This document shows, in pieces, positions 1-64,000 of a DNA stretch of 64,000 bases; position 1 is the stretch's first letter, and each line of letters starts with the position of its first letter. Under the pieces are notes generated by a model. It did not search any database. It was not told the origin of the DNA and saw only the letters and a program-made list of their open reading frames with translations. The DNA is taken from contig JBBELK010001493.1 in assembly GCA_037783545.1 (NCBI GenBank), positions 58,454-122,453 on the forward strand. The letters are read 5' to 3'. Both the position numbers and the translations under genes were made by a program. Origin of the DNA: Henricia sp. BOLD:AAB3569. Taxonomy: Eukaryota; Echinodermata; Asteroidea; Spinulosida; Echinasteridae.

Positions 1-1069
1 TGATCGATCTCATCGCATCGCCCACGCCCCACGGCTAGGCTGCGACCAGCAGCATGGAAAGCGGCTCCAAAGGTGACAGTTCGGCACCGCGGAAAATTTG
101 TTCCCCTCAACAGGACGTTCACTTGGGTTCTCTGCATCTTCCAAATACAAATTTGAGTCGCTAAGCCGGCTGATTCTACGCTAAAAAATCGTCCCAAAAC
201 CCGATCAGATCGGCCACGTCAACACGGAAGTTCTGTGCATGTACTGTATAGCGCATACAACGTGTACGTGTTTGTTGCGAGAAGCAAGGTACACGATCAT
301 AGTCAGTTAAAGCAGTTCTGTGTGTCTCCTACGTAATACGTCACACACATGGCTCGAGTTGACTGACGTGACCTTTCGTTTTCAGATTCTCGTAAAAAGG
401 GCTTCAGAAAAAACATGAAAATTTCGGACTTTTTCAGAGAGAAATTTTAATTTTGATGTTCTTACCACATAAAGGACTATACAAAGAAGGGAATTCTGTT
501 GAAAATTATGAAAGTGAAGCGAGCTTGCCATCCCACTTTAACTTGTAATGGAATGTGTATTATCTTCAAGGGTACCTCAGGGTATACCGGTAGGTCAAAT
601 ACAAATTAATAAAATTTATGAATAGGAAAAACTGCTGTAAACTGTTTACTGACATGAATATATCTAAAATGTAAGAATTTTTTCATCACTTGGTCAAGTT
701 CTCTGGTATTTTTTATATTTAACCCCTTCGCGGCAGCTAGGCATTTTCCAATTTATTCACCTGGAGCGGGAGAATGCACTTGCAGTTTTGGTTATAAATG
801 CAGTATACATGTATGTCTCTGGGGCTGGAGACTTGATGACTAGTTTTTATTTCAAGTCATACATCAATCTTATTTCCCAAGTCCAGTCACAAGTCATTTT
901 CTCTAGAGTCAAGTCACAGGTCAGAAACCAAAAACTGACTTGACCCCAAGCCAACAAGTTGAGAGACCAGCTCTGCCCTGGTAGTACTGACCCATGGGCT
1001 AATTCTGTATAACCGCCCTCAAGGCGCTCACACTTAGAACTGCACATGCAGTTCCCTGTCGGGAAGTGG

Positions 1070-1377
1070 TTAAAGACGGAGGCTCGTCAATGCACGTTGA
1101 GCTAATTCGTGCCACGAAATTAACAAGCTCCATACCTGGCTTGCCCGAGCTCTTACAATCCCGGAGTGTGCAGCCGCGCTCGACAGCGAATGGTATTAAG
1201 TTGAATCACGCGCGCGCGTACGTGTGTTTGTATACATGTACGTACGTAAACCAATGAGCCTGCACCTTCTGGGATAGTAACAGTTGAATGCCAAACTACA
1301 TGTACATGTAGTATGGAGCGCGGTGAATTTCGTGGCAAAAAATTGTTCCTCGTGCATTGGCGAGCCTGCATCTTTAA
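1070..1377. mobile_element. Foldback MITE-like element, family A, copy 1
   Basis: Ends are inverted copies: TTAAAGACGGAGGCTCGTC on the left and a reverse complement ending GCATCTTTAA on the right. The arms share ATTCGTGCCACGAAATT. Two further copies lie at 46596-46737 and 54282-54420. No protein is encoded, so this is a non-autonomous element. Confidence 0.65.
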
Positions 1378-2265
1378 ACACACAATTCTTTGATTTGAGT
1401 TGAATATCCAAGTTGTTTTGTAAATAAGTTATTACTTATTTTTAAGGGAATCATTTTTGTAATGTTTGAAATTGCTGTTGCTTTTCAGTAGAATTTCAGT
1501 AGAACAACTGTCATAAACATTTCAAATGTCATTTAATTTCAAATACTTTGATAGAAAAAAAAAAGGGACAAAACAAACGATACATTGTTTACTAACAGTT
1601 GAGAACCCCTACACATTTACTGCAGTGGGATGCTCCATTGGCTTTCATGTCATTCAAATATTTGAATACCTACCATCTTTCTGCATTGAGTCATGCAGAG
1701 AGACGATTTGCATTTGGCTCTATGAACAGGCGTATTCATAAAGGTGAAGCCATTGTTAGTTAACCCAGAGGTCAGTCTAGTGTGTGTTGTGGTAGCATAG
1801 CGCACTGTGTAGGCCAATGTGGGATGCTGTGCATACCACAACAGGTTGTTAGAGGGTGTGGCAGTGGGAAAACTATGATGAGTGCTTGTTAATCATTCGC
1901 ACCATCTAAATACTTTCTTGTTCTTGTCAAATGAAACTCAAATAATGCTGAAATGAGTTTGTTCAAATTTCAGGTTTAACATATTAGTCATAGCTCTTCC
2001 CTTGATAAATAATTTGTGTTCTACATGTCCAGTCACTGAAAAACTTTACAATGTGCATCATTGAATGAGTAAGTTGACAGTAAAATATCCAAGATAGGAA
2101 ATAAAAGTAGCAAAGTTGTATTGCAGTAATTTATCATGGTGTCAGTGGTAATGGAGTTTTTCTAGGACCAACAAGTGAACTTGCTTGCATGGACTGTACA
2201 GGTTTGCAGTGTCACAAACTTAGAAGTTGTTAAAACTACCTGTAGTTCATTACAAGGGTTGTAGT

Positions 2266-2328
2266 CGAGTCCATCACAAGTCCATCGCAAGTCCTCACAA
2301 GTCTTCACAAGTCCATCACAAGTCCCTG
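2266..2328. repeat. Degenerate CAAGTCC(A/T)CA short tandem repeat
   Basis: Six imperfect copies of a 9-11 base unit of the CACAAGTCC type. The same core seeds the large 12-bp array in the 60.5-63.0 kb intron, and a looser CAAGTC-rich stretch occurs at 855-960, so this motif recurs in the locus. Confidence 0.6.
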
Positions 2329-2764
2329 GGTCTTAATTAAAGTCACAAGCTATTCAAATGAACTCCAACAAAGGCATTCTTTTGTGCTTCTTCATCCTTT
2401 GCTTTTTGTTACTGGACTTGTGCGGGACTTGTCATTTTATTAGCTCAAGGCTTGTGAAAGACTTTCAGTCGCAGGAATTTGGACAGAAAAACAAGTATCA
2501 ACAAATGTACGGTATGTGTGATCGAAGGGGATACAGTACTTCACATGAAATCAAACACAAACACCAATTTGATGTCACACAGTATTTCCAAAACATTCAC
2601 AAATTTGCAAAAAGTTGAATTAATTTCAACTTAAATATTTGATTTTACAGGAAATATGAGCCAGCCTTAAAACTAAAGTCAACTGATGGCCTCAAACAAA
2701 AATTTCTTTTTAAGTAATTTGTATTTTTTTGGTTCACATTGTAGTACATGATTAGCTGTCCAAG

Positions 2765-2906
2765 ATGGCGACCAGTCATCGTCGTAGTCGAGGTGATCGC
2801 CATACGTCCAATCTGAGCTCTACATCCGGCATACTAGAGTACAGCTACTCCCATGATGCAAATGGTGCTGAAGCTCGGAATGGAGCTGGATACACCTTCC
2901 GCAAAT
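2765..2906 (+). CDS. SESTD1: Exon 1: candidate N-terminal coding exon
   Basis: ATG in good context (CAAGATGG) opens 47 codons plus 1 base before a strong donor (AAAT|GTGAGT). The Ser/Arg-rich peptide (MATSHRRSRGD...) is not recognised in vertebrate SESTD1. It splices in phase (1) to exon 2. A short overlapping upstream frame starts at the ATG at 2748 and ends at 2816. If exon 1 is not used, translation would start at 11383 in exon 2. Confidence 0.6.
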
Positions 2907-5900
2907 GTGAGTACAATCTTGAATGTGGTCTTGTGGGTACACAGCCGCGCTCATGATCGAGGGGTTATGGGTTCGACCCCCACTTGTCTGTGGGCAAGAC
3001 ACTTAATCTCAATTGCCTCGTCAACCCAAGCGATATTTGGGGAGCTGTTAGGGGGAATGCCACAATCTAACTGCTGATAGTGATAGGGTTGTGCGTTTTG
3101 GCCAGGTAGCCACCTAGTTGAAGCGAATGGTTCTGGTGATTCCCTGATGGCAGCGGTAATAATAGTAACAGTGCCAGGATTACCCTGTAGGGCAGTCATG
3201 TGCAACAAGAATCCACCATTATTATTTTTAAAAAACTGGCATTGTAAGAAAAATGTGCAATCAAATTTCTACCCGACTCTTTTGAAATAAAATAAAATAC
3301 ATGTACATGTACCAGTACTCTAAATTTGTCCATAATATTACTACATTTTTGTACAAAGATAACTTTTTCATTTGTAGCTTTATTTAAGTAAAGTAGCTCA
3401 TTTATAAATAGTACCAAATGTTTATTCCTGAGGACCTATACTGTTGACAACAATTACCTGACTTTGTGGCAATGTAAATTGTATTGTAACAGTGTATCAT
3501 TTGCAATGACCCGAAAAAGTAATCGACGAGTTTACAGGGGAAAAGTTCTGAAAGTAAAGATTGAATTACCCAATGAAAGGTTTCCGCTCAAAATTATATA
3601 ATTTTAGCAGAAAATAATCCGTAAAGATGAAATTATTTAGATCGTTTGCAAACTATTTACTTATTTTTGGTCCAAAATGCATGGTCGCTGTGTACTGCGT
3701 GTGCATGTTCCAACGCGATGCATTTTTATGGATCGCGCGCGCACACGCAGTTTATGATGTGCGCCACAGAGTGCATGACGCAAGCCACATAGTACCTGAT
3801 CAACTAAGAACGAATATTTGAAACGCCAAGACCAGGAAAACGCATATGGATTTTCATGTTTTGTTTAAACGTGGTACATTTGACAAAGCTGAAATTTCTT
3901 GATTTCGAATGGTTTTATTCGCAGAATCGCTCAAAAACAGATCTACAGGGCCTTTAATTGTTACCTTGAACAATTCTGGTCGGATACGATTCCATATTGA
4001 AAAAGTTTCATACACACAACACATGCATCAAAGTGGTTGCAGAACAGAATTCAATTTCTTCTCAGGCTATCAATTCAGAGCGCACTCTGTATTTTTAGCC
4101 TGGTATGTAACCCGACCATTGAACCAATTCCTATTATGTGCATAGCGTGCTTAGAGCGGGTTAAATTTCAACCTGAACCTCTCTGACCGTGTTTACACTG
4201 GTCCCGAGCTCGGGATCAAGATTGACCCCCTGATAAGAATGTGTTGAGGTTAACCGCAATGGTCTCGAGTGCCGCGTTTATATCTGTTGTTGATCCCGAG
4301 CGCGGAGCCAGAAGTTGCAGTCAAAGGTCAAGCTAACGCAGCAGAATTCCGAGATGTTCCGTCCAGTTTAGCCATTATTTCTGCGCTGGCCCAAATGTCC
4401 AAAAAACTTCGCCAGTTTTTCGTTGCTCCATGAGCGCCCGCGAACTTCGTTTGCCATATTTTCACACGAAGACAACTCGACTCGGCCACTTCGTCTTCGT
4501 CAACTTCTCTTCACGACGAAATAATGTCAACTTATGCTATGTCGGAAATCGTTGAATGACACTCCGAAATCCTTGATATAACAACTAAAAACTAAGCTGT
4601 ATTATGATAATGACAAAGTGTCGCTAGATAGTTGCAGAAAGTAGAGAAGTTGCAGAAAGTAGAGGAAATACAGAAACTTTTTCTCAACGTGTGAAGTTTG
4701 TATCAGACACGCAAAAGAGATTGCTGAATGCAGGATACCAATTACGTTTGTAGTACGTTGTGTTTTCGTAACGGACACCAGCGATCGAGATTCTCAGCTT
4801 TGCATCACATGAGTCGCGTCGGGGTATCATGCATTTTGTCCATAGCCTGCAATGCATGGAACCAGTGGTACCCAGCTGTACGCTGTGTGCGTGTATATGT
4901 ACTACGTGTACACGTGTACATAATACGAGCGCGGGCTCCCCTGGAATTTTCGCGCGCTTTAGCCCGCAACAGGATGTCGGGAAGATTTATTGCCCAGCTA
5001 ACCGCAAACTGATCCCGAGCTCGGGATCGAACCCTCCGCCATCGCGAGACCAAAATCTCGGGGTCTGATCCGGGGCCAGTTTGGTTCCGAGAGCGTTTAC
5101 ACCTATTTGTGATCCGGGGCTGATCCCGAGCTCGGTGTTCGATCCCGAGCTCGGGATCAAGTGTAAACACGGTCTAAGTGTTAGTGATCCACACAATAGA
5201 CTTTGCATTGTTGGGGGTAGGAAAATGTGTTATTGATAACATGTGTTATCTTGCAGTGTATTAGAAAAACTGATTGCATGTCAATCTTAAAACCTCCTGT
5301 AATGTTTAACAGAAAATAGTCAAATTGTTGTTTAGAAACCGATTAGTGTAAAATAATTGATTTGAACCCCTTAGGGTATAAACTGAGTTTAGAGGATTTG
5401 TCAGATTCAGTAAGTACAGGAAGTGTATTACGTTTCTAGTTCTACATGTATAACATTTTAAAACCAAACTTGGATAAAATGTGGTAAACAACTATTAAAA
5501 GAATTTATCGGAGCGTGTCCAGATTTTCTGGAAATTTGATTTAGATCCAACTTAACAATCATTTAAAATAATGTACCTCCCAAAAATACTATTCATGTCA
5601 AGAAAACAAAACAATTACAAATATTAAGGTGAAAATTTGACAGTAACTTGACTCAAGACCGTAAACAGTGACACGACCCAATATCACGCTGTTTCGCTTC
5701 TATACCAGAACTGGAAATCTGACTTTTTCGACTATTTTTCATCTTGCTAATAATAGTAATAGCTGTAACAAAAGTCGCATTAAGACAAAATAAGTTGCTA
5801 GAAATTGTGCTTGATATCTGTCCAGAGTAGCTCAAATTAATTTGTCTATTTTGGTGTGTCAGATGCAACCACAGTGCCTCTTTGATGTTTCCCCTGAGAT

Positions 5901-8900
5901 TTATGCCCTAGACATGATTATTGATGCTCTCCCTGGAGTCTGTGTTTATCCTACCATATACAGCAGTCACCCTTGGAGCTAGATGTCCCCTGTTCTGCCA
6001 GTATGCTCTACATCTGTTGCCTGTCCTCTGCCATAGAATATGTCAACATGTCCCTTGTCTGGCTGAGTGCATGCCTTTCATAGCTGCCTTGGCTCCCTGA
6101 CAGCTTGTTAAATCCCCTGCATTATGCTGGAGGCGGGCCATCTCTCCTTAGTTTCTCTTTATCAAAGCCTGGTCCAAGTGTCTTGAAGTTATGCTCTGAG
6201 GGGGGTTAAGGGTTTAGGTTTCAGTCATTGCTGGTAAACCTGGATGTCTAGTCACAGCATGTTATCTTGGAGATGTAGAGTTGCTATGATGTGGATGATC
6301 GCGCTGTGTCTTTTCTCATCACCCCCAAATGGATGCACTTCTTCATTTCTTCTTAGATCAACATATTGATGTTGTTCTGTTTGTCCAGCTTTAGTTTTAG
6401 AAACCGTTCATTAAGCGATGCATGTACATATTTGTAGTGTTGTGCTTTGATGCCAAAGGAGACAATTATCAAGAAGATAATTTTACTGTTAATATGAAGT
6501 TAGATGACAACAGGACTTTTCTCGGGGTGTGAGGTTTCCGTCTGCAAGTTTGAATATAGCTTATGTTGGAGCAATGGCAATGTATGGCTGGCAGCACAAG
6601 ACTGATTGCATTGGGGTGAAACTCCCAGGTAGGTTACTTCAAGATTACATTTTAAATGATTTCTTACAAATAGTATAAACATTTTAAGAAAGGATATACT
6701 CTTTAATCGGTCTCAGTATGAAAATGGAACAAGCTCATGATAATATGAACAGCCAGTCACTTCAAAGTGATTACATTTTTTCCCCCGGGAAATTTGGTAG
6801 AATATGAGATTGTTGACGAGTTCAATTTATGAATCCACTTCAAACACAGAAAATAACTACGGTAATGTACATGAACAAAAACAAAGATGCTGGTTGCTGT
6901 AAAAAATATTAAAACTGGGGTTTAGCATTTTGGAAATGTTCTGCATTTAAAGAGTTTAGTGGACTTTTAAAATGGTTGCCTTCTGAGCTGTAAATGGGAA
7001 TTGTATGGTGAGCTTATTTTGTGAATTTTAGGTTGTGTTCTTGTAGTTTTTGAGCATGTTTAAGCCAACACTCCAGTACCAGGTGGTTCTGGTGGGAACT
7101 CACAGCTGGAGGAAGTTTGGTGTTGACCTTTGTCAGGACCTTAAGAAAGGTCATCAACTCCTTGCCACTTCAGTGATGGGTGGCCTCTTACCACTCACAT
7201 GATGGCCCTACATGTAAACATGTATGCAGCCTCAAGCTCAGTCTGGATGGAAAATTCAATTTCAACTTTTAAGTACACATTCACAGGTTGAATTTACTGT
7301 CAGTTGTAGAAATCACAACTTACATGTATAACTTTCAATTCATTGGCCATGTCAACGTTGGACTTCTTTTTGAAAAACCAAAAAACTTGGCCACTTTAAA
7401 GTCCAGTGCAAACAACTCAGAAAAACTTTACTGTTTTCGTAAGTCCAGCGGTCACTTTACCAGCAACAACATTTTAACCAATTCAGAAAGTCCGTTGTTG
7501 AAATTTGTTTCTAAGATTTTCAGAGTGCACAATGTGTGAGTCCAGTACCACATATGTTTCTCCCTGAGATTCAAGTTTGCCAAATTGTTCATGAGTTGCA
7601 AGCCCAAAATTTATGCAAACCATAAAAATAAATTAGGTGACTCCATAAAATTCCAGAAAAATATGTCAAGTCCGAGCATGTGTTTTATCAGTCCCCTAGG
7701 TCTTGTTAAAATTGGTCTAAGGCCTACCATTACTATCTGGATAAAATTTAGGCCTAAGCCGTGTCCGCATTGGACTTGTTTTTTTGGGAGGTTTTACCGA
7801 GACGATGGTAAAATAAAACATTGCTAAATTTTACTGCTGTCCGCATTTGGACTTTTTGACACAGTAAAATTTTACCGAGATTGTAGGAGAGCATGCACAG
7901 TGTCCCTTCGCAGTTTGACCTTCACGGCCCGGACGTACGCTTCCAGAGCGCTTTTACCGACTCGCTGTGTCCGCATTGGACTTTTCGTCTCGGGAAAAGT
8001 TTTCTGGTCAATTTTCCTGGGCAGAAGTTGGCCAGGAAAAGTAACCGCTGGACTCGGGAAAAATTATTGAGAGGAAAACATCCTAGGCTGTCCGCATTGG
8101 ACTTAAAATGGGAAAAGTACCCATCGTCTCGGTAAGTTTTCCCCCAAAAAAGTCTAATGCGGACAGGCCTCTATTCAACAAAAATGTGGGGCTTGCATAA
8201 CCATCATGGTAACAGGATGGTATTTTTGCTTGGAATTACCCAATTCTGCCATGAATTATGAGCTCCAGACTTGGGACATTTTGTGGTAATGGCGTTGTTG
8301 ATTGGTTATTCCAAGCCACACAAATAAACTTGAAGGTTTACACAGCCCCCATGATACACAATTTGTAGTTTCACTTTCAGCCAAGGGCAAGGTTGCTTTC
8401 ACCAAGCTTCTTGTGAATTACCTCCATCTCCAAGCACCTTTGATCTCAGGACCCAGTGTATCCATTACCCAAAATGCCAGTGGGTTTATACTAAAGCTAC
8501 ATGTTAGGCCATCAAGGCTGGTCATTATGGTAGCTTTCTGTCATCTTTATCCTGAGGGAAGTAGAATTTACTGGTCCCAGAGGATGTAAAATTGGCATTA
8601 GTCATATCAAATTTAGGAAAAAGGTAGTGATGCTCTTTATTTCATTGCTAATACTAGTACTGTGCTTTAGCAATGAATGTTTCAGATTACCAACGAATGT
8701 TTAGACCCAATTACCATGGCAACACTTCAGTGGTCTATATGCATGCAGTTTCTGTTGTCTGGACTGAAGTTCATTTGATGCTGTCAGAATTCCTGTGGGC
8801 AAATTTTATACAGTAGGCAACATTTTAACGAAATGCATGTTTTTCTGCAGCTGCACACTTTAAAAGACAATTTTAAAAACAGGTATGCACTCTTGTCAGT

Positions 8901-11900
8901 TGCACAGGATTATACTTATGCAATACTTTTACACTGGTAGAAATGAGCCATTGAGCTACAGCTGGAATTGACAGTTGCAACCTTGCACCCTCAGCCTGAA
9001 AAAAAATATCCTAACTCTATCCGGAGTAGTGAATACAATGCAGTGTTGTACCTTGATGTTCATACCTGGCTTACAAACTTTACAATGAACGATTTTATTC
9101 TGGGCCAAGCGAAGAATTGCCAGAGTCAAAGCTCATCCATCATTGATTAGGTTGTATTGAAATTTTGCTTTGACTGTTGGTGACATGTACTTTTCTATGA
9201 ACCCAAGGCCTTGGAAATAGATGACTTTTTGTCAAATTCCCGTAAACATTTGCTGCAGTACAGTATGTAAAAATAGAAAATAGCTGTCATTAATAAATTA
9301 CAGCCAACAATTGCTGTCCCCAGTTTGAACTTTTGTTATTGATTTTTATTTCTTGTAACGTATGCTTCACATATATCTCGGTACAATCACAGGTAATTAC
9401 AATACTGTATATTATTATATAAAATGAAGCTTTTGCGGATACCGTGCGTTTCTGATATACTTTGCAGCACAGAGCCTCAATCTGATGCGCGTGCACGCAG
9501 GGCACACCTATCACACCTATCACACGCGTACACGCGCGTCGTGCATCGAGTGAATGGATTGCGCGTGTGTGCTACGCGTACAAGAGCACAGTAACAAAAA
9601 AATACTGTACAACAATAACAAAAGCACATGCAGTTGTAAACTGAAGTTTTCAACACCAAACAGACAAAAATCTCGAGGAAATCTTTCAAAACAAAGCTTC
9701 ATTTTATATAACAATATAAATACTCGTCATTGTATTTATATAACAATAAATACCGAGTCATGAAAATACCGAACTGGCCTTCGGCTTCTTCGGTATTTTC
9801 ATGACTCGTGCGGTATATTCTCATATCACCCTCAAAGCCATCCAATAATTACCAATTTCAGACTACAGTCTGAAGCTTATAGTATTGTACATGTAGTACA
9901 CATACGTTTTAATACGTTTTAATAAATTGCCCGCTGCAATCAGTTTGTACTGTCCATATCAACCTTTATCCGACAGTGTTTGTGTTAAATACTGAGCATA
10001 TAATGTATGACATGCTTTTTGCAGCTCATTTGCCTAACAACCAAAGAACGTTTTAAAGGTCATATAGTTGAGCTGATTTGAATAGCTGTCTGTGCATGTA
10101 GAGATGGTTGGTCTGATAACTGTGGCAGTTAGCTCCATATAAAACATCTTATCAGCACAAACACACTCCATGAACATCAATCTTGGTTTTTAGTGGTGTT
10201 ATTTATGAACTACATGGTAGACATTGCTGTATTACAGTGCAGACATTGCTGTATTGCAGTGCAGTCCTGCTACACTTGAACCGTACTGCATTTCAAATCA
10301 AGTTAAAATTTGAAAAGAAAACAAGATGAATTGCTAGCCATATTTTGATATATTAACACTCTTTTCCCAAATAAAATTGATTTTCAAAATATTCTTGAAT
10401 TAAAAAAAATAAGAATAGCACACAATACAATATCAATTTGGCCAATACTTGGTGTTTTACAGAGGTTTACAATAGCAGACAAGATTTCCAGTGGTTAATG
10501 AAGAATAGCTATTTTAGTGACTCGTTTGTCATTCATGCAGAAATTACATGTACATGTATGTATGATGCCAAATCACCATGGAAATAAAATAACCAAACAT
10601 GGGATGACGGGCTCGAAATACCCACTGGACCGGTGGACCGAGGCCAGTAATTTAAGCCTTGGTCTAGTGCTTTCTCTACCATACTAGACCAGTGGTCCAG
10701 TGCATTTTTAAATTAACGAACAGTAAATCCACGTTCCTTGTGGCTTTGGTCTTGTAAAAATAGCGTCGGTCCAGTAAATGATTTAAGCTACTAACCCTGT
10801 GGTCTTGCAGATTTTTTCATGAAATTCGAGCCCTGGATGATAGAAAATCATCTGGTCCTCCTTGGGATTCAACCTCGAGACCAGCCAGATGGTCTACCAG
10901 CTGAGCTATCTCCTTAAGTTTTCTCCAAGAACCCAACTTTTATCTTGGTGTATGCATGCGCAATTAAGCAATGTAACAAATGCAGAGTTTTAATGATTGT
11001 AAAGTAAATTGTCACCGTCATCACGAAGAGACACAAGTGGCCAAATATCGCATTTTCATCGATTTTGAGATTTTGGCCGAAAACGACTTAGTACTGCACG
11101 GCCTACAACCTGGTGAGGTCCATTTGTCGAAAATATAACGAGAAGTCTAATTACTGTAATCAGCCACGTGGAAAAAATTCACAAAAGTCCCATTTTCCGA
11201 GAGAGAAAGATTACTTTGCCCAGCCGGGATTCAAACCTGAGCTTACCACTACCAGAACTTGTTTCAGTAAACCTTTCAAATTTGTTTTTAGGCGCAATTT
11301 AAATTAAATTAAATTGCTCCCAGATAGTTTATCCAGATTTGTCAATTAATGTCTTTTTCTTTCATTTGACGCAGATCCAGTCATGCAAGCTGTGCAGATC
11401 GCAGACCTCCTCAAGAGAAAGATTGCTTTCACCTCAGGTAACTGAACAACTAATTCCTGGCCCCCAAATTCCTAAAATACCCGCCCAAAAGGAAGTCGTA
11501 GATTGTGAATGGGAAATGAATTGAGGAAGTAGTTAGAGTAGCGGTAGTTTGTGATGCCTGGAAAATGTAATCAAATTGACATATTAGTTTGCAATGGCCT
11601 GTCAACATGTGATTGTTTAGTGATGTCCAATTCCGTGTATCCCACGTATCCATTTATTGTATAATTAATAATATCTCAAAGTCTCACCCCTTCACAGTTA
11701 TCGTAGCAGCATTATTTGCAGCACTTATACAACAAAGTTGAATTAAACCTATATTATAATTGTTATGTCCACTGTTAATTTTGCAAACAAAATGTTTATT
11801 GTCGTGGAAGTAATGATTAATTAATTCTCAACCCCATTAGTTAAATGTATATGAAATTTGTTTGCAAACAGAGAGTATTTAAACTACACAAATATACATT

Positions 11901-14900
11901 AGAGATGTCAGGGATAGCATGCTCCACCACCAGCATTAATTTATGACAGTTTTATGTATGGGTCAATCTCATTTTATATGCATAATTTACTAAGTGTCAG
12001 TTTGTGCACAGCTATAGCATACCTGCAAGAGTTTAAATTTTCTGAACTGGTAACTGATATTGGTTTAGCTGTGCAGAAAAAATGGCATATTGTAAGGTGT
12101 ACTGCATAAAAACAAAATGACATCTGTGATTCGCAACATGCATGTTTTTTCAAAAGTTTTATCCAAAACCTTCTTTGGATATGAAGGTCAAATGCAAAGA
12201 AATAGTCTCCCAACCCAAAACCAGGCAACTACACTGGCTGCTATTTAAATGGTGCCCCAAGGTGGATGGAAATACTTCAATTTTAGGCAAATAAGGCCTA
12301 TACCTCTATTTATTAGCTCCCCAAGATTCATGTGAAGAAAGTGTGGTAAACTGTCTAGCTGTAGAACATGTCTTGACTAATTATGGCCTGAAACTGAACC
12401 CTATTTCAGATATTAGGTATGGGAACGTAAGTTTGGTGTGCGAAAGAATTTGTGAACCACTCTGGCTGGATGATTCCTATGTCACACAGTACGGCCGAGT
12501 TTTTGTGCTAAGTTCTAGAAATCAACATCTTCAGGATTTACGAAAATGCAACATTTACTTTTTAGAAAATCTGGGTGGTACTTGAAAATTGCCGGGGTAC
12601 TGCCAAGAATGTCCATTATAGTGAGTGACATCCAACTCATTTTGCCAGAACGGGTCATATTTTTGTATCGTTCATTATGGTTCATTTATCTATCTGACAA
12701 GTTTCTCGTCGTTAACTAACAGGAGGCAAGGATAAGCGAGGTGGACCCATCATCACGTTCCCTGCTCAGTCTTCACCTGAAGTCTCCTTGGAGGATATCG
12801 CTACCTGTGTGTCTTATCTGGCAACCATACCCAGGTCAGAATGCTAAATAGATAACTGTCAATGGTGATAAATAAGAAAGGGGAGCGTAGGGCGATCATG
12901 GTGCCTCCTTCGTCTACTGGGGAGCATTTCTCCCTACTCAGTCCATACCTCACATGAAAGTGAAAGTGAACCTGATGTAAATCTGATAATAAACTGTTTG
13001 TAGCACTTCATACACAAGTTGAAACTAATTAAACTTTCTGCAAACTCATGGTGCAGAAACTTTGGTTGACTTTGAATTTGTATCTGCATTCGGTTTCCAC
13101 ATAACTGGGCCTGATGAGTAAGTCTTAAAATATCGTACAGGCAGTGCCATCTCTTCAAGCCCACCCAGTTTCAATATCACTAGGCTGGCATTGATGGAAG
13201 TTTGAAGTTGCCAGCTTACATGTTATAAGCCGGTTGCTTCACATGCAAAAATATAGGTCAGTGATACAAGACATTGCAATTCTGTGGGAATACGACTATG
13301 TAGGTAACTGTGCCGTTAAGAATTGACAAGGTCTTTTATGTATTGTTATCTGTAACTCCCACACATCAGCCGTTGTAGTCCTGTTAGTCACAACCATTTT
13401 CATTTTGTTCAGTGTCATAAAAACATCTTCATGAAAAGTATGTGCTAAAAGAAAACAGAAAATACATATTTGACATTTTTTCATACTTTACTGAAACAGG
13501 AATGTTCAAGTAATTTTTTTTATCAAATGGAAGGTTGATTTTTTGGGTCAGTTTTTCCCAAACAGTTTTTGGCTTTTCTCAAACAGTTCTGCCATCACGT
13601 GAAGTTTAGAATTTCCTTTGTTACACAAACTATTTTAACAACTTATTTACCCTTAAAGGCCCATTGTATCATTGGCAATTGCCCAATTTTGTTTTTCATG
13701 AGTTGATAAGAAAAACCTTACTCAAAGTGTTGATAGCAATGGTAACAAACATGAATTTATTTCCGTCCAAAATGGTATTTCATGCTGGAAATTGACAACC
13801 GAAGGTGGTTTTTTTGTACAAAACAATTCATATATATTTTGAAGGTTTTCTGAAGCATTGATGCATCTAAGTAGCTAAAATTTCTTCATGCTAGTTTACC
13901 AACATTCTTCCTTAGATATGTTACACTCTTATTCCACGAATCTGTACAAAGTTTTATCTTGCAAATGATACATAGGGCCTTTATAAAGCCTAAAGTGCAA
14001 GCAAATTTGTACGTACGTGTACACTGCACATTGCTCTCATTCAACCACTGCTTTCAAAAGACTGACCTTTTTTGGTAAAAGCTGGGTTAAAATTTCGCTT
14101 CTCAATAGACAGCCAAAGTGTGACGTTGGTTACAATGGTAATTGGCTCTAAAAGTACCACTGCAAAAGCACAGGGACAAGGTTCAGTGATTTTTAGTGTA
14201 GAGCCATTGCCTAGGCAACTAACAAGAGATGACCTATTCACTTTGGCAGTCTGCTTGTGCAGATTATATTGTTATGCTATTGTTTGTTTATTCCTGTCAG
14301 TTTGATTTTTTTTCTGAACCTTGCTATGTATTTGTGAAACCTCATGTGATGACAGCGAGTGTTTCCTCACAATGAATGTTGCTCCTCATTTTACCCTAGT
14401 TCCAAGAGCCTATACCAGGGCTCCAGTTTAACAGTTCGTAGGATTTATTACTTTGTTGATGTCTGCCGTGAACAATACCTTTTGGGTTGGGACAACCAAC
14501 AGCTGTGCTGTTTGGGAGGTTAACTAAATTTATAAATCAGGAAGTGACTGAATAAATCAACTTTAAAAACATGTTCAACTGCTCTTTAATGTATATATTT
14601 GCAACCAGAAATTTTACTGTTTTTCATTTTTAAAAATATAGAAAATTAATCTTCCATCGGCTCAATAAAATTATAGACAATGCCTACCACAAACTAAAAA
14701 ATGGTTTGTCACAGATGACACTGAACAACCATATATATAAAGAAATAACGAATTTGCATATCAGCTCATGAAACATTTCAATCTCAGATTCTGCTCAAGT
14801 CAGTTATTCATATCTAGTTATCTTGATTGTAGTCGTCCATCTGTTTCATTTCATTCCTAACATGTAACTACTATCTGACTGTGGCTTAATTGCAGTGAGG

Positions 14901-17900
14901 AAGCCAAACAGCATGGGTTTTCCATCATTACTGACATGCGTACATCAACCTGGCAATCTCTCAAGGCATTCTTCAAAGTACTCCAGGTAATCAACACTTG
15001 ACCAACTGTAATTTGCAGAAAAATATACTGGAAATATACTGGAAAATGGGTGCTACAGTTTACACCACAGTATTGGATACTTTAAATTAATTTCTGGAAT
15101 TTGTAAGATTTTGTATTTTAACAAGAAATATGATGTGCAGGTTCACAGTGGGGTTGTATGCAATAGACCGTATCGAATAGCCGCCATTTCGTGGGGCAGT
15201 TTCTTTGTTCCTTGGGGACATGTATGGTTGAACATATTGTGCTTCCATTGTTGAACGGTTTAAGTAACAAAAGGTGCCCCACGAAATGGCGGCTATTCGA
15301 TACGGTCTATTGGAGCACCAAAGGTGTTGATACATTGTCTAATCATGAACATCACTACTAAAATGAGACTAGCCGAGATTGAGACAGCCGAGGGACACAT
15401 TTTGAAAGAACACTTAAGTGAATCATCCCAATCATCTACTATTGGACCATAGTTTCTTACTTTATAACAGTTTAAGAGATGTCATTGTCCCAAATCGCCC
15501 AATCTCCAGCAGATTCTACCTTTTAGTGAATATTTGTGAAAACAAGCTTTTGCAGATATGGAATTTGTCTAAAGTGACAGTAAAGTGCTTGTGTGTCCCA
15601 ATTAGGAATCCATCCCAAGTGGGATTCACTCTGTTGTAACTGTCTGTAGTAGTGACAATGAGGCACTTGTATGTCCCAATTAGGAATCCATCCCAAGTAG
15701 GATCCTCTCTGTTATAACTATTTGTAGTAGTGACAGGAAAACACTTGTATGTCCCAATTATTAGGAATCCATCCCAAGTGGGATCCACTCGGTGTATGTC
15801 ATCAAGCCAGATGCATTCTGGGAAACCAAACGAGCAAGCCTCAGTCTCAGAAAGGACAAACCTCAGTATGGATTTGAGGTAAAAATGCTACTCTTAAGAT
15901 GATTCTATCAAACCTGGGGCCAATTTCATAAAGCTGTTTATTAGAAAAATTGCTTTATAAATCAAACAAAATTTATTTGCTTTGCAAAAAATTAGTAAGC
16001 AGTCAAAACCATATATGATGTGTATAACTATTGACTGGTGGTGCCCTGCTACTGTTTTATTTGTAAGAACACAAGTTGACAAGTGTCTTCCAAGTTAAGT
16101 AAATTACTGCACTATAGTTAAACCCAATAATAATAGCACTGTTGATACAACATTCTGCTTACAACAAGGAAACGTTTGTCCCAATTACTTGCTCTTCATT
16201 CCTGATAATACAAGGTTCCTATTATAACAAGGACCTCTTATTAACAGGATTTGAGTGTAATCATTTCTCTACACTGGAATAATCCTTTTTCCTCATTATT
16301 TGACAGACCCTGATGTTATCCAACGTCTCCAAATTGGCCAAGTTTATTGATCCTAGTCAGCTCACAGAGGACTTTAGCGGGATACTACCGTACAATCATC
16401 ATGAGTGGATTCAGAACCGAGTAGTGAGTATAGTAATATCGAGATGGTATGAATATGGCTTGCTGTTCATTATTGCCATATTGCCTGTAGAAAACCTTCT
16501 CAACTGCATGTACAAATGCAAGAAAAGTCCATTTAATAATACTGTTAGCACATGGCTGCATTCTTGTCACTAGGAGAACAGTCACAAATGTTTTTGGCAA
16601 AAAGAGGCTGATTGATTCTACGGTAAGTTGTTTGGGTTTATTCAACAAGGTGACCAGTACCTGTTTATATACCTGGATGCAGAAAGACAATGTGGAGTAG
16701 AATTTCCTTTTTAAGAACACTACATTATGGCTCTGGTCAGGCCTTAAAACCCTTTAACTACCAGTATTTTTTGTATCATAACTTTATGCAATAGAAACAA
16801 ATTACTGTTGAAGGGTTAAAACCATCAAACTGCCACTCAAAGGTCCTCCAAACCTAAACCACTGGGGAGCATGTTGAAAGTGAAATTCAATTTGAAGTGG
16901 CCAAACTCAATTTTGTAACTTAGGAAGTCTTCTATTACCATTTTTTTAAATATTCTGCAGGATTTTGAGAAATTCCTGAAAGATTCTGAAGTAATACAGC
17001 GGCGTTTCAACCAAGCTAATGAGGAGGTGTTGTACAGACGACGTGATGAGCAGCTTACTCCTGAAGATCTCTTAAGGAGACAGAGAAGGCTTCGCGAGGT
17101 TGTCATTAACCAACCCAGCAGTGTCTTACAACTTGGTAGGTTAACCATGAACACCTACAATCTGTTTGTTAATATCAGATCAGTCCAAATTGATGTAAAC
17201 ACTGACACTAATTTGTGTAGACAGCTGGCCATATATATGACCAAGTTTATAACTTTCATATGTCAGAGTAATAAAACTTTCATGTCTCTCTGGGTGGTCA
17301 AAGTTTGAAAATCTTTCTAACTACACACATAACAAATATTTAACAGCTTATCCTGGCTCACATGGTAGTGTGATGTTATGCCAAGTATATGAAATGAATC
17401 TAAGGAAATCTGTGCAAGGTAAATAAGTTTGCAAAAGTTTTCAAAGAAAACACATGTCAAATTTCGCATATGTCAAATTTCGCATATGTCAAATTTCATA
17501 TCGTACAAATTTGTATGATTGACAGTTAAAATGTTAATGGTGACATTATTGCAATTAAAATTTCTCCATTTCAAACTATTTAAGTTATTGGTTGACATTC
17601 CTGTAAAGGAAAGACATTTGAGTTATCCTTTGTTTTGTTAAAAGCATGCTTACATATTATTTCCTCAGGACATGCTTTGCTGAGACGACTCAAAGAAGAC
17701 AGGGACTCGGGCTTCAGGCGTGACTCAAAGGACCAGCAGGGTTTGACTGAAGATCAGATCAGACTTCAGAGGAAACTAGAGCAAGTTCTGGAGGAATTAC
17801 AAGACAGGCAGAGTAAACTCAAGATATACCTTACAGATCGGGATCGGGAATTAGGAGTACAGATGGATCTTAGTGATTTAGAAGGAGGCATTAAGAAGGT

Positions 17901-20900
17901 GGGTACAAGACCCTTAATGCAGATCTGCCAACTTTACAAAGCGCCCCAAAACCGCCCAGAAGCTTTCTCCTCAAAGTGCCCAAAACCGCCCTGTATTTCT
18001 TCCATGTTCAACTTAGTGAAATTCAAGTTTCTACAAACACACCCTCAATTGATAGGCATGTACTCATAGCTTGACTCATCCTCTTTCAAATCTTGTGTTC
18101 AGTAAGGGTGGCTACTATTGGATAACTTTGGTTATTGACCTTGACAAGGAACATTACCAAAAAGCTCTGAGGAGTAATAAGACACACTACTTGTTATCAG
18201 TGAGTGCTATTGAGTTAAAGACATAAGAATTGCGACCATTCTTGGCCTGAGTTTGGTGCACTATACTTGGAGGCCATAACATTCCACATACAGCTGATAA
18301 CAGTAGTACAAATAACCCGAATGCCACACATTAACGACAACTATATTCAGTATCCCAGATGGATGAAAGTGCAACATTCTTCAAAGCAGTGCTGATTTGT
18401 TGTCCGTGTTGAATGTCACTGTTGAAAGACTGCAGTGTTATTCCTGCTTTAGCAATGTGTAGTGATGATTAGTGCTGAGATAACGAGCAGTATTGAACAG
18501 TATGTACACCACTGTAGAAAGACATGAATCACATGAATCTTGAATGACATTTATGGTGATAACACACGCATATAGTGAAATGTTTTTGAACGGTTCAGAA
18601 TACAGAGATGCCAACATTTATGATTTAGATGTAATTTATAAGATTTTTTTAAAACTAATTATTATCGCTATTGTGATATAATTGTGAAAGGCAAAGCTCC
18701 CAATGTGGGTTTTTATTTTTAAAGAGTTAAGGTATAGTATACGAGTTTAGGAATTTTTGTTTGAGTTGGGTGATCTTCATTACTCTAAATTACTCCTAAA
18801 TTTACATACTCTTGGTTTGCAAAGTTGGCATCTTTGAGATTAGCAAAGACACTCCGTGAAGTATGTAACAAAATATTTTGTGTCCTGACTCGCCCTCTCA
18901 AATCCGAGTGCCGAACTGCAAAAGATGGTGACCTCCATGAAGAGTACAGAGTTAGGCAACCCTTTGCAAGTGTTGTCCTTTCCTTTAAATCTCAAGAATA
19001 AAAAAGAAAAGAAAAACAAAGTAACATTTTTAATGTTTTTACACAGGTTGTAGACTGGATAGTTGGCCCAGGAGAAAAGCTACTGGCTTCACAAGTAGAC
19101 ATTGGCAACTCATTGAGCGCAGCTGACCAGTTACGCAGAGAACATGAAAAACTGGAACTCAAATGCACTGTAAGTAGGCACTGCTGAACAAAGTCTTAAT
19201 AAGGAGCTTGACACGTTTATCATAAGAAACATTCCTTTCAGGAAACAAAGAAACAACGTATTCAGTAGTGCCCAACTTGTCATTAGTAAAATTTTGTGTT
19301 TACTTGAGATCATTAATACCTTGTTTGATTCCAACAATAAGCTAAAAATATTCATTTGTTATGTCAAAACGTACAAATGATTACCTACATTCAGTTATTT
19401 CCCTTTTTGGGTGAAGCATTAATGTTACTGATTCGAATTTGACCATTTAATTTGAGACTTTCCATTAACTTAAAAAAGAGTTAAGGACAATGCCAAATAC
19501 GCTAGATACCTTCAATTGTAAATCACAAGTAAACTAGACGAATCCCCACCCAGTTTATTAACTGCTAATTTCAAGTTCCATATTATTTAAATAACCAATT
19601 ATATTTATCAGGACACATATGGTAATTTTGCCGAGTTGCGCTACGTAGCAGACGGCATGATCAAACAGGGCCATCCGAGAGCTGACGACATCAGCGCACA
19701 GAAGGAGTTCATGGAAACAGTGTGTAGGAGTTACGCATCTCGGCTAGAGAAACGACGGAATCTACTCATCTGCTCTGTGCGTTTCCATAGACTCACTGAA
19801 CAGGTATTGGTGTACTTCATTATTTTCGGAGTGGGAAACTTCATTTCTCAACCAGTGGATAAAATAGCTGATTCGCTATTTCATCCGCTGGTTGTTTTCA
19901 ATGTTAGGTGATAATCACTTATTCTGGATATACATGTATATTCATTTTCAGACTGTCAAATATGACGGTCAAAAATGAATCTTAATTGACAGATACTAAT
20001 CATTTGGTCTGTATCCTGTTGCAGTGTTTTGTCAAGATGGACATCCTTCTTGAGATATGTGTGACAGAAATATCTATTGAGACTGTAGAGAGTGTTGAGA
20101 AGGCCCTCAGAGAATTGATGGAACACTCGGATGCTGTGGGTGAGTAACAACAAACATTGATGGACGTTTGGCTGAGAAGTCCATGGTTCGAGACATTGCA
20201 CCTCATTGTGTCCTTAGACAAGACACTTTACATTTTCTTTCTCTACCCAGATGTATAAATTGGTACCAGGAAATACTGGTTAGGAAACCCAACTAACTGC
20301 TAGGGGGTAAACCTGTGATGGACTGGCATCCCATCCAGGGGGAGTAGCAATGCTTCGAGTCATTCTTAGAAACTTCAAAATCGCAACCCGTAGGCTGAAT
20401 TGTATGAAGCTTACAAATGTCTTCTACCTAAACATTGAGATACATTGGCAGCCGATGGCCAGAGACACTGGACAAACGGCTTTACATCCCTTCCAAATAA
20501 TGAAGAAATTGTACCTTGCTCAAGGGCACATGGTATGACAACCAGGTATCAAACCCGCAACACCAAGTTTTCGTATAAATGTTACAAGTCAACGACCCAA
20601 ACCACTTTGCGCAAGCATCAGATATCTCTCGTCTACTACGGGAATCATTCTCTCTGAAACAGAACATGTCATCATCATGTCTCAGTCCACATACTACATA
20701 GTCAAAGTGACAATCAAAGGTCTCTATTGACCACTCTCACAGACGCCATCTTCGTAGCAAAAATGCTACTGCGTATTAAACGCCATTAAGTATGCGCACG
20801 CACACCCTGAGAATTAGGGACCATTAGAAATGGTACGTGTACGGGAAACGTGTGCGGCTTGCAAAATCTGGGTTGTTATATCACAATTTTACGTGGCTGT

Positions 20901-23900
20901 TCAAGAAATGTGCGGATGTGTACATGGTTATATTGATTTAAAAAGTCACATTACCTATGCTGTGTAGACAAAATAACCGCGCAAACTGTTGGTACAACCA
21001 TCCACTTTTTCCCAGCCGCATACGTTTCCCGTACGCGTACCATCTCTAATGGTCCCTATTGTTCCAAACGCTCGCGCGTGTTGCGCGAAATGTTTTCAAA
21101 ATAATGGCACAGCCGATGCGCGTCATAAAAATTTACGCTCAATATCCTGATGCACGTGACAATTTGACGTCATTTGAGAGTGATTAATTGATTGCCAATT
21201 TCATGACCAATTTTCTCCATCTTCTTGAAGCCTTTGCCTTCGAAGACAGCAAGGAAGAGGGCCACTCCGTCTTGGACATGTTGTCTCTGCCAGTCAAGAA
21301 TGCCTTTGGTAAGGACATCACACCCGACTACACTAGGCAGAAACAACATGTTGAGGAGTTGTTAGCGGAGTTAGAGAGACGCAAAGCGCAATGTGAAGAA
21401 TTGGCTGAAATACGCAAACTCAAACTACAGCAGATTCTGCAGCTGAGGACTTGTGAGAGAGACGCTGATCAGGTTAGTCTGGATGAAGTTGCAATGGATG
21501 AAGTTGCAATGACCCAAATCCCTAATTTTTCCAATTGATTGCTTTCCATGACGTAGAACATCCGGGGATGTTTGGTGGTCAACATCCGGGGATGTTTGGT
21601 GGTCAACAGTACACGCGCGCCAATATACGCACGTGAACACGTGTACAAAATACTCGCCAGTGTATTTTCATTCGAAGATGCCGCACGCGCGCGTTGTGAT
21701 ACGTTCAAATTATTGAGCATGCACTCGGCTTGTAAACACGAAAGTGCTTTTACTTGATCGCGATTTTTAGCCTGAAGAAATACGTTTTTATCTTTATCGA
21801 TACAACAGCCATGGCGCAAAAGCATAACGCAAGTTCAAGCAACAAAGGTAAGTGCAACCAATGCGCTTTTCTTGCTCTTTTTGCCGGTTATTACTCGAGC
21901 CACGTGGGTCATGAAAAATGCCCACCAAAATGGTGGATGGAAGGGGTGACGTCACCGGAAAGCAATCAATAGGTTTTGAGTTTTCGATACCATATCACTT
22001 GTCATATTTTTCTTATTACTATTCTGAAATTTCGCGCTCTCAATCCGTATATTTTCAAGGATTTTGTCAAAAACCACCGATGTTTTGTAAACTGATTTAT
22101 CTGGTTCTTTAAAGCAGTGCAGTGATTACACTAACCTTTTTGCTTACACATCCAAATTGGAGATTGCAAGTTTCCTGTTTTCTTCCCATGGATAGTATTT
22201 TCGGGTTATAACGAAATCCATTTTCTGGAAAAATCTGGATACGCTCCTTCAGTATAAAATACACAAGAAAAAACTTACTCATAATGTTGATACATTTAGC
22301 AATGGTAAACAAATGCCACATAAATTGGAAATCAACAACTGAATGTGGTTTAACAAAAGTGTGAACACCTTTTTTAGCAATTATGTAACATTAAAATCAT
22401 ACTCAAATTTCATCTCTGCATCAATTGAGCCGAAATTTCTGCAAGCTAGCTAACTAGCATTCTCCTTGAGTGGCAGTGCTTCTGGAAGTCGTAAAAAATG
22501 GTGCTGCTTTTCTTAGATTTGGAAAAGTGGTGTGATTTTCAGAGGAGGAAACTGTTAATAGCCATTTCCATGTGAAGATCATTTCCAGTTGATACCATCT
22601 CTATTTTCCAACGATATTCAAAATTTCTTCCTGCTTTCCCTAAACATTCAATTGAATGAAAGAGTCATATTCTCTAAATTAATTTGCATTTCATACAATA
22701 TGGGGCCAATTTCATAAAGCTGTTTAGCAGGAAAATGTGCTTAATCAATAATTTGTTTGCTCTATAAAAATGGGTTAATAGCCAAAATTGTATGTCAACT
22801 TGTGTTCTTAGCAAGAATAGCAGATATTCTTGTGGAAAACACAAGTTGACCATTTCGACCATTAAACCCATTTTTATAAAGCAAACAAATTTTGCGATTA
22901 AGCACATTTTTCTGCTAAACAGATTTATGAAATTGGCCCCAGATTGATTCAAAATGTTTGACATTGTGTTACATTTTCTTACATTGTTACATTTCAGGCT
23001 ATTGCATGGCTTCATGAGTTGCTTCAAGTCATGCTGACACAGCACATTGACATCGGCCGCTCAGCGGCGGAAGCTGAGTACCTACGCAAGGATCACAACA
23101 AGTTTGAAGACACTGCCAAGGTTAGATTGTGTTTCCTTTTGCATTGCAAGATGTAACAGTAAGGCGGTCTTTGACTTGCAATGAGTTAGGGGTATAAAAA
23201 TGGGTTAATGGTCAAAATCTGATATGATGTTTTCTGCTATTCTTGGTAAAAACACAAGTTGACATACAATTTTGACTATTAACCCATTTTTATAAAGCAA
23301 ACAAATTTTGGATTAAGCAATTTTTTCTGCTAAACACCTTTATGAAATTGGCACTAGATTGGAAAGGAAAAATCTTCTTTGAGTATCTGTTCAACCCCTT
23401 TATTGTGGGAAATTTGATATCAAGTCCGGAATCATTCAAAATCTAACTCGCTGACTACTTTCAATGTTAGGTGGTAACCACTGTGTTCAGAAATTGATTC
23501 AGCTAGCATCGGGTAGACTGAATGTTAATTAGGGTTTGTTTTGCCCTTACCCGACGTAATTATTAACACTGTATACTCAGTGCTTTCCCAAGACACTGAA
23601 AAACTTCATAGCGTGCTCGGGTGGGACTCGAACCCACGACCTTCTACAAACAAGGCGAACAAGAATTTTTTGAAAGAGTTTATCTTGTGGCTGCTAAATT
23701 CTTCTAAATTCTTTCTGTAAATAAGAACTTGGCTCAGACAATTAATTGTTGGATTTGTACGAGTTTGTTTCGTAAACAAGAAATGTTTGGAAAAAAGATC
23801 TTAAAGATAGGACTTATCTGTGCTTAAGTCATGCAATGAGACTCGGGATCCCTGCATCTCAAAATATTTGTAAAACAAATCTGTAGAGCTGCATCTGATT

Positions 23901-26313
23901 GGAAAATCCTGTCCAATTCTATGGAAGAAATGGATGAATGAATTTATATGCAAACTGAACGATGTTTAATTTGTTGCTTTGCAGGGTACGTACAGATATG
24001 GTAAAGAGCTTCTGGGTGCTGCCCTCGTGTTGCGACGTTCGCTGCGATTTGACCCCGAACCAAACCATGAGAAAGTGCAGATACTAGAGCGAGCATGGAG
24101 GCGATTCTCACAGGGGCTTGGGGAGAGAGCTTCAAGGCTGTCGGTGTCACACATGTTCCAGCGCAATTCAGAGAGGGTATGTGCATTAGGTTATTACAGC
24201 TGTTGATATACACAGTCAACTCTCGTTAATACAAGCGACAATAATAATACATTTTTATCCTTGTAGAGACATCCCTTTGTTCTCATATACAAACGGGATA
24301 GAGGGTTGAAGGAAATTTTCAAAACGCTCCTTGTGGAGACCTTTTCATCCTTCTGTTCCTTATTATACCGGGATCTCCACAAGGTACTGGGCATAGTATC
24401 TTGGTTATAACAAGATTCTGGCTTTAACAAGCATATTTTGTCAGTCCTGACCTAACTATGCAATCCTATGACCAAAAAAAATATAAGCATTGATTTTTCC
24501 ACTTTTACCTTACAATGAGCAGTTTTGCAGGTCCAGCTGAATGCAAATGCAATGCTAACAATTGATTTTGTGCGAGCATTTTGGATAATAACTTTATCAT
24601 TAGTAGAGCATCTGCACGAAGAGTTAGATGTCTTGGGTTCGAATCCCGATGAAGCCTATATGATTTTTTTCTCAACTAAGGTTTGGGATCAAGAATTTAT
24701 ATTTTAAATCCTTGCATATACCGGTAAATGTATTTGATTTGTCTTATTGCAGTTGATTGATGAGATGGACAGAATCTGCCTTGAGTTGGCTCCTCAAGTC
24801 ACCTCGTCAGACCCTCACACCACACACAGACTCCTCAGTTTTTACAGTCCACGCCGGGATTCGCTCTTGAGGGAATATAATGATACCATGGCCATGGGGA
24901 AAGCACTGCTGGATCGCATGGTCTTGCCGGTACTCTCACCAGACAGGTAAGAAATTCACACAATTGGACAGATTTTAGTTTTCAAGCAGGATGTTTTTGG
25001 TATTGTTCCTGAACATTTTTGGGTTTCAAACGCTAAATCCCATTTTAAAGATGGGTCAAGGATAAACAGGATTATCTTAAATTATACAATCGAGAATGGC
25101 ATTTTAATTTCTTGATGAAAATTTTTCAGTGCTTTAAAAAGTGGGATTCAGTATTTACAACCCCAAAGGTTTCCAGAAAAATGCTGGAAAGTTAAAATTA
25201 GAACAATTTTGTAAAGTTGTCTTACTTTTTTGTGTTAATAATTTATTGTTCATCCACAAAACTTAATATGTGACAGTACTTGGAAACAGTATTATATGCA
25301 GTATAAATGTAATCATGCCTAATCAGTTAGAGTTAATGAAACTTGATTGATTTCTTCCATTCAGAACTGTTAAGACCCCAACCTCCTTCATTGCCGACGA
25401 GCTCCAACCACAAGTAAACAACATCAGTCAGAGGTTGTCTGAGCTTCAATCTAAGAAGCGGGAGATGGATAAAATCTGGGGTCTTCCTGTGACCTCCTCA
25501 GAGTGGCAGAGATCTGGGTCCTACCGATCCATTCCAGATTGGGATGACGTCGCGCATCGCAGAGATATCCAGGAATCTGTGACTCAGACACGCAGAGAAG
25601 GCAGTCAAATGTCGCCACATAGAAGGGTTCCGTCCTCAGATAGGATAGACCCGAGACGCGCTGGTTCGCCGAGCGGTCGATCCTCGCTGAGTAATGGAAG
25701 GGCTGGGGCCAGACATGAAAGATCACGATCACACTATGATGGGATGAGTCCTGAATTGGATGAGAGAATGGACACGACACCAAGTAGATCTCATGAACAC
25801 CCCGGTGCCTTGGATGAGTCTGTGCAAAGAATGCCTTCCCCGCATGATCGTGTGTCTTCCCCGCATGATCGTGTGTCTTACCCGAAGGATCGAGTGTCTT
25901 CTTACAATCGCACAAATTCCCCTCATGATCGCACGTCTTCCCACGATCGCACGTCTTCCCACGATCGCACGTCTTCCCACGATCGCACGCCTTCCCACGA
26001 TCGCACGCCTTCCCACGACCGCACATCTTCCCATGACCGCACGCCTTCCTTCGATGCACCTGTTCATCCCGGAGCGGCTGATGAGCCAATCAGATCAGTA
26101 GCTGTAACCCAACTCCAGTCAGCCCCTCCCAATGTCCGAATGACCTCACCACCTGTTGAGAGAACGAACGGCCTTTCATCAGTACCTTATGAGTCAACCC
26201 AACAACGCTCAGAGGAGGCGCCCCAAGATGAGGCAGCCAGGAAACTCAAGGAGTTTGAAGCATTGGTACATGAGGTGAGTCCATTCAATTCTTGTGTCAA
26301 GAAATCTCAATAG
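2765..26313 (+). CDS. SESTD1: SESTD1 orthologue: SEC14 and spectrin-repeat protein (16 exons, spliced)
   Basis: Spliced model: exons 1-15 plus exon 16 read to the TAG at 26311-26313, about 1,057 codons (about 1,007 from the internal ATG at 11383). Vertebrate SESTD1 is about 700 residues; the extra length is the N-terminal extension and a disordered tail. Order: SEC14/CRAL-TRIO domain (about 51-213), linker (214-348), three spectrin repeats (349-453, 454-572, 573-677), a helical segment ending LLDRMVLPVLSPD (to 742), then a low-complexity tail. Colinear matches to recalled human SESTD1 include AFTSGGKDKRGG / AFLSGGKDRRSG, VIKPDAFW / VVKPDEFW, QLTEDFSG / QLTEDFGG and LLDRMVLPV / LLDRLTVPV. The family binds phosphoinositides and has been linked to TRPC channels and Dapper/Vangl2 planar polarity signalling; that role is transferred, not seen. 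An AATAAA follows at 26466, but exon 16 also has a perfect internal donor that could splice on to the CCDC141-like exons. Confidence 0.88.
2941..3231 (+). mobile_element. SINE-like repeat with tRNA B-box (GGGTTCGACCCCC)
   Basis: Contains a B-box-like motif followed by GGGCAAGACACTTAATCTC. A reverse-complement copy lies at about 39060-39325, sharing for example GAATGCCACAATCTAACTGC. A dispersed repeat unrelated to the host gene. Confidence 0.65.
4185..5174. mobile_element. Non-autonomous foldback element, family B, full copy (990 bp)
   Basis: Terminal inverted repeats GACCGTGTTTACACT (4185-4199) and AGTGTAAACACGGTC (5160-5174), each followed inward by the palindromic motif GATCCCGAGCTCGGGATC. 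No transposase frame. A shortened inverted copy is at about 26655-27034. Confidence 0.75.
7751..8170. mobile_element. MITE-like element with TCCGCATTGGACTT repeats
   Basis: The left end (GGCCT...GTGTCCGCATTGGACTTG) is repeated inverted at the right end (AAAGTCTAATGCGGACAGGCCT). TCCGCATTGGACTT or close variants occur several times inside. No coding capacity. Confidence 0.65.
9751..9815. repeat. Short perfect hairpin
   Basis: GAGTCATGAAAATACCGAA is followed after a 15-base loop by its exact inverted copy. Probably the core of a small foldback element; flanked by AT-rich sequence. Confidence 0.6.
10858..10916 (-). mobile_element. tRNA-derived SINE head
   Basis: On the minus strand, GATAGCTCAGCTGGTAGACC (A-box-like) and GAGGTTGAATCCC (B-box-like) stand at tRNA spacing, but the cloverleaf is imperfect. 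Treated as a SINE promoter remnant rather than a tRNA gene. Confidence 0.5.
11375..11437 (+). CDS. SESTD1: Exon 2: start of SEC14 domain
   Basis: Acceptor GACGCAG, donor TCAG|GTAACT, phases 1 to 1. The ATG at 11383 aligns with the start methionine of recalled human SESTD1 (MQAVQIADLLKRKIAF against MEASVILPILKKKLAF), so it may be the ancestral translation start even if exon 1 adds a longer N-terminus. Confidence 0.88.
11438..12722 (+). other. Intron 2
   Basis: About 1.3 kb of AT-rich sequence; nothing recognisable. Confidence 0.6.
12723..12834 (+). CDS. SESTD1: Exon 3: SEC14 domain
   Basis: Encodes GGKDKRGGPIITFPAQSS then DIATCVSYLATIP, colinear with the SESTD1 GGKDRRSG and LDYLLSIP segments. 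Acceptor TAACTAACAG, donor CCCAG|GTCAGA, phases 1 to 2. Confidence 0.9.
12835..14895 (+). other. Intron 3
   Basis: About 2 kb. Contains a foldback element at 13654-13983; the remainder shows no exon or RNA gene. Confidence 0.6.
13654..13983. mobile_element. MITE-like foldback element
   Basis: Left end TAAAGGCCCATTGTATCAT and right end ATGATACATAGGGCCTTTA are inverted copies. The interior has no open frame of note. The stretch at about 22262-22380 resembles part of its interior. Confidence 0.6.
14896..14986 (+). CDS. SESTD1: Exon 4: SEC14 domain
   Basis: Encodes EEAKQHGFSIITDMRTSTW then SLKAFFKVLQ, matching EKCKARGFTVIVDGRKSQW in human SESTD1. Acceptor AATTGCAG, donor CCAG|GTAATC, phases 2 to 0. 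Confidence 0.92.
15161..15312. mobile_element. Foldback element with 36-bp perfect arms
   Basis: CAATAGACCGTATCGAATAG opens the left arm and its reverse complement closes the right arm; the arms continue through GCCGCCATTTCGTGGGG. Loop of about 80 bases, no coding. Confidence 0.8.
15590..15764 (+). repeat. 78-bp tandem units: duplicated acceptor and start of exon 5
   Basis: Two extra copies of the exon 5 acceptor and its first codons precede the real one. AATTAG|GAATCCATCCCAAGT-type junctions occur after 15605, 15683 and 15764, spaced 78 and 81 bases. The first copy keeps codons for ESIPSGIHSV and then drifts to an in-frame TAG. Only the third copy continues into VIKPDAFW. Confidence 0.85.
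15765..15878 (+). CDS. SESTD1: Exon 5: SEC14 domain
   Basis: Encodes ESIPSGIHSVYVIKPDAFW and then RKDKPQYGFE, colinear with human NVVPAEVSLVCVVKPDEFW. Phase 0 to 0, donor GAG|GTAAAA. The acceptor (CCCAATTATTAG) has a weak pyrimidine tract and lies at the end of a tandem triplication. Confidence 0.85.
15916..16080. mobile_element. Partial foldback repeat, family C
   Basis: Begins GGGGCCAATTTCATAAAGC, the same end as the full element at 22702-22940, but lacks the matching right end. Confidence 0.55.
16307..16423 (+). CDS. SESTD1: Exon 6: end of SEC14 domain
   Basis: Encodes TLMLSNVSKLAKFIDPSQL then TEDFSGILPYNHHEWIQNRV, matching SANKLTRYIEPCQLTEDFGG and YDHMDWLNKR of SESTD1, the conserved C-terminal part of the CRAL-TRIO fold. 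Acceptor TTGACAG, donor GTA|GTGAGT, phase 0 to 0. Confidence 0.93.
16961..17135 (+). CDS. SESTD1: Exon 7: linker
   Basis: Begins DFEKFLKDSE (human VFEKFTKEST) and continues with a charged helical stretch to SSVLQLG. Acceptor TTCTGCAG, donor CTTG|GTAGGT, phase 0 to 1. Confidence 0.9.
17669..17898 (+). CDS. SESTD1: Exon 8: linker helix before spectrin repeat 1
   Basis: GHALLRRLKEDR matches human GHELLSELQQRR; the LEQVLEELQDRQSKL helix follows. Phase 1 to 0; donor AAG|GTGGGT. The reading frame remains open into the intron up to 18069, but exon 9 continues the SESTD1 homology. Confidence 0.9.
17899..19046 (+). other. Intron 8
   Basis: 1.15 kb; no recognisable feature. Confidence 0.55.
19047..19169 (+). 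CDS. SESTD1: Exon 9: spectrin repeat 1, first half (41 codons)
   Basis: VVDWIVGPGEKLL with the helix-A tryptophan, matching VVNWLEGPGSEQL of SESTD1. Phase 0 to 0. First member of a 41-codon plus 64-codon exon pair that recurs through the locus. Confidence 0.94.
19612..19803 (+). CDS. SESTD1: Exon 10: spectrin repeat 1, second half (64 codons)
   Basis: DTYGNFAELRYVADGMI...RLEKRRNLLICSVRFHRLTEQ, matching the human segment ending QLEFRQNLLQAALEFHG. Phase 0 to 0, donor CAG|GTATTG. Confidence 0.94.
20025..20139 (+). CDS. SESTD1: Exon 11: spectrin repeat 2, first part
   Basis: 38 codons plus 1 base: CFVKMDILLEICVTEISIET then a helix ending LMEHSDAV. Acceptor GTTGCAG, donor GTGG|GTGAGT, phase 0 to 1. 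Confidence 0.9.
20140..21230 (+). other. Intron 11
   Basis: Contains low-copy repeat sequence with GACAAGACACTTTACATTTT near 20216-20240 (SINE-like tail) and a foldback element at 20816-21058. No exon recognised. Confidence 0.55.
20816..21058. mobile_element. MITE-like foldback element
   Basis: TAGGGACCATTAGAAATGGT on the left and its near inverted copy ending AATGGTCCCTA on the right; the arms run on through the GTACG...GGAAACG segment. CpG-rich, no coding frame. Confidence 0.7.
21231..21472 (+). CDS. SESTD1: Exon 12: spectrin repeat 2, second part
   Basis: FAFEDSKEEGHSVLDML...NAFGKDITPDYTRQ matches the human ASWAYGKDVTIEN region; ends KLQQILQLRTCERDADQ (human KMLQMVQLFKCEEDAAQ). Phase 1 to 0. 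A second in-frame acceptor (TTCGAAG, exon start 21246) would drop five residues. Confidence 0.9.
21557..21606. repeat. 24-bp tandem duplication
   Basis: AACATCCGGGGATGTTTGGT plus GGTC occurs twice head to tail with no mismatch, so it is recent. Confidence 0.85.
21970..22260 (+). mobile_element. Dispersed repeat, family D, truncated copy
   Basis: About 290 bases closely similar to 34034-34400, for example AAAGCAGTGCAGTGATTACA and CCATGGATAGTATTTT. It lacks the left terminal repeat present in the other copy. Confidence 0.65.
22702..22940. mobile_element. Foldback element, family C, full copy
   Basis: GGGGCCAATTTCATAAA at the left, inverted copy TTTATGAAATTGGCCCC at the right; symmetric interior with CAACTTGTGTT / AACACAAGTTG and AAAATGGGTTAA. 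Further copies at 15916-16080 and 23191-23353. Confidence 0.78.
22998..23120 (+). CDS. SESTD1: Exon 13: spectrin repeat 3, first half (41 codons)
   Basis: AIAWLHELLQVMLTQHIDIG matches AVEWLSELLDALLKTHIRLG of SESTD1; ends KFEDTAK. Phase 0 to 0. Confidence 0.94.
23191..23353. mobile_element. Partial foldback element, family C
   Basis: Shares the interior and the right end (TTTATGAAATTGGCAC) with 22702-22940; the left end is missing. Confidence 0.6.
23985..24176 (+). CDS. SESTD1: Exon 14: spectrin repeat 3, second half (64 codons)
   Basis: GTYRYGKELLGAALVLRRSL matches human [20 protein letters not shown]; ends SRLSVSHMFQRNSER. Phase 0 to 0; acceptor TTTGCAG, donor AGG|GTATGT. Confidence 0.94.
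24211..24435. mobile_element. pogo-like non-autonomous element
   Basis: The left end CAGTCAACTCTCGTTAATAC resembles the CAGT...CTCGTTAT ends of pogo/Tigger elements, and the right part carries TTATAACAAGATTCTGGC. Related sequence occurs at about 16115-16260 and 54255-54538. The family is assigned from the ends only. Confidence 0.45.
24753..24946 (+). CDS. SESTD1: Exon 15: post-spectrin segment
   Basis: LIDEMDRICLELAPQVTS... then GKALLDRMVLPVLSPDR, matching human GKSLLDRLTVPVVYPDG. Phase 0 to 2; donor ACAG|GTAAGA. Confidence 0.93.
25365..26274 (+). CDS. SESTD1: Exon 16: SESTD1 C-terminal segment with long disordered tail
   Basis: The first part (TVKTPTSFIADELQPQVNN and a helix) matches the last conserved helix of SESTD1. 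Then about 250 residues of Ser, Arg, His, Asp and Pro-rich low complexity include tandem SHDRTS units (nucleotides about 25834-26058). The exon closes with the helix KLKEFEALVHE at a perfect donor GAG|GTGAGT, phase 0. Without splicing the frame ends at a TAG at 26311-26313. Donor and helix resemble the junctions before other 41-codon spectrin exons, arguing for splicing to exon 17. Confidence 0.88.
25834..26058 (+). repeat. 18-21 bp coding minisatellite (SPHDRVS / SHDRTS repeat)
   Basis: About ten tandem units encode SPHDRVS, SHDRTS or SHDRTP. Units differ by scattered synonymous and Ser/Pro changes, and length changes in multiples of three keep the frame. The product is a hydrophilic, probably disordered, potentially phosphorylated region. 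Confidence 0.85.
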
Positions 26314-26465
26314 GGAGGTTAAGATGCACGTAAAATGCGAACGTGAATTTGAAATGATTTGATCACTTGGTCATTATTCTGAGGAGATCTTAGAACAGAT
26401 AAAAACCAAAAACCCCACATCTATGACTCGGGTTCGAATCCCGATAAGGCCCAAACAAAGCATAG

Positions 26466-26471
26466 AATAAA
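26466..26471 (+). terminator. Candidate poly(A) signal for the SESTD1-like transcript
   Basis: AATAAA lies 153 bases after the TAG at 26313. Such hexamers are common in AT-rich DNA, so this only makes an independent SESTD1 3' end possible. Confidence 0.35.
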
Positions 26472-26654
26472 TCACCGTCATCTGAACTTACTAATTAGCG
26501 TTGTAGCATCCGCCATTGTGTTCTGTGAATAGTTAGCTTCCTGTGATGACCGTGCCCACTTTAACACACAACGTGTAATTCAAGACGTTAACCCACGGTG
26601 TGTTAGTAGATAACCCACATGGTGTGTGTGGCCTAGATCGTGGGTTATACCAAT

Positions 26655-27034
26655 AAATGCCCTCAGGACCAGATTGGCCCCAGATCAGACCCCAAGATTT
26701 TGGTCTTGAATTGGTGGAGGGTTCGATCCCGAGCTCGGGATCAGTTTGCGGTTAGATACAGCAATTATCTGTACCCTACTGCCACATTCGCTCCATAGCC
26801 GTAGCGGGGGATTTGCCCGCGAAAATTCAAGTGGCCTTGTACACTGTACATACACGACCCATGCACACATTGATCTGTATACACAAATAGAGCATGACCT
26901 TTGACTGCAACTTCTGGCACTGCGCTCGAGATCAACTACAGAATGTAAATGCGGCACTCAGGATCATTGCGGTTGACACTGACGCATTCTTATCAGGGGA
27001 TCAATCTTGATCTCGGGATAAGTGTAAACACGGT
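26655..27034. mobile_element. Family-B foldback element, truncated inverted copy
   Basis: Shares GGTTCGATCCCGAGCTCGGG, CAGTTTGCGGTTAG and AGTGTAAACACGGT with the 990-bp element at 4185-5174, in inverted orientation with a large internal loss. Confidence 0.7.
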
Positions 27035-27432
27035 GCTAGATTCACTTCAAAGTAAATTACACTGTACATGTATACATATCAGAATGAAAATTATTACATA
27101 GTCCACATGCTTGACTTGACCTCTGGGCATTGTATTAATAAACAGTGAAATTTGATACTTGGTGCAATTCATGCTTAAAGATACAGTGTGCTCAAAGTTA
27201 AACTGGATTAAACAAAATACATGTAACTAGAGTCTATTTTCTGGGTTTGCTGAAGTTGGTAGCTTTTGACTATTAAAAGTGAGACCTTATCTATAGGACA
27301 ACATGTCAAAGGTCAAGTCTTTGTTCCCAGGAGTATACATGGGTGCACATTTTGTTCCAATTGTGTAATTTAGTATGTAAATTACAACAAAACACACTCT
27401 AAAATTGGCTGTTTCGCATACATCTAAGTCTA

Positions 27433-27627
27433 TAGGGTGCTTCCACAGGGGGTCAAAGGTCACGGGTCACTATTGCTCGTCTTCCAGAACGGGAGAGAAC
27501 AATAGAGCCACATGGGGAAACGCACGTGGCTGCTAGCAGAAAAGCACGTGGCTCTATTGTTCTCTCCCATATTGGAAGACGAGCAATAGTGACCTGTGAC
27601 CTTTTGACCCCCTGTGAAAGCGCCCTA
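27433..27627. mobile_element. Foldback element with about 80-bp arms
   Basis: The left arm starts TAGGGTGCTTCCACAGGGGG and the right arm ends with the near-perfect inverted copy CCCCCTGTGAAAGCGCCCTA. Arms continue through GTCACTATTGCTCGTCTTCC and GGGAGAGAACAATAGAGCC. Loop of about 30 bases. A fragment of the same family may lie at 56754-56780. Confidence 0.8.
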
Positions 27628-28295
27628 TTGATGAATGAAAAATAAATCCAGAAAGCAAAGATAAAAAATTGCAATTCACAATGCTTTGATGTCTTGCAAA
27701 GCTTCATAAATTGCTCAATTTTTGTACCAGTACCAAATGTTTGATGTTTTTGATAAGGCAAAATCGGCCCCAAGTTACCTTTAAATACCTAATATACACT
27801 AACAGTGTTATTTAATGGGCAAACCAGTCCTCACAAATGGAGATCACCCATGGACTATTGATGGAGTAGAGTGTACACGATGTAATGCTTGCACAAATTG
27901 TGTATTGGTCTGTTGTGGTTGCAACATCACACACACACTAGTCAGTCACACGTACCCCAGTACTATTGCATCAATCGACCTCCATACACTTACATCAGCC
28001 AATCACAAACCGTCCAGCACCATTCTAGCTAAATATGGTGTGGCCTCCCTGCCAAGGAGCTAGTTAACTGGCGTGTGCCGCTGACTACCATCTCAGCAAG
28101 ACCCAAGCATCTAAACCACACCACTCAGAGTGAGCAACGCATCCTAGCCCAGTGGGTTGTCTGTCCCATCGTAAAACCTCGCTTCCCCCTGCGCCCTAAT
28201 TCCACCAGTTGTAGATATGGCGTCTTGATGCTCTAATACTTATTGATTGATCAATTGCTGCAAGTAGAAGGAATGAAGGAAAATTGTTTGTAAAC

Positions 28296-28379
28296 ATGGC
28301 TTCTAAGCTTACACCAACAGCCGTTAGTACGGTCGCTGTGCGATCTGGCGAGAATCGGATTATACTTGCTGTCTTAAGA
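28296..28379 (+). CDS. CCDC141: CCDC141-like first coding exon (alternative to exons 1-16)
   Basis: ATG (AAACATGG) opens 28 codons ending at a consensus donor (AAGA|GTAAGT), phase 0, compatible with exon 17. The peptide TAVSTVAVRSGENRIILAVL aligns with TTVSTVAVQAGDSRIVIAVL at the N-terminus of recalled human CCDC141. Joined to exon 17, the next residues STEWIQVKV continue the match (human CGKWVQLQL). No acceptor precedes it, so it must be a first exon with its own promoter. Confidence 0.85.
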
Positions 28380-31300
28380 GTAAGTTGGCTTTAAATTATG
28401 CATATTCTAATTTAGAGTTGTCATATATTAAAAATGTAATTTCTGTGCCAAGGTGTTCAATCAATTTCGCCTTAAAGAAAGGAGCTGTATAAATATGTAT
28501 AATGTCAGTTTGTTGCGAGGTTAACAGTTTTTAAATTGGTTATACACTAACATAACAGAAAGTAAAGGCAGCATTGCAGCAAGGTGAAAATTATTAAAGT
28601 TTCATTAATTTCACTTTTTGTTCCACAACTTCTTTTAATTAAGTGCTAGATATATTTGAACTTTGGTGAAATTGACCCTGTGCCCAGGCTATGCACCTAT
28701 TGATGTACTCATCCAATTGTGATTTGTTTTGATTTAGTTCCATAAATATAATTTGTCAATATAACTTGTACTAGCAGATGTCCCAAATTACTGCATATCA
28801 TTTTATTAAAAACTTATTGTGTCAACACATTGACAAATTCTAGCGTGCATTTTTAAATGTTCAGGACGTTTTCGCTGCCGTAATTCCAGTTCCTTGTTTA
28901 TTTTGATTGTCGAGACAGATCCGCTGCCAGCCGGCATGCATCAATCATTCAAGCTTGGTGACTCTAATAAAATTCTCATAATGTGTTATCTGTGGAATGC
29001 GTTAGCAGGCTTATTCAAAATGATAAACATTACAGACCAAGGCACTGTGTACTATTTATTGTACTCGAATACAGTCACAGATTATTCCTGAAATTATTCA
29101 ACACAAAAATTTTGGAATTCTGATTGTTTAAATTACTGAACTCTCTTAAGGTGATCTACAGGAGTAAATGATGCAAGGGGCCTTTAACATTTGTTTTATT
29201 TTTTAAATTAAACTACAAGTAGTTTGACATGTTACAATTTCCACAATAAGTTACTCACAATAAGTTACAGATATTGGTATGTTGTTAGTTTTGAAATTTA
29301 TTTCCAATTCACCTATTCCGTTTTTCCAATTTTCACCTATTCCGGTGACAAGGGGGCTATTCCAAATCTCGGCTTAGTCTCCGTCTCCGGCTCCATCTCC
29401 ATGTGGTTTACATGGAGCCTGAACCTGAGCCCAAGTCGAGATTTGAAAAAAGGCCAAGGTGTGTCCGTCATGCATACCCTCAGTAAAATGTCTGCGTATA
29501 TCCCCAACGTATTGTGATAAATAGTGTAAATTATACCTACAGTATTGAAGTGCAGTTCATTACATGAATTTCTTGTGGTGATCTATCAAGTTGTTGTGGG
29601 TGCTGAGCATGTGGAAGGGATTGACCCCAAGATGAAGGGGAGAGTCAGTCAGCTAGTCCATCATTCTAGCTTTACCAATCCCAAGACATTGTCTGAGACT
29701 GAGAAAATCTCAGCAATGTCTCGCTTTTTATGCTGCTATCTGAATATAACTGTGCAACAATTTAATGGGCATTTTTCTTTGAGGCCACCCACAGCGTGAA
29801 TATCTTAATATTTACAGTCGTCGAACTCATTACATGTTGTGATTGGTGTCCATCAATACTTTGTTAGGGGCTGTCCACAGTTGTCAACAATTTCATGGTT
29901 CTGCAAAGTGTAGGAATGAGGGGGAAGGGGGTGGGGTGGGGTTGTGGTCGAGGTCTGCGTAGGACTTTACATGCACTGTAAAATGTTGACACTACATGAT
30001 AGTGACAGAAAAATGTATATAAGTAGTATTTCGGGGGGAGGGAGGTGGTCTTGAAAAATAATACACTCTGTAGAACTGTGAAAATGTTGACAACTTGGGA
30101 TGGCTCCTTACATTCACCATAAAATTCTGACACCTAAGATGCACAATCTTAAAATACAAAGTATCATCCCTGCTGATAGTGCAGTACACGAGAATGCAAC
30201 TGGTGGTAAACATACCGGTACATGGGTTGAACTGCCTGTAGTTCGTTAAATAACTAGCATGTTCTTATGAACAAGTTTAACATTTTAAATAATTTTCCTT
30301 AATTTTACTTGGCCACTAATTAAAGGATTTTTCAAAAGCATAATTTTGTCAGTCGTTGTACATCGAGTGGTAAACTCTAAATAAAATGTCTTTTGCAGTG
30401 ACTCGGACATTCTTAGAATTCAGATGCCGGCAGGTCAACGTTCTATTAGTAAATCAAACTCGGCATCTGAAATTGATATTTCATGTAGGCTGCTACAAAT
30501 AGGACATGACCGATGTGATTTGAAAATTTGCCAATAGTTTTTCATCCAGATTATTTTATACGTCACTCTGAAGAAGAAGACACAAGCATATCTTGTTCTT
30601 ACCGATACTCTAATAATCTCCATCACCTTCCCAAGACATTGACCTCAGCATGGAGCCATTTCTGCATGCTTCTTAAGTATACATCTTTACTACATTCAAT
30701 TTCTCTGCCTCCTGGCATTGAATTTCTTGGGTTTTCAGACCGCTGATTCAATTTCAGCCTTCTGGCTCTACAGGGAACTTTGTGGCAAATACTTTTCCTT
30801 GTAAGGTGATGTTGTGTGTCGAGTAATTACCAATATTCCGCGACCAAACTTGGGTTGAGAAAAAAATTGAAAGAGCCTTACGATTTTTCTCTCATCCCAA
30901 GTTTGGTTGTTTCATTTCAATGGTGATCAAGCACCTTACCAGATGTTGTGTTTAATATTCTACAGTAATATACTTCCACATGGTCCAATTCATATCATCA
31001 ACTGAACTTTGTTTAGTTTTGATTGCTTATTAACCCATTTTGGGGGAATTTTAGTGAGTTTGTGCAGTGAAACTCTCCATTCCACAATAAAATGAGACTG
31101 TTGATTGATGCCTTATATAGTAATAAAACACAAGTTGTAAAAGCACACATTTTGTAGCAGGACAAAAAAAAGCATGCTACATGTACTGTTTTTTTAAAAT
31201 TTATTTTTGATTTTTTAGGTTTTTAAAATTTGTTTACTAGACGAGACACATTTACTCCTGGTGGCACTCAACTGTTTGGCTAAATTGCTGCACGCTTAAA

Positions 31301-34300
31301 GATTTGGTTGAAATTCAACCAAATAAGGGTTGGATTTAACATGATAAGTGTTGAATTTTAACACTTTAAATAGTAGTCACTCACCGCACGTTTTAATTGT
31401 TGATTTAACAATATATTTTACGGTGTGCGTAATTTTCTTAAAATAAGTATAAAAAGTGAATTCTAGTTTACATCTCTTAATCAGTACTTTGGGGAAACTG
31501 TTGTAGATGTCAGAAACTACTTTCAGGTAAATAACAAATATGATGTGCATCTAGGCCTCAATGCATTCTTTATCAATATTTGATAACTCCCTAAGATTTA
31601 AATGTTTTGTCAAAGGATGTAGCTTGTTAGTCCATTAACCTCGTTTGGATTGTGGTCTTACGTTGCCTATATATTGCCAGTGGGAGGTTGGGTTAAAATT
31701 GGTCCTCGCTTCTCCCGCTGCTGGGATGCCAGTGGGGGACCATCAGGCTGCGCGTGCCATTCATTTGAAACACATCATTAAAGCTTGGAGTATTCAAGTT
31801 TATATTTTTTGAAAATACTATGCTGCTTTGACTTTACATAGGGGCAAGATTGTGCCCAGGGTTGTTGAATCCAATTTAAGAAATTAGGTTTTAGTTTTCA
31901 GTTTGAAAAGAAAAAGAAAACACTGATCAAATTATGAACAAAAAACGACTTAACTGGACTGCTGGTTCAAAAAATGCATGTTTTAATAGGATTTGAGTCA
32001 TTATTCCTAGAATTTTCTACATGTGGCTTAATTGTCGAAGTTTGCTTACAAAATGGGAACCAGTCAGATAAAGATATTTATAATCACTGTATAAGTTGTT
32101 GTCTAGAATTGAGCAATAATTTCACTCTTCACTTAACAAATTTAAATTTGTCATCCTGTGTTTAGATGCATTTTTGGTTTGAAGTAGTCTGAATAAAATT
32201 TATCTGAGGTTACAACTCAAAATAATTGAAGTTTTCTTGTTGCGTTTTAGTCCACAGAATGGATTCAAGTGAAAGTGGAAGAAATGAAGCCACAGATGAC
32301 GGATGTTGGCACGACGCTAGAAGAAGCTTTGCTGTTAAGGCAACAACACAATGAGATGCTTAAACAACTAGCGGTAAGTACTATGTCACTCTCTGCTTTA
32401 CATGTACTTGCATGTATTGTAATTCCCAATGTATCATTTTGGAAGATAAAACATGTTTTAGATTTCTGGAATAATTTCTGAATTATTGCTGCATCTATGT
32501 GACTGAAGTTTAATACTCCAACATCTCCAGTTACGTAATGCTGTTGCTAGCAGGATCTTCTTTAAAGGTAAAATGACTAGGATAAACGAAAAACAGCACA
32601 TTAAAACACAATGTTAAGGCAAACACAAAGAGAGGCGATCATGCAGAAAAGCTGGTTGCATCATGCCTGCCTGGGATAGAAAGCTGGGGAACAAAAGAGG
32701 GATTAACATGGTACATGTACCAGGAAATACATGTAGGAACAAACCAAAGGGCAAAATGGGGGTAGGTGTGGGAATGGAGGAGGGGATTAGGGGTGGGGAA
32801 AAGGGGGAGTTTGGAGTTGTTGGGTGGGGGGAGGGGTTGGGCTGAAAAAAATAAATTAATAAAAAATTAGGAAACAAAAATGGAAGTAGGTGGAAATGGG
32901 GGAGAAAAATAAGACATTAATCATTTCCCTCCTGTTGAGACCATGTGGCTGGATGGTGCAGAGTCGTTTAATCCAAAGTTTCTCTCTGCTGAGACGAACA
33001 GAGTCTGGATGGTGGCCAAGGGCCTCAATACCCTGTATGGACATGTCACAAATGGAGTGATTAGTACAGTTCAAGTGTTCACCAACTGGGGTGTCAGTTC
33101 TGTTGGTGTTGACTGTAGATATGTCGCCGTGGAAACATGTCTTGAGTGTGGTTTTCGTCTCGCCCACATACTGATTACCACGGACTCCCTGGAATTTGTA
33201 AAAAAAGTTTCATCAGCAAATGATATATTGTGTCTTTAACTTTCCAAATTTGACAAGAGAAATTTGTTCTTGTTACGATGTGTGCAGACTTGCTCATTTT
33301 GTACTCAGTGTGGAGGAATGTAATGCATCAAGGATGCCGTGAGCATTAGGAAATTAGGATGGAACAGATAGCCCAGCTGTTACAATGTTTAAGACAACAT
33401 ACATTGATAACATTGGTTGTGCTTTGTTTTCTCCACCTTTTTGGCCTAATCCTGTTGAAAATAATTAGTTGGGGTAGGCCTATTTGTCGGTGTATACAAA
33501 TAATTTTGTCAATGTACAACAAATTAATTTGTTTCTATTTATTCTTGGAACAGTTCAGAGTAGCCACACATTTTGGTGGAAAAATCTGAGCAAGTAACTA
33601 ATAAAGAAAACACAAAATAATAATACAAAAATTAATATTTCAAAACCTTTTCATTGAAACTTGGCAGAGGGCCTATATCTTGGTGAAAAAGGTTTAGGGG
33701 CCATCTAATATAAATAAAACAAAAATCAGTTGAGAATTGTCTTGAGAATGTTGTGGTTTAAAGTCTTTGCCTGGTGAATTTAGAGCAGCTGTTTCCAAAA
33801 TGTCGGCCTTAACCGCATCAGTTGTGTGGGTCTTGTTTTGGTTGATATATTGGGTTTAACGTATAGGAGAGACATAGATGAGCTAAGCAGATGTTGTGTG
33901 CATGGCATTCTGCTTGCCAATTTGTCATATATAATCAGAGTAGGTACAAATATGAAATGTTTCTGGTTGAGTTGTTATTGATATGGGCTAAAAGATTGTT
34001 AACCTTACAGGTCTTTAAAATAAGGCTGTCCTCTTAAAGGAGCGTGACCAGATCACATTTTTGACCCCCACATTTTTTTCCCATGGGTTTTGAGATTTTG
34101 ATACCATATCATATGTTATCATATTTGTCTCACCGCCATTCTGAAATTTCGTTCCCTCAATCTGTATATTTCCAGGGATATCGTCTAAAAACCACCAATG
34201 TTTTGTAAACTAATTTATCCGGGTCCATAAAGCAGTGCAGTGATTACACCAATCTTTTTGCTTCCAAATCGAAATTGGGGATTGCAAATTTTCTGTTTTC

Positions 34301-37300
34301 TTACCATGGATAGTATTTTGGGGAGGTATTTTATATGATTGTTAGGTTAGAATGAAATCAATTTTTGTGGGAAAAAATCTGGTCATGCTCCTTCAATTAA
34401 CAGCACTCATTGTTGCTGTCAAGATTTTATGAAAATCTCATAAATCAGAAATAACTTCATTATATGTTATGCTGTCAGTTGTAACTCAAATGCATTGGCT
34501 CAGTATGATACGCTATGGATGTTGACCTTGGGATGAGAGAAAATTTTGAGTAATGACTAGAAGCAAAGTTCTGTTGTCCGGATGCAGACTGACCTTTTTC
34601 ATGATATAGAAGATAAATTTGTAGTTTTGAAGACTTACTTGAAAACCTTTAGAAATCATTCACTCATGCTTTTGTTGCCGAATGATGAAGATAAAGTTTA
34701 TTTTACAGAGTTGAAGTTTAATGCCATCAGTCTTAACGGCTGTGTAGATAACCTTTCTGTATGGTATGGAATGTTGACTTTTGCCTCTTCTTAGGCAAAA
34801 GGGAGCCAGCCACTAGAGAAAAAGTTCACAGAAATAAAGTAAAATGTGTTGCAGCTAAATGATAAATGATGACGCTGCCTCATTTTTGTGGTACTATGTT
34901 TAGAGAAGACTGTGCGTCGTTCCAATATGTCACATCTTGCGGCTGGTTTTGGTGTGGGGCAGAGAAGCCAAAGTTAGCATCCCCCAACTGTGGAATGTTA
35001 GGCATCTTGAGTCGGCAAGCAGTGCTTGGGGCTTGTTGTCGGACCTCACTGGAGAATCGGATTGTATAAAACCATCTCTTGAAATTACAGCAGATGGAAA
35101 TAAATCCCAAAGAGCAGAATATATGAGGAGAGTTCACATAAGACTTAAGGGAGACGAGAGGCTGACATATTCTGCATATGAGGGCCTCATGTCTTGTTTG
35201 TGCAATACCTGAAATTGTTCTTGTCTTCATGTGAGCTCTTGCAGTGAAGATGGCTCCAGTAGTCTTATTGACTCAAGCAATTTAATTAGGGACAGCAGGA
35301 TTCATTTCAGTTGATGGAATGCACGCCACAAAGAGGGTTTCATTTGGATATGAAGTGATCATAATATTACATTGAATATCAAAAGGGGGAAAATATATTG
35401 CAAAGCATATTATAAGATTTGTCATCTTGAAGCCTAAAATCAAATAATAAAAATATTTTCTCCTGGTCAATACATGTCTGCTACACTTTTCCTGAGTCTG
35501 TTTGGTAAATTTTGGTTACTTTACATGTAGACAATTTATAAAGTTTACAGGGCATGTTCTCATACAACTGTGATCCCTGGAGAATACATTAGTCAAATGC
35601 CACTGTGTGAATTTCGGCATACAAAAAGAAATAATTGATTTACGAGAATATTAGACCCTTCACCTCCCTTTTCTTCCGGACAAATAAATCAGACCCAATA
35701 TTCTGCATTTTGAGTTTTTTGACAGTTGATTAGGCCAACCAGAATGTACACTGGTTGTTACCAGCAAAGTCTGTTCAGGATTGTCTGCCTGGTAATGACC
35801 TTTTTCTTATGTTATTAATATTTGAGATTTCAGCAGTATAGAAACTGAAACTACTGTGGACAGTCTGACAAGATAATGAATAATGGACTGGTTATTGCCC
35901 GTCTGTCCCAAATATCTCATGAGGGAGAGGTCTTGTTGGAAAGTCGTTCACATTTTAGCTGCATTTCAGCTTAGGATTGCCAACTAATGCCCTTAATAAT
36001 AGGATTTTTTTGCATGGTATTTTCAGATATTCATCATTTCTGTAACAGTTTTAATACCAGCCACATTTTTGTGGGAAAGTAACATAGCAGGTAACCCCAG
36101 ATGACCCAAAATGTCAAGAGCGTCACAGAAGTCTCTCTTGCACTAACAGCATTAATGCATCATAGCTCCCCAGTCTCAGCTAAAAGGTCTTAAGTTCAGG
36201 TCAGAAGAACAACCTAACAATCCAACTTCATGAATCAGTGTGGTTTTTATCCACTAACCTAAGAATGGCGAGTCATTGACATTTGCACTAGAACTTAAAC
36301 TTATTATAAACAAGAGATTTGATGTGAGATAAAACACACATTGTGTTTATTATTTTAGCTATTTGTCATCATTCTCATTTAGAAATGCTGAGATAAGCTT
36401 TATTTGGCTAATAATGTACTTGATACATTGTTGACAAGAATGATCTGGAACTCTATGTACATACCGTAGTATAAAAAGGGTTTCATAAAAAGGGTTTCTG
36501 GGTGTTGATCTGGACGAGAGAATATCTCAGATTTTCGCATTTCCGCTTTGCGGCGATAAATATTATCCGAAGAAAAAACAGCATACCGGTAGGCCTATTG
36601 AGGGCGCTAAAGACACCAAAAAGTTCCGTTCGAGTTGCTTCCTCAAGTCAGCGCTGACCTGAGGGATCAACGCCACCTTTATTTACAAACACATGATATA
36701 AATTGTTTCTTTTGTTAATTTTTAACATTTCTAGTTAATTACGTGACATTTTGAGAATTGTTTTTACAGCGACCATCAAAAATATATTGTCAAGGATGCT
36801 AGATAGCTACATTATGTAAACAGTAGGTTGGTGTGTCCCTTTAACTATGGTCGTTGTATGGAGGTTATGGTCATGTTCCCAAGTGAGACTTAAAAGGATC
36901 TTATTGATCAAAGTTTTCAAAAAAACAGCACATGAACAAGACATCTCTATTTATCAAACTCCTTAATTCTTTCTCTTGTTTGCAGTCCAAGCAACAGCAC
37001 ATCAACAGTCTCTTAACTCAAGCTGACGTCCTAGTGTCAACCCAACAGTTCTACAATGATGTCTAAGACATGACATCCGGCCCAGTCTCTGGGTGAAGCA
37101 TCTTATTGATCCAACTCCTTATTTCTCTCCCTTGTTTGCAGTCCAAGCAACAGCACATCAACAGTCTCTTGACACAAGGTGACTTCCTAGTGTCAACCCA
37201 ACAGTTCTACGATGATGTCTAAGACATGAAATCCAGCCCAGTCTTTGGGTGAAGCATCTTATTGATCCAACTCCTTATTTATCTCCCTTGTTTGCAGTCC

Positions 37301-40300
37301 AAGCAACAGCACATCAACAGTCTCTTGACTCAAGCTGACTTCCTAGTGTCAACCCAACAGTTCTATGATGATGTCTATGAGGCTATGGCCCAATCTCTTG
37401 GAGAAGCTTGGAAGGATCTTAACCAGCAACTGGAAGAAAGAAGACGACTTCTGGATCAAGCTGTGGCCTTTTACCAAAGTGCTGCAGAGGTAAGTCAAAA
37501 TATGTCTTCCCTATATCCTTTACTCGTACTGTCATTTCCGTTTGAAGGTTCAGAGATTGTAACTCTGGAATTCTTCATTTACACAGGCAATTTATATACC
37601 AAATGTTGACTTCACTTTTTTACGACGACATTTCTTTTCAAGACCTGTGTGAGCAATAAAAAGTTATGCAAGTGGGCTAATGCAGTTGTGTGAGGTTTTG
37701 TCAAATAAGCTGCAGAATGAAGAAGGAGACGACGATACAATATATCTAGAAAAGATTGGAATGTTTTAGGTGTGGCAGTAATTTTAATCTTTTTATTCCA
37801 TTTCTTGAGGGCAAACCTGAAACTATGCCACTGCTGGTGAAGGTAGACTTGGTTCATTGAAAATGATTAATTTGAAATGATATATTTTTCCTGACACACA
37901 GTTAAATGAAATACACCTACACATTGCAGTGAAAATGTTTCATTAATGATTTATATTTTTCTTGGATGATGCAGTTTTCCGACAAACTTGACAAAGCTAA
38001 TGCTCAGTTCCGAAGCCCTGATCTTCCTCCTGACATCCCAGGCACAAGCAAGCTCATGGAGGACCACCACAAGATCAGAGAGGGTAAGATGAAATCCAGA
38101 AGTGTTCTCCAATAATATAAAAAAAGCCACCAAAATGACATTAAAAACAAAAACTAATATGTTTGGAAATCAGTCTTTCAAAGATGGCTATGGAGTACCA
38201 TGGTCGAGTGGTCTCCCAAAAAAATCTAAAGACCTCAATTCTGCATGTCTTTGGTTCGAATCCAGAACTGCCTGAGTCCATTGTGTGTGTGTCCTTGGGT
38301 AAGACACTTTGTCATGAGTTGCCTTTATTCACCCAGGAGCAACTAGGTACCTGTAAAGACAGCGTAAGATGTGTTTGATTAGCTCATGAGTGCCTAACAG
38401 GCTGCTGGGGCTGTATGCTCTTCAGGGAGTTGAGAAGGTTCAGTTAAGGAATATTTTTAAGAGCCCAAATTTATGTTCACATTTGGTGGAAGTATTTTTT
38501 GAATTACATCATGTGATGGAAATTTCTGTTTAAAAGGAAAAGGCAGAGCTCTGCTGTATTTCATTGGTCCATTCTAGCAAGTAAACTACAATTGTTATTT
38601 TATTTCCTTGCATCTTCCAAGTGTGCTCGTGTCTTGCAAATACCAGGAAAGTACTCTCCCACATTTGGGGAATAATTTTTTAAAAATGGAAATAATTTAT
38701 ATCCATCGTTACATTGTTTTTTAATGTTTTGTTTCTTCTGAAGACATCTTGACATCATCGATGCACACCATGAACCTGGGCAAAGACCTGATTGAACATC
38801 TTCACGCTTTGAGCAAAGACTCCTCCCCAGATGATAAAGACGCTGCTAAGACCTCGTCTCTGGGAGTCCAGAAAGTCTTGGAAGATTTACAGGACCGACG
38901 CAGAGCCTTGGAAGAGCTGTGGAACAAGCAGCGACGACGTCTTGAGCAGTATATTGCACTGAGAGACTTGGATCAAGAAGTGAACCAGGTAAAAACAAGC
39001 AGTGTCCCAAATAGCAATTGCCTAAATTCAGTAGCCCTCATGGCTGGCACTTATCCCTGTAATAAAAATAATAATGGTGGATACTTGTGTAGTGCACATG
39101 ATTACTCTGCAGGGTACTCCTGGTGCTGTTGCCATTATTACCGCTACCATCAGGGAATCACCAGAACCATTTCACTTCAACTAGGTGGCTGCCTGGCCAA
39201 GGTGCACAACCCTATCAGCAGTTAGATTGTGGCATTCCCCTAAACAGCTTCCGAAATATCGCTTGGGTTTTCTAGACATTTGAGATTAAGTGTCTTGCCC
39301 ACTGACAAACAACCTCTTGATCTTAAGCACATGTTCCCTGTATGGTCCTCATTTTTGTGACATGTAATTCATTTCTGTACCATGCCGAGTTACATCCTTA
39401 TATTTTCAATAAGAACACACTTCACCTTTTTAAAATTTGCATTATCATGATTGTTTCTTTTTTCTTTTTCAGATTTCTGACTGGTTCAAGACTAGAGGCG
39501 AAGACTACCTGAATAAGAAAGACGTTGGTGAAAACACCCCAGACACTGAGAAACTCCTCAAAGACCATTTGGACTTCGAGAGATCGGCTCAAGTCAGTTG
39601 ACAAGAAATGTTTATTTTCTCACAACAATTCACTGTTGTAGTGTACAAACAATTTCTTACCTTTTTGGGCATAAGTGATCTCCTGAGAGTACAAGGAAAT
39701 TTCTTTAATTTTTGGATAAACTAAAGACATCTGAAAGGAATTATTGACTTATTTTTCAAATGTACCCCATTACTGTGGAAAGACCCAGATGTCTTGACCA
39801 CTCGACCACCGAGCTGGCCCGTGTAGAATGGCTGGTTTGAATCATTTAGCAGCGGGAACCGCAAAATCATTTAGTTTATGTCGGAGAGAATGAATGGTAA
39901 TTAGGGTTTAAGGGCGAAAAAAAAACCTGCGTAGGCTAAATCTTCTTCTCTTATTTTTTTACAAAGTAATTTGCATTTGTTTTTTGGTGCAGAAAAATAA
40001 TTATTACGAGGTAAATACAATTATTACAAGGTAAATACATGTAGATATTTCTTTATACATTGCCCTTCAGGACACCCAAGCCAACATTCATCGTTTACGT
40101 CAAACTGCTGAGCAGATATCACACTCCATCCCAGAGCATACAGATCATCTGCACAGCCAAACTAGAGCCATTGAGACACTGAGTGATGACTACATGAAAC
40201 GTCTTGCCAATAGAGGGCGTATGCTGCAGGCCACGATGGACTTCTACAAGAATGCTGAACTGGTATGTCTTTTGGGGCTGTCCAAAGTTGTCAACATTTT

Positions 40301-43300
40301 CACAGTTCTACAGAGAGTAGTATTTTTCAACACCCCCCCTCCCTCCCCTGAATTACTACTTATTAACATTTTGTTGTCACTACCATCAAATGTCAACATT
40401 TTACAGTGCATCTAAAGTCCTACGTGCCCCTCGATTTGTAGAATATTATCGTGTTAAATCCAACATTTATTTGGTTGGATTTAACGCGATAACTGTCGGA
40501 TTTTAACACTTTAAAGAGTAGTCACTCACCGCATGTTCTCATTGTTGATTTAACAATAGATTTTTAAGTGTGTATTTTTATCTATTTTAATGCATGGATT
40601 CTACTTTGCAGTATCTTTAGACCAAGTTGGAATAATGTTAATTTTTGGTACCTTCAGGCCCAGACATACCTGTCCCAAGTGGAGATACAGCTAAGCAAGC
40701 TACCTAATGAACCACACAGCAAGGCAGCCAGGCTAGCCCAATTGGGAAACGCTGTGGCTGAGATAGCAGAACCCATCATCCAGGAGGGTCACACTTTACT
40801 GGAGAGGGTCGGCAGGGGGACGCCAGGGGCGCAAGGAATTAAGGATAAACTCAATCTGCTGGAGGTATTCAGATAATCAAGTTGTTTATTTCAAAATTTC
40901 ACTTAACTCTAAACTTGTAAAAATGAGCTTTCTCAAAGTTTGGCAGTTGGAACATCCCCTCTCCCCCTCTAAAAAAAATAAAAGACTGAAAATTCTTCCA
41001 AGTGAAAAAATACACTCTCGGGTCGAAAACATCTTGACACCTTGATTTATATATCAGACATTTCAGCTTTTCAACTCTTGAGATATTTTCTCATTTTGGG
41101 TCCGCATCATTTTTATGAAAACTAGAAAAATGTTTGACAAAGTTGCACTTCTAGACATTTAATTCTTTTTCTATAATAAAACAATTTCAATTTAAAAATG
41201 TCTAACGTAATTAAATATATTCTCGTATCTGATTTTTAAATTTCTTTTAGGAATTTTTTCTTACTACAGTTTGTGTTGTGAGTAGATTCAATGTAAAAAA
41301 GTAAGAAACTGAAATATAATTTATTTTCTGTTGCATTAGTCTCAGTCAGAATGCCTGCAGTCCGAGTGCAGCCCAGAGGCTCAATACAGGTCGACTCTGC
41401 GAGTTGAATTTGACGAGAATTACTCAGTCATCGTCAAGTGGCTGGTAAACGTGGCTGATGCATTCTTATCTGCTAATACTGACATGGGAGACCAGCTACA
41501 GAGCAGTATGGACTTCCAGGATGGCCACCAGACACTTATGGGGGATATGCTGGTAGGTTCAAACAAGCAAATTTACAGATTAAAGTTACTTAAACAACGG
41601 ATATCACCCATCGTTCGAAGGACCTTTGGGGGATATTTGTATACGTTGAAACAACGAGCACATTCATAATTAGCTATAGTTTGACTGGAGTTCTTTAATT
41701 TAGTTTGAATTTAATTTAATTTAGTTTGAATACACATCTGTTGTAAAGGTATAGTACATATGTTTATAAACCATATGAATTTTCTCCTCTTATCCTACAT
41801 TTGACTTTCTCCCTTCTGTCAGCATTTTGACAGAAATGTTATTTGTTACAATTTTTTTACCAGTAACCTAAAAGCTAAAAAAATATTTCGTTTTTTAAAA
41901 CTATATGAACAAGGCAACAAACGAGAGAAAAATTGGGTCCATAGGGAACACCTGAAAGAGTATACCAACTGTGCCTTAGAGCTCAGCTGGTAGAGCGTCT
42001 GCCTGGTGAGTCGGAGGTCTCGAGTTCGAATGAACAATGTATCATTGAGATAAAAATGTAACTGCCACAATAGGGATTCATTTGTAATTTCACATTCTTT
42101 TCAAACTGATACGCAATGTTTGCTGTTTTTATTAACTCAACAGGATAAGACTAAGCAAGTTGACAAAGTTTTCAAGACTTCCGCTGAACTGATGCCCAGC
42201 TTGGCCGACCGTGACCAGGTCAATGCACTGCAGAACAGATGTGATAAGCTACAGCAACACTGGTCTCGTGTGACTGTCTGCGTAGACAAACGGATTCATG
42301 CTGTTATCATACTCATCAAGTTCCACAAGCTGACCAAACAAGTGAGTAGCCCCGCGCTCTAATTAACAGTCCAGTCCCAAAGCATTGGATAACATCTGAC
42401 CAAACAGATCAACAATCTGTGAAGTTAACTGTTTTTGTATAGATGTAAAGATATGAATGCTGGTCTACAAACCACTTCGCCCTGAACCACAGCCTGTGCA
42501 CAAAGTGGTGTTTGGGCCAAGTGGTGTTTGGGCGAAGTAGTGTTTGGGCGAAGTGAATTTTCGTCTCATGTTTTACTCATTTCTCAAAGACTATAGCACT
42601 TCAGACCAAACCATTTCAGGGGAAGTTTTCTACCATCATCATGTGAACATTTCTGATTTTCATGATACCAATCATGTGTTCTACCTTTAACGTAAAACTG
42701 GCCACGTATCGGACTTTTGAGATCGTTTGTTTTTGTACTTGTGCAGTTGACTAATGGAATGGAGAACATTGAAGAGCAACTGAATTGCTACATCAGCATG
42801 GATGCCCCAGACATACCGGCCAAGACAGTGCAGAATCTACGGGAGAAATGGAATAATGTGGTTGAGATTCATGTCCAGTTTAACAGTACTGGACGCAACT
42901 TCCTCTCAGAAATATCAACTGTGAGTAGTCTGTTATAGTTGGTCTTCACTGTGCTACTGCTTGTTGACAGTCGTGTTGTGGTAAACTATCGTAGTAGAGT
43001 GAAACTTGTCTATTGAGCACTTGCATATATGTCATTTAGAAGTCAAATTATGATGTGTGTGCCTCAGGCGGGCGTAATGCGGTTTATTTTGCCAATGAAA
43101 ACCTTAGTACAGCGTGTTACGCATGCTGGAGACACACAATGCACACGCGCGTCGCTTCAACAATGACGCTTCATTATTTGACTCCCGAAATGACGTACGC
43201 ACAAGCCTCATAGTGGATAGAATCCATAGTGGATAGAATCCACTTGATTGAACCTGTGTGGGATGAGTTGACCATTGTACTCGTGTGTCTCCCAAACCGC

Positions 43301-46300
43301 ATTTGAAGCGCAGGAGCTCACAGGGAGACTTAAGGGCAGAGTGGTGCACCCTGCCTCAGAGCTCTTACGGAGGCTGCTGCAGTCAGCCTTGCCCCAAGAG
43401 GTGCTCATACACATTACTGACGGATAAAATGTTACGGCGTCCTTGATCGTTTGGTCCGAGTATAACTTGTGGGTTGTTTTTGTCTGAAGCATTTAACATA
43501 ATTAATTTCATTGCTTGTGCATGTTCAGATAAGAAACGACCCTGAGCTGGACATCACCTCATCCAAGCTGTACGTATCCCAAGTCATGAAGAGCTTTGAT
43601 GAACGTAAACAGTACCTGAGTGGTCTGTATGACATGTTGACCAAGCGACTCAACTCGGGACAACTCTTCTTGAGCAAGTGGCAGAAATTTGTACAGGATG
43701 CTAGACAGGTATAAAAGAGTCTTCCATTTACTGGCTAATGTTTACAGAAATATGAACTAAATTTTCCAGCAATTGTCCAGCTGATCTCTCCTTTGTCCAT
43801 TTTTATGGCAATAAACAAAGATCATTTGTACTAAAATATCCCAGTTTTCTGACAAAATGGTGGTGGCCATACTACAAGGCATCATTGCAATTGTCATTCT
43901 TTGTGAATTTTATGTCCACTTTTCAGTGGGTCATCCTTCTTGTCCTTTGTATGACAATAACCAAACTTGGGATGAGAGAAAAATCATAAGAGCCTTATCA
44001 GGATTCGAACCCGAGACCTCTGATTCACCGAGCAGACGCTCTACCAGCTGAGCTATAAGGCACAGTGGTATACAACCTTGGGTTTCCCTTTGAACCCAAT
44101 TTTTCTCTCAGTGTTGCACGAGTGCATTACTTTGCATTTGTTACTTTGTATGACAATTGGCAAGTTGTACTTCTTTAGCACAGTATCTTTCATATCTTAA
44201 ATACACTTCTTTTAAAGTCAGTTCCTTAAAGTTCTCCCTTCACATTGATGAGCTACAGATTTTTTCAAAGGTGGCCAATAAAAGAGTTGTCATTAAAGTT
44301 TGGTTGATTTTTGTTTCTCTGTTTGTCACAACCCACCCCAGACCATGGACAAAGCACACCGGACTGAGACAGAGTACTACCCACAAGTTGCTTCAGATTT
44401 GAGCCAAAACCCAAATGACTCCAAGGGTTTGGCCGGAAGACAGGAAGAATTTGAGGACATTGCTAAGGTAGGCTGAACAAAAAGGGTGGGACACTATTAC
44501 AACATGGTTTTGTGTTATTGTAAACAAATAATAGACACTGTAAAATTAGTGGCCCCACGTTCTGACTCTAGAAGAATATTCGTCAGACCTCGGCACAATG
44601 TTGCCAACAATCATGCATATTCATGTCACATTGACCAATAATCAATCACCTCTCATTACACATGACAGAGTGTGGGTGATGAGTTAAAGGACTGTATCGA
44701 GACTGCCGACTCTTTGGGTCAGAATCATGCATATTCATGTCATTTTGACCAATAATCAATCACCTCTTATTAACACATGACAGAGTGTGGGTGATGAGTT
44801 AAAGGATTGTATCGAGACTGCCGACTCCTTGGGTCAGAAGGGCGACACTAAGGGTGGAAGGGAACGTCTTGTAGATGACTTGACCAAGCTGTATCATCAC
44901 TTCATGGATCGGACTGGCAAATATCGCACATTGCTCCACATGACTGTAGGATTCTATGATGACATCAACAAGGTATGTTGGTGTCTCTATTTCGTTAGGA
45001 AAATTGTTAGTGTTAATGAGGATGTCATTTATGAACTGGTATTGAAGAGAAATTTAAATAGACAAGCTCAGAAGGAAATCTGCAGGATTATGCAGGGACT
45101 ATAAACTCAATACACCTGGATGGACGGGATTGGAACTGGAGCTGCAGGGGCCTAAAAGTGGTGCTAGAATCTTACCCAGGATTTCTCTTCACTGTTTGTC
45201 ACTTCACAATTATAGTTTTTTAAATGTGAAGAACAAAGATGTATCAGGAATGAACCGAGTAGTTTTGCAGAGCACTTTCTCAACTTGTGCTGTCAATAAT
45301 AATTGTAGATGAATAATATCAATGAGTGCGCGCACACATTTTTTTTGCAAAGGCTTTGTCATGTGAAACTAGGCTCCTGACTACCATTGCATTATTTTCC
45401 CTGCTGTATAGCCAGGGAACAGCCTAAGTAGGAAGGTGGCTTTGCACATTTTCCTGAAAACATTGCCACAGTTTTTCATTTTTTCCCCCTTACTGTAGAT
45501 AAGTCACTGAGCTGATTTTATACACAGATTGTTTAGCAATATCATACACATCCTTATTTAAACATGGAGATAACGTCCTTTGGAACAGGTTTCCAATTCT
45601 TTTAATTTATCTTTAAATGTATTGCAGATTTTACTTGTTTTACAGTATTTTACAGATGATTTTCTAGGACCTTTGTTATATCCTCTGAGTAGACATGTCT
45701 TTAGCTTATCCTTGATGTTTTCCTTCCAGTTGAACCAAGCCATGGATGAGACGGAGCGAGAGCTTCAAGTTCCATTCACTCCAACCAAGGTCTCTGAAGC
45801 TAAGATCAAACTGCAGAGGATTGAAGACCAGAAGAAGAAGCTTGATGACATGTATGACAAGGCGGCTGACCAAGGAGACAAGTTGATAGTTGGCATTCAG
45901 AAGATTGTGAGTACTCCAGTCAATCTTTGTGCATCGAATATAACCTTTACCTGTCAAAAAAGGATTCAATAAACAATCTTTTTAATGAAAATGTGACATT
46001 TTTACACTTTGAAATTTTGCTCAGAATGTAATTTAAATTGATGAAGTACCGGTTCTATGGGGTTAGTAAAACTAGCAGCCAAGGAACTAGTCATAAAGAC
46101 TTAAAATGTATGTTGTAAGACCTCTGGAGTGAAAAAGCTTGTCATGGTGTCTGTTTAATTTCAGGACCCGGTGTCTGTGTCCAAGGCTGATATAGAACTG
46201 GCAGTTCACAAGACTGGGATGAGGAAAGATCGATTGGCGACAAATCTAGAACAACAGAAGAAAAAAGTGAATAACTCATTGGGACTGGCTGAGTTACAGC

Positions 46301-49300
46301 AACACAAATCAGAGGTATAATCAAAATGTAATCAAGTGTACTTGTACAGAAACAAAAATAGTGAATCATAGTTAACGTCAAATAAGAAGTTCTGTATTCA
46401 TTGAAAACGGTTTGGTCCGTCTGGAAAACCTAATGCATAATATCACTGCCTCTAAGCCTAGCTGGTAGAGCATCTTCCCTGTGTGGCAGAGGTCTCGGGT
46501 TCGAATCACAATGAAAACAATGTTATTTTTTTGTTCAGCCCATATTTGGTTATTTTATTTCTGTGGTGCTTAGGCCACAAAAATATTAATGGTTGTTAAA
46601 GATGCAGGCTCGTAAATGCGCGCACGAGGAACAAATTCGTGCCACGAAATTCACAGCTTGATAGAAAGGCATGGAGTGGTGCATTTCATGGCACCAATTT
46701 GTTCCTCGCGCGCGCATTGATGAGCCTGCGTCTTTAATGTCAAGTCATGAAATTGAAACTATTTCTTAAAACTTAATTTTAAATTGTGTTACTCTGTGCA
46801 AAATCCTGTATTTCAGCAAACTTAAAAATACAGTATTTGATGTTTACGTAATAAAACGTTAAGAGCATTTTTCTATTTTCCTCCCTTTTGACTATGTTTG
46901 CAGCTGACTGTGAACCTAAGCAAAGCTCAGAAGGAACTGAAAGGCATGCAAGGGAAATACGGAGATACTGAGGACACTGCTAACACCAACCTGCGTCGAT
47001 TGGATGATTGGAAGTCACGGATTGAGGTAGGTTTATGGGGTGAATAGGAGACTATTGCCTGATCAGGGTTTAGCTAGAGGAGCTGACTGTGAAAGGCATG
47101 CAAGGGAAATACGGAGATACTGAGGACACTGCTAACACCAACCTGCGCCGATTTGATGATTGGAAGTCACGGATTGAGGTAGGTTTATGGGGTGAATAGG
47201 AGACTATTGCCTGATCAGGGTTTAGCTAGAGGAGCTGACTGTGAAAGGCATGCAAGGGAAATACGGAGATACTGAGGACACTGCTAACACCAACCTGCGC
47301 CGATTTGATGATTGGAAGTCACGGATTGAGGTAGGTTTATAGGGTGAATAGGAGACTATTGCCTGATCAGGGTTTAGCTAGAGGAGCTGACTGAAAGGCA
47401 TGCAAGGGAAATACGGAGATACTGAGGACACTGCTAACACCAACCTGCGCCGATTTGATGATTGGAAGTCACGGATTGAGGTAGGTTTATAGGGTGAATA
47501 GGAGACTATTGCCTGATCAGGGTTTAGCTAGAGGAGCCGACTGTGAAAGGCATGCAAGGGAAATACGGAGATACTGAGGACACTGCTAACACCAACCTGC
47601 GTCGATTTGATGATTGGAAGTCACGGATTGAGGTAGGTTTATAGGGTGAATAGGAGACTATTGCCTGATCAGGGTTTAGCTAGAGGAGCTGACTGTGAAA
47701 GGCATGCAAGGGAAATACGGAGATACTGAGGACACTGCTAACACCAACCTGCGCCGATTTGATGATTGGAAGTCACGGATTGAGGTAGGTTTATGGGGTG
47801 AATAGGAGACTATTGCCTGATCAGGGTTTAGCTAGAGGAGCTGACTGTGAAAGGCATGCAAGGGAAATACGGAGATACTGAGGACACTGCTAACACCAAC
47901 CTGCGTCGATTGGATGATTGGAAGTCAAGGATTGAGGTAGGTTTATAGGGTGAATAGGAGACTATTGCCTGATCAGGGTTTAGCTAGAGGAGCTGACTGA
48001 AAGGCATGCAAGGGAAATACGGAGATACTGAGGACACTGCTAACACCAACCTGCGCCGATTTGATGATTGGAAGTCACGGATTGAGGTAGGTTTATAGGG
48101 TGAATAGGAGACTATTGCCTGATCAGGGTTTAGCTAGAGGAGCTGACTGAAAGGCATGCAAGGGAAATACGGAGATACTGAGGACACTGCTAACACCAAC
48201 CTGCGCCGATTTGATGATTGGAAGTCACGGATTGAGGTAGGTTTATAGGGTGAATAGGAGACTATTGCCTGATCAGGGTTTAGCTAGAGGAGCTGACTGA
48301 AAGGCATGCAAGGGAAATACGGAGATACTGAGGACACTGCTAACACCAACCTGCGCCGATTTGATGATTGGAAGTCACGGATTGAGGTAGGTTTATAGGG
48401 TGAATAGGAGACTATTGCCTGATCAGGGTTTAGCTAGAGGAGCTGACTGAAAGGCATGCAAGGGAAATACGGAGATACTGAGGACACTGCTAACACCAAC
48501 CTGCGTCGATTTGATGATTGGAAATCACGGATTGAGGTAGGTTTTAGGGGGGAATAGGAGACTATTGCCTGATCAGGGTTTAGCTAGAGGAGCTGACTGA
48601 AAGGCATGCAAGGGAAATACGGAGATACTGAGGACACTGCTAACACCAACCTGCGTCGATTTGATGATTGGAAGTCACGGATTGAGGTAGGTTTATGGGG
48701 TGAATAGGAGACTATTGCCTGATCAGGGTTTAGCTAGAGGAGCTGACTGTGAAAGGCATGCAAGGGAAATACAGAGAGACTCAGGACACTGCTAACACCA
48801 ACCTGCGTCGATTTGATGATTGGAAATCACGGATTGAGGTAGACTTTGGGGGTGAATAGGAGACTATGTAATACTTGTGGTTGCCTACTAGTGCACAGTT
48901 GAAATTGGTAGCACTTCCTTATATTCAAACAAAATGAAGCAAAAGCTAGTGGCTTAGCACGTAAAAAGTAAATATTTCAGTATTTAGTAAATGCTTTCCA
49001 GTGAAAGAATTTGCTTAGTTTTTATTCACACAAACACACGTAAGTGCTTAAAAAATTTGTAGTTAAAGCAAGTGCTAGTATGTATAAAAACAACCCAATA
49101 ATCTTATACTTAATTGTTTCCATTGCAGCCACTTGAAGATGAGCTGAAATCCTACATCAGTTCAGCCACTGCCATCTTGAAGCAGAATCCAGCCGAGTCT
49201 ACGCTAGTGAAGCATGACATGGACCAGTTGAATCGACAGTGGAATATGCTCAACTGCGACATAGATGACCATCGGGAGAAACTGCTGCTTGCTATTGAAT

Positions 49301-52300
49301 TCCATAAGCTGTATAAGACGGTAAGTAACAAGTCTAGAAAATTTATGGCATTTGAAGGAAATTTGAAATGCACATGACCCTCTCATTGAAAAGAAATCAG
49401 GAAAACCTTGAATTTTCACAAATTGTATGCATTTTCAGTTAATTTATTTGATGTTTCCAACCCAGAATCTGAACATTGGGGTCTTCAGATGTAATTGTGG
49501 CACAGTTTTTTTTTTAAGAAACGTGTATAAACAGAACAGGAAAAATTATACAACTAAAACTACAACTGTGTCAATGTTGTCACCTACACCCAAACATGTC
49601 TTGTTTGGGAACTAACTTTTAAAGGAAAAAAAAAATCTCTCTTTTGATTTGTTAAAAGATGACATTAACATCAATAGTGAAAAGCTTGATCTTACCTCTG
49701 GTTTTGCTTTGTGTTTGCAGACCGTGGAATGGCAGAATAAAGGCAACGGTTTGCTCCTAGCTATCGGTCGTAGGATACCGCTGTGTAAATCAGAGGAGGA
49801 AGCTCATCGATTGATGGATCAGGTTGATGAATTCTTGGACAAAGGAGAAAAACCACAGAAAGCTAGACTGCAGAAACTTAATGAGTTGGCACAAGAGCTG
49901 TATGGTAAGGACAAAAATGTCAAACCACGAAAATTCCAAATCACAAAAACGCAAGTCACAACGTCTAAGAAAAGCACTAAGGCTAAATAATAGGTTGAGA
50001 ACAATGGTAAAAACTGTTGATATATTTTTCCACTTGAACAGTTTGTGTGAAATGCGTCACCAAATTCATCTAACTGCTAGGCAATAAATAAATATGTATT
50101 TTAAAAAAAATTTAAATTTTGGAAAGGATACTGATGATCGAGATTTCACTTTGCGTAGGCCATCTTGTTCAAAATTTTGTGCAAGTTGCATTTGTGTTTT
50201 CTTGAGTGTTTGTGTAACTTCTGATGGATAGGTGGTGTGTGATTCTGTTCTGTATGTTTATGCTGTTTGGATTTGAAAAAAGATTTGCCGTGTCAAGAAT
50301 AGACCACCCAAACTCGTCCTTAAATCCTTGTAATTATTATCTCACCAGGCCCTGATTCTCCGACATTTGTGAGTCAGTTGGACAACATCCATCTTGCAAA
50401 CAAACGTCTTCTGTCATCCTTTGAGAAAAATAACGAGGAGCTGTTCCACCTTGCCGATCGTCTTCAGAATGAAGAGAAGAAGAAAAAGAAGGACTCGGAG
50501 GACAAACTCAAGAAGTTAGAGGAAAGGTGGAAACCCAAGGAGACTCCTCATCCCGCTCCGATCATCAAGAAATCTGTGGAGAAAATACAGGTAGGGTTTT
50601 GGCTGAAGGCAAAGCCTTTTTTGTTGTTGTATGATCCCGTAAAGGAATGTGGTTGCTGAGATTAGTCAATTGAAGTCATTGTCAAGGAAGTCCTCGAGCA
50701 CGGCCACAAAGTGCAAGAGGATAGGGAGAAATTATCAGTTTTAGAACTTCTCATTCGAGTGAGTTTAAAAAAAAATTAAATATAGTAGTCTTCTTAAATT
50801 TTCAGTGTCGACCAAAATTTGTCAAATTACCAGTCAAACTTGGTAAAGGACATTTCAGCTGGTAACCGATATTTGCTAAGCAAAACCTGATATTTTATAA
50901 TTCATACTGATTCGATTCTCTGTGACATTTGACCACTAACTGATATTTGCTTAGTAAAACCTGTCAAGTTTAACCAGCTGCACGTGATAGCCAATCCCAA
51001 TCAGTGAGGAACGAATGCAATACCGTGATTTGAAACCACCGGTTGGCTTCATAGCTCAATTGGTAGGGCATCTGCACGTTAAGCAGAAGGTCCGCGGTTC
51101 AAATCCCGGTGGAGCCAAGTTGCTTTTCACTGCATCCAGATTTCCTAAACTCATGGACATTGGTCCACATTTGTATCAAGTTTAACCACACATACAGTTG
51201 AAGTCAGAAGTATAAATACATGTACACCACTAACATCATCACCCAAAATGGTAAACAGGACTACCCGAACCATTGCAAGGTGTACAAGCTATGTTTTAAG
51301 TACTGCATGCACATGAGAAATTCCACAAAATCAAGAATTTAGTAAAGACTGTTACAAAAATGATGTAAGCACACCTGGGGCGCGTTCAATAGCACAATAC
51401 GTACGCCGGTATTGGATATTTTCCTATACCTTCACCGTTGAAGGTATTGTCGGTATGCATACGTATTGCGCTATTGAACGCGCCCCAGTTTTAACATGCA
51501 CTTGGTTGCATACAGTTGTATTTATACTTCTGACTTCAACTGTAGTTGGTTTTCTCTGATGTTTTGACTGGTGACTAATATTTCCCAGACAATGATGTGT
51601 GTTTCCAAGCGACCAATAGCCAACATGCCTTAGAGAGAATACTAAATGCATGGCTTCATAACCCATACCCTAAGCATGTCCTTTCCCTTCCCCATACTGT
51701 AGTTATCCAAACCTCTTGTAGTTGAGAAACCCCTCGCTAAGACTGAACACAAGCCAGACTTTGAACTTAATTTCACGGTTTTGGATAAACCTGCTGGGGA
51801 CGAGAAAATCGTCAAAGAAACCATTGGACATGTGCAGGTAAGCAGTTGTCTTGTTTTTCAAGTTGTCGTTTTCCAAGTTATCGTTTTTCATTTTGTTTTG
51901 TTATTGTTCCATCTTAGGGCCCGTCAAGAGTTGTCAACATTTGCACGATTCTGTTATTATCAAAGCTTTAATAAGGCCCGCAACTCTGTAGAACTGCAAC
52001 AGTGGCATCATTTTGGGGCCTGTGACTGGACTAGTGATGTTTTATAGTTACTGGCCTCGTCAAAGCCTTGACTACAACCATCGTCTTTCCATCCAATCAT
52101 TTTTTGTTTGCAGTTTATATTCTGCTCTTTACAGTAGTTCCATCATCATATTTATTTAACTTTCACAAATACAAATCCCATTTCCTTTCATCATTAATTC
52201 CTTTTTTAGGAATTTAACTCACTTACACATTGTGACAAAAGTTACCGTGTAAACTATGGACCACATTTAGTAGACACCGAACAGCAATATAATCCTTTTA

Positions 52301-55300
52301 ACAGGTACAGGGATTAATCCGGAACCTAGGGACTCCTTCCCTGAACATTTGCTGTTAGCTTCAAATTGTTCAAAGTGACGATGTAGTGGCACAAAACACA
52401 GTTCATTTGCTGGATGCATCCCAGCTATGGCGGATGTGCAGGGAAGGATTCCCTAGTTACTCGATGTGTCTATAAACTGCTTTCTGATGACGTCTAGCAT
52501 CCACATGGCCCGAGTGCTCACCAGCAAAATTAGTGAGAAAAGCATGTCACAACTACTAACCTTGCTGTTGGTAGTTGTTACTTGCCCCCAACCATTGCCA
52601 ACCAAAGATAATATAGTGCCATAGGCACAAGATAAACCACTATTGCAAATTTAATTTAATCAAGGCACCATTTCAGTAAGCAAACAAGACACGCCTCATA
52701 CCCGCTCGAGGTGTAATCTGTGTTGTGGCAAATAGTTACAGCAGCATCTGCAAGAGGCATGTCAAACAGACATGAGGCATGTCTAGTTTGCTTACTAAAA
52801 TGGCGCCTTTGTGTACTACGCAAGCCAGGGTAGAGTGGTCTATCTTGTGCCTATGGCGCTATATCATCTTTGCCTTCAACCCACCCATGTCTCCCCCTCC
52901 ATCTCCCCACAGTCAACCCCTAAATCCCAAGCATTCCAGGAACATCTAACAACAGCTGCTGACTTGCTAGCATTTGACTTGGTTCCATCTGACGATGAGG
53001 ATCTTGAAATTCACCAACCACTGGAGGTTTGTAGAAGTGCCTTGCAGATGAAATGAACATTTTAATTCATGACACTATAACATTTTTGTACATGCAATAA
53101 TTTCCCATGACAGTTTTGTGTGTAAACCATTGTGTTTAGGGTGAGGAACAACAGGCACCAACAGCCAGAAAATTTACCGCATAATTTCCATGTTACGAGG
53201 GTATAATTAAGTGAACATTGGTAAAACTCATTTGAATCACAATTAATACGGTTGATATCATTGTAAATCTTACAAAGAATATACTCAATAATTTATGACG
53301 TCAGTGTCTTTACATCAGTGCTTTCCTTTGGGGAAACAGAAGGTCATGTTCAGCTTCTCCCATAGCTAAATATTGATGCCAAACCGTGACATCATTAGGT
53401 TTTGGATCTATACCAGTTTTTAATCAGAATACAGAACAGGGCCGGGTCCCAAATACACAAACATTGCAAACGTTTGCCAACAACTGGTACTCGGCTTTCC
53501 AAGGACGAATGCACAAAACCACTGGCAACGTTTGTGTAAAGCGGGCCTCCCACTGTGCGATTTTTGCCACGAATTTCCTACGAATTGGCACGATTATCGG
53601 AGACTGCCTATAGACTCTACACACTATCGTACCCAATCGTAGGAAATTTGTGACAAAAATCGCACAGTGGGAGGCCCGCTTAAGTGGAACCATGGAGGAA
53701 GGAAACAAACACAGCCCTGGTTTGAGCCAGTTTATCCATAAAACATTTTAAAACAGAAATGTCCAGTTCATTTTAACAATATTAAGATCAGACATAACCC
53801 ACTATCCATTGTTGCATGGCCATACCTTTCCCTATGTTAGTATATTATTTAGTATTTCCTCCCTTCCCAGCATTCCCAGCCTATAGACCTAGAGGAATCC
53901 TTATCTAAGTCTCAAGTCCAGCCTGCATACGAGTTCAACCTGAGTCAACTAGATGCACCTATGGAACAGGTACGTTGTCGTAGAAGTCACTGAACTCTCT
54001 CAATATCTGATTTGTCCATCATTCTTTTCCCCCCCCCATTTTTTTTCTTCTCCTTTTTTGAAATGGAATGTAAAGCACATTGGCACTTCGTGTGAAATGC
54101 ACTATACAAAAACACAAATACAAAAAATTAAATGAGTTTTTTTTCTATGGCTTGTTAGTAGAAATATTAGTTAAACCCAAGTAATACAATTGAAGACTTG
54201 AATTGCACTGCAATATTCATGCCGTTGTCAGTGTTTGTTTTGTATAACTTAATACAGTCAAACCTGGGTAATGAGGGCACTATTAAAGGCAGAGGCTCGT
54301 CAATGCGCGCGTGAGGCCAAATTAGTGCCATGAAATATGCAGCTCCACAGCAAAGGCATAGAGCTGCGTATTTCGTGGCACGAATTTGGCCTCGCGCATT
54401 GACGAGCCTCTGCCTTTAATACAACATTTTGCTTATGAAAACTCCTTGTTATTTATTTTTTCATGCCTGATGATACAAGGTTTTTTATAACAAGGCAGTT
54501 TGTCCCAAAATACCTGTTATTAACGAGGTTTAACCGCAATTAAAATGACACACTAATTCTTTTAACTTTGTAAATGAAACTTTGGAGACTATCACTAAAA
54601 TCTGATGGATGTTACTTGCATGTTTTGAAGCACTTTAACCTCTTTAATATAGCAACTAAAACCACATGTATTTAATCAGTACAGCATCCAAAACCACTTT
54701 AATAATTTTAGAGATTTTTCAGTAGGACTAAATACTGGATCATTACGATACTAAGCATGCCGTTTGTACTAACTCACATACTAACGTGTCTGTTAAACCC
54801 CACCCAGACACCCCTTCCTGTAGATGACGAACCTTTGCCCTCAGATGATGAACACCAGTCATCATCCCAATCAGACTCTTACACGGAACCTGAAGATGAT
54901 TTGGGTACCGTTGTAATGGAAATGGTTGAACCAGTCGAGGTAAATGTCTTGTTGATGTCTTACATACATGATGGCTTAAATACTGGATCATTATGATACT
55001 AAGCATGCCGTTTGTACTAACTCACATACTAACGTGTCTGTTAAACCCCACCCAGACACCCCTTCCTGTAGATGACGAACCTTTGCCCTCAGATGATGAA
55101 CACCAGTCATCATCCCAATCAGACTCTTACACGGAACCTGAAGATGATTTGGGTACCGTTGTAAAGGAAATGGTTGAACCAGTCGAGGTAAATGTCTTGT
55201 TGATGGCTTACAGTGTTTTCATTGTCTTCTGATTTTTGGACCTGGAAGCGGCATAAAACTTGACTTCTACATTTCAGACAGTGCCACCTCAGTGACAGGT

Positions 55301-58300
55301 GGTATCCAGAACTGCAAGTCATCAGTGATCATCCCGACTCTAGAATTCTCTCCCTGGTACTATCATGGATACCAAATGGCCTGAGAAATTCAGACAATAT
55401 CTGACCAGTTATTATTTTTAGCTTGGTGTAAGATTCATTTTGTGTGTCACCACAATCTTTGGAATATACATACAAAAATATTCATGCCACATTGCTCTCA
55501 TCACCTGGCTTAATTATTGCATTCTTGTCCTTGTATCTCTGTTTGCATACCAGTACAAACCAATCCATATCAAGCAGTTCGGTAAACTCGTTGACCCAGA
55601 ACCTGTGGAAGAATTGAAACCCAAGGAGATACAGCCATACTTCACTCGCTTCACGCGAGACTGCACTATCAAGGAGGGAAGGTTTGCTGGTAAGTTGTGT
55701 CTTGGGGGAGGGGACGGTGTTTGTTTTAGATGGATTCAAATCAATATCTGTGCAAATCTGAGGTGCACTCGTAGATCCTGATCACGATCTGTGATCCCAG
55801 AAATCCTGATCGAAAGGCGGTTGAGTAAAAGATCCAAAATGGCATTTTGTGAGTAAACTGTGTCATTTAAATTCTATAAAAATAATGTTATGGGTGAAGT
55901 TTTGTTCAGAAATTTGACAAATGAAGTAAATAAATTGCTTTTATGATGTAACTTGAGATCGTTGTTGATACCAGTTTTGTGTCTGCACAGTGAAATTTTG
56001 GGATCTGGAATTAGGTTTGCGACAAAATGTGACCTTTGACGCAACAGGCTGTACATATTTAAATTTATTATCTCATCTGAATTCCTACTAAAATGAGTTT
56101 CTTCTCCTGATCCACCAGCGTTTGACTGCGTTGTGAAGGGCGAGCCTGAACCCGATGTCTTCTGGGAGAAAGACGGCGTCCAGCTTGAGGAAACCATTGA
56201 GGTCAACATGGAGTTTGGGGATGATGATTCATGCACTCTCAACTTTACTCCTGCTAAGCCTCACCTGGCAGGGACCTATTTATGCAAGGCTGTCAACACA
56301 GCAGGGGAAGCAACATGCTCTGCCAAACTCACTGTTATTCGTAAGTCATGAAAACTATACACAGAGCTTTTTGGGCATTTATAGTATCCCGTTAATAGCA
56401 GGAAACTTTGAATAAACTAAGTAAGGTTTGAGAGCTTGCATGGTAAATAAAACATTAAGTAATGGGTTTACGGTGGCACCATGTATTGAATATAACTCTT
56501 TTGGAGAAGTGTGGCTCTGAAAAGAGCCAGTTGGTTTCTCGACGTTTCAAACAGTATGCTCTGTTCGTCATCGGGAGAATAAACTCCTGTTTGTTTTAGT
56601 ACCTCACTCAACGGAATATTTCTATGTCGGGCGAGAACCACTTTGGTATCAAAACACAGTACTGTTAACAAGAACTATTAAACATCGTCCAGTTGTATGA
56701 AGGGTTTCACGTTGTTACAGGTCACTGAACTCTCTTGTTTGTCCTCCAGAAGGGGGGGAGAGAATAATAGAGCCACGTGCAGGAAGATCCAGAATATTTT
56801 TTAGGGGGTTGCAGGGGCTGGGGAGGGGTGGGGGTGGGGGGGGGGGGGGGGGGGGGGAAGGAAGGGGGGAAGGAAGGGGGGAAGGGGGGAAGGGGGGAAG
56901 GGGGCTGAGAGTTAAAGATTTACCTGGACTACTCCCATATACTATGGGAAGGGGAGTGCGTTCTTCCCTCTCTCTTTTCCCCACACCTCCATGTTTTTTT
57001 TACAATCTGCCAATGAATGTTTTAGGTGTAGTGGTGATTGTATTGTTCTCTTCCTCCTTCTGAAGGACTAATATGAAGGAGTTAGTAACTTGTAACAATG
57101 TGAAACGGCTATATTGCCACCAGAGTTAAAAGAGTGGGGACATTGTCGCATGATCAGAGGCTAAATATTCTTAGAAAAGTTGCCGTTTTGCCTTCGAAAT
57201 TGCCAAGTAATTTCTGGAATCGGCAAGCTATTACTGGGAATCGAATCGAATCGAATCTAGATGAAAGGGAATCGATTTCTACTGGAATCGCGATTCCCAT
57301 TCCTAAAGTTCCGGCGTGGAATCGCCCAAGCCTATTTGGCTGAGGCAGAAATATTTACGTTTGCAAAACTGGTTGAACATGGAATACTGTTTTTGATTGT
57401 GTGTCATTTGTCATTATAATCTAGCTGACCATAAGATTGTCCCAGAGAGGGAAACAGTAGTATCATCAGGTCGTATTGATCTTGCATCAAAGAAGGCTCC
57501 ACGTTTCACATGGAATCCTGGCAATCAGATCGTGGATGAGGGTAAACCGTTCACACTGACTGTGGAGGTGGAATCTGAACCTACTGCTACTGTTACATGG
57601 TAGGAAACAATCATAGAACGGACAACAAGAGTATTTTGTTATCATTTATCTTCAAGAAAATTTGAGCAGTTCATGTGCACATATAGCCAACCTTGGAACA
57701 TATCGGTCATTCCTAAAATTAGAAATTCCTGAATGTTTGGTGTCCCAGTCACATCTGACACTTTGTGCTTCTAAGGTGTTGAAAAAATAATTAGTTACAG
57801 GGATTTTTTTAGGATACTTGGTTAAAAATTACTTTCTGTTAGAATTGACGGCATTTATTTATGAGTAAGTATGAATTGTTTACATATGGGAAAACACACA
57901 AATCCGATAACCGCCGGTACCGACAGCGGTACTGGCGGTATTTTTAGCGGTACCCCCCTGCACGAAAGGAGAAAGATTGTGGTTTCTTCCTTCGTTTCTT
58001 CTTTTTTCCTTCTCTGTCGGTACCGGCAGTTAGATTTCTGTGTCTTCCCTAACATCAAATGCAGTTCAGAGTGTCCGAGTTATGTTGGACATTGTAAATT
58101 GCCGCTTTGGATTAAAATTCTCAATGCAGTTTGTATGCAAACGAACTCCAAGGCCAAGTTTGCACCAAGCAATGCACATCAAGCCAAATCAAAACTCCGA
58201 ACTCACTTATCAGCAGGTGACTTTGCTATTGTTTCCCGCAGGACTAAAGATGGCGAGAAACTCGGTGATGATTTCTATCGTTTCAAGCAAGATGACAACA

Positions 58301-61300
58301 TGCACTCTATGATCATTGATGATGTATTACCAGAAGATGAAGGCACGTACATTGCAACAGCTACCAATCCTGTTGGCAGAGCAGAGTGTACTATTCAGAT
58401 CACTGTCAATGGTATGACCAATGATCAGCTTTCATTTCTATATTATTAATGTTTGAACAAAAATTATACTCTCTAATTCCATTCATTGCTTCTTTAATTA
58501 CCCTCGTACTGGGCTCATTTTCATAAAACATGTTAGCACTCATTTTTAATTAAGCAGTGCTCTCTCCATTTTATAAAACTGTTTAAGCACTAGCAAACCA
58601 AACTGCATGCTAACCAGTGTTTAGATTGGTCAGGAGATAAGAATCTTAATTCTGTATCTTATTACCTACATCAGAGGCGGGTTCATCCCCTCACTTCACA
58701 AGCACCCTCCAAGACCTTCAAGTCATCGAAGGTGACCGCCTGGAGCTTCAGTGCCGTCTTACTGGCGACCCATCCCCAACCACGAGTTGGTACAAGGACG
58801 GTGAATGCATCGATAATCATCCCGACTATATCGTGAGCAGAGATAAACAAGGAGTGTGTACTCTAAGGATTGATGAAATATTCAAGGATGATGCGGGCAG
58901 GTTTACATGCCGAGCCAAGAATGTCTTTGGCCAAGCTGAGACCACGTCTAAGATCACTGTGACAGGTCAGTTGAACTAAAGGTGGAATCACACTGTCATT
59001 TTGTAACACATTAACACGCATAAATTTGGCTTGAATCACCTTGAAATTTTTTAGTGATTTTTACCAATTTCCGTCCTTACCCATGTGGAATTTCAACAAG
59101 ACCCCTTTCTGTTTTAAGAGTTAGCTTAAGACAGTTTTGTAACCACTCTAATTGCCTTCATATTGTTGTTCACTTCAGCTTTTGATGCAGACCGTCCCCC
59201 AGAGTTCATCTCTAAGCTCCAGTTGACATCACCCCTTCAGGAGGGTCGACCATGTCGCCTACAGGCCAAGATTGCAGCCAAACCACCACCCAATGTCTCA
59301 TGGTACAAAGATGGTAAAGTCCTGAGAAACAAGCCACGATACAAGACTTCATTTGTCCAAGATATCGCCAGTTTGGATATTCCAGATGTCCTGCCTGAGG
59401 ATGCTGGAGTGTATGAGTGTGTGGCGTCGAATGCTGTGGGAACCTCCAAATGTAAAGTGGAGTTGATGGTGCCAGGTATGTTAATACACAGCCCCAATTT
59501 TCAATTACAAAACTTTGCAACGTTTGTTTTTCGTAACTATCCAGGTATTACCTCTGCTGATTATCAATTTAAACTTGTCCAAACTCAGTAAATGTTTGTA
59601 AACTTCTCCCAGTCTGCAAATACTGGGATAATTTTTAGGTATTTAAAACAATTTTGGCACCACCAAGATTAAACGGTAAAACTTTAGTGACTTGCTTGCA
59701 AAGTTTGGTTTGCATAACTATCCAGGTTTTATCTCTGTTGGTGAATATCAATTCAAATTTGTCCAAACTCAGTAAATGTTTGCAAATACTGGGATCATTT
59801 TTAGGTATTAAAAAGCAGTTTGGGTGCCACCAAAGAAATGCAACTTCTGCGTTTCGTCTTGGGGAAAAAAGTTGACATGTATGTCGATCTAGCCTTCCTA
59901 AATAGACTTTGAGATCAGATATTTGTTTTCAAATCAAATCTAGTTTTTTGCACAAACAAATATACCGATGTCGACTCCAAAGTGAAAAATGCCCTCTTAG
60001 AAAATCTCTTGGTGGCGCTATGTATTGCAAAACGCCTGAATTCAAGTCACTAGACACAGCATTGACTTTAATTGTTGATGATCTTTTGCCACCTTTGTTT
60101 CTCAGCATTTGACAAAGCACCAGACTTTGCCACCAAACTTCAACTCTCTGAACCACTAAAGGAAGGACGACCATGCCACATTGAATGCCAGATATCAGCC
60201 AAACCAACCCCAACGGTCTCCTGGTACAAAGATGGCGTTCCTATCCAAGATGGCCGCAAGTATCGTACCTCATTCGTCAAAGGCGTTGCATGTTTGGACT
60301 TTGATAGCTCTACACCAGACGATGCTGGGGTGTATGAATGCATTGCTACTAATCCCCTGGGTACTGCTAAGACAACCATTGAGGTTATGGTTCCAGGTAC
60401 GTCAATTGATCTGTTTACTGCTTCTTCAACAGTGTTGTATTTGAGTCCAGCACAAGTCTATCACAAGTCCAGAGCCGGTAAAATCACAAGTCTGTGACAC
60501 GTCCCACACAAGTCCCACACAAGTCCCGCACAAGTCCCGCACAAGTCCCGCACAAGTCCCGCACCAAGTCCCGCACCAAGTCCCGCACCAAGTCCCGCAC
60601 CAAGTCCCGCACCAAGTCCCGCACCAAGTCCCGCAACAAGTCCCGCAACAAGTCCCGCAACAAGTCCCGCAACAAGTCCCGCAACAAGTCCCGCAACAAG
60701 TCCCGCAACAAGTCCCGCAACAAGTCCCGCAACAAGTCCCGCAACAAGTCCCGCAACAAGTCCCGCAACAAGTCCCGCAACAAGTCCCGCAACAAGTCCC
60801 GCAACAAGTCCCGCAACAAGTCCCGCAACAAGTCCCGCAACAAGTCCCGCAACAAGTCCCGCAACAAGTCCCGCAACAAGTCCCGCAACAAGTCCCGCAA
60901 CAAGTCCCGCAACAAGTCCCGCAACAAGTCCCGCAACAAGTCCCGCAACAAGTCCCGCAACAAGTCCCGCAACAAGTCCCGCAACAAGTCCCGCAACAAG
61001 TCCCGCAACAAGTCCCGCAACAAGTCCCGCAACAAGTCCCGCAACAAGTCCCGCAACAAGTCCCGCAACAAGTCCCGCAACAAGTCCCGCAACAAGTCCC
61101 GCAACAAGTCCCGCAACAAGTCCCGCAACAAGTCCCGCAACAAGTCCCGCAACAAGTCCCGCAACAAGTCCCGCAACAAGTCCCGCAACAAGTCCCGCAA
61201 CAAGTCCCGCAACAAGTCCCGCAACAAGTCCCGCAACAAGTCCCGCAACAAGTCCCGCAACAAGTCCCGCAACAAGTCCCGCAACAAGTCCCGCAACAAG

Positions 61301-63972
61301 TCCCGCAACAAGTCCCGCAACAAGTCCCGCAACAAGTCCCGCAACAAGTCCCGCAACAAGTCCCGCAACAAGTCCCGCAACAAGTCCCGCAACAAGTCCC
61401 GCAACAAGTCCCGCAACAAGTCCCGCAACAAGTCCCGCAACAAGTCCCGCAACAAGTCCCGCAACAAGTCCCGCAACAAGTCCCGCAACAAGTCCCGCAA
61501 CAAGTCCCGCAACAAGTCCCGCAACAAGTCCCGCAACAAGTCCCGCAACAAGTCCCGCAACAAGTCCCGCAACAAGTCCCGCAACAAGTCCCGCAACAAG
61601 TCCCGCAACAAGTCCCGCAACAAGTCCCGCAACAAGTCCCGCAACAAGTCCCGCACCAAGTCCCGCACCAAGTCCCGCACCAAGTCCCGCACCAAGTCCC
61701 GCACCAAGTCCCGCACCAAGTCCCGCACCAAGTCCCGCACCAAGTCCCGCACCAAGTCCCGCACCAAGTCCCGCACCAAGTCCCGCACCAAGTCCCGCAC
61801 CAAGTCCCGCACCAAGTCCCGCACCAAGTCCCGCACCAAGTCCCGCACCAAGTCCCGCACCAAGTCCCGCACCAAGTCCCGCACCAAGTCCCGCACCAAG
61901 TCCCGCACCAAGTCCCGCACCAAGTCCCGCACCAAGTCCCGCACCAAGTCCCGCACCAAGTCCCGCACCAAGTCCCGCACCAAGTCCCGCACCAAGTCCC
62001 GCACCAAGTCCCGCACCAAGTCCCGCACCAAGTCCCGCACCAAGTCCCGCACCAAGTCCCGCACCAAGTCCCGCACCAAGTCCCGCACCAAGTCCCGCAC
62101 CAAGTCCCGCACCAAGTCCCGCACCAAGTCCCGCACCAAGTCCCGCACCAAGTCCCGCACCAAGTCCCGCACCAAGTCCCGCACCAAGTCCCGCACCAAG
62201 TCCCGCACCAAGTCCCGCACCAAGTCCCGCACCAAGTCCCGCACCAAGTCCCGCACCAAGTCCCGCACCAAGTCCCGCACCAAGTCCCGCACCAAGTCCC
62301 GCACCAAGTCCCGCACCAAGTCCCGCACCAAGTCCCGCACCAAGTCCCGCACCAAGTCCCGCACCAAGTCCCGCACCAAGTCCCGCACCAAGTCCCGCAC
62401 CAAGTCCCGCACCAAGTCCCGCACCAAGTCCCGCACCAAGTCCCGCACCAAGTCCCGCACCAAGTCCCGCACCAAGTCCCGCAACAAGTCCCGCAACAAG
62501 TCCCGCAACAAGTCCCGCAACAAGTCCCGCAACAAGTCCCGCAACAAGTCCCGCAACAAGTCCCGCAACAAGTCCCGCAACAAGTCCCGCAACAAGTCCC
62601 GCAACAAGTCCCGCAACAAGTCCCGCAACAAGTCCCGCAACAAGTCCCGCAACAAGTCCCGCAACAAGTCCCGCAACAAGTCCCGCAACAAGTCCCGCAA
62701 CAAGTCCCGCAACAAGTCCCGCAACAAGTCCCGCAACAAGTCCCGCAACAAGTCCCGCAACAAGTCCCGCAACAAGTCCCGCAACAAGTCCCGCAACAAG
62801 TCCCGCAACAAGTCCCGCAACAAGTCCCGCAACAAGTCCCGCAACAAGTCCCGCAACAAGTCCCGCAACAAGTCCCGCAACAAGTCCCGCAACAAGTCCC
62901 GCAACAAGTCCCGCAACAAGTCCCGCAACAAGTCCCGCAACAAGTCCCGCACCAAGTCCCGCACCAAGTCCCGCACCAAGTCCCGCACCATTTATAGAAT
63001 GACCCATATTTCGGTTACCATGACAGCTATTTATGTTGCAGTGCTTGAAAAAAACAACCTTATCTTTTCTGAAAATCTACACTTTTTGTAGGTTTTTTTT
63101 GGTAAGATTTTGTTTCTCAAAGTAAAAGAATTAATACGTAAAACTGTTGCAAACTGCTTACCAAGCGGCGGGACCTGGAGTAAAATCACACTATTAAATT
63201 AGTGGCCTCACATTCCGATCCTAGCAGAATCTTCCTCAAAGGCGAAAGTTATAAGAAATTTGGGATTGATGTCTTCTTAACAGCTTACGACAAGCCCAAG
63301 GCCCCAGAATTTATCACTACGAGTCAAGTGTCGGAGCCATTGTATGTGGGACGACCCTATCACATCGAGTGTCCAGTCATGGCCCAACCAACACCAACCA
63401 TCACATGGTACAAGGACGGTCAAGCCATCGGGAATCAACCTAGATATCGGACAAGCTTCATCAAGGGTGTGGCTCGTCTTGATATTGATGAACCAAGACC
63501 TGAGGATGCTGGAGTGTATGAATGTGTTGCTTCCAACCCGCTGGGAACGGCCACCACCACCATTGAAGTCATGGTGCCGGGTAGGTACTCTTATTGTTTA
63601 GTTTGTTGTTGATTTTGCACTTAATTCAAGATTAGCATGAAAATAATTTTTGTGAAAATAATTGTTGTGTTGCAGGGTATGACAAGCCCAAGGCTCCAGA
63701 GTTTATCTCCACGAGTCAAGTGGCTGAGCCACTGTATAAGGGACGACCCTACCATATCGAGTGTCCAGTCACAGCCCAACCAACACCAACCATCACATGG
63801 TACAAGGACGGTCAAGCCATCGGGAATCAACCTAGATATCGGACAAGCTTCATCAAGGATGTGGCTCATCTTGATATTGATGAACCAAGACCCGAGGATG
63901 CTGGAGTGTATGAATGTGTTGCTTCCAACCCGCTGGGGACGGCCACCACAACCATTGAAGTCATGGTGCCGG
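28296..63972 (+). CDS. CCDC141: CCDC141 orthologue running into a titin-like Ig array (spliced, open at the right edge)
   Basis: Spliced model: first exon 28296-28379 and then exons 17-48, about 2,069 codons before the window ends. Order: short N-terminus (STVAVRSGENRIILAVLR), spectrin-like/coiled-coil rod (exons 17-35), acidic Pro-rich linker (exons 36-39), seven Ig domains (exons 40-48). N-terminal STVAVRSGENRIILAVL matches recalled human CCDC141 STVAVQAGDSRIVIAVL; exon 20 LQDRRRALEELW matches LQDRRRQLDKYL; the exon 34/35 LYG junction and the VPSD acidic linker also have counterparts. Vertebrate CCDC141 (about 1,450 residues) ends after one Ig domain; here phase-1 Ig exons continue as in titin, the next gene in vertebrates. 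CCDC141/CAMDI is a centrosome-associated protein of neuronal migration that is also expressed in heart; that role is transferred. A sarcomeric role for this longer product is inference. Exon 16 may also splice into exon 17. Confidence 0.82.
28380..32250 (+). other. Intron after the CCDC141-like first exon
   Basis: 3.9 kb. Holds a repeat (about 29868-30130) seen inverted at 40275-40425, an imperfect hairpin near 29360-29455, a repeat related to 40437-40590 at 31300-31440, and G-rich stretches at 29908-29950. A short conserved-looking hairpin repeat with ACCAAACTTGGG / CCCAAGTTTGG lies at 30842-30908. No exon recognised. Confidence 0.55.
31300..31440 (+). repeat. Dispersed repeat, family E, copy 1
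   Basis: Shares GTAGTCACTCACCGCA and ATTGTTGATTTAACAATA with 40437-40590. Inverted segments (GGTTGGATTTAAC / GTTAAATCCAACA in the other copy) suggest a small foldback element. Confidence 0.55.
32251..32373 (+). CDS. CCDC141: Exon 17: CCDC141 rod, 41-codon spectrin half
   Basis: Starts STEWIQVKVEEMKPQ with the spectrin helix-A tryptophan and ends EMLKQLA. Residues 1046-1086. Acceptor GCGTTTTAG, donor GCG|GTAAGT, phase 0 to 0. Can join either exon 16 or the first exon at 28296 in frame. Confidence 0.93.
32755..32845 (+). repeat. G-rich purine tract
   Basis: Many runs of three to six G separated by short spacers (GTGGGGAAAAGGGGGAG, GGGTGGGGGGAGGGGTTGGG). It could form a G-quadruplex on the + strand (and nascent RNA). 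Confidence 0.6.
34034..34400. mobile_element. MITE-like element, family D
   Basis: TTAAAGGAGCGTGACCAGAT at the left and the inverted ATCTGGTCATGCTCCTT...TTAA at the right, consistent with TTAA targets. A related truncated copy is at 21970-22260. Confidence 0.7.
36986..37297 (+). pseudogene. Two 156-bp degenerate copies of the 5' part of exon 18
   Basis: Copies at 36986-37141 and 37142-37297 each carry the exon start (TCCAAGCAACAGCACATCAA), about 27 matching codons, then GATGTCTAA giving an in-frame stop where the real exon reads GATGTCTAT. Each ends in a full acceptor (CTTGTTTGCAG). Neither has a donor. They lie head to tail with the real exon at exactly 156-base spacing. Confidence 0.88.
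37298..37489 (+). CDS. CCDC141: Exon 18: CCDC141 rod, 64-codon spectrin half
   Basis: SKQQHINSLLTQADFLVSTQ... then SLGEAWKDLNQQLEERRRLL, matching human TLGEAWAALVSMLERRTELL. Residues 1087-1150. Donor GAG|GTAAGT, phase 0 to 0. Third and only intact copy of the 156-bp series. Confidence 0.93.
37975..38083 (+). CDS. CCDC141: Exon 19: CCDC141 rod
   Basis: FSDKLDKANAQFRSPDLP... ending LMEDHHKIRE (human LLQLHEHHTKE). 36 codons plus 1, phase 0 to 1; the size and phase mirror exon 11. Confidence 0.9.
38160..38400 (+). mobile_element. SINE-like repeat (tRNA-related)
   Basis: GGTCGAGTGGTC (A-box-like) and TTTGGTTCGAATCC (B-box-like) are followed by TCCTTGGGTAAGACACTTTG, the tail motif of the repeats at 2941 and 20216. 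The spacing suggests a Ser/Leu-type tRNA head. Confidence 0.5.
38744..38988 (+). CDS. CCDC141: Exon 20: CCDC141 rod
   Basis: ILTSSMHTMNLGKDLIEHL... then VLEDLQDRRRALEELWNKQ, matching human LLELLQDRRRQLDKYLKQQ; ends LDQEVNQ (human DQQENQ). 81 codons, phase 1 to 0, mirroring exon 12. Confidence 0.93.
39060..39325 (-). mobile_element. SINE-like repeat, inverted copy of 2941-3231
   Basis: Reverse complement contains GAATGCCACAATCTAACTGC, GCCAGGCAGCCACCTAGTTG and GGGCAAGACACTTAATCTC, as in the copy at 2941. Confidence 0.65.
39473..39592 (+). CDS. CCDC141: Exon 21: CCDC141 rod, 40-codon spectrin half
   Basis: ISDWFKTRGEDYLNKKDVG... ending DFERSAQ; helix-A tryptophan at W4. Human counterpart reads VTCWFQKTIRNL. 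Donor CAA|GTCAGT, phase 0 to 0. Confidence 0.92.
40071..40262 (+). CDS. CCDC141: Exon 22: CCDC141 rod, 64-codon spectrin half
   Basis: DTQANIHRLRQTAEQISHSI...RLANRGRMLQATMDFYKNAE. Phase 0 to 0. Size and end motif (LL/ML...FY) match exons 10, 14 and 18. Confidence 0.92.
40275..40425 (-). repeat. Dispersed repeat, inverted relative to 29868-30130
   Basis: Shares, inverted, GTTGTCAACATTTTCACAGT, a C-rich CCCCCCCTCCCTCCCC tract and CAACATTTTACAGTGCAT with the stretch at about 29940-30100. Confidence 0.55.
40437..40590 (+). repeat. Dispersed repeat, family E, copy 2
   Basis: Same sequence family as 31300-31440: AGTAGTCACTCACCGCA and ATTGTTGATTTAACAATA; TTAAATCCAAC / GTTGGATTTAA form a hairpin. 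Confidence 0.55.
40658..40864 (+). CDS. CCDC141: Exon 23: CCDC141 rod
   Basis: AQTYLSQVEIQLSKLPNE... IKDKLNLLE, 69 codons, phase 0 to 0. It sits in the same position as exon 15 of the SESTD1 part (the exon after the 41/64, 37/81, 41/64 series), and AEPIIQEGHTLLERV resembles GKALLDRMV. Confidence 0.9.
41340..41552 (+). CDS. CCDC141: Exon 24: CCDC141 rod
   Basis: SQSECLQSECSPEAQYRSTL, then VIVKWLVNVADAFLSAN and FQDGHQTLMGDML: a helix-A start with tryptophan. 71 codons, phase 0 to 0; acceptor TTGCATTAG. Confidence 0.88.
41973..42040 (+). mobile_element. tRNA-derived SINE head, copy 1
   Basis: GCTCAGCTGGTAGAGCGTCT (A-box) and GAGTTCGAAT (B-box) in tRNA-like spacing. A cognate repeat unit, inverted and with better stems, is at 43991-44063; both are near a GAGAGAAAAATTGGGT motif. 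Confidence 0.6.
42144..42341 (+). CDS. CCDC141: Exon 25: CCDC141 rod
   Basis: DKTKQVDKVFKTSAELMPSL...IILIKFHKLTKQ. 66 codons, phase 0 to 0; FHKLTKQ repeats the FHRLTEQ end of exon 10, typical of the second spectrin half. Confidence 0.92.
42503..42555 (+). repeat. 15-bp tandem repeat
   Basis: About three and a half units of AAGTGGTGTTTGGGC with single-base changes, in intron 25. Confidence 0.7.
42747..42920 (+). CDS. CCDC141: Exon 26: CCDC141 rod
   Basis: LTNGMENIEEQLNCYISMDA...NLREKWNNVVEIHVQFNSTG. 58 codons, phase 0 to 0, coiled-coil spectrin type (human has LRQKWNDMKPQFQQL in a similar place). Confidence 0.9.
43529..43708 (+). CDS. CCDC141: Exon 27: CCDC141 rod
   Basis: IRNDPELDITSSKLYVSQVM...RLNSGQLFLSKWQKFVQDAR. 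60 codons, phase 0 to 0; amphipathic helical. Confidence 0.9.
43991..44063 (-). mobile_element. tRNA-derived SINE head, copy 2
   Basis: On the minus strand GCCTTATAGCTCAGCTGGTA...GGGTTCGAATCCTGATAAGG: the acceptor ends pair (GCCTTAT / ATAAGGC) and A and B boxes are intact, but the spacing after the acceptor stem is one base short and the anticodon stem is imperfect. More likely a SINE or tRNA relic than a functional tRNA. Confidence 0.5.
44342..44467 (+). CDS. CCDC141: Exon 28: CCDC141 rod, 42-codon spectrin half
   Basis: TMDKAHRTETEYYPQVASDL...FEDIAK; ends like exon 13 (FEDTAK). Acceptor CCACCCCAG, phase 0 to 0. Confidence 0.9.
44669..44783 (+). pseudogene. Truncated 115-bp upstream duplicate of the start of exon 29
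   Basis: After a CATGACAG acceptor, the sequence repeats the first 17 codons of exon 29 (SVGDELKDCIETADSLG) with two silent changes, then breaks into a second copy of intron sequence (AATCATGCATATTCATGTCA). No donor follows. Confidence 0.85.
44784..44972 (+). CDS. CCDC141: Exon 29: CCDC141 rod, 63-codon spectrin half
   Basis: SVGDELKDCIETADSLGQKG...KYRTLLHMTVGFYDDINK. Phase 0 to 0, donor AAG|GTATGT. The intact member of the 115-bp duplication. Confidence 0.92.
45730..45906 (+). CDS. CCDC141: Exon 30: CCDC141 rod
   Basis: LNQAMDETERELQVPFTPTK...KKKLDDMYDKAADQGDKL. 59 codons, phase 0 to 0, strongly coiled-coil. Confidence 0.92.
46165..46314 (+). CDS. CCDC141: Exon 31: CCDC141 rod
   Basis: DPVSVSKADIELAVHKTGMR...EQQKKKVNNSLGLAELQQHK. 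50 codons, phase 0 to 0; Lys/Gln-rich helix. Confidence 0.9.
46449..46510 (+). mobile_element. tRNA-derived SINE head, copy 3
   Basis: CTAGCTGGTAGAGCATCTTC and TCTCGGGTTCGAATC give A and B boxes; stems are degenerate and the flanks resemble copies 1 and 2. Confidence 0.5.
46596..46737. mobile_element. Foldback element, family A, copy 2
   Basis: TTAAAGATGCAGGCTCGTAA at the left, inverted TGATGAGCCTGCGTCTTTAA at the right; the arms continue through GAGGAACAAATT...GCCACGAAATT. Confidence 0.75.
46904..47026 (+). CDS. CCDC141: Exon 32: CCDC141 rod, 41-codon spectrin half
   Basis: LTVNLSKAQKELKGMQGKYG then DTEDTANTNLRRLDDWKSRI. Acceptor TTTGCAG, donor GAG|GTAGGT, phase 0 to 0. Its 3' two-thirds and donor are the template for the tandem array that follows. 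Confidence 0.92.
47027..48870 (+). repeat. Array of twelve 150/152-bp units carrying exon 32 copies and donors
   Basis: Each unit holds intron sequence (GTAGGTTTAT...GGGTTTAGCTAGAGGAG), a shortened exon 32 copy (starting CTGACTG, lacking 27 exon bases) and the donor GAG|GTAGG. The GGCATGCAAGG mark falls at 47095, 47247, 47397, 47549, 47701, 47853, 48003, 48153, 48303, 48453, 48603 and 48755. Units of 152 bp keep the exon frame (CTGACTGTGAAAGG); units of 150 bp have lost TG and are frameshifted to a stop. The acceptor side is purine-rich and weak. Confidence 0.92.
49129..49320 (+). CDS. CCDC141: Exon 33: CCDC141 rod, 64-codon spectrin half
   Basis: PLEDELKSYISSATAILKQN...HREKLLLAIEFHKLYKT. 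Phase 0 to 0; completes the repeat begun by exon 32. Acceptor TTGCAG, donor ACG|GTAAGT. Confidence 0.93.
49721..49904 (+). CDS. CCDC141: Exon 34: CCDC141 rod (possible alternative terminal exon)
   Basis: TVEWQNKGNGLLLAIGRRIP...LQKLNELAQELYG; human CCDC141 has LAQHLYG here. Phase 0 to 1, donor TATG|GTAAGG. If the donor is not used, the frame continues for 28 Lys/Thr-rich codons to a TAA at 49988-49990, with AATAAA motifs about 95 bases later. Confidence 0.9.
50083..50092 (+). terminator. Candidate intronic poly(A) signal (AATAAATAAA)
   Basis: Two overlapping AATAAA hexamers lie 93 bases after the stop that would end an unspliced exon 34. Together they could define a short rod-only isoform without Ig domains. 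Confidence 0.4.
50349..50590 (+). CDS. CCDC141: Exon 35: end of CCDC141 rod
   Basis: PDSPTFVSQLDNIHLANKRL...FHLADRLQNEEKKKKK. 80 codons, phase 1 to 0; the size and phase mirror exons 12 and 20. Ends in a charged single helix (KLEERWKPKETPHP) leading to the linker. Confidence 0.92.
51045..51117 (+). tRNA. tRNA-like sequence, Asn (GTT) type; probably a pseudogene
   Basis: 73 bases that fold as a tRNA: acceptor stem GGCTTCA / TGGAGCC with a final A, D stem GCTC / GGGC, anticodon stem TCTGC / GCAGA around ACGTTAA, giving GTT at the anticodon position. Against function: the base before the anticodon is C rather than T, and the T stem (CGCGG / CCCGG) has two mismatches. No CCA is encoded after it. 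It may be a tRNA relic or a SINE head. Confidence 0.4.
51195..51542. mobile_element. Tc1/mariner-like MITE
   Basis: CAGTTGAAGTCAGAAGTATA at the left, inverted TATACTTCTGACTTCAACTG at the right, flanked by TA on both sides (51193-51194 and 51543-51544). The ends resemble the CAGTTGAAGTC ends of Tc1-type elements. No transposase frame. Another foldback element sits inside. Confidence 0.8.
51375..51488. mobile_element. Foldback element nested in the Tc1-like MITE
   Basis: CTGGGGCGCGTTCAATAGC at the left and GCTATTGAACGCGCCCCAG at the right are exact inverted copies, and the arms extend through an ACGTA-containing stretch. Confidence 0.8.
51703..51837 (+). CDS. CCDC141: Exon 36: linker
   Basis: LSKPLVVEKPLAKTEHKPDF...EKIVKETIGHVQ. 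45 codons, phase 0 to 0; no fold predicted by eye. Confidence 0.88.
51838..52912 (+). other. Intron 36
   Basis: AT-rich; part (51915-52010) resembles the GTTGTCAACATTT repeat seen near 40290. Nothing else recognised. Confidence 0.5.
52913..53026 (+). CDS. CCDC141: Exon 37: acidic linker
   Basis: STPKSQAFQEHLTTAADLLA then FDLVPSDDEDLEIHQPLE. 38 codons, phase 0 to 0. VPSD plus acidic residues recalls the PLVPSDMEVEEP linker of vertebrate CCDC141. Confidence 0.88.
53538..53682. mobile_element. Foldback element with about 50-bp arms
   Basis: AAGCGGGCCTCCCACTGTGC at the left and inverted GCACAGTGGGAGGCCCGCTT at the right; the arms extend through GATTTTTG and AATTTCCTACGA. Non-coding. Confidence 0.78.
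53871..53969 (+). CDS. CCDC141: Exon 38: linker
   Basis: HSQPIDLEESLSKSQVQPAY...LSQLDAPMEQ, 33 codons, phase 0 to 0. A second acceptor 9 bases downstream (CATTCCCAG, exon start 53880) would drop HSQ in frame. Confidence 0.85.
54255..54538. mobile_element. pogo-like element interrupted by a family-A foldback
   Basis: The left end CAGTCAAACCTGGGTAATG and the right end ATTAACGAGGTTTAACCGC are inverted relatives with pogo/Tigger character. The family-A element lies inside at 54282-54420. Confidence 0.5.
54282..54420. mobile_element. Foldback element, family A, copy 3 (nested)
   Basis: ATTAAAGGCAGAGGCTCGTC at the left and inverted GACGAGCCTCTGCCTTTAAT at the right form near-perfect arms. The right half keeps ATTTCGTGGCACGAATTTGG. 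Confidence 0.82.
54808..54939 (+). CDS. CCDC141: Exon 39A: acidic Pro-rich linker
   Basis: TPLPVDDEPLPSDDEHQSSS...VVMEMVEPVE. 44 codons, phase 0 to 0, full acceptor (CACCCAG) and donor (GAG|GTAAAT). One of two near-identical exons 248 bases apart. Confidence 0.88.
55056..55187 (+). CDS. CCDC141: Exon 39B: duplicate acidic linker exon
   Basis: Same 44 codons as exon 39A with one change (VVM to VVK, ATG to AAG). Splice sites intact. Both exons can be included in frame, giving an 88-residue acidic tract, or used alternatively. Confidence 0.88.
55554..55689 (+). CDS. CCDC141: Exon 40: linker and start of Ig domain 1
   Basis: YKPIHIKQFGKLVDPEPVEE then PYFTRFTRDCTIKEGRFA, the A and B strand region of an I-set Ig domain. 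Phase 0 to 1, donor GCTG|GTAAGT. Confidence 0.9.
56119..56340 (+). CDS. CCDC141: Exon 41: Ig domain 1
   Basis: FDCVVKGEPEPDVFWEKDG ... HLAGTYLCKAVNTAGEA: both disulphide cysteines and the core tryptophan are present. I-set type. Phase 1 to 1. Confidence 0.93.
56808..56908 (+). repeat. Poly-G / GGAAGG purine tract
   Basis: A run of more than 20 G is followed by GGAAGG and GGGGGGAAG repeats: a pure purine strand able to form triplex or G-quadruplex structures, and a likely sequencing and assembly trouble spot. Confidence 0.8.
57425..57599 (+). CDS. CCDC141: Exon 42: linker and first half of Ig domain 2
   Basis: PDHKIVPERETVVSSGRIDL, then KAPRFTWNPGNQIVDEGKPF and TLTVEVESEPTATVTW. Phase 1 to 2; the donor splits the core Trp codon (TG|G). 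The B-strand cysteine is absent (Leu/Val), as in the CCDC141 Ig domain (TLEVEVTGFPEPTLTW). Confidence 0.92.
57600..58241 (+). other. Intron 42
   Basis: Contains a small inverted repeat (57908-58033; ACCGCCGGTACCGACAG and CTGTCGGTACCGGC). No exon recognised. Confidence 0.55.
58242..58411 (+). CDS. CCDC141: Exon 43: second half of Ig domain 2
   Basis: TKDGEKLGDDFYRFKQDDNM...LPEDEGTYIATATNPVGRAE. The F-strand cysteine is replaced by Ala (GTYIATATN). PEDxGTY..ATNxVGRA is close to the titin Z2 domain and to the CCDC141 Ig domain. Phase 2 to 1. Confidence 0.92.
58675..58965 (+). CDS. Exon 44: Ig domain 3
   Basis: PHFTSTLQDLQVIEGDRLEL...CRLTGDPSPTTSWYKDGECI...DDAGRFTCRAKNVFGQAE. A complete I-set domain in one symmetric phase 1-1 exon. 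First domain beyond what vertebrate CCDC141 has; titin-like. Confidence 0.93.
59179..59475 (+). CDS. Exon 45: Ig domain 4
   Basis: PPEFISKLQLTSPLQEGRPC, then PPPNVSWYKDGKVL and EDAGVYECVASNAVGTSK. The B-strand cysteine is Ala (LQAKI) although a cysteine stands just before it (RPCRL). Phase 1-1 symmetric exon. Confidence 0.93.
60106..60396 (+). CDS. Exon 46: Ig domain 5
   Basis: APDFATKLQLSEPLKEGRPC, HIECQISAKPTPTVSWYKDG and DDAGVYECIATNPLGTAK. Phase 1-1. Closely related to exons 45, 47 and 48, so the array grew by exon duplication. Confidence 0.93.
60397..63283 (+). other. Intron 46
   Basis: 2.9 kb, nearly all of it the 12-bp satellite; the last 290 bases are unique-looking and lead to the exon 47 acceptor (CTTAACAG). 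A piece at 63185-63230 resembles sequence near 44540-44585. Confidence 0.7.
60554..62990. repeat. 12-bp satellite array, about 200 copies
   Basis: Head-to-tail AACAAGTCCCGC and ACCAAGTCCCGC units, which differ at one base and occur in homogeneous blocks: C-type (about 60554-60628), A-type (to about 61652), C-type (to about 62477), A-type (to about 62947), C-type (to 62990). It is preceded by looser CACAAGTCC units from 60450. Because 12 is a multiple of 3 and no unit contains a stop, open frames of more than 830 codons appear in three frames; these are not genes. Confidence 0.95.
63284..63580 (+). CDS. Exon 47: Ig domain 6
   Basis: YDKPKAPEFITTSQVSEPLY, HIECPVMAQPTPTITWYKDG and EDAGVYECVASNPLGTAT. 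Phase 1-1, donor CCGG|GTAGGT. Almost identical to exon 48. Confidence 0.93.
63676..63972 (+). CDS. Exon 48: Ig domain 7 (last in window)
   Basis: YDKPKAPEFISTSQVAEPLY, HIECPVTAQPTPTITWYKDG and EDAGVYECVASNPLGTAT. Phase 1-1; donor GTAAGT at 63973 shows that the gene continues past the window. Only 95 bases separate it from exon 47. Confidence 0.93.
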
Positions 63973-64000
63973 GTAAGTACTCTCCTTGTTTAGTTTGTTG

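What the first reader, a model, noticed from the sequence alone, without database searches (positions are those of the whole stretch)
2765..63972. SESTD1, CCDC141 and titin-like Ig exons lie head to tail in one invertebrate locus
Exons 2-16 are colinear with SESTD1, exon 28296 and exons 17-43 with CCDC141, and exons 44-48 are titin-type Ig exons. In human the three genes are neighbours with the same order and direction (recalled). The arrangement is therefore probably ancient, and the vertebrate trio may descend from one long gene or a tightly linked cluster. A shared SEC14-spectrin-Ig product would link phosphoinositide binding to a sarcomere-type Ig chain.
Basis: partly seen in the sequence, partly recalled or inferred. 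Interest (0 to 1): 0.9.

Follow-up and report, generated by a model that had tools for sequence, protein, structure and literature searches.

The report
SESTD1-CCDC141-Ig gene row (connectitin)
A stretch of animal DNA, probably from an invertebrate, carries in one row the kinds of genes that sit in front of titin in humans, which adds one more case to a recently published picture of how the giant muscle spring protein arose rather than a new discovery.

Summary
The anatomy is largely real. On the + strand lie a SESTD1-type gene (SEC14 plus spectrin; 15 coding exons, 11383-26274) and a CCDC141-type gene with its own ATG exon (28296), modelled as one open chain of 35 exons to the window's end. 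The chain ends in seven I-set Ig domains; the last five are single exons with phase 1 on both sides. Titin chains head the PDB lists. The start at 2765 is not supported; homology begins at 11383. CCDC141 identity rests on a human sequence recalled from memory. The idea is published: Hanashima et al. 2025 (PMC12198301) call SESTD1-CCDC141-TTN 'connectitin', with CG15822-zormin-sls in Drosophila and a connectitin also in cnidarians and placozoans. Zormin also has several Ig domains, so Ig3-Ig7 may be a CCDC141/zormin tail and not titin; the window cannot decide. Added here: matching exon lengths and phases between the SESTD1 and CCDC141 spectrin parts, and a phase-compatible splice that could join them (suggestive only). 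The species is unknown; sequence beyond the window could not be reached.

The parts
11383..26274 (+). SESTD1-like gene; coding exons 11383-11437 (ATG), 12723-12834, 14896-14986, 15765-15878, 16307-16423, 16961-17135, 17669-17898, 19047-19169, 19612-19803, 20025-20139, 21231-21472, 22998-23120, 23985-24176, 24753-24946, 25365-26274
   Evidence: Open, phase-consistent chain of 995 aa; PF24915 111.7 bits, CRAL_TRIO_2 49.7 bits; kalirin SEC14 structure 155.6 bits
11383..16423 (+). SEC14 (CRAL-TRIO) domain of the SESTD1-like gene (five exons, 163 codons)
   Evidence: CRAL_TRIO_2 residues 25-156; PDB 7ur2 kalirin residues 3-163
19047..24176 (+). SESTD1 spectrin cassette, exons 8-13: 123, 192, 115 (phase 0 to 1), 242 (1 to 0), 123, 192 nt
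   Evidence: Lengths and phases; run of six with CCDC141 exons 2-7, 0 of 20,000 permutations
25365..26274 (+). last identified SESTD1 exon: end of the part alignable to recalled human SESTD1, then a low-complexity tail, ending KLKEFEALVHE at donor gtgagt, phase 0; unspliced reading stops at 26311-26313
28296..28379 (+). first coding exon (ATG) of the CCDC141-like gene; no AG within 28180-28296 gives an open frame into the ATG, so probably a first exon
   Evidence: N-terminus is in the alignment with recalled human CCDC141
28296..58411 (+). CCDC141-like part; coding exons 28296-28379, 32251-32373, 37298-37489, 37975-38083, 38744-38988, 39473-39592, 40071-40262, 40658-40864, 41340-41552, 42144-42341, 42747-42920, 43308-43400 (doubtful: 43308 is not at an AG; 43314, in phase, is, score -0.6), 43529-43708, 44342-44467, 44784-44972, 45730-45906, 46165-46314, 46904-47026, 49129-49320, 49721-49904, 50349-50590, 51703-51837, 52940-53026, 53871-53969, 54808-54939, 55056-55187, 55554-55689, 56119-56340, 57425-57599, 58242-58411
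   Evidence: Phase-consistent open chain; Spectrin PF00435 121.9 bits, 5 stretches; colinear with recalled human CCDC141
32251..40262 (+). CCDC141 spectrin cassette, exons 2-7: 123, 192, 109 (phase 0 to 1), 245 (1 to 0), 120, 192 nt
55554..56340 (+). Ig1 (exons 55554-55689 and 56119-56340)
   Evidence: top two PDB entries titin
57425..58411 (+). Ig2 (exons 57425-57599 and 58242-58411), possible counterpart of human CCDC141's Ig
   Evidence: best window match of recalled CCDC141 Ig, 62.4 bits against 57.4 (Ig4) and 57.0 (Ig3); paired with it in the tree at 0.825; top PDB entry titin
58675..58965 (+). Ig3, single exon, phase 1 on both sides
59179..59475 (+). Ig4, single exon, phase 1 on both sides (acceptor 59191 also possible)
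60106..60396 (+). Ig5, single exon, phase 1 on both sides
   Evidence: searched only within arrays
63284..63580 (+). Ig6, single exon, phase 1 on both sides
   Evidence: searched only within arrays
63676..63972 (+). Ig7, single exon, phase 1 on both sides, 94% identical in protein to Ig6; ends at a donor, so the array probably goes on past the window

Best explanation
The window holds the 5' part of a connectitin-type locus of an animal that is probably an invertebrate (species not tested): a SESTD1-like unit (SEC14 domain and spectrin rod), a CCDC141/zormin-like unit (long spectrin rod, acidic linker, Ig), and a chain of muscle-type I-set Ig exons, all in one direction, descended from a TRIO/kalirin-like ancestral gene. 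Shown: order, direction, open reading chain, domain types, exon phases. Inferred: CCDC141 starts from an internal promoter near 28.3 kb; its transcript continues into Ig3-Ig7 (the Ig2-Ig3 gap is 263 nt and has no AATAAA/ATTAAA), giving a spectrin-Ig scaffold like fly zormin or a CCDC141-titin read-through; the SEC14-spectrin unit is made separately or, by a phase-0 splice from 26274 to 32251, as part of one long product. The product would act as a Z-disc or cytoskeletal scaffold in which the Ig chain gives length or elasticity and the spectrin and SEC14 parts dock it to actin or membrane; this function is by analogy only.
For: Gene models open and in phase. PF24915 111.7 bits, CRAL_TRIO_2, kalirin SEC14 structure. 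Colinearity with recalled SESTD1 and CCDC141, with shuffle and reversal controls. I-set 488 bits, 7 stretches. A titin chain heads the PDB list in all six Ig searches made: Ig3-7, Ig2, Ig1, Ig3, Ig4, Ig4-6. Shared exon lengths and phases. No polyA signal, and no ATG exon with a phase-1 donor of score 1 or more, inside 58412-58674. Published precedent.
Confidence: 0.85

Rival explanations
1. The Ig exons are the 5' end of a separate titin gene with its own promoter, so the window holds three units as in human.
Against: The Ig2-Ig3 gap is 263 nt with no polyA signal; phases run straight through; zormin has several Ig domains.
Confidence: 0.3
2. SESTD1 and CCDC141 here are one transcription unit (single connectitin), with 28296 as an alternative first exon.
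For: Last SESTD1 exon ends in a phase-0 donor of score 7.1 and CCDC141 exon 2 has a phase-0 acceptor of 4.4; the joined peptide KLKEFEALVHE|STEWI keeps the spectrin register, profile score 4.0, rank 5 of 134 donor ends of which ranks 1-3 are training members; a connectitin protein with SEC14, spectrin and Ig domains is published for cnidarians.
Against: All 7 training junctions score higher when left out (6.3-29.2), 8 of 979 other 16-mers of the SESTD1 model score as high, training members among them, and the candidate was picked by eye; eight candidate phase-0 terminal exons and six polyA signals lie between 26275 and 28295; the ATG exon suggests a separate product.
Confidence: 0.35
3. The first unit is a TRIO/kalirin gene and not SESTD1.
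For: SEC14 closer to recalled kalirin than to recalled SESTD1; kalirin is the top PDB entry.
Against: Whole protein: recalled SESTD1 346 bits, kalirin 265; spectrin part 228 against 138; PF24915 111.7 bits and no PF23323, which recalled kalirin hits at 133 bits; a CCDC141-type unit follows.
Confidence: 0.05
4. The shared exon cassette reflects tandem duplication of a SESTD1-type spectrin block to make CCDC141, rather than fission of one long spectrin gene.
For: Run of six exons with equal phases; CCDC141 residues 26-376 match recalled kalirin 304-630 (123 bits) better than 873-1171 (66 bits).
Against: Exon-by-exon scores are not highest in the run's own register (9.6 for SESTD1 exon 9 with CCDC141 exon 7, 4.7 with exon 3; exon 10 with 4 only 0.3), and the best BLASTP alignment of the two proteins is in another register (200-635 with 160-569, 70.9 bits, against 295-650 with 25-376, 56.6 bits); the cassette recurs at the end of the CCDC141 rod (46904-50590); recalled kalirin is itself periodic (123 bits between its parts). 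The paper argues for one ancestral gene. Odds lowered from 0.25 on this recheck.
Confidence: 0.2

Closest known systems
Connectitin (SESTD1-CCDC141-TTN of human; CG15822-zormin-sls of Drosophila; connectitin of cnidarians and placozoans), PMC12198301
   Same: Order, and SEC14 + spectrin + Ig content
   Different: Titin's further parts (and, in cnidarians, RhoGEF/PH/SH3 and kinases) would lie outside the window; species unknown; the CCDC141 unit is followed in phase by at least five further Ig exons
Drosophila zormin
   Same: CCDC141 counterpart with spectrin repeats and several Ig domains, 5' of sls
   Different: Not compared by sequence here; the paper gives it four spectrin repeats, the window unit has five that pass on their own in Pfam
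TRIO/kalirin
   Same: SEC14 followed by spectrin repeats; SEC14 47% identical to recalled kalirin
   Different: No PF23323 hit; no DH, PH or SH3 hit in the modelled exons

Membership tests
SESTD1 | SEC14 (CRAL-TRIO) N-terminal domain | tested here: met
   CRAL_TRIO_2 49.7 bits, kalirin SEC14 155.6 bits
SESTD1 | SESTD1-type spectrin repeat | tested here: met
   PF24915 111.7 bits; recalled SESTD1 159.9, recalled kalirin 34.3; the CCDC141 part also reaches 31.1
SESTD1 | SEC14 domain nearer SESTD1 than kalirin | tested here: not met
   41% against 47% identity to recalled sequences; the spectrin part favours SESTD1, 228 against 138 bits
CCDC141 | spectrin rod colinear with CCDC141 from the N-terminus | tested here: met
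   1,148 columns, 20% identity, E 2e-44 to a recalled sequence; not tested against a database record
CCDC141 | rod nearer CCDC141 than kalirin throughout | tested here: inconclusive
   whole rod 189 against 125 bits; residues 26-376 118 against 123; the rest 57 against 51
CCDC141 | C-terminal Ig domain | tested here: inconclusive
   Ig domains present; Ig2 is the nearest to the recalled CCDC141 Ig by a narrow margin
CCDC141 | a single Ig domain, as the paper gives for human | tested here: not met
   one Ig before Ig2 and five after it in phase; zormin has several
Titin/connectin | tandem I-set Ig domains in exons with phase 1 on both sides, most like titin among solved structures | tested here: met
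   the exon-phase rule for titin is recalled; scores favour long chains
Titin/connectin | FN3-Ig super-repeats, PEVK, kinase | not testable with these tools
Connectitin locus | SESTD1, CCDC141 and titin-type Ig units in that order | tested here: met
   with the reservations above; definition from PMC12198301
Connectitin, single-gene form | one transcript from SEC14 to Ig chain | tested here: inconclusive
   phase-compatible splice and helix register; no cDNA
TRIO/kalirin | kalirin-type spectrin repeat (PF23323) and DH-PH-SH3 | tested here: not met
   no PF23323 at E<=1 in the SESTD1 model nor at E<=0.001 in the CCDC141 or Ig parts; no DH, PH or SH3 listed there

The most novel reading that the evidence does not exclude
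If the animal is a bilaterian, it keeps one undivided connectitin gene: SESTD1's last exon splices in phase 0 straight to CCDC141 exon 2, rebuilding a spectrin helix, and the transcript runs on into the Ig chain, while the 28296 ATG exon is an internal promoter. It would be a living intermediate between the cnidarian protein and the three vertebrate genes.
Probability: 0.2. Interest if true: 0.6.

Novelty: new member of a known kind. Interest (0 to 1): 0.35.

Why it matters
It gives another animal with the SESTD1-CCDC141-Ig arrangement at exon resolution, including shared splice phases and a possible intermediate between a single ancestral gene and three separate ones. The exon cassette offers a marker, apart from sequence identity, for tracing how TRIO/kalirin-type spectrin rods became attached to the titin Ig chain.

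Tried and rejected
Rejected: the 2765 exon as the SESTD1 start (11383 carries the homology). Rejected: the VNTR copies at 47.1-48.9 kb as extra exons (in the stretch scanned before each of the 12 further copies the best acceptor scores -0.3, against 4.7 for the real exon). A SEC14 motif scan missed exon 14896, and a first phase-constrained search with thresholds found nothing; the same search without thresholds found it. The Ig-domain tree has low support. NCBIfam gave no match for the first 251 residues of the CCDC141 model. ARAGORN and Rfam gave only two tRNA matches. Structure prediction was not used. Some first-draft exon starts (41412, 51721) were not at an AG and were moved to 41340 and 51703; 43308 was not moved and is not at an AG.

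An earlier count said that, against the recalled CCDC141 Ig, Ig3 scored 57 and others under 47; one search shows Ig4 57.4 and Ig3 57.0.

Full report
What is there. Reading the + strand for stop-free frames bounded by splice-like sites gives two chains. The first starts at an ATG at 11383 and runs through 15 exons to a donor at 26274 (995 aa, no stop). The second starts at an ATG at 28296 and runs through 35 exons to a donor at 63972 (2,091 aa, no stop). The phases agree at every junction of the models. The splice matrices were approximate and written by hand. One exon is doubtful: 43308-43400 does not start at an AG (43314, in phase, does, score -0.6), and several donors are weak.

First unit. 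Pfam finds CRAL_TRIO_2 (residues 25-156, 49.7 bits) and Spectrin_SESTD1 PF24915 (111.7 bits, cut-off 27); the SEC14 part matches solved kalirin SEC14 at 155.6 bits. Against sequences recalled from memory the protein scores 346 bits with SESTD1 and 265 with kalirin. Recalled kalirin hits the kalirin-type model PF23323 at 133 bits and PF24915 at 34.3; recalled SESTD1 hits PF24915 at 159.9; the window protein hits PF24915 and not PF23323. Against this, the SEC14 domain alone is nearer to recalled kalirin (47%) than to recalled SESTD1 (41%), while the spectrin part favours SESTD1 (228 against 138 bits).

Second unit. The spectrin part has five stretches that pass on their own (121.9 bits in all) and is colinear with recalled human CCDC141 over 1,148 columns at 20% identity, E 2e-44. 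With residues 1-1147 as query the score is 189 bits, against 125 for recalled kalirin, 26.2 for reversed CCDC141 and at most 26.9 in 100 shuffles. The first three repeats alone (residues 26-376) score 118 bits with recalled CCDC141 and 123 with recalled kalirin, so the CCDC141 assignment rests on colinearity over the whole length. An acidic linker (51703-55187) follows, then seven I-set domains (488 bits, 7 stretches).

Where is the boundary to titin? Between Ig2 and Ig3 there are 263 nt with no AATAAA/ATTAAA and no ATG exon with a phase-1 donor of score 1 or more; such candidates lie in earlier introns. The simplest reading is that CCDC141's transcript continues into Ig3-Ig7. Fly zormin, given as the CCDC141 counterpart, has several Ig domains, so the chain need not be titin. 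Pfam lists no FN3 or kinase domain in the modelled exons; such exons, if any, would lie past the window.

Exon-level kinship. SESTD1 exons 8-13 (123, 192, 115, 242, 123, 192 nt) and CCDC141 exons 2-7 (123, 192, 109, 245, 120, 192 nt) agree within 6 nt and in phase over six consecutive exons. In 20,000 permutations of exon order none gave a run of six and one gave five; the tolerance of 6 nt was set after the lengths were seen, and only the first 22 exons of the second chain were used. Exon-by-exon alignment (z against 60 shuffles) in this register gives 7.9, 4.7, 0.3, 4.5, 6.6 and 4.4, but exons of the same type in other registers score as high or higher (9.6 for SESTD1 exon 9 with CCDC141 exon 7). 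BLASTP likewise aligns the two proteins best in another register (200-635 with 160-569, 70.9 bits) and second in this one (295-650 with 25-376, 56.6 bits). The cassette also recurs at the end of the CCDC141 rod (123, 192, 184, 242). So the two rods share a repeated exon cassette; whether by tandem duplication or by internal repetition in one ancestral rod is open, and the second is the simpler.

Could the first two units be one gene? The last SESTD1 exon ends with a phase-0 donor of score 7.1 and CCDC141 exon 2 has a phase-0 acceptor of 4.4. Joined, KLKEFEALVHE|STEWI keeps the register of other junctions such as LQLRTCERDADQ|AIAWL. A profile from seven such junctions (three from the window, four recalled from kalirin) scores it 4.0, rank 5 of 134 donor ends where ranks 1-3 are training members; the CCDC141 exon 1 end scores -15.7. 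All seven training junctions score higher when left out (6.3-29.2), and 8 of 979 other 16-mers of the SESTD1 model score as high, training members among them. I noticed the candidate by eye before testing, so this is only suggestive. No AG within 28180-28296 gives an open frame into the ATG of exon 28296, so it is probably a first exon.

What is known. Hanashima et al. 2025 (PMC12198301; abstract and sections 12, 13, 14 and 21 read, other passages by find) name SESTD1-CCDC141-TTN 'connectitin', propose TRIO/KALRN as its ancestral paralog, give CG15822-zormin-sls as the fly counterpart, describe a connectitin protein in cnidarians and placozoans, and cite transcripts that span CCDC141-TTN and zormin-sls. 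In the main text 'exon' occurs in one place, about the human gene, and 'intron' and 'phase' not at all; figures and supplements were not seen. A search for 'connectitin' lists only this paper, and one for SESTD1, CCDC141 and titin lists it and one gene-expression study (PMC5592927) (listings only). The CCDC141 search held 212 papers, of which I saw a list of 10, and zormin with sallimus 7, all listed. The finding is a new member of a known kind.

Limits. The species is unknown; if it is a cnidarian, the single-gene reading is close to what is published. The protein database was switched off, the genome search gave no answer in 12 tries, and the link to the human genes rests on recalled sequences plus Pfam and the PDB.

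Noticed in passing
46936-48867: About 13 tandem copies (150 or 152 nt, 97% matches) of the 3' part of spectrin exon 46904-47026 with its donor and the start of the intron; the further copies lack a good acceptor, so a VNTR spilling from an exon rather than extra exons.
   Followed up: partly
54729-55212: A 248-nt duplication (99% alike over 236 nt) that copies a whole 132-nt phase-0 exon of the acidic linker (54808-54939 and 55056-55187), giving two in-frame copies.
   Followed up: partly
36942-37377: 156-nt repeat, about 2.8 copies, covering the 5' part of spectrin exon 37298-37489 and its acceptor.
   Followed up: partly
60497-62987: 12-nt repeat, about 208 copies at 99%, in the Ig5-Ig6 intron; six long open frames (834-871 aa) run through it.
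   Followed up: no
25835-26049: 21-nt and 18-nt coding repeats in the SESTD1 low-complexity tail.
   Followed up: no
51044-51118 and 43989-44063: A tRNA-Asn gene on the + strand and a tRNA match without a clear anticodon on the - strand, both inside introns of the CCDC141 model.
   Followed up: no
63284-63580 and 63676-63972: Ig6 and Ig7 are 94% identical in protein, a recent Ig exon duplication at the window's edge.
   Followed up: partly
2765-2906: ATG-opened exon with a phase-1 donor (4.5) compatible with exon 12723; a possible alternative first exon of the SESTD1-like gene without homology support.
   Followed up: partly
28296-50590: The CCDC141 model hits Pfam DUF7799 (35.4 bits) and Spectrin_7 (48.4 bits), neither listed for recalled human CCDC141 at E<=0.01.
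   Followed up: no
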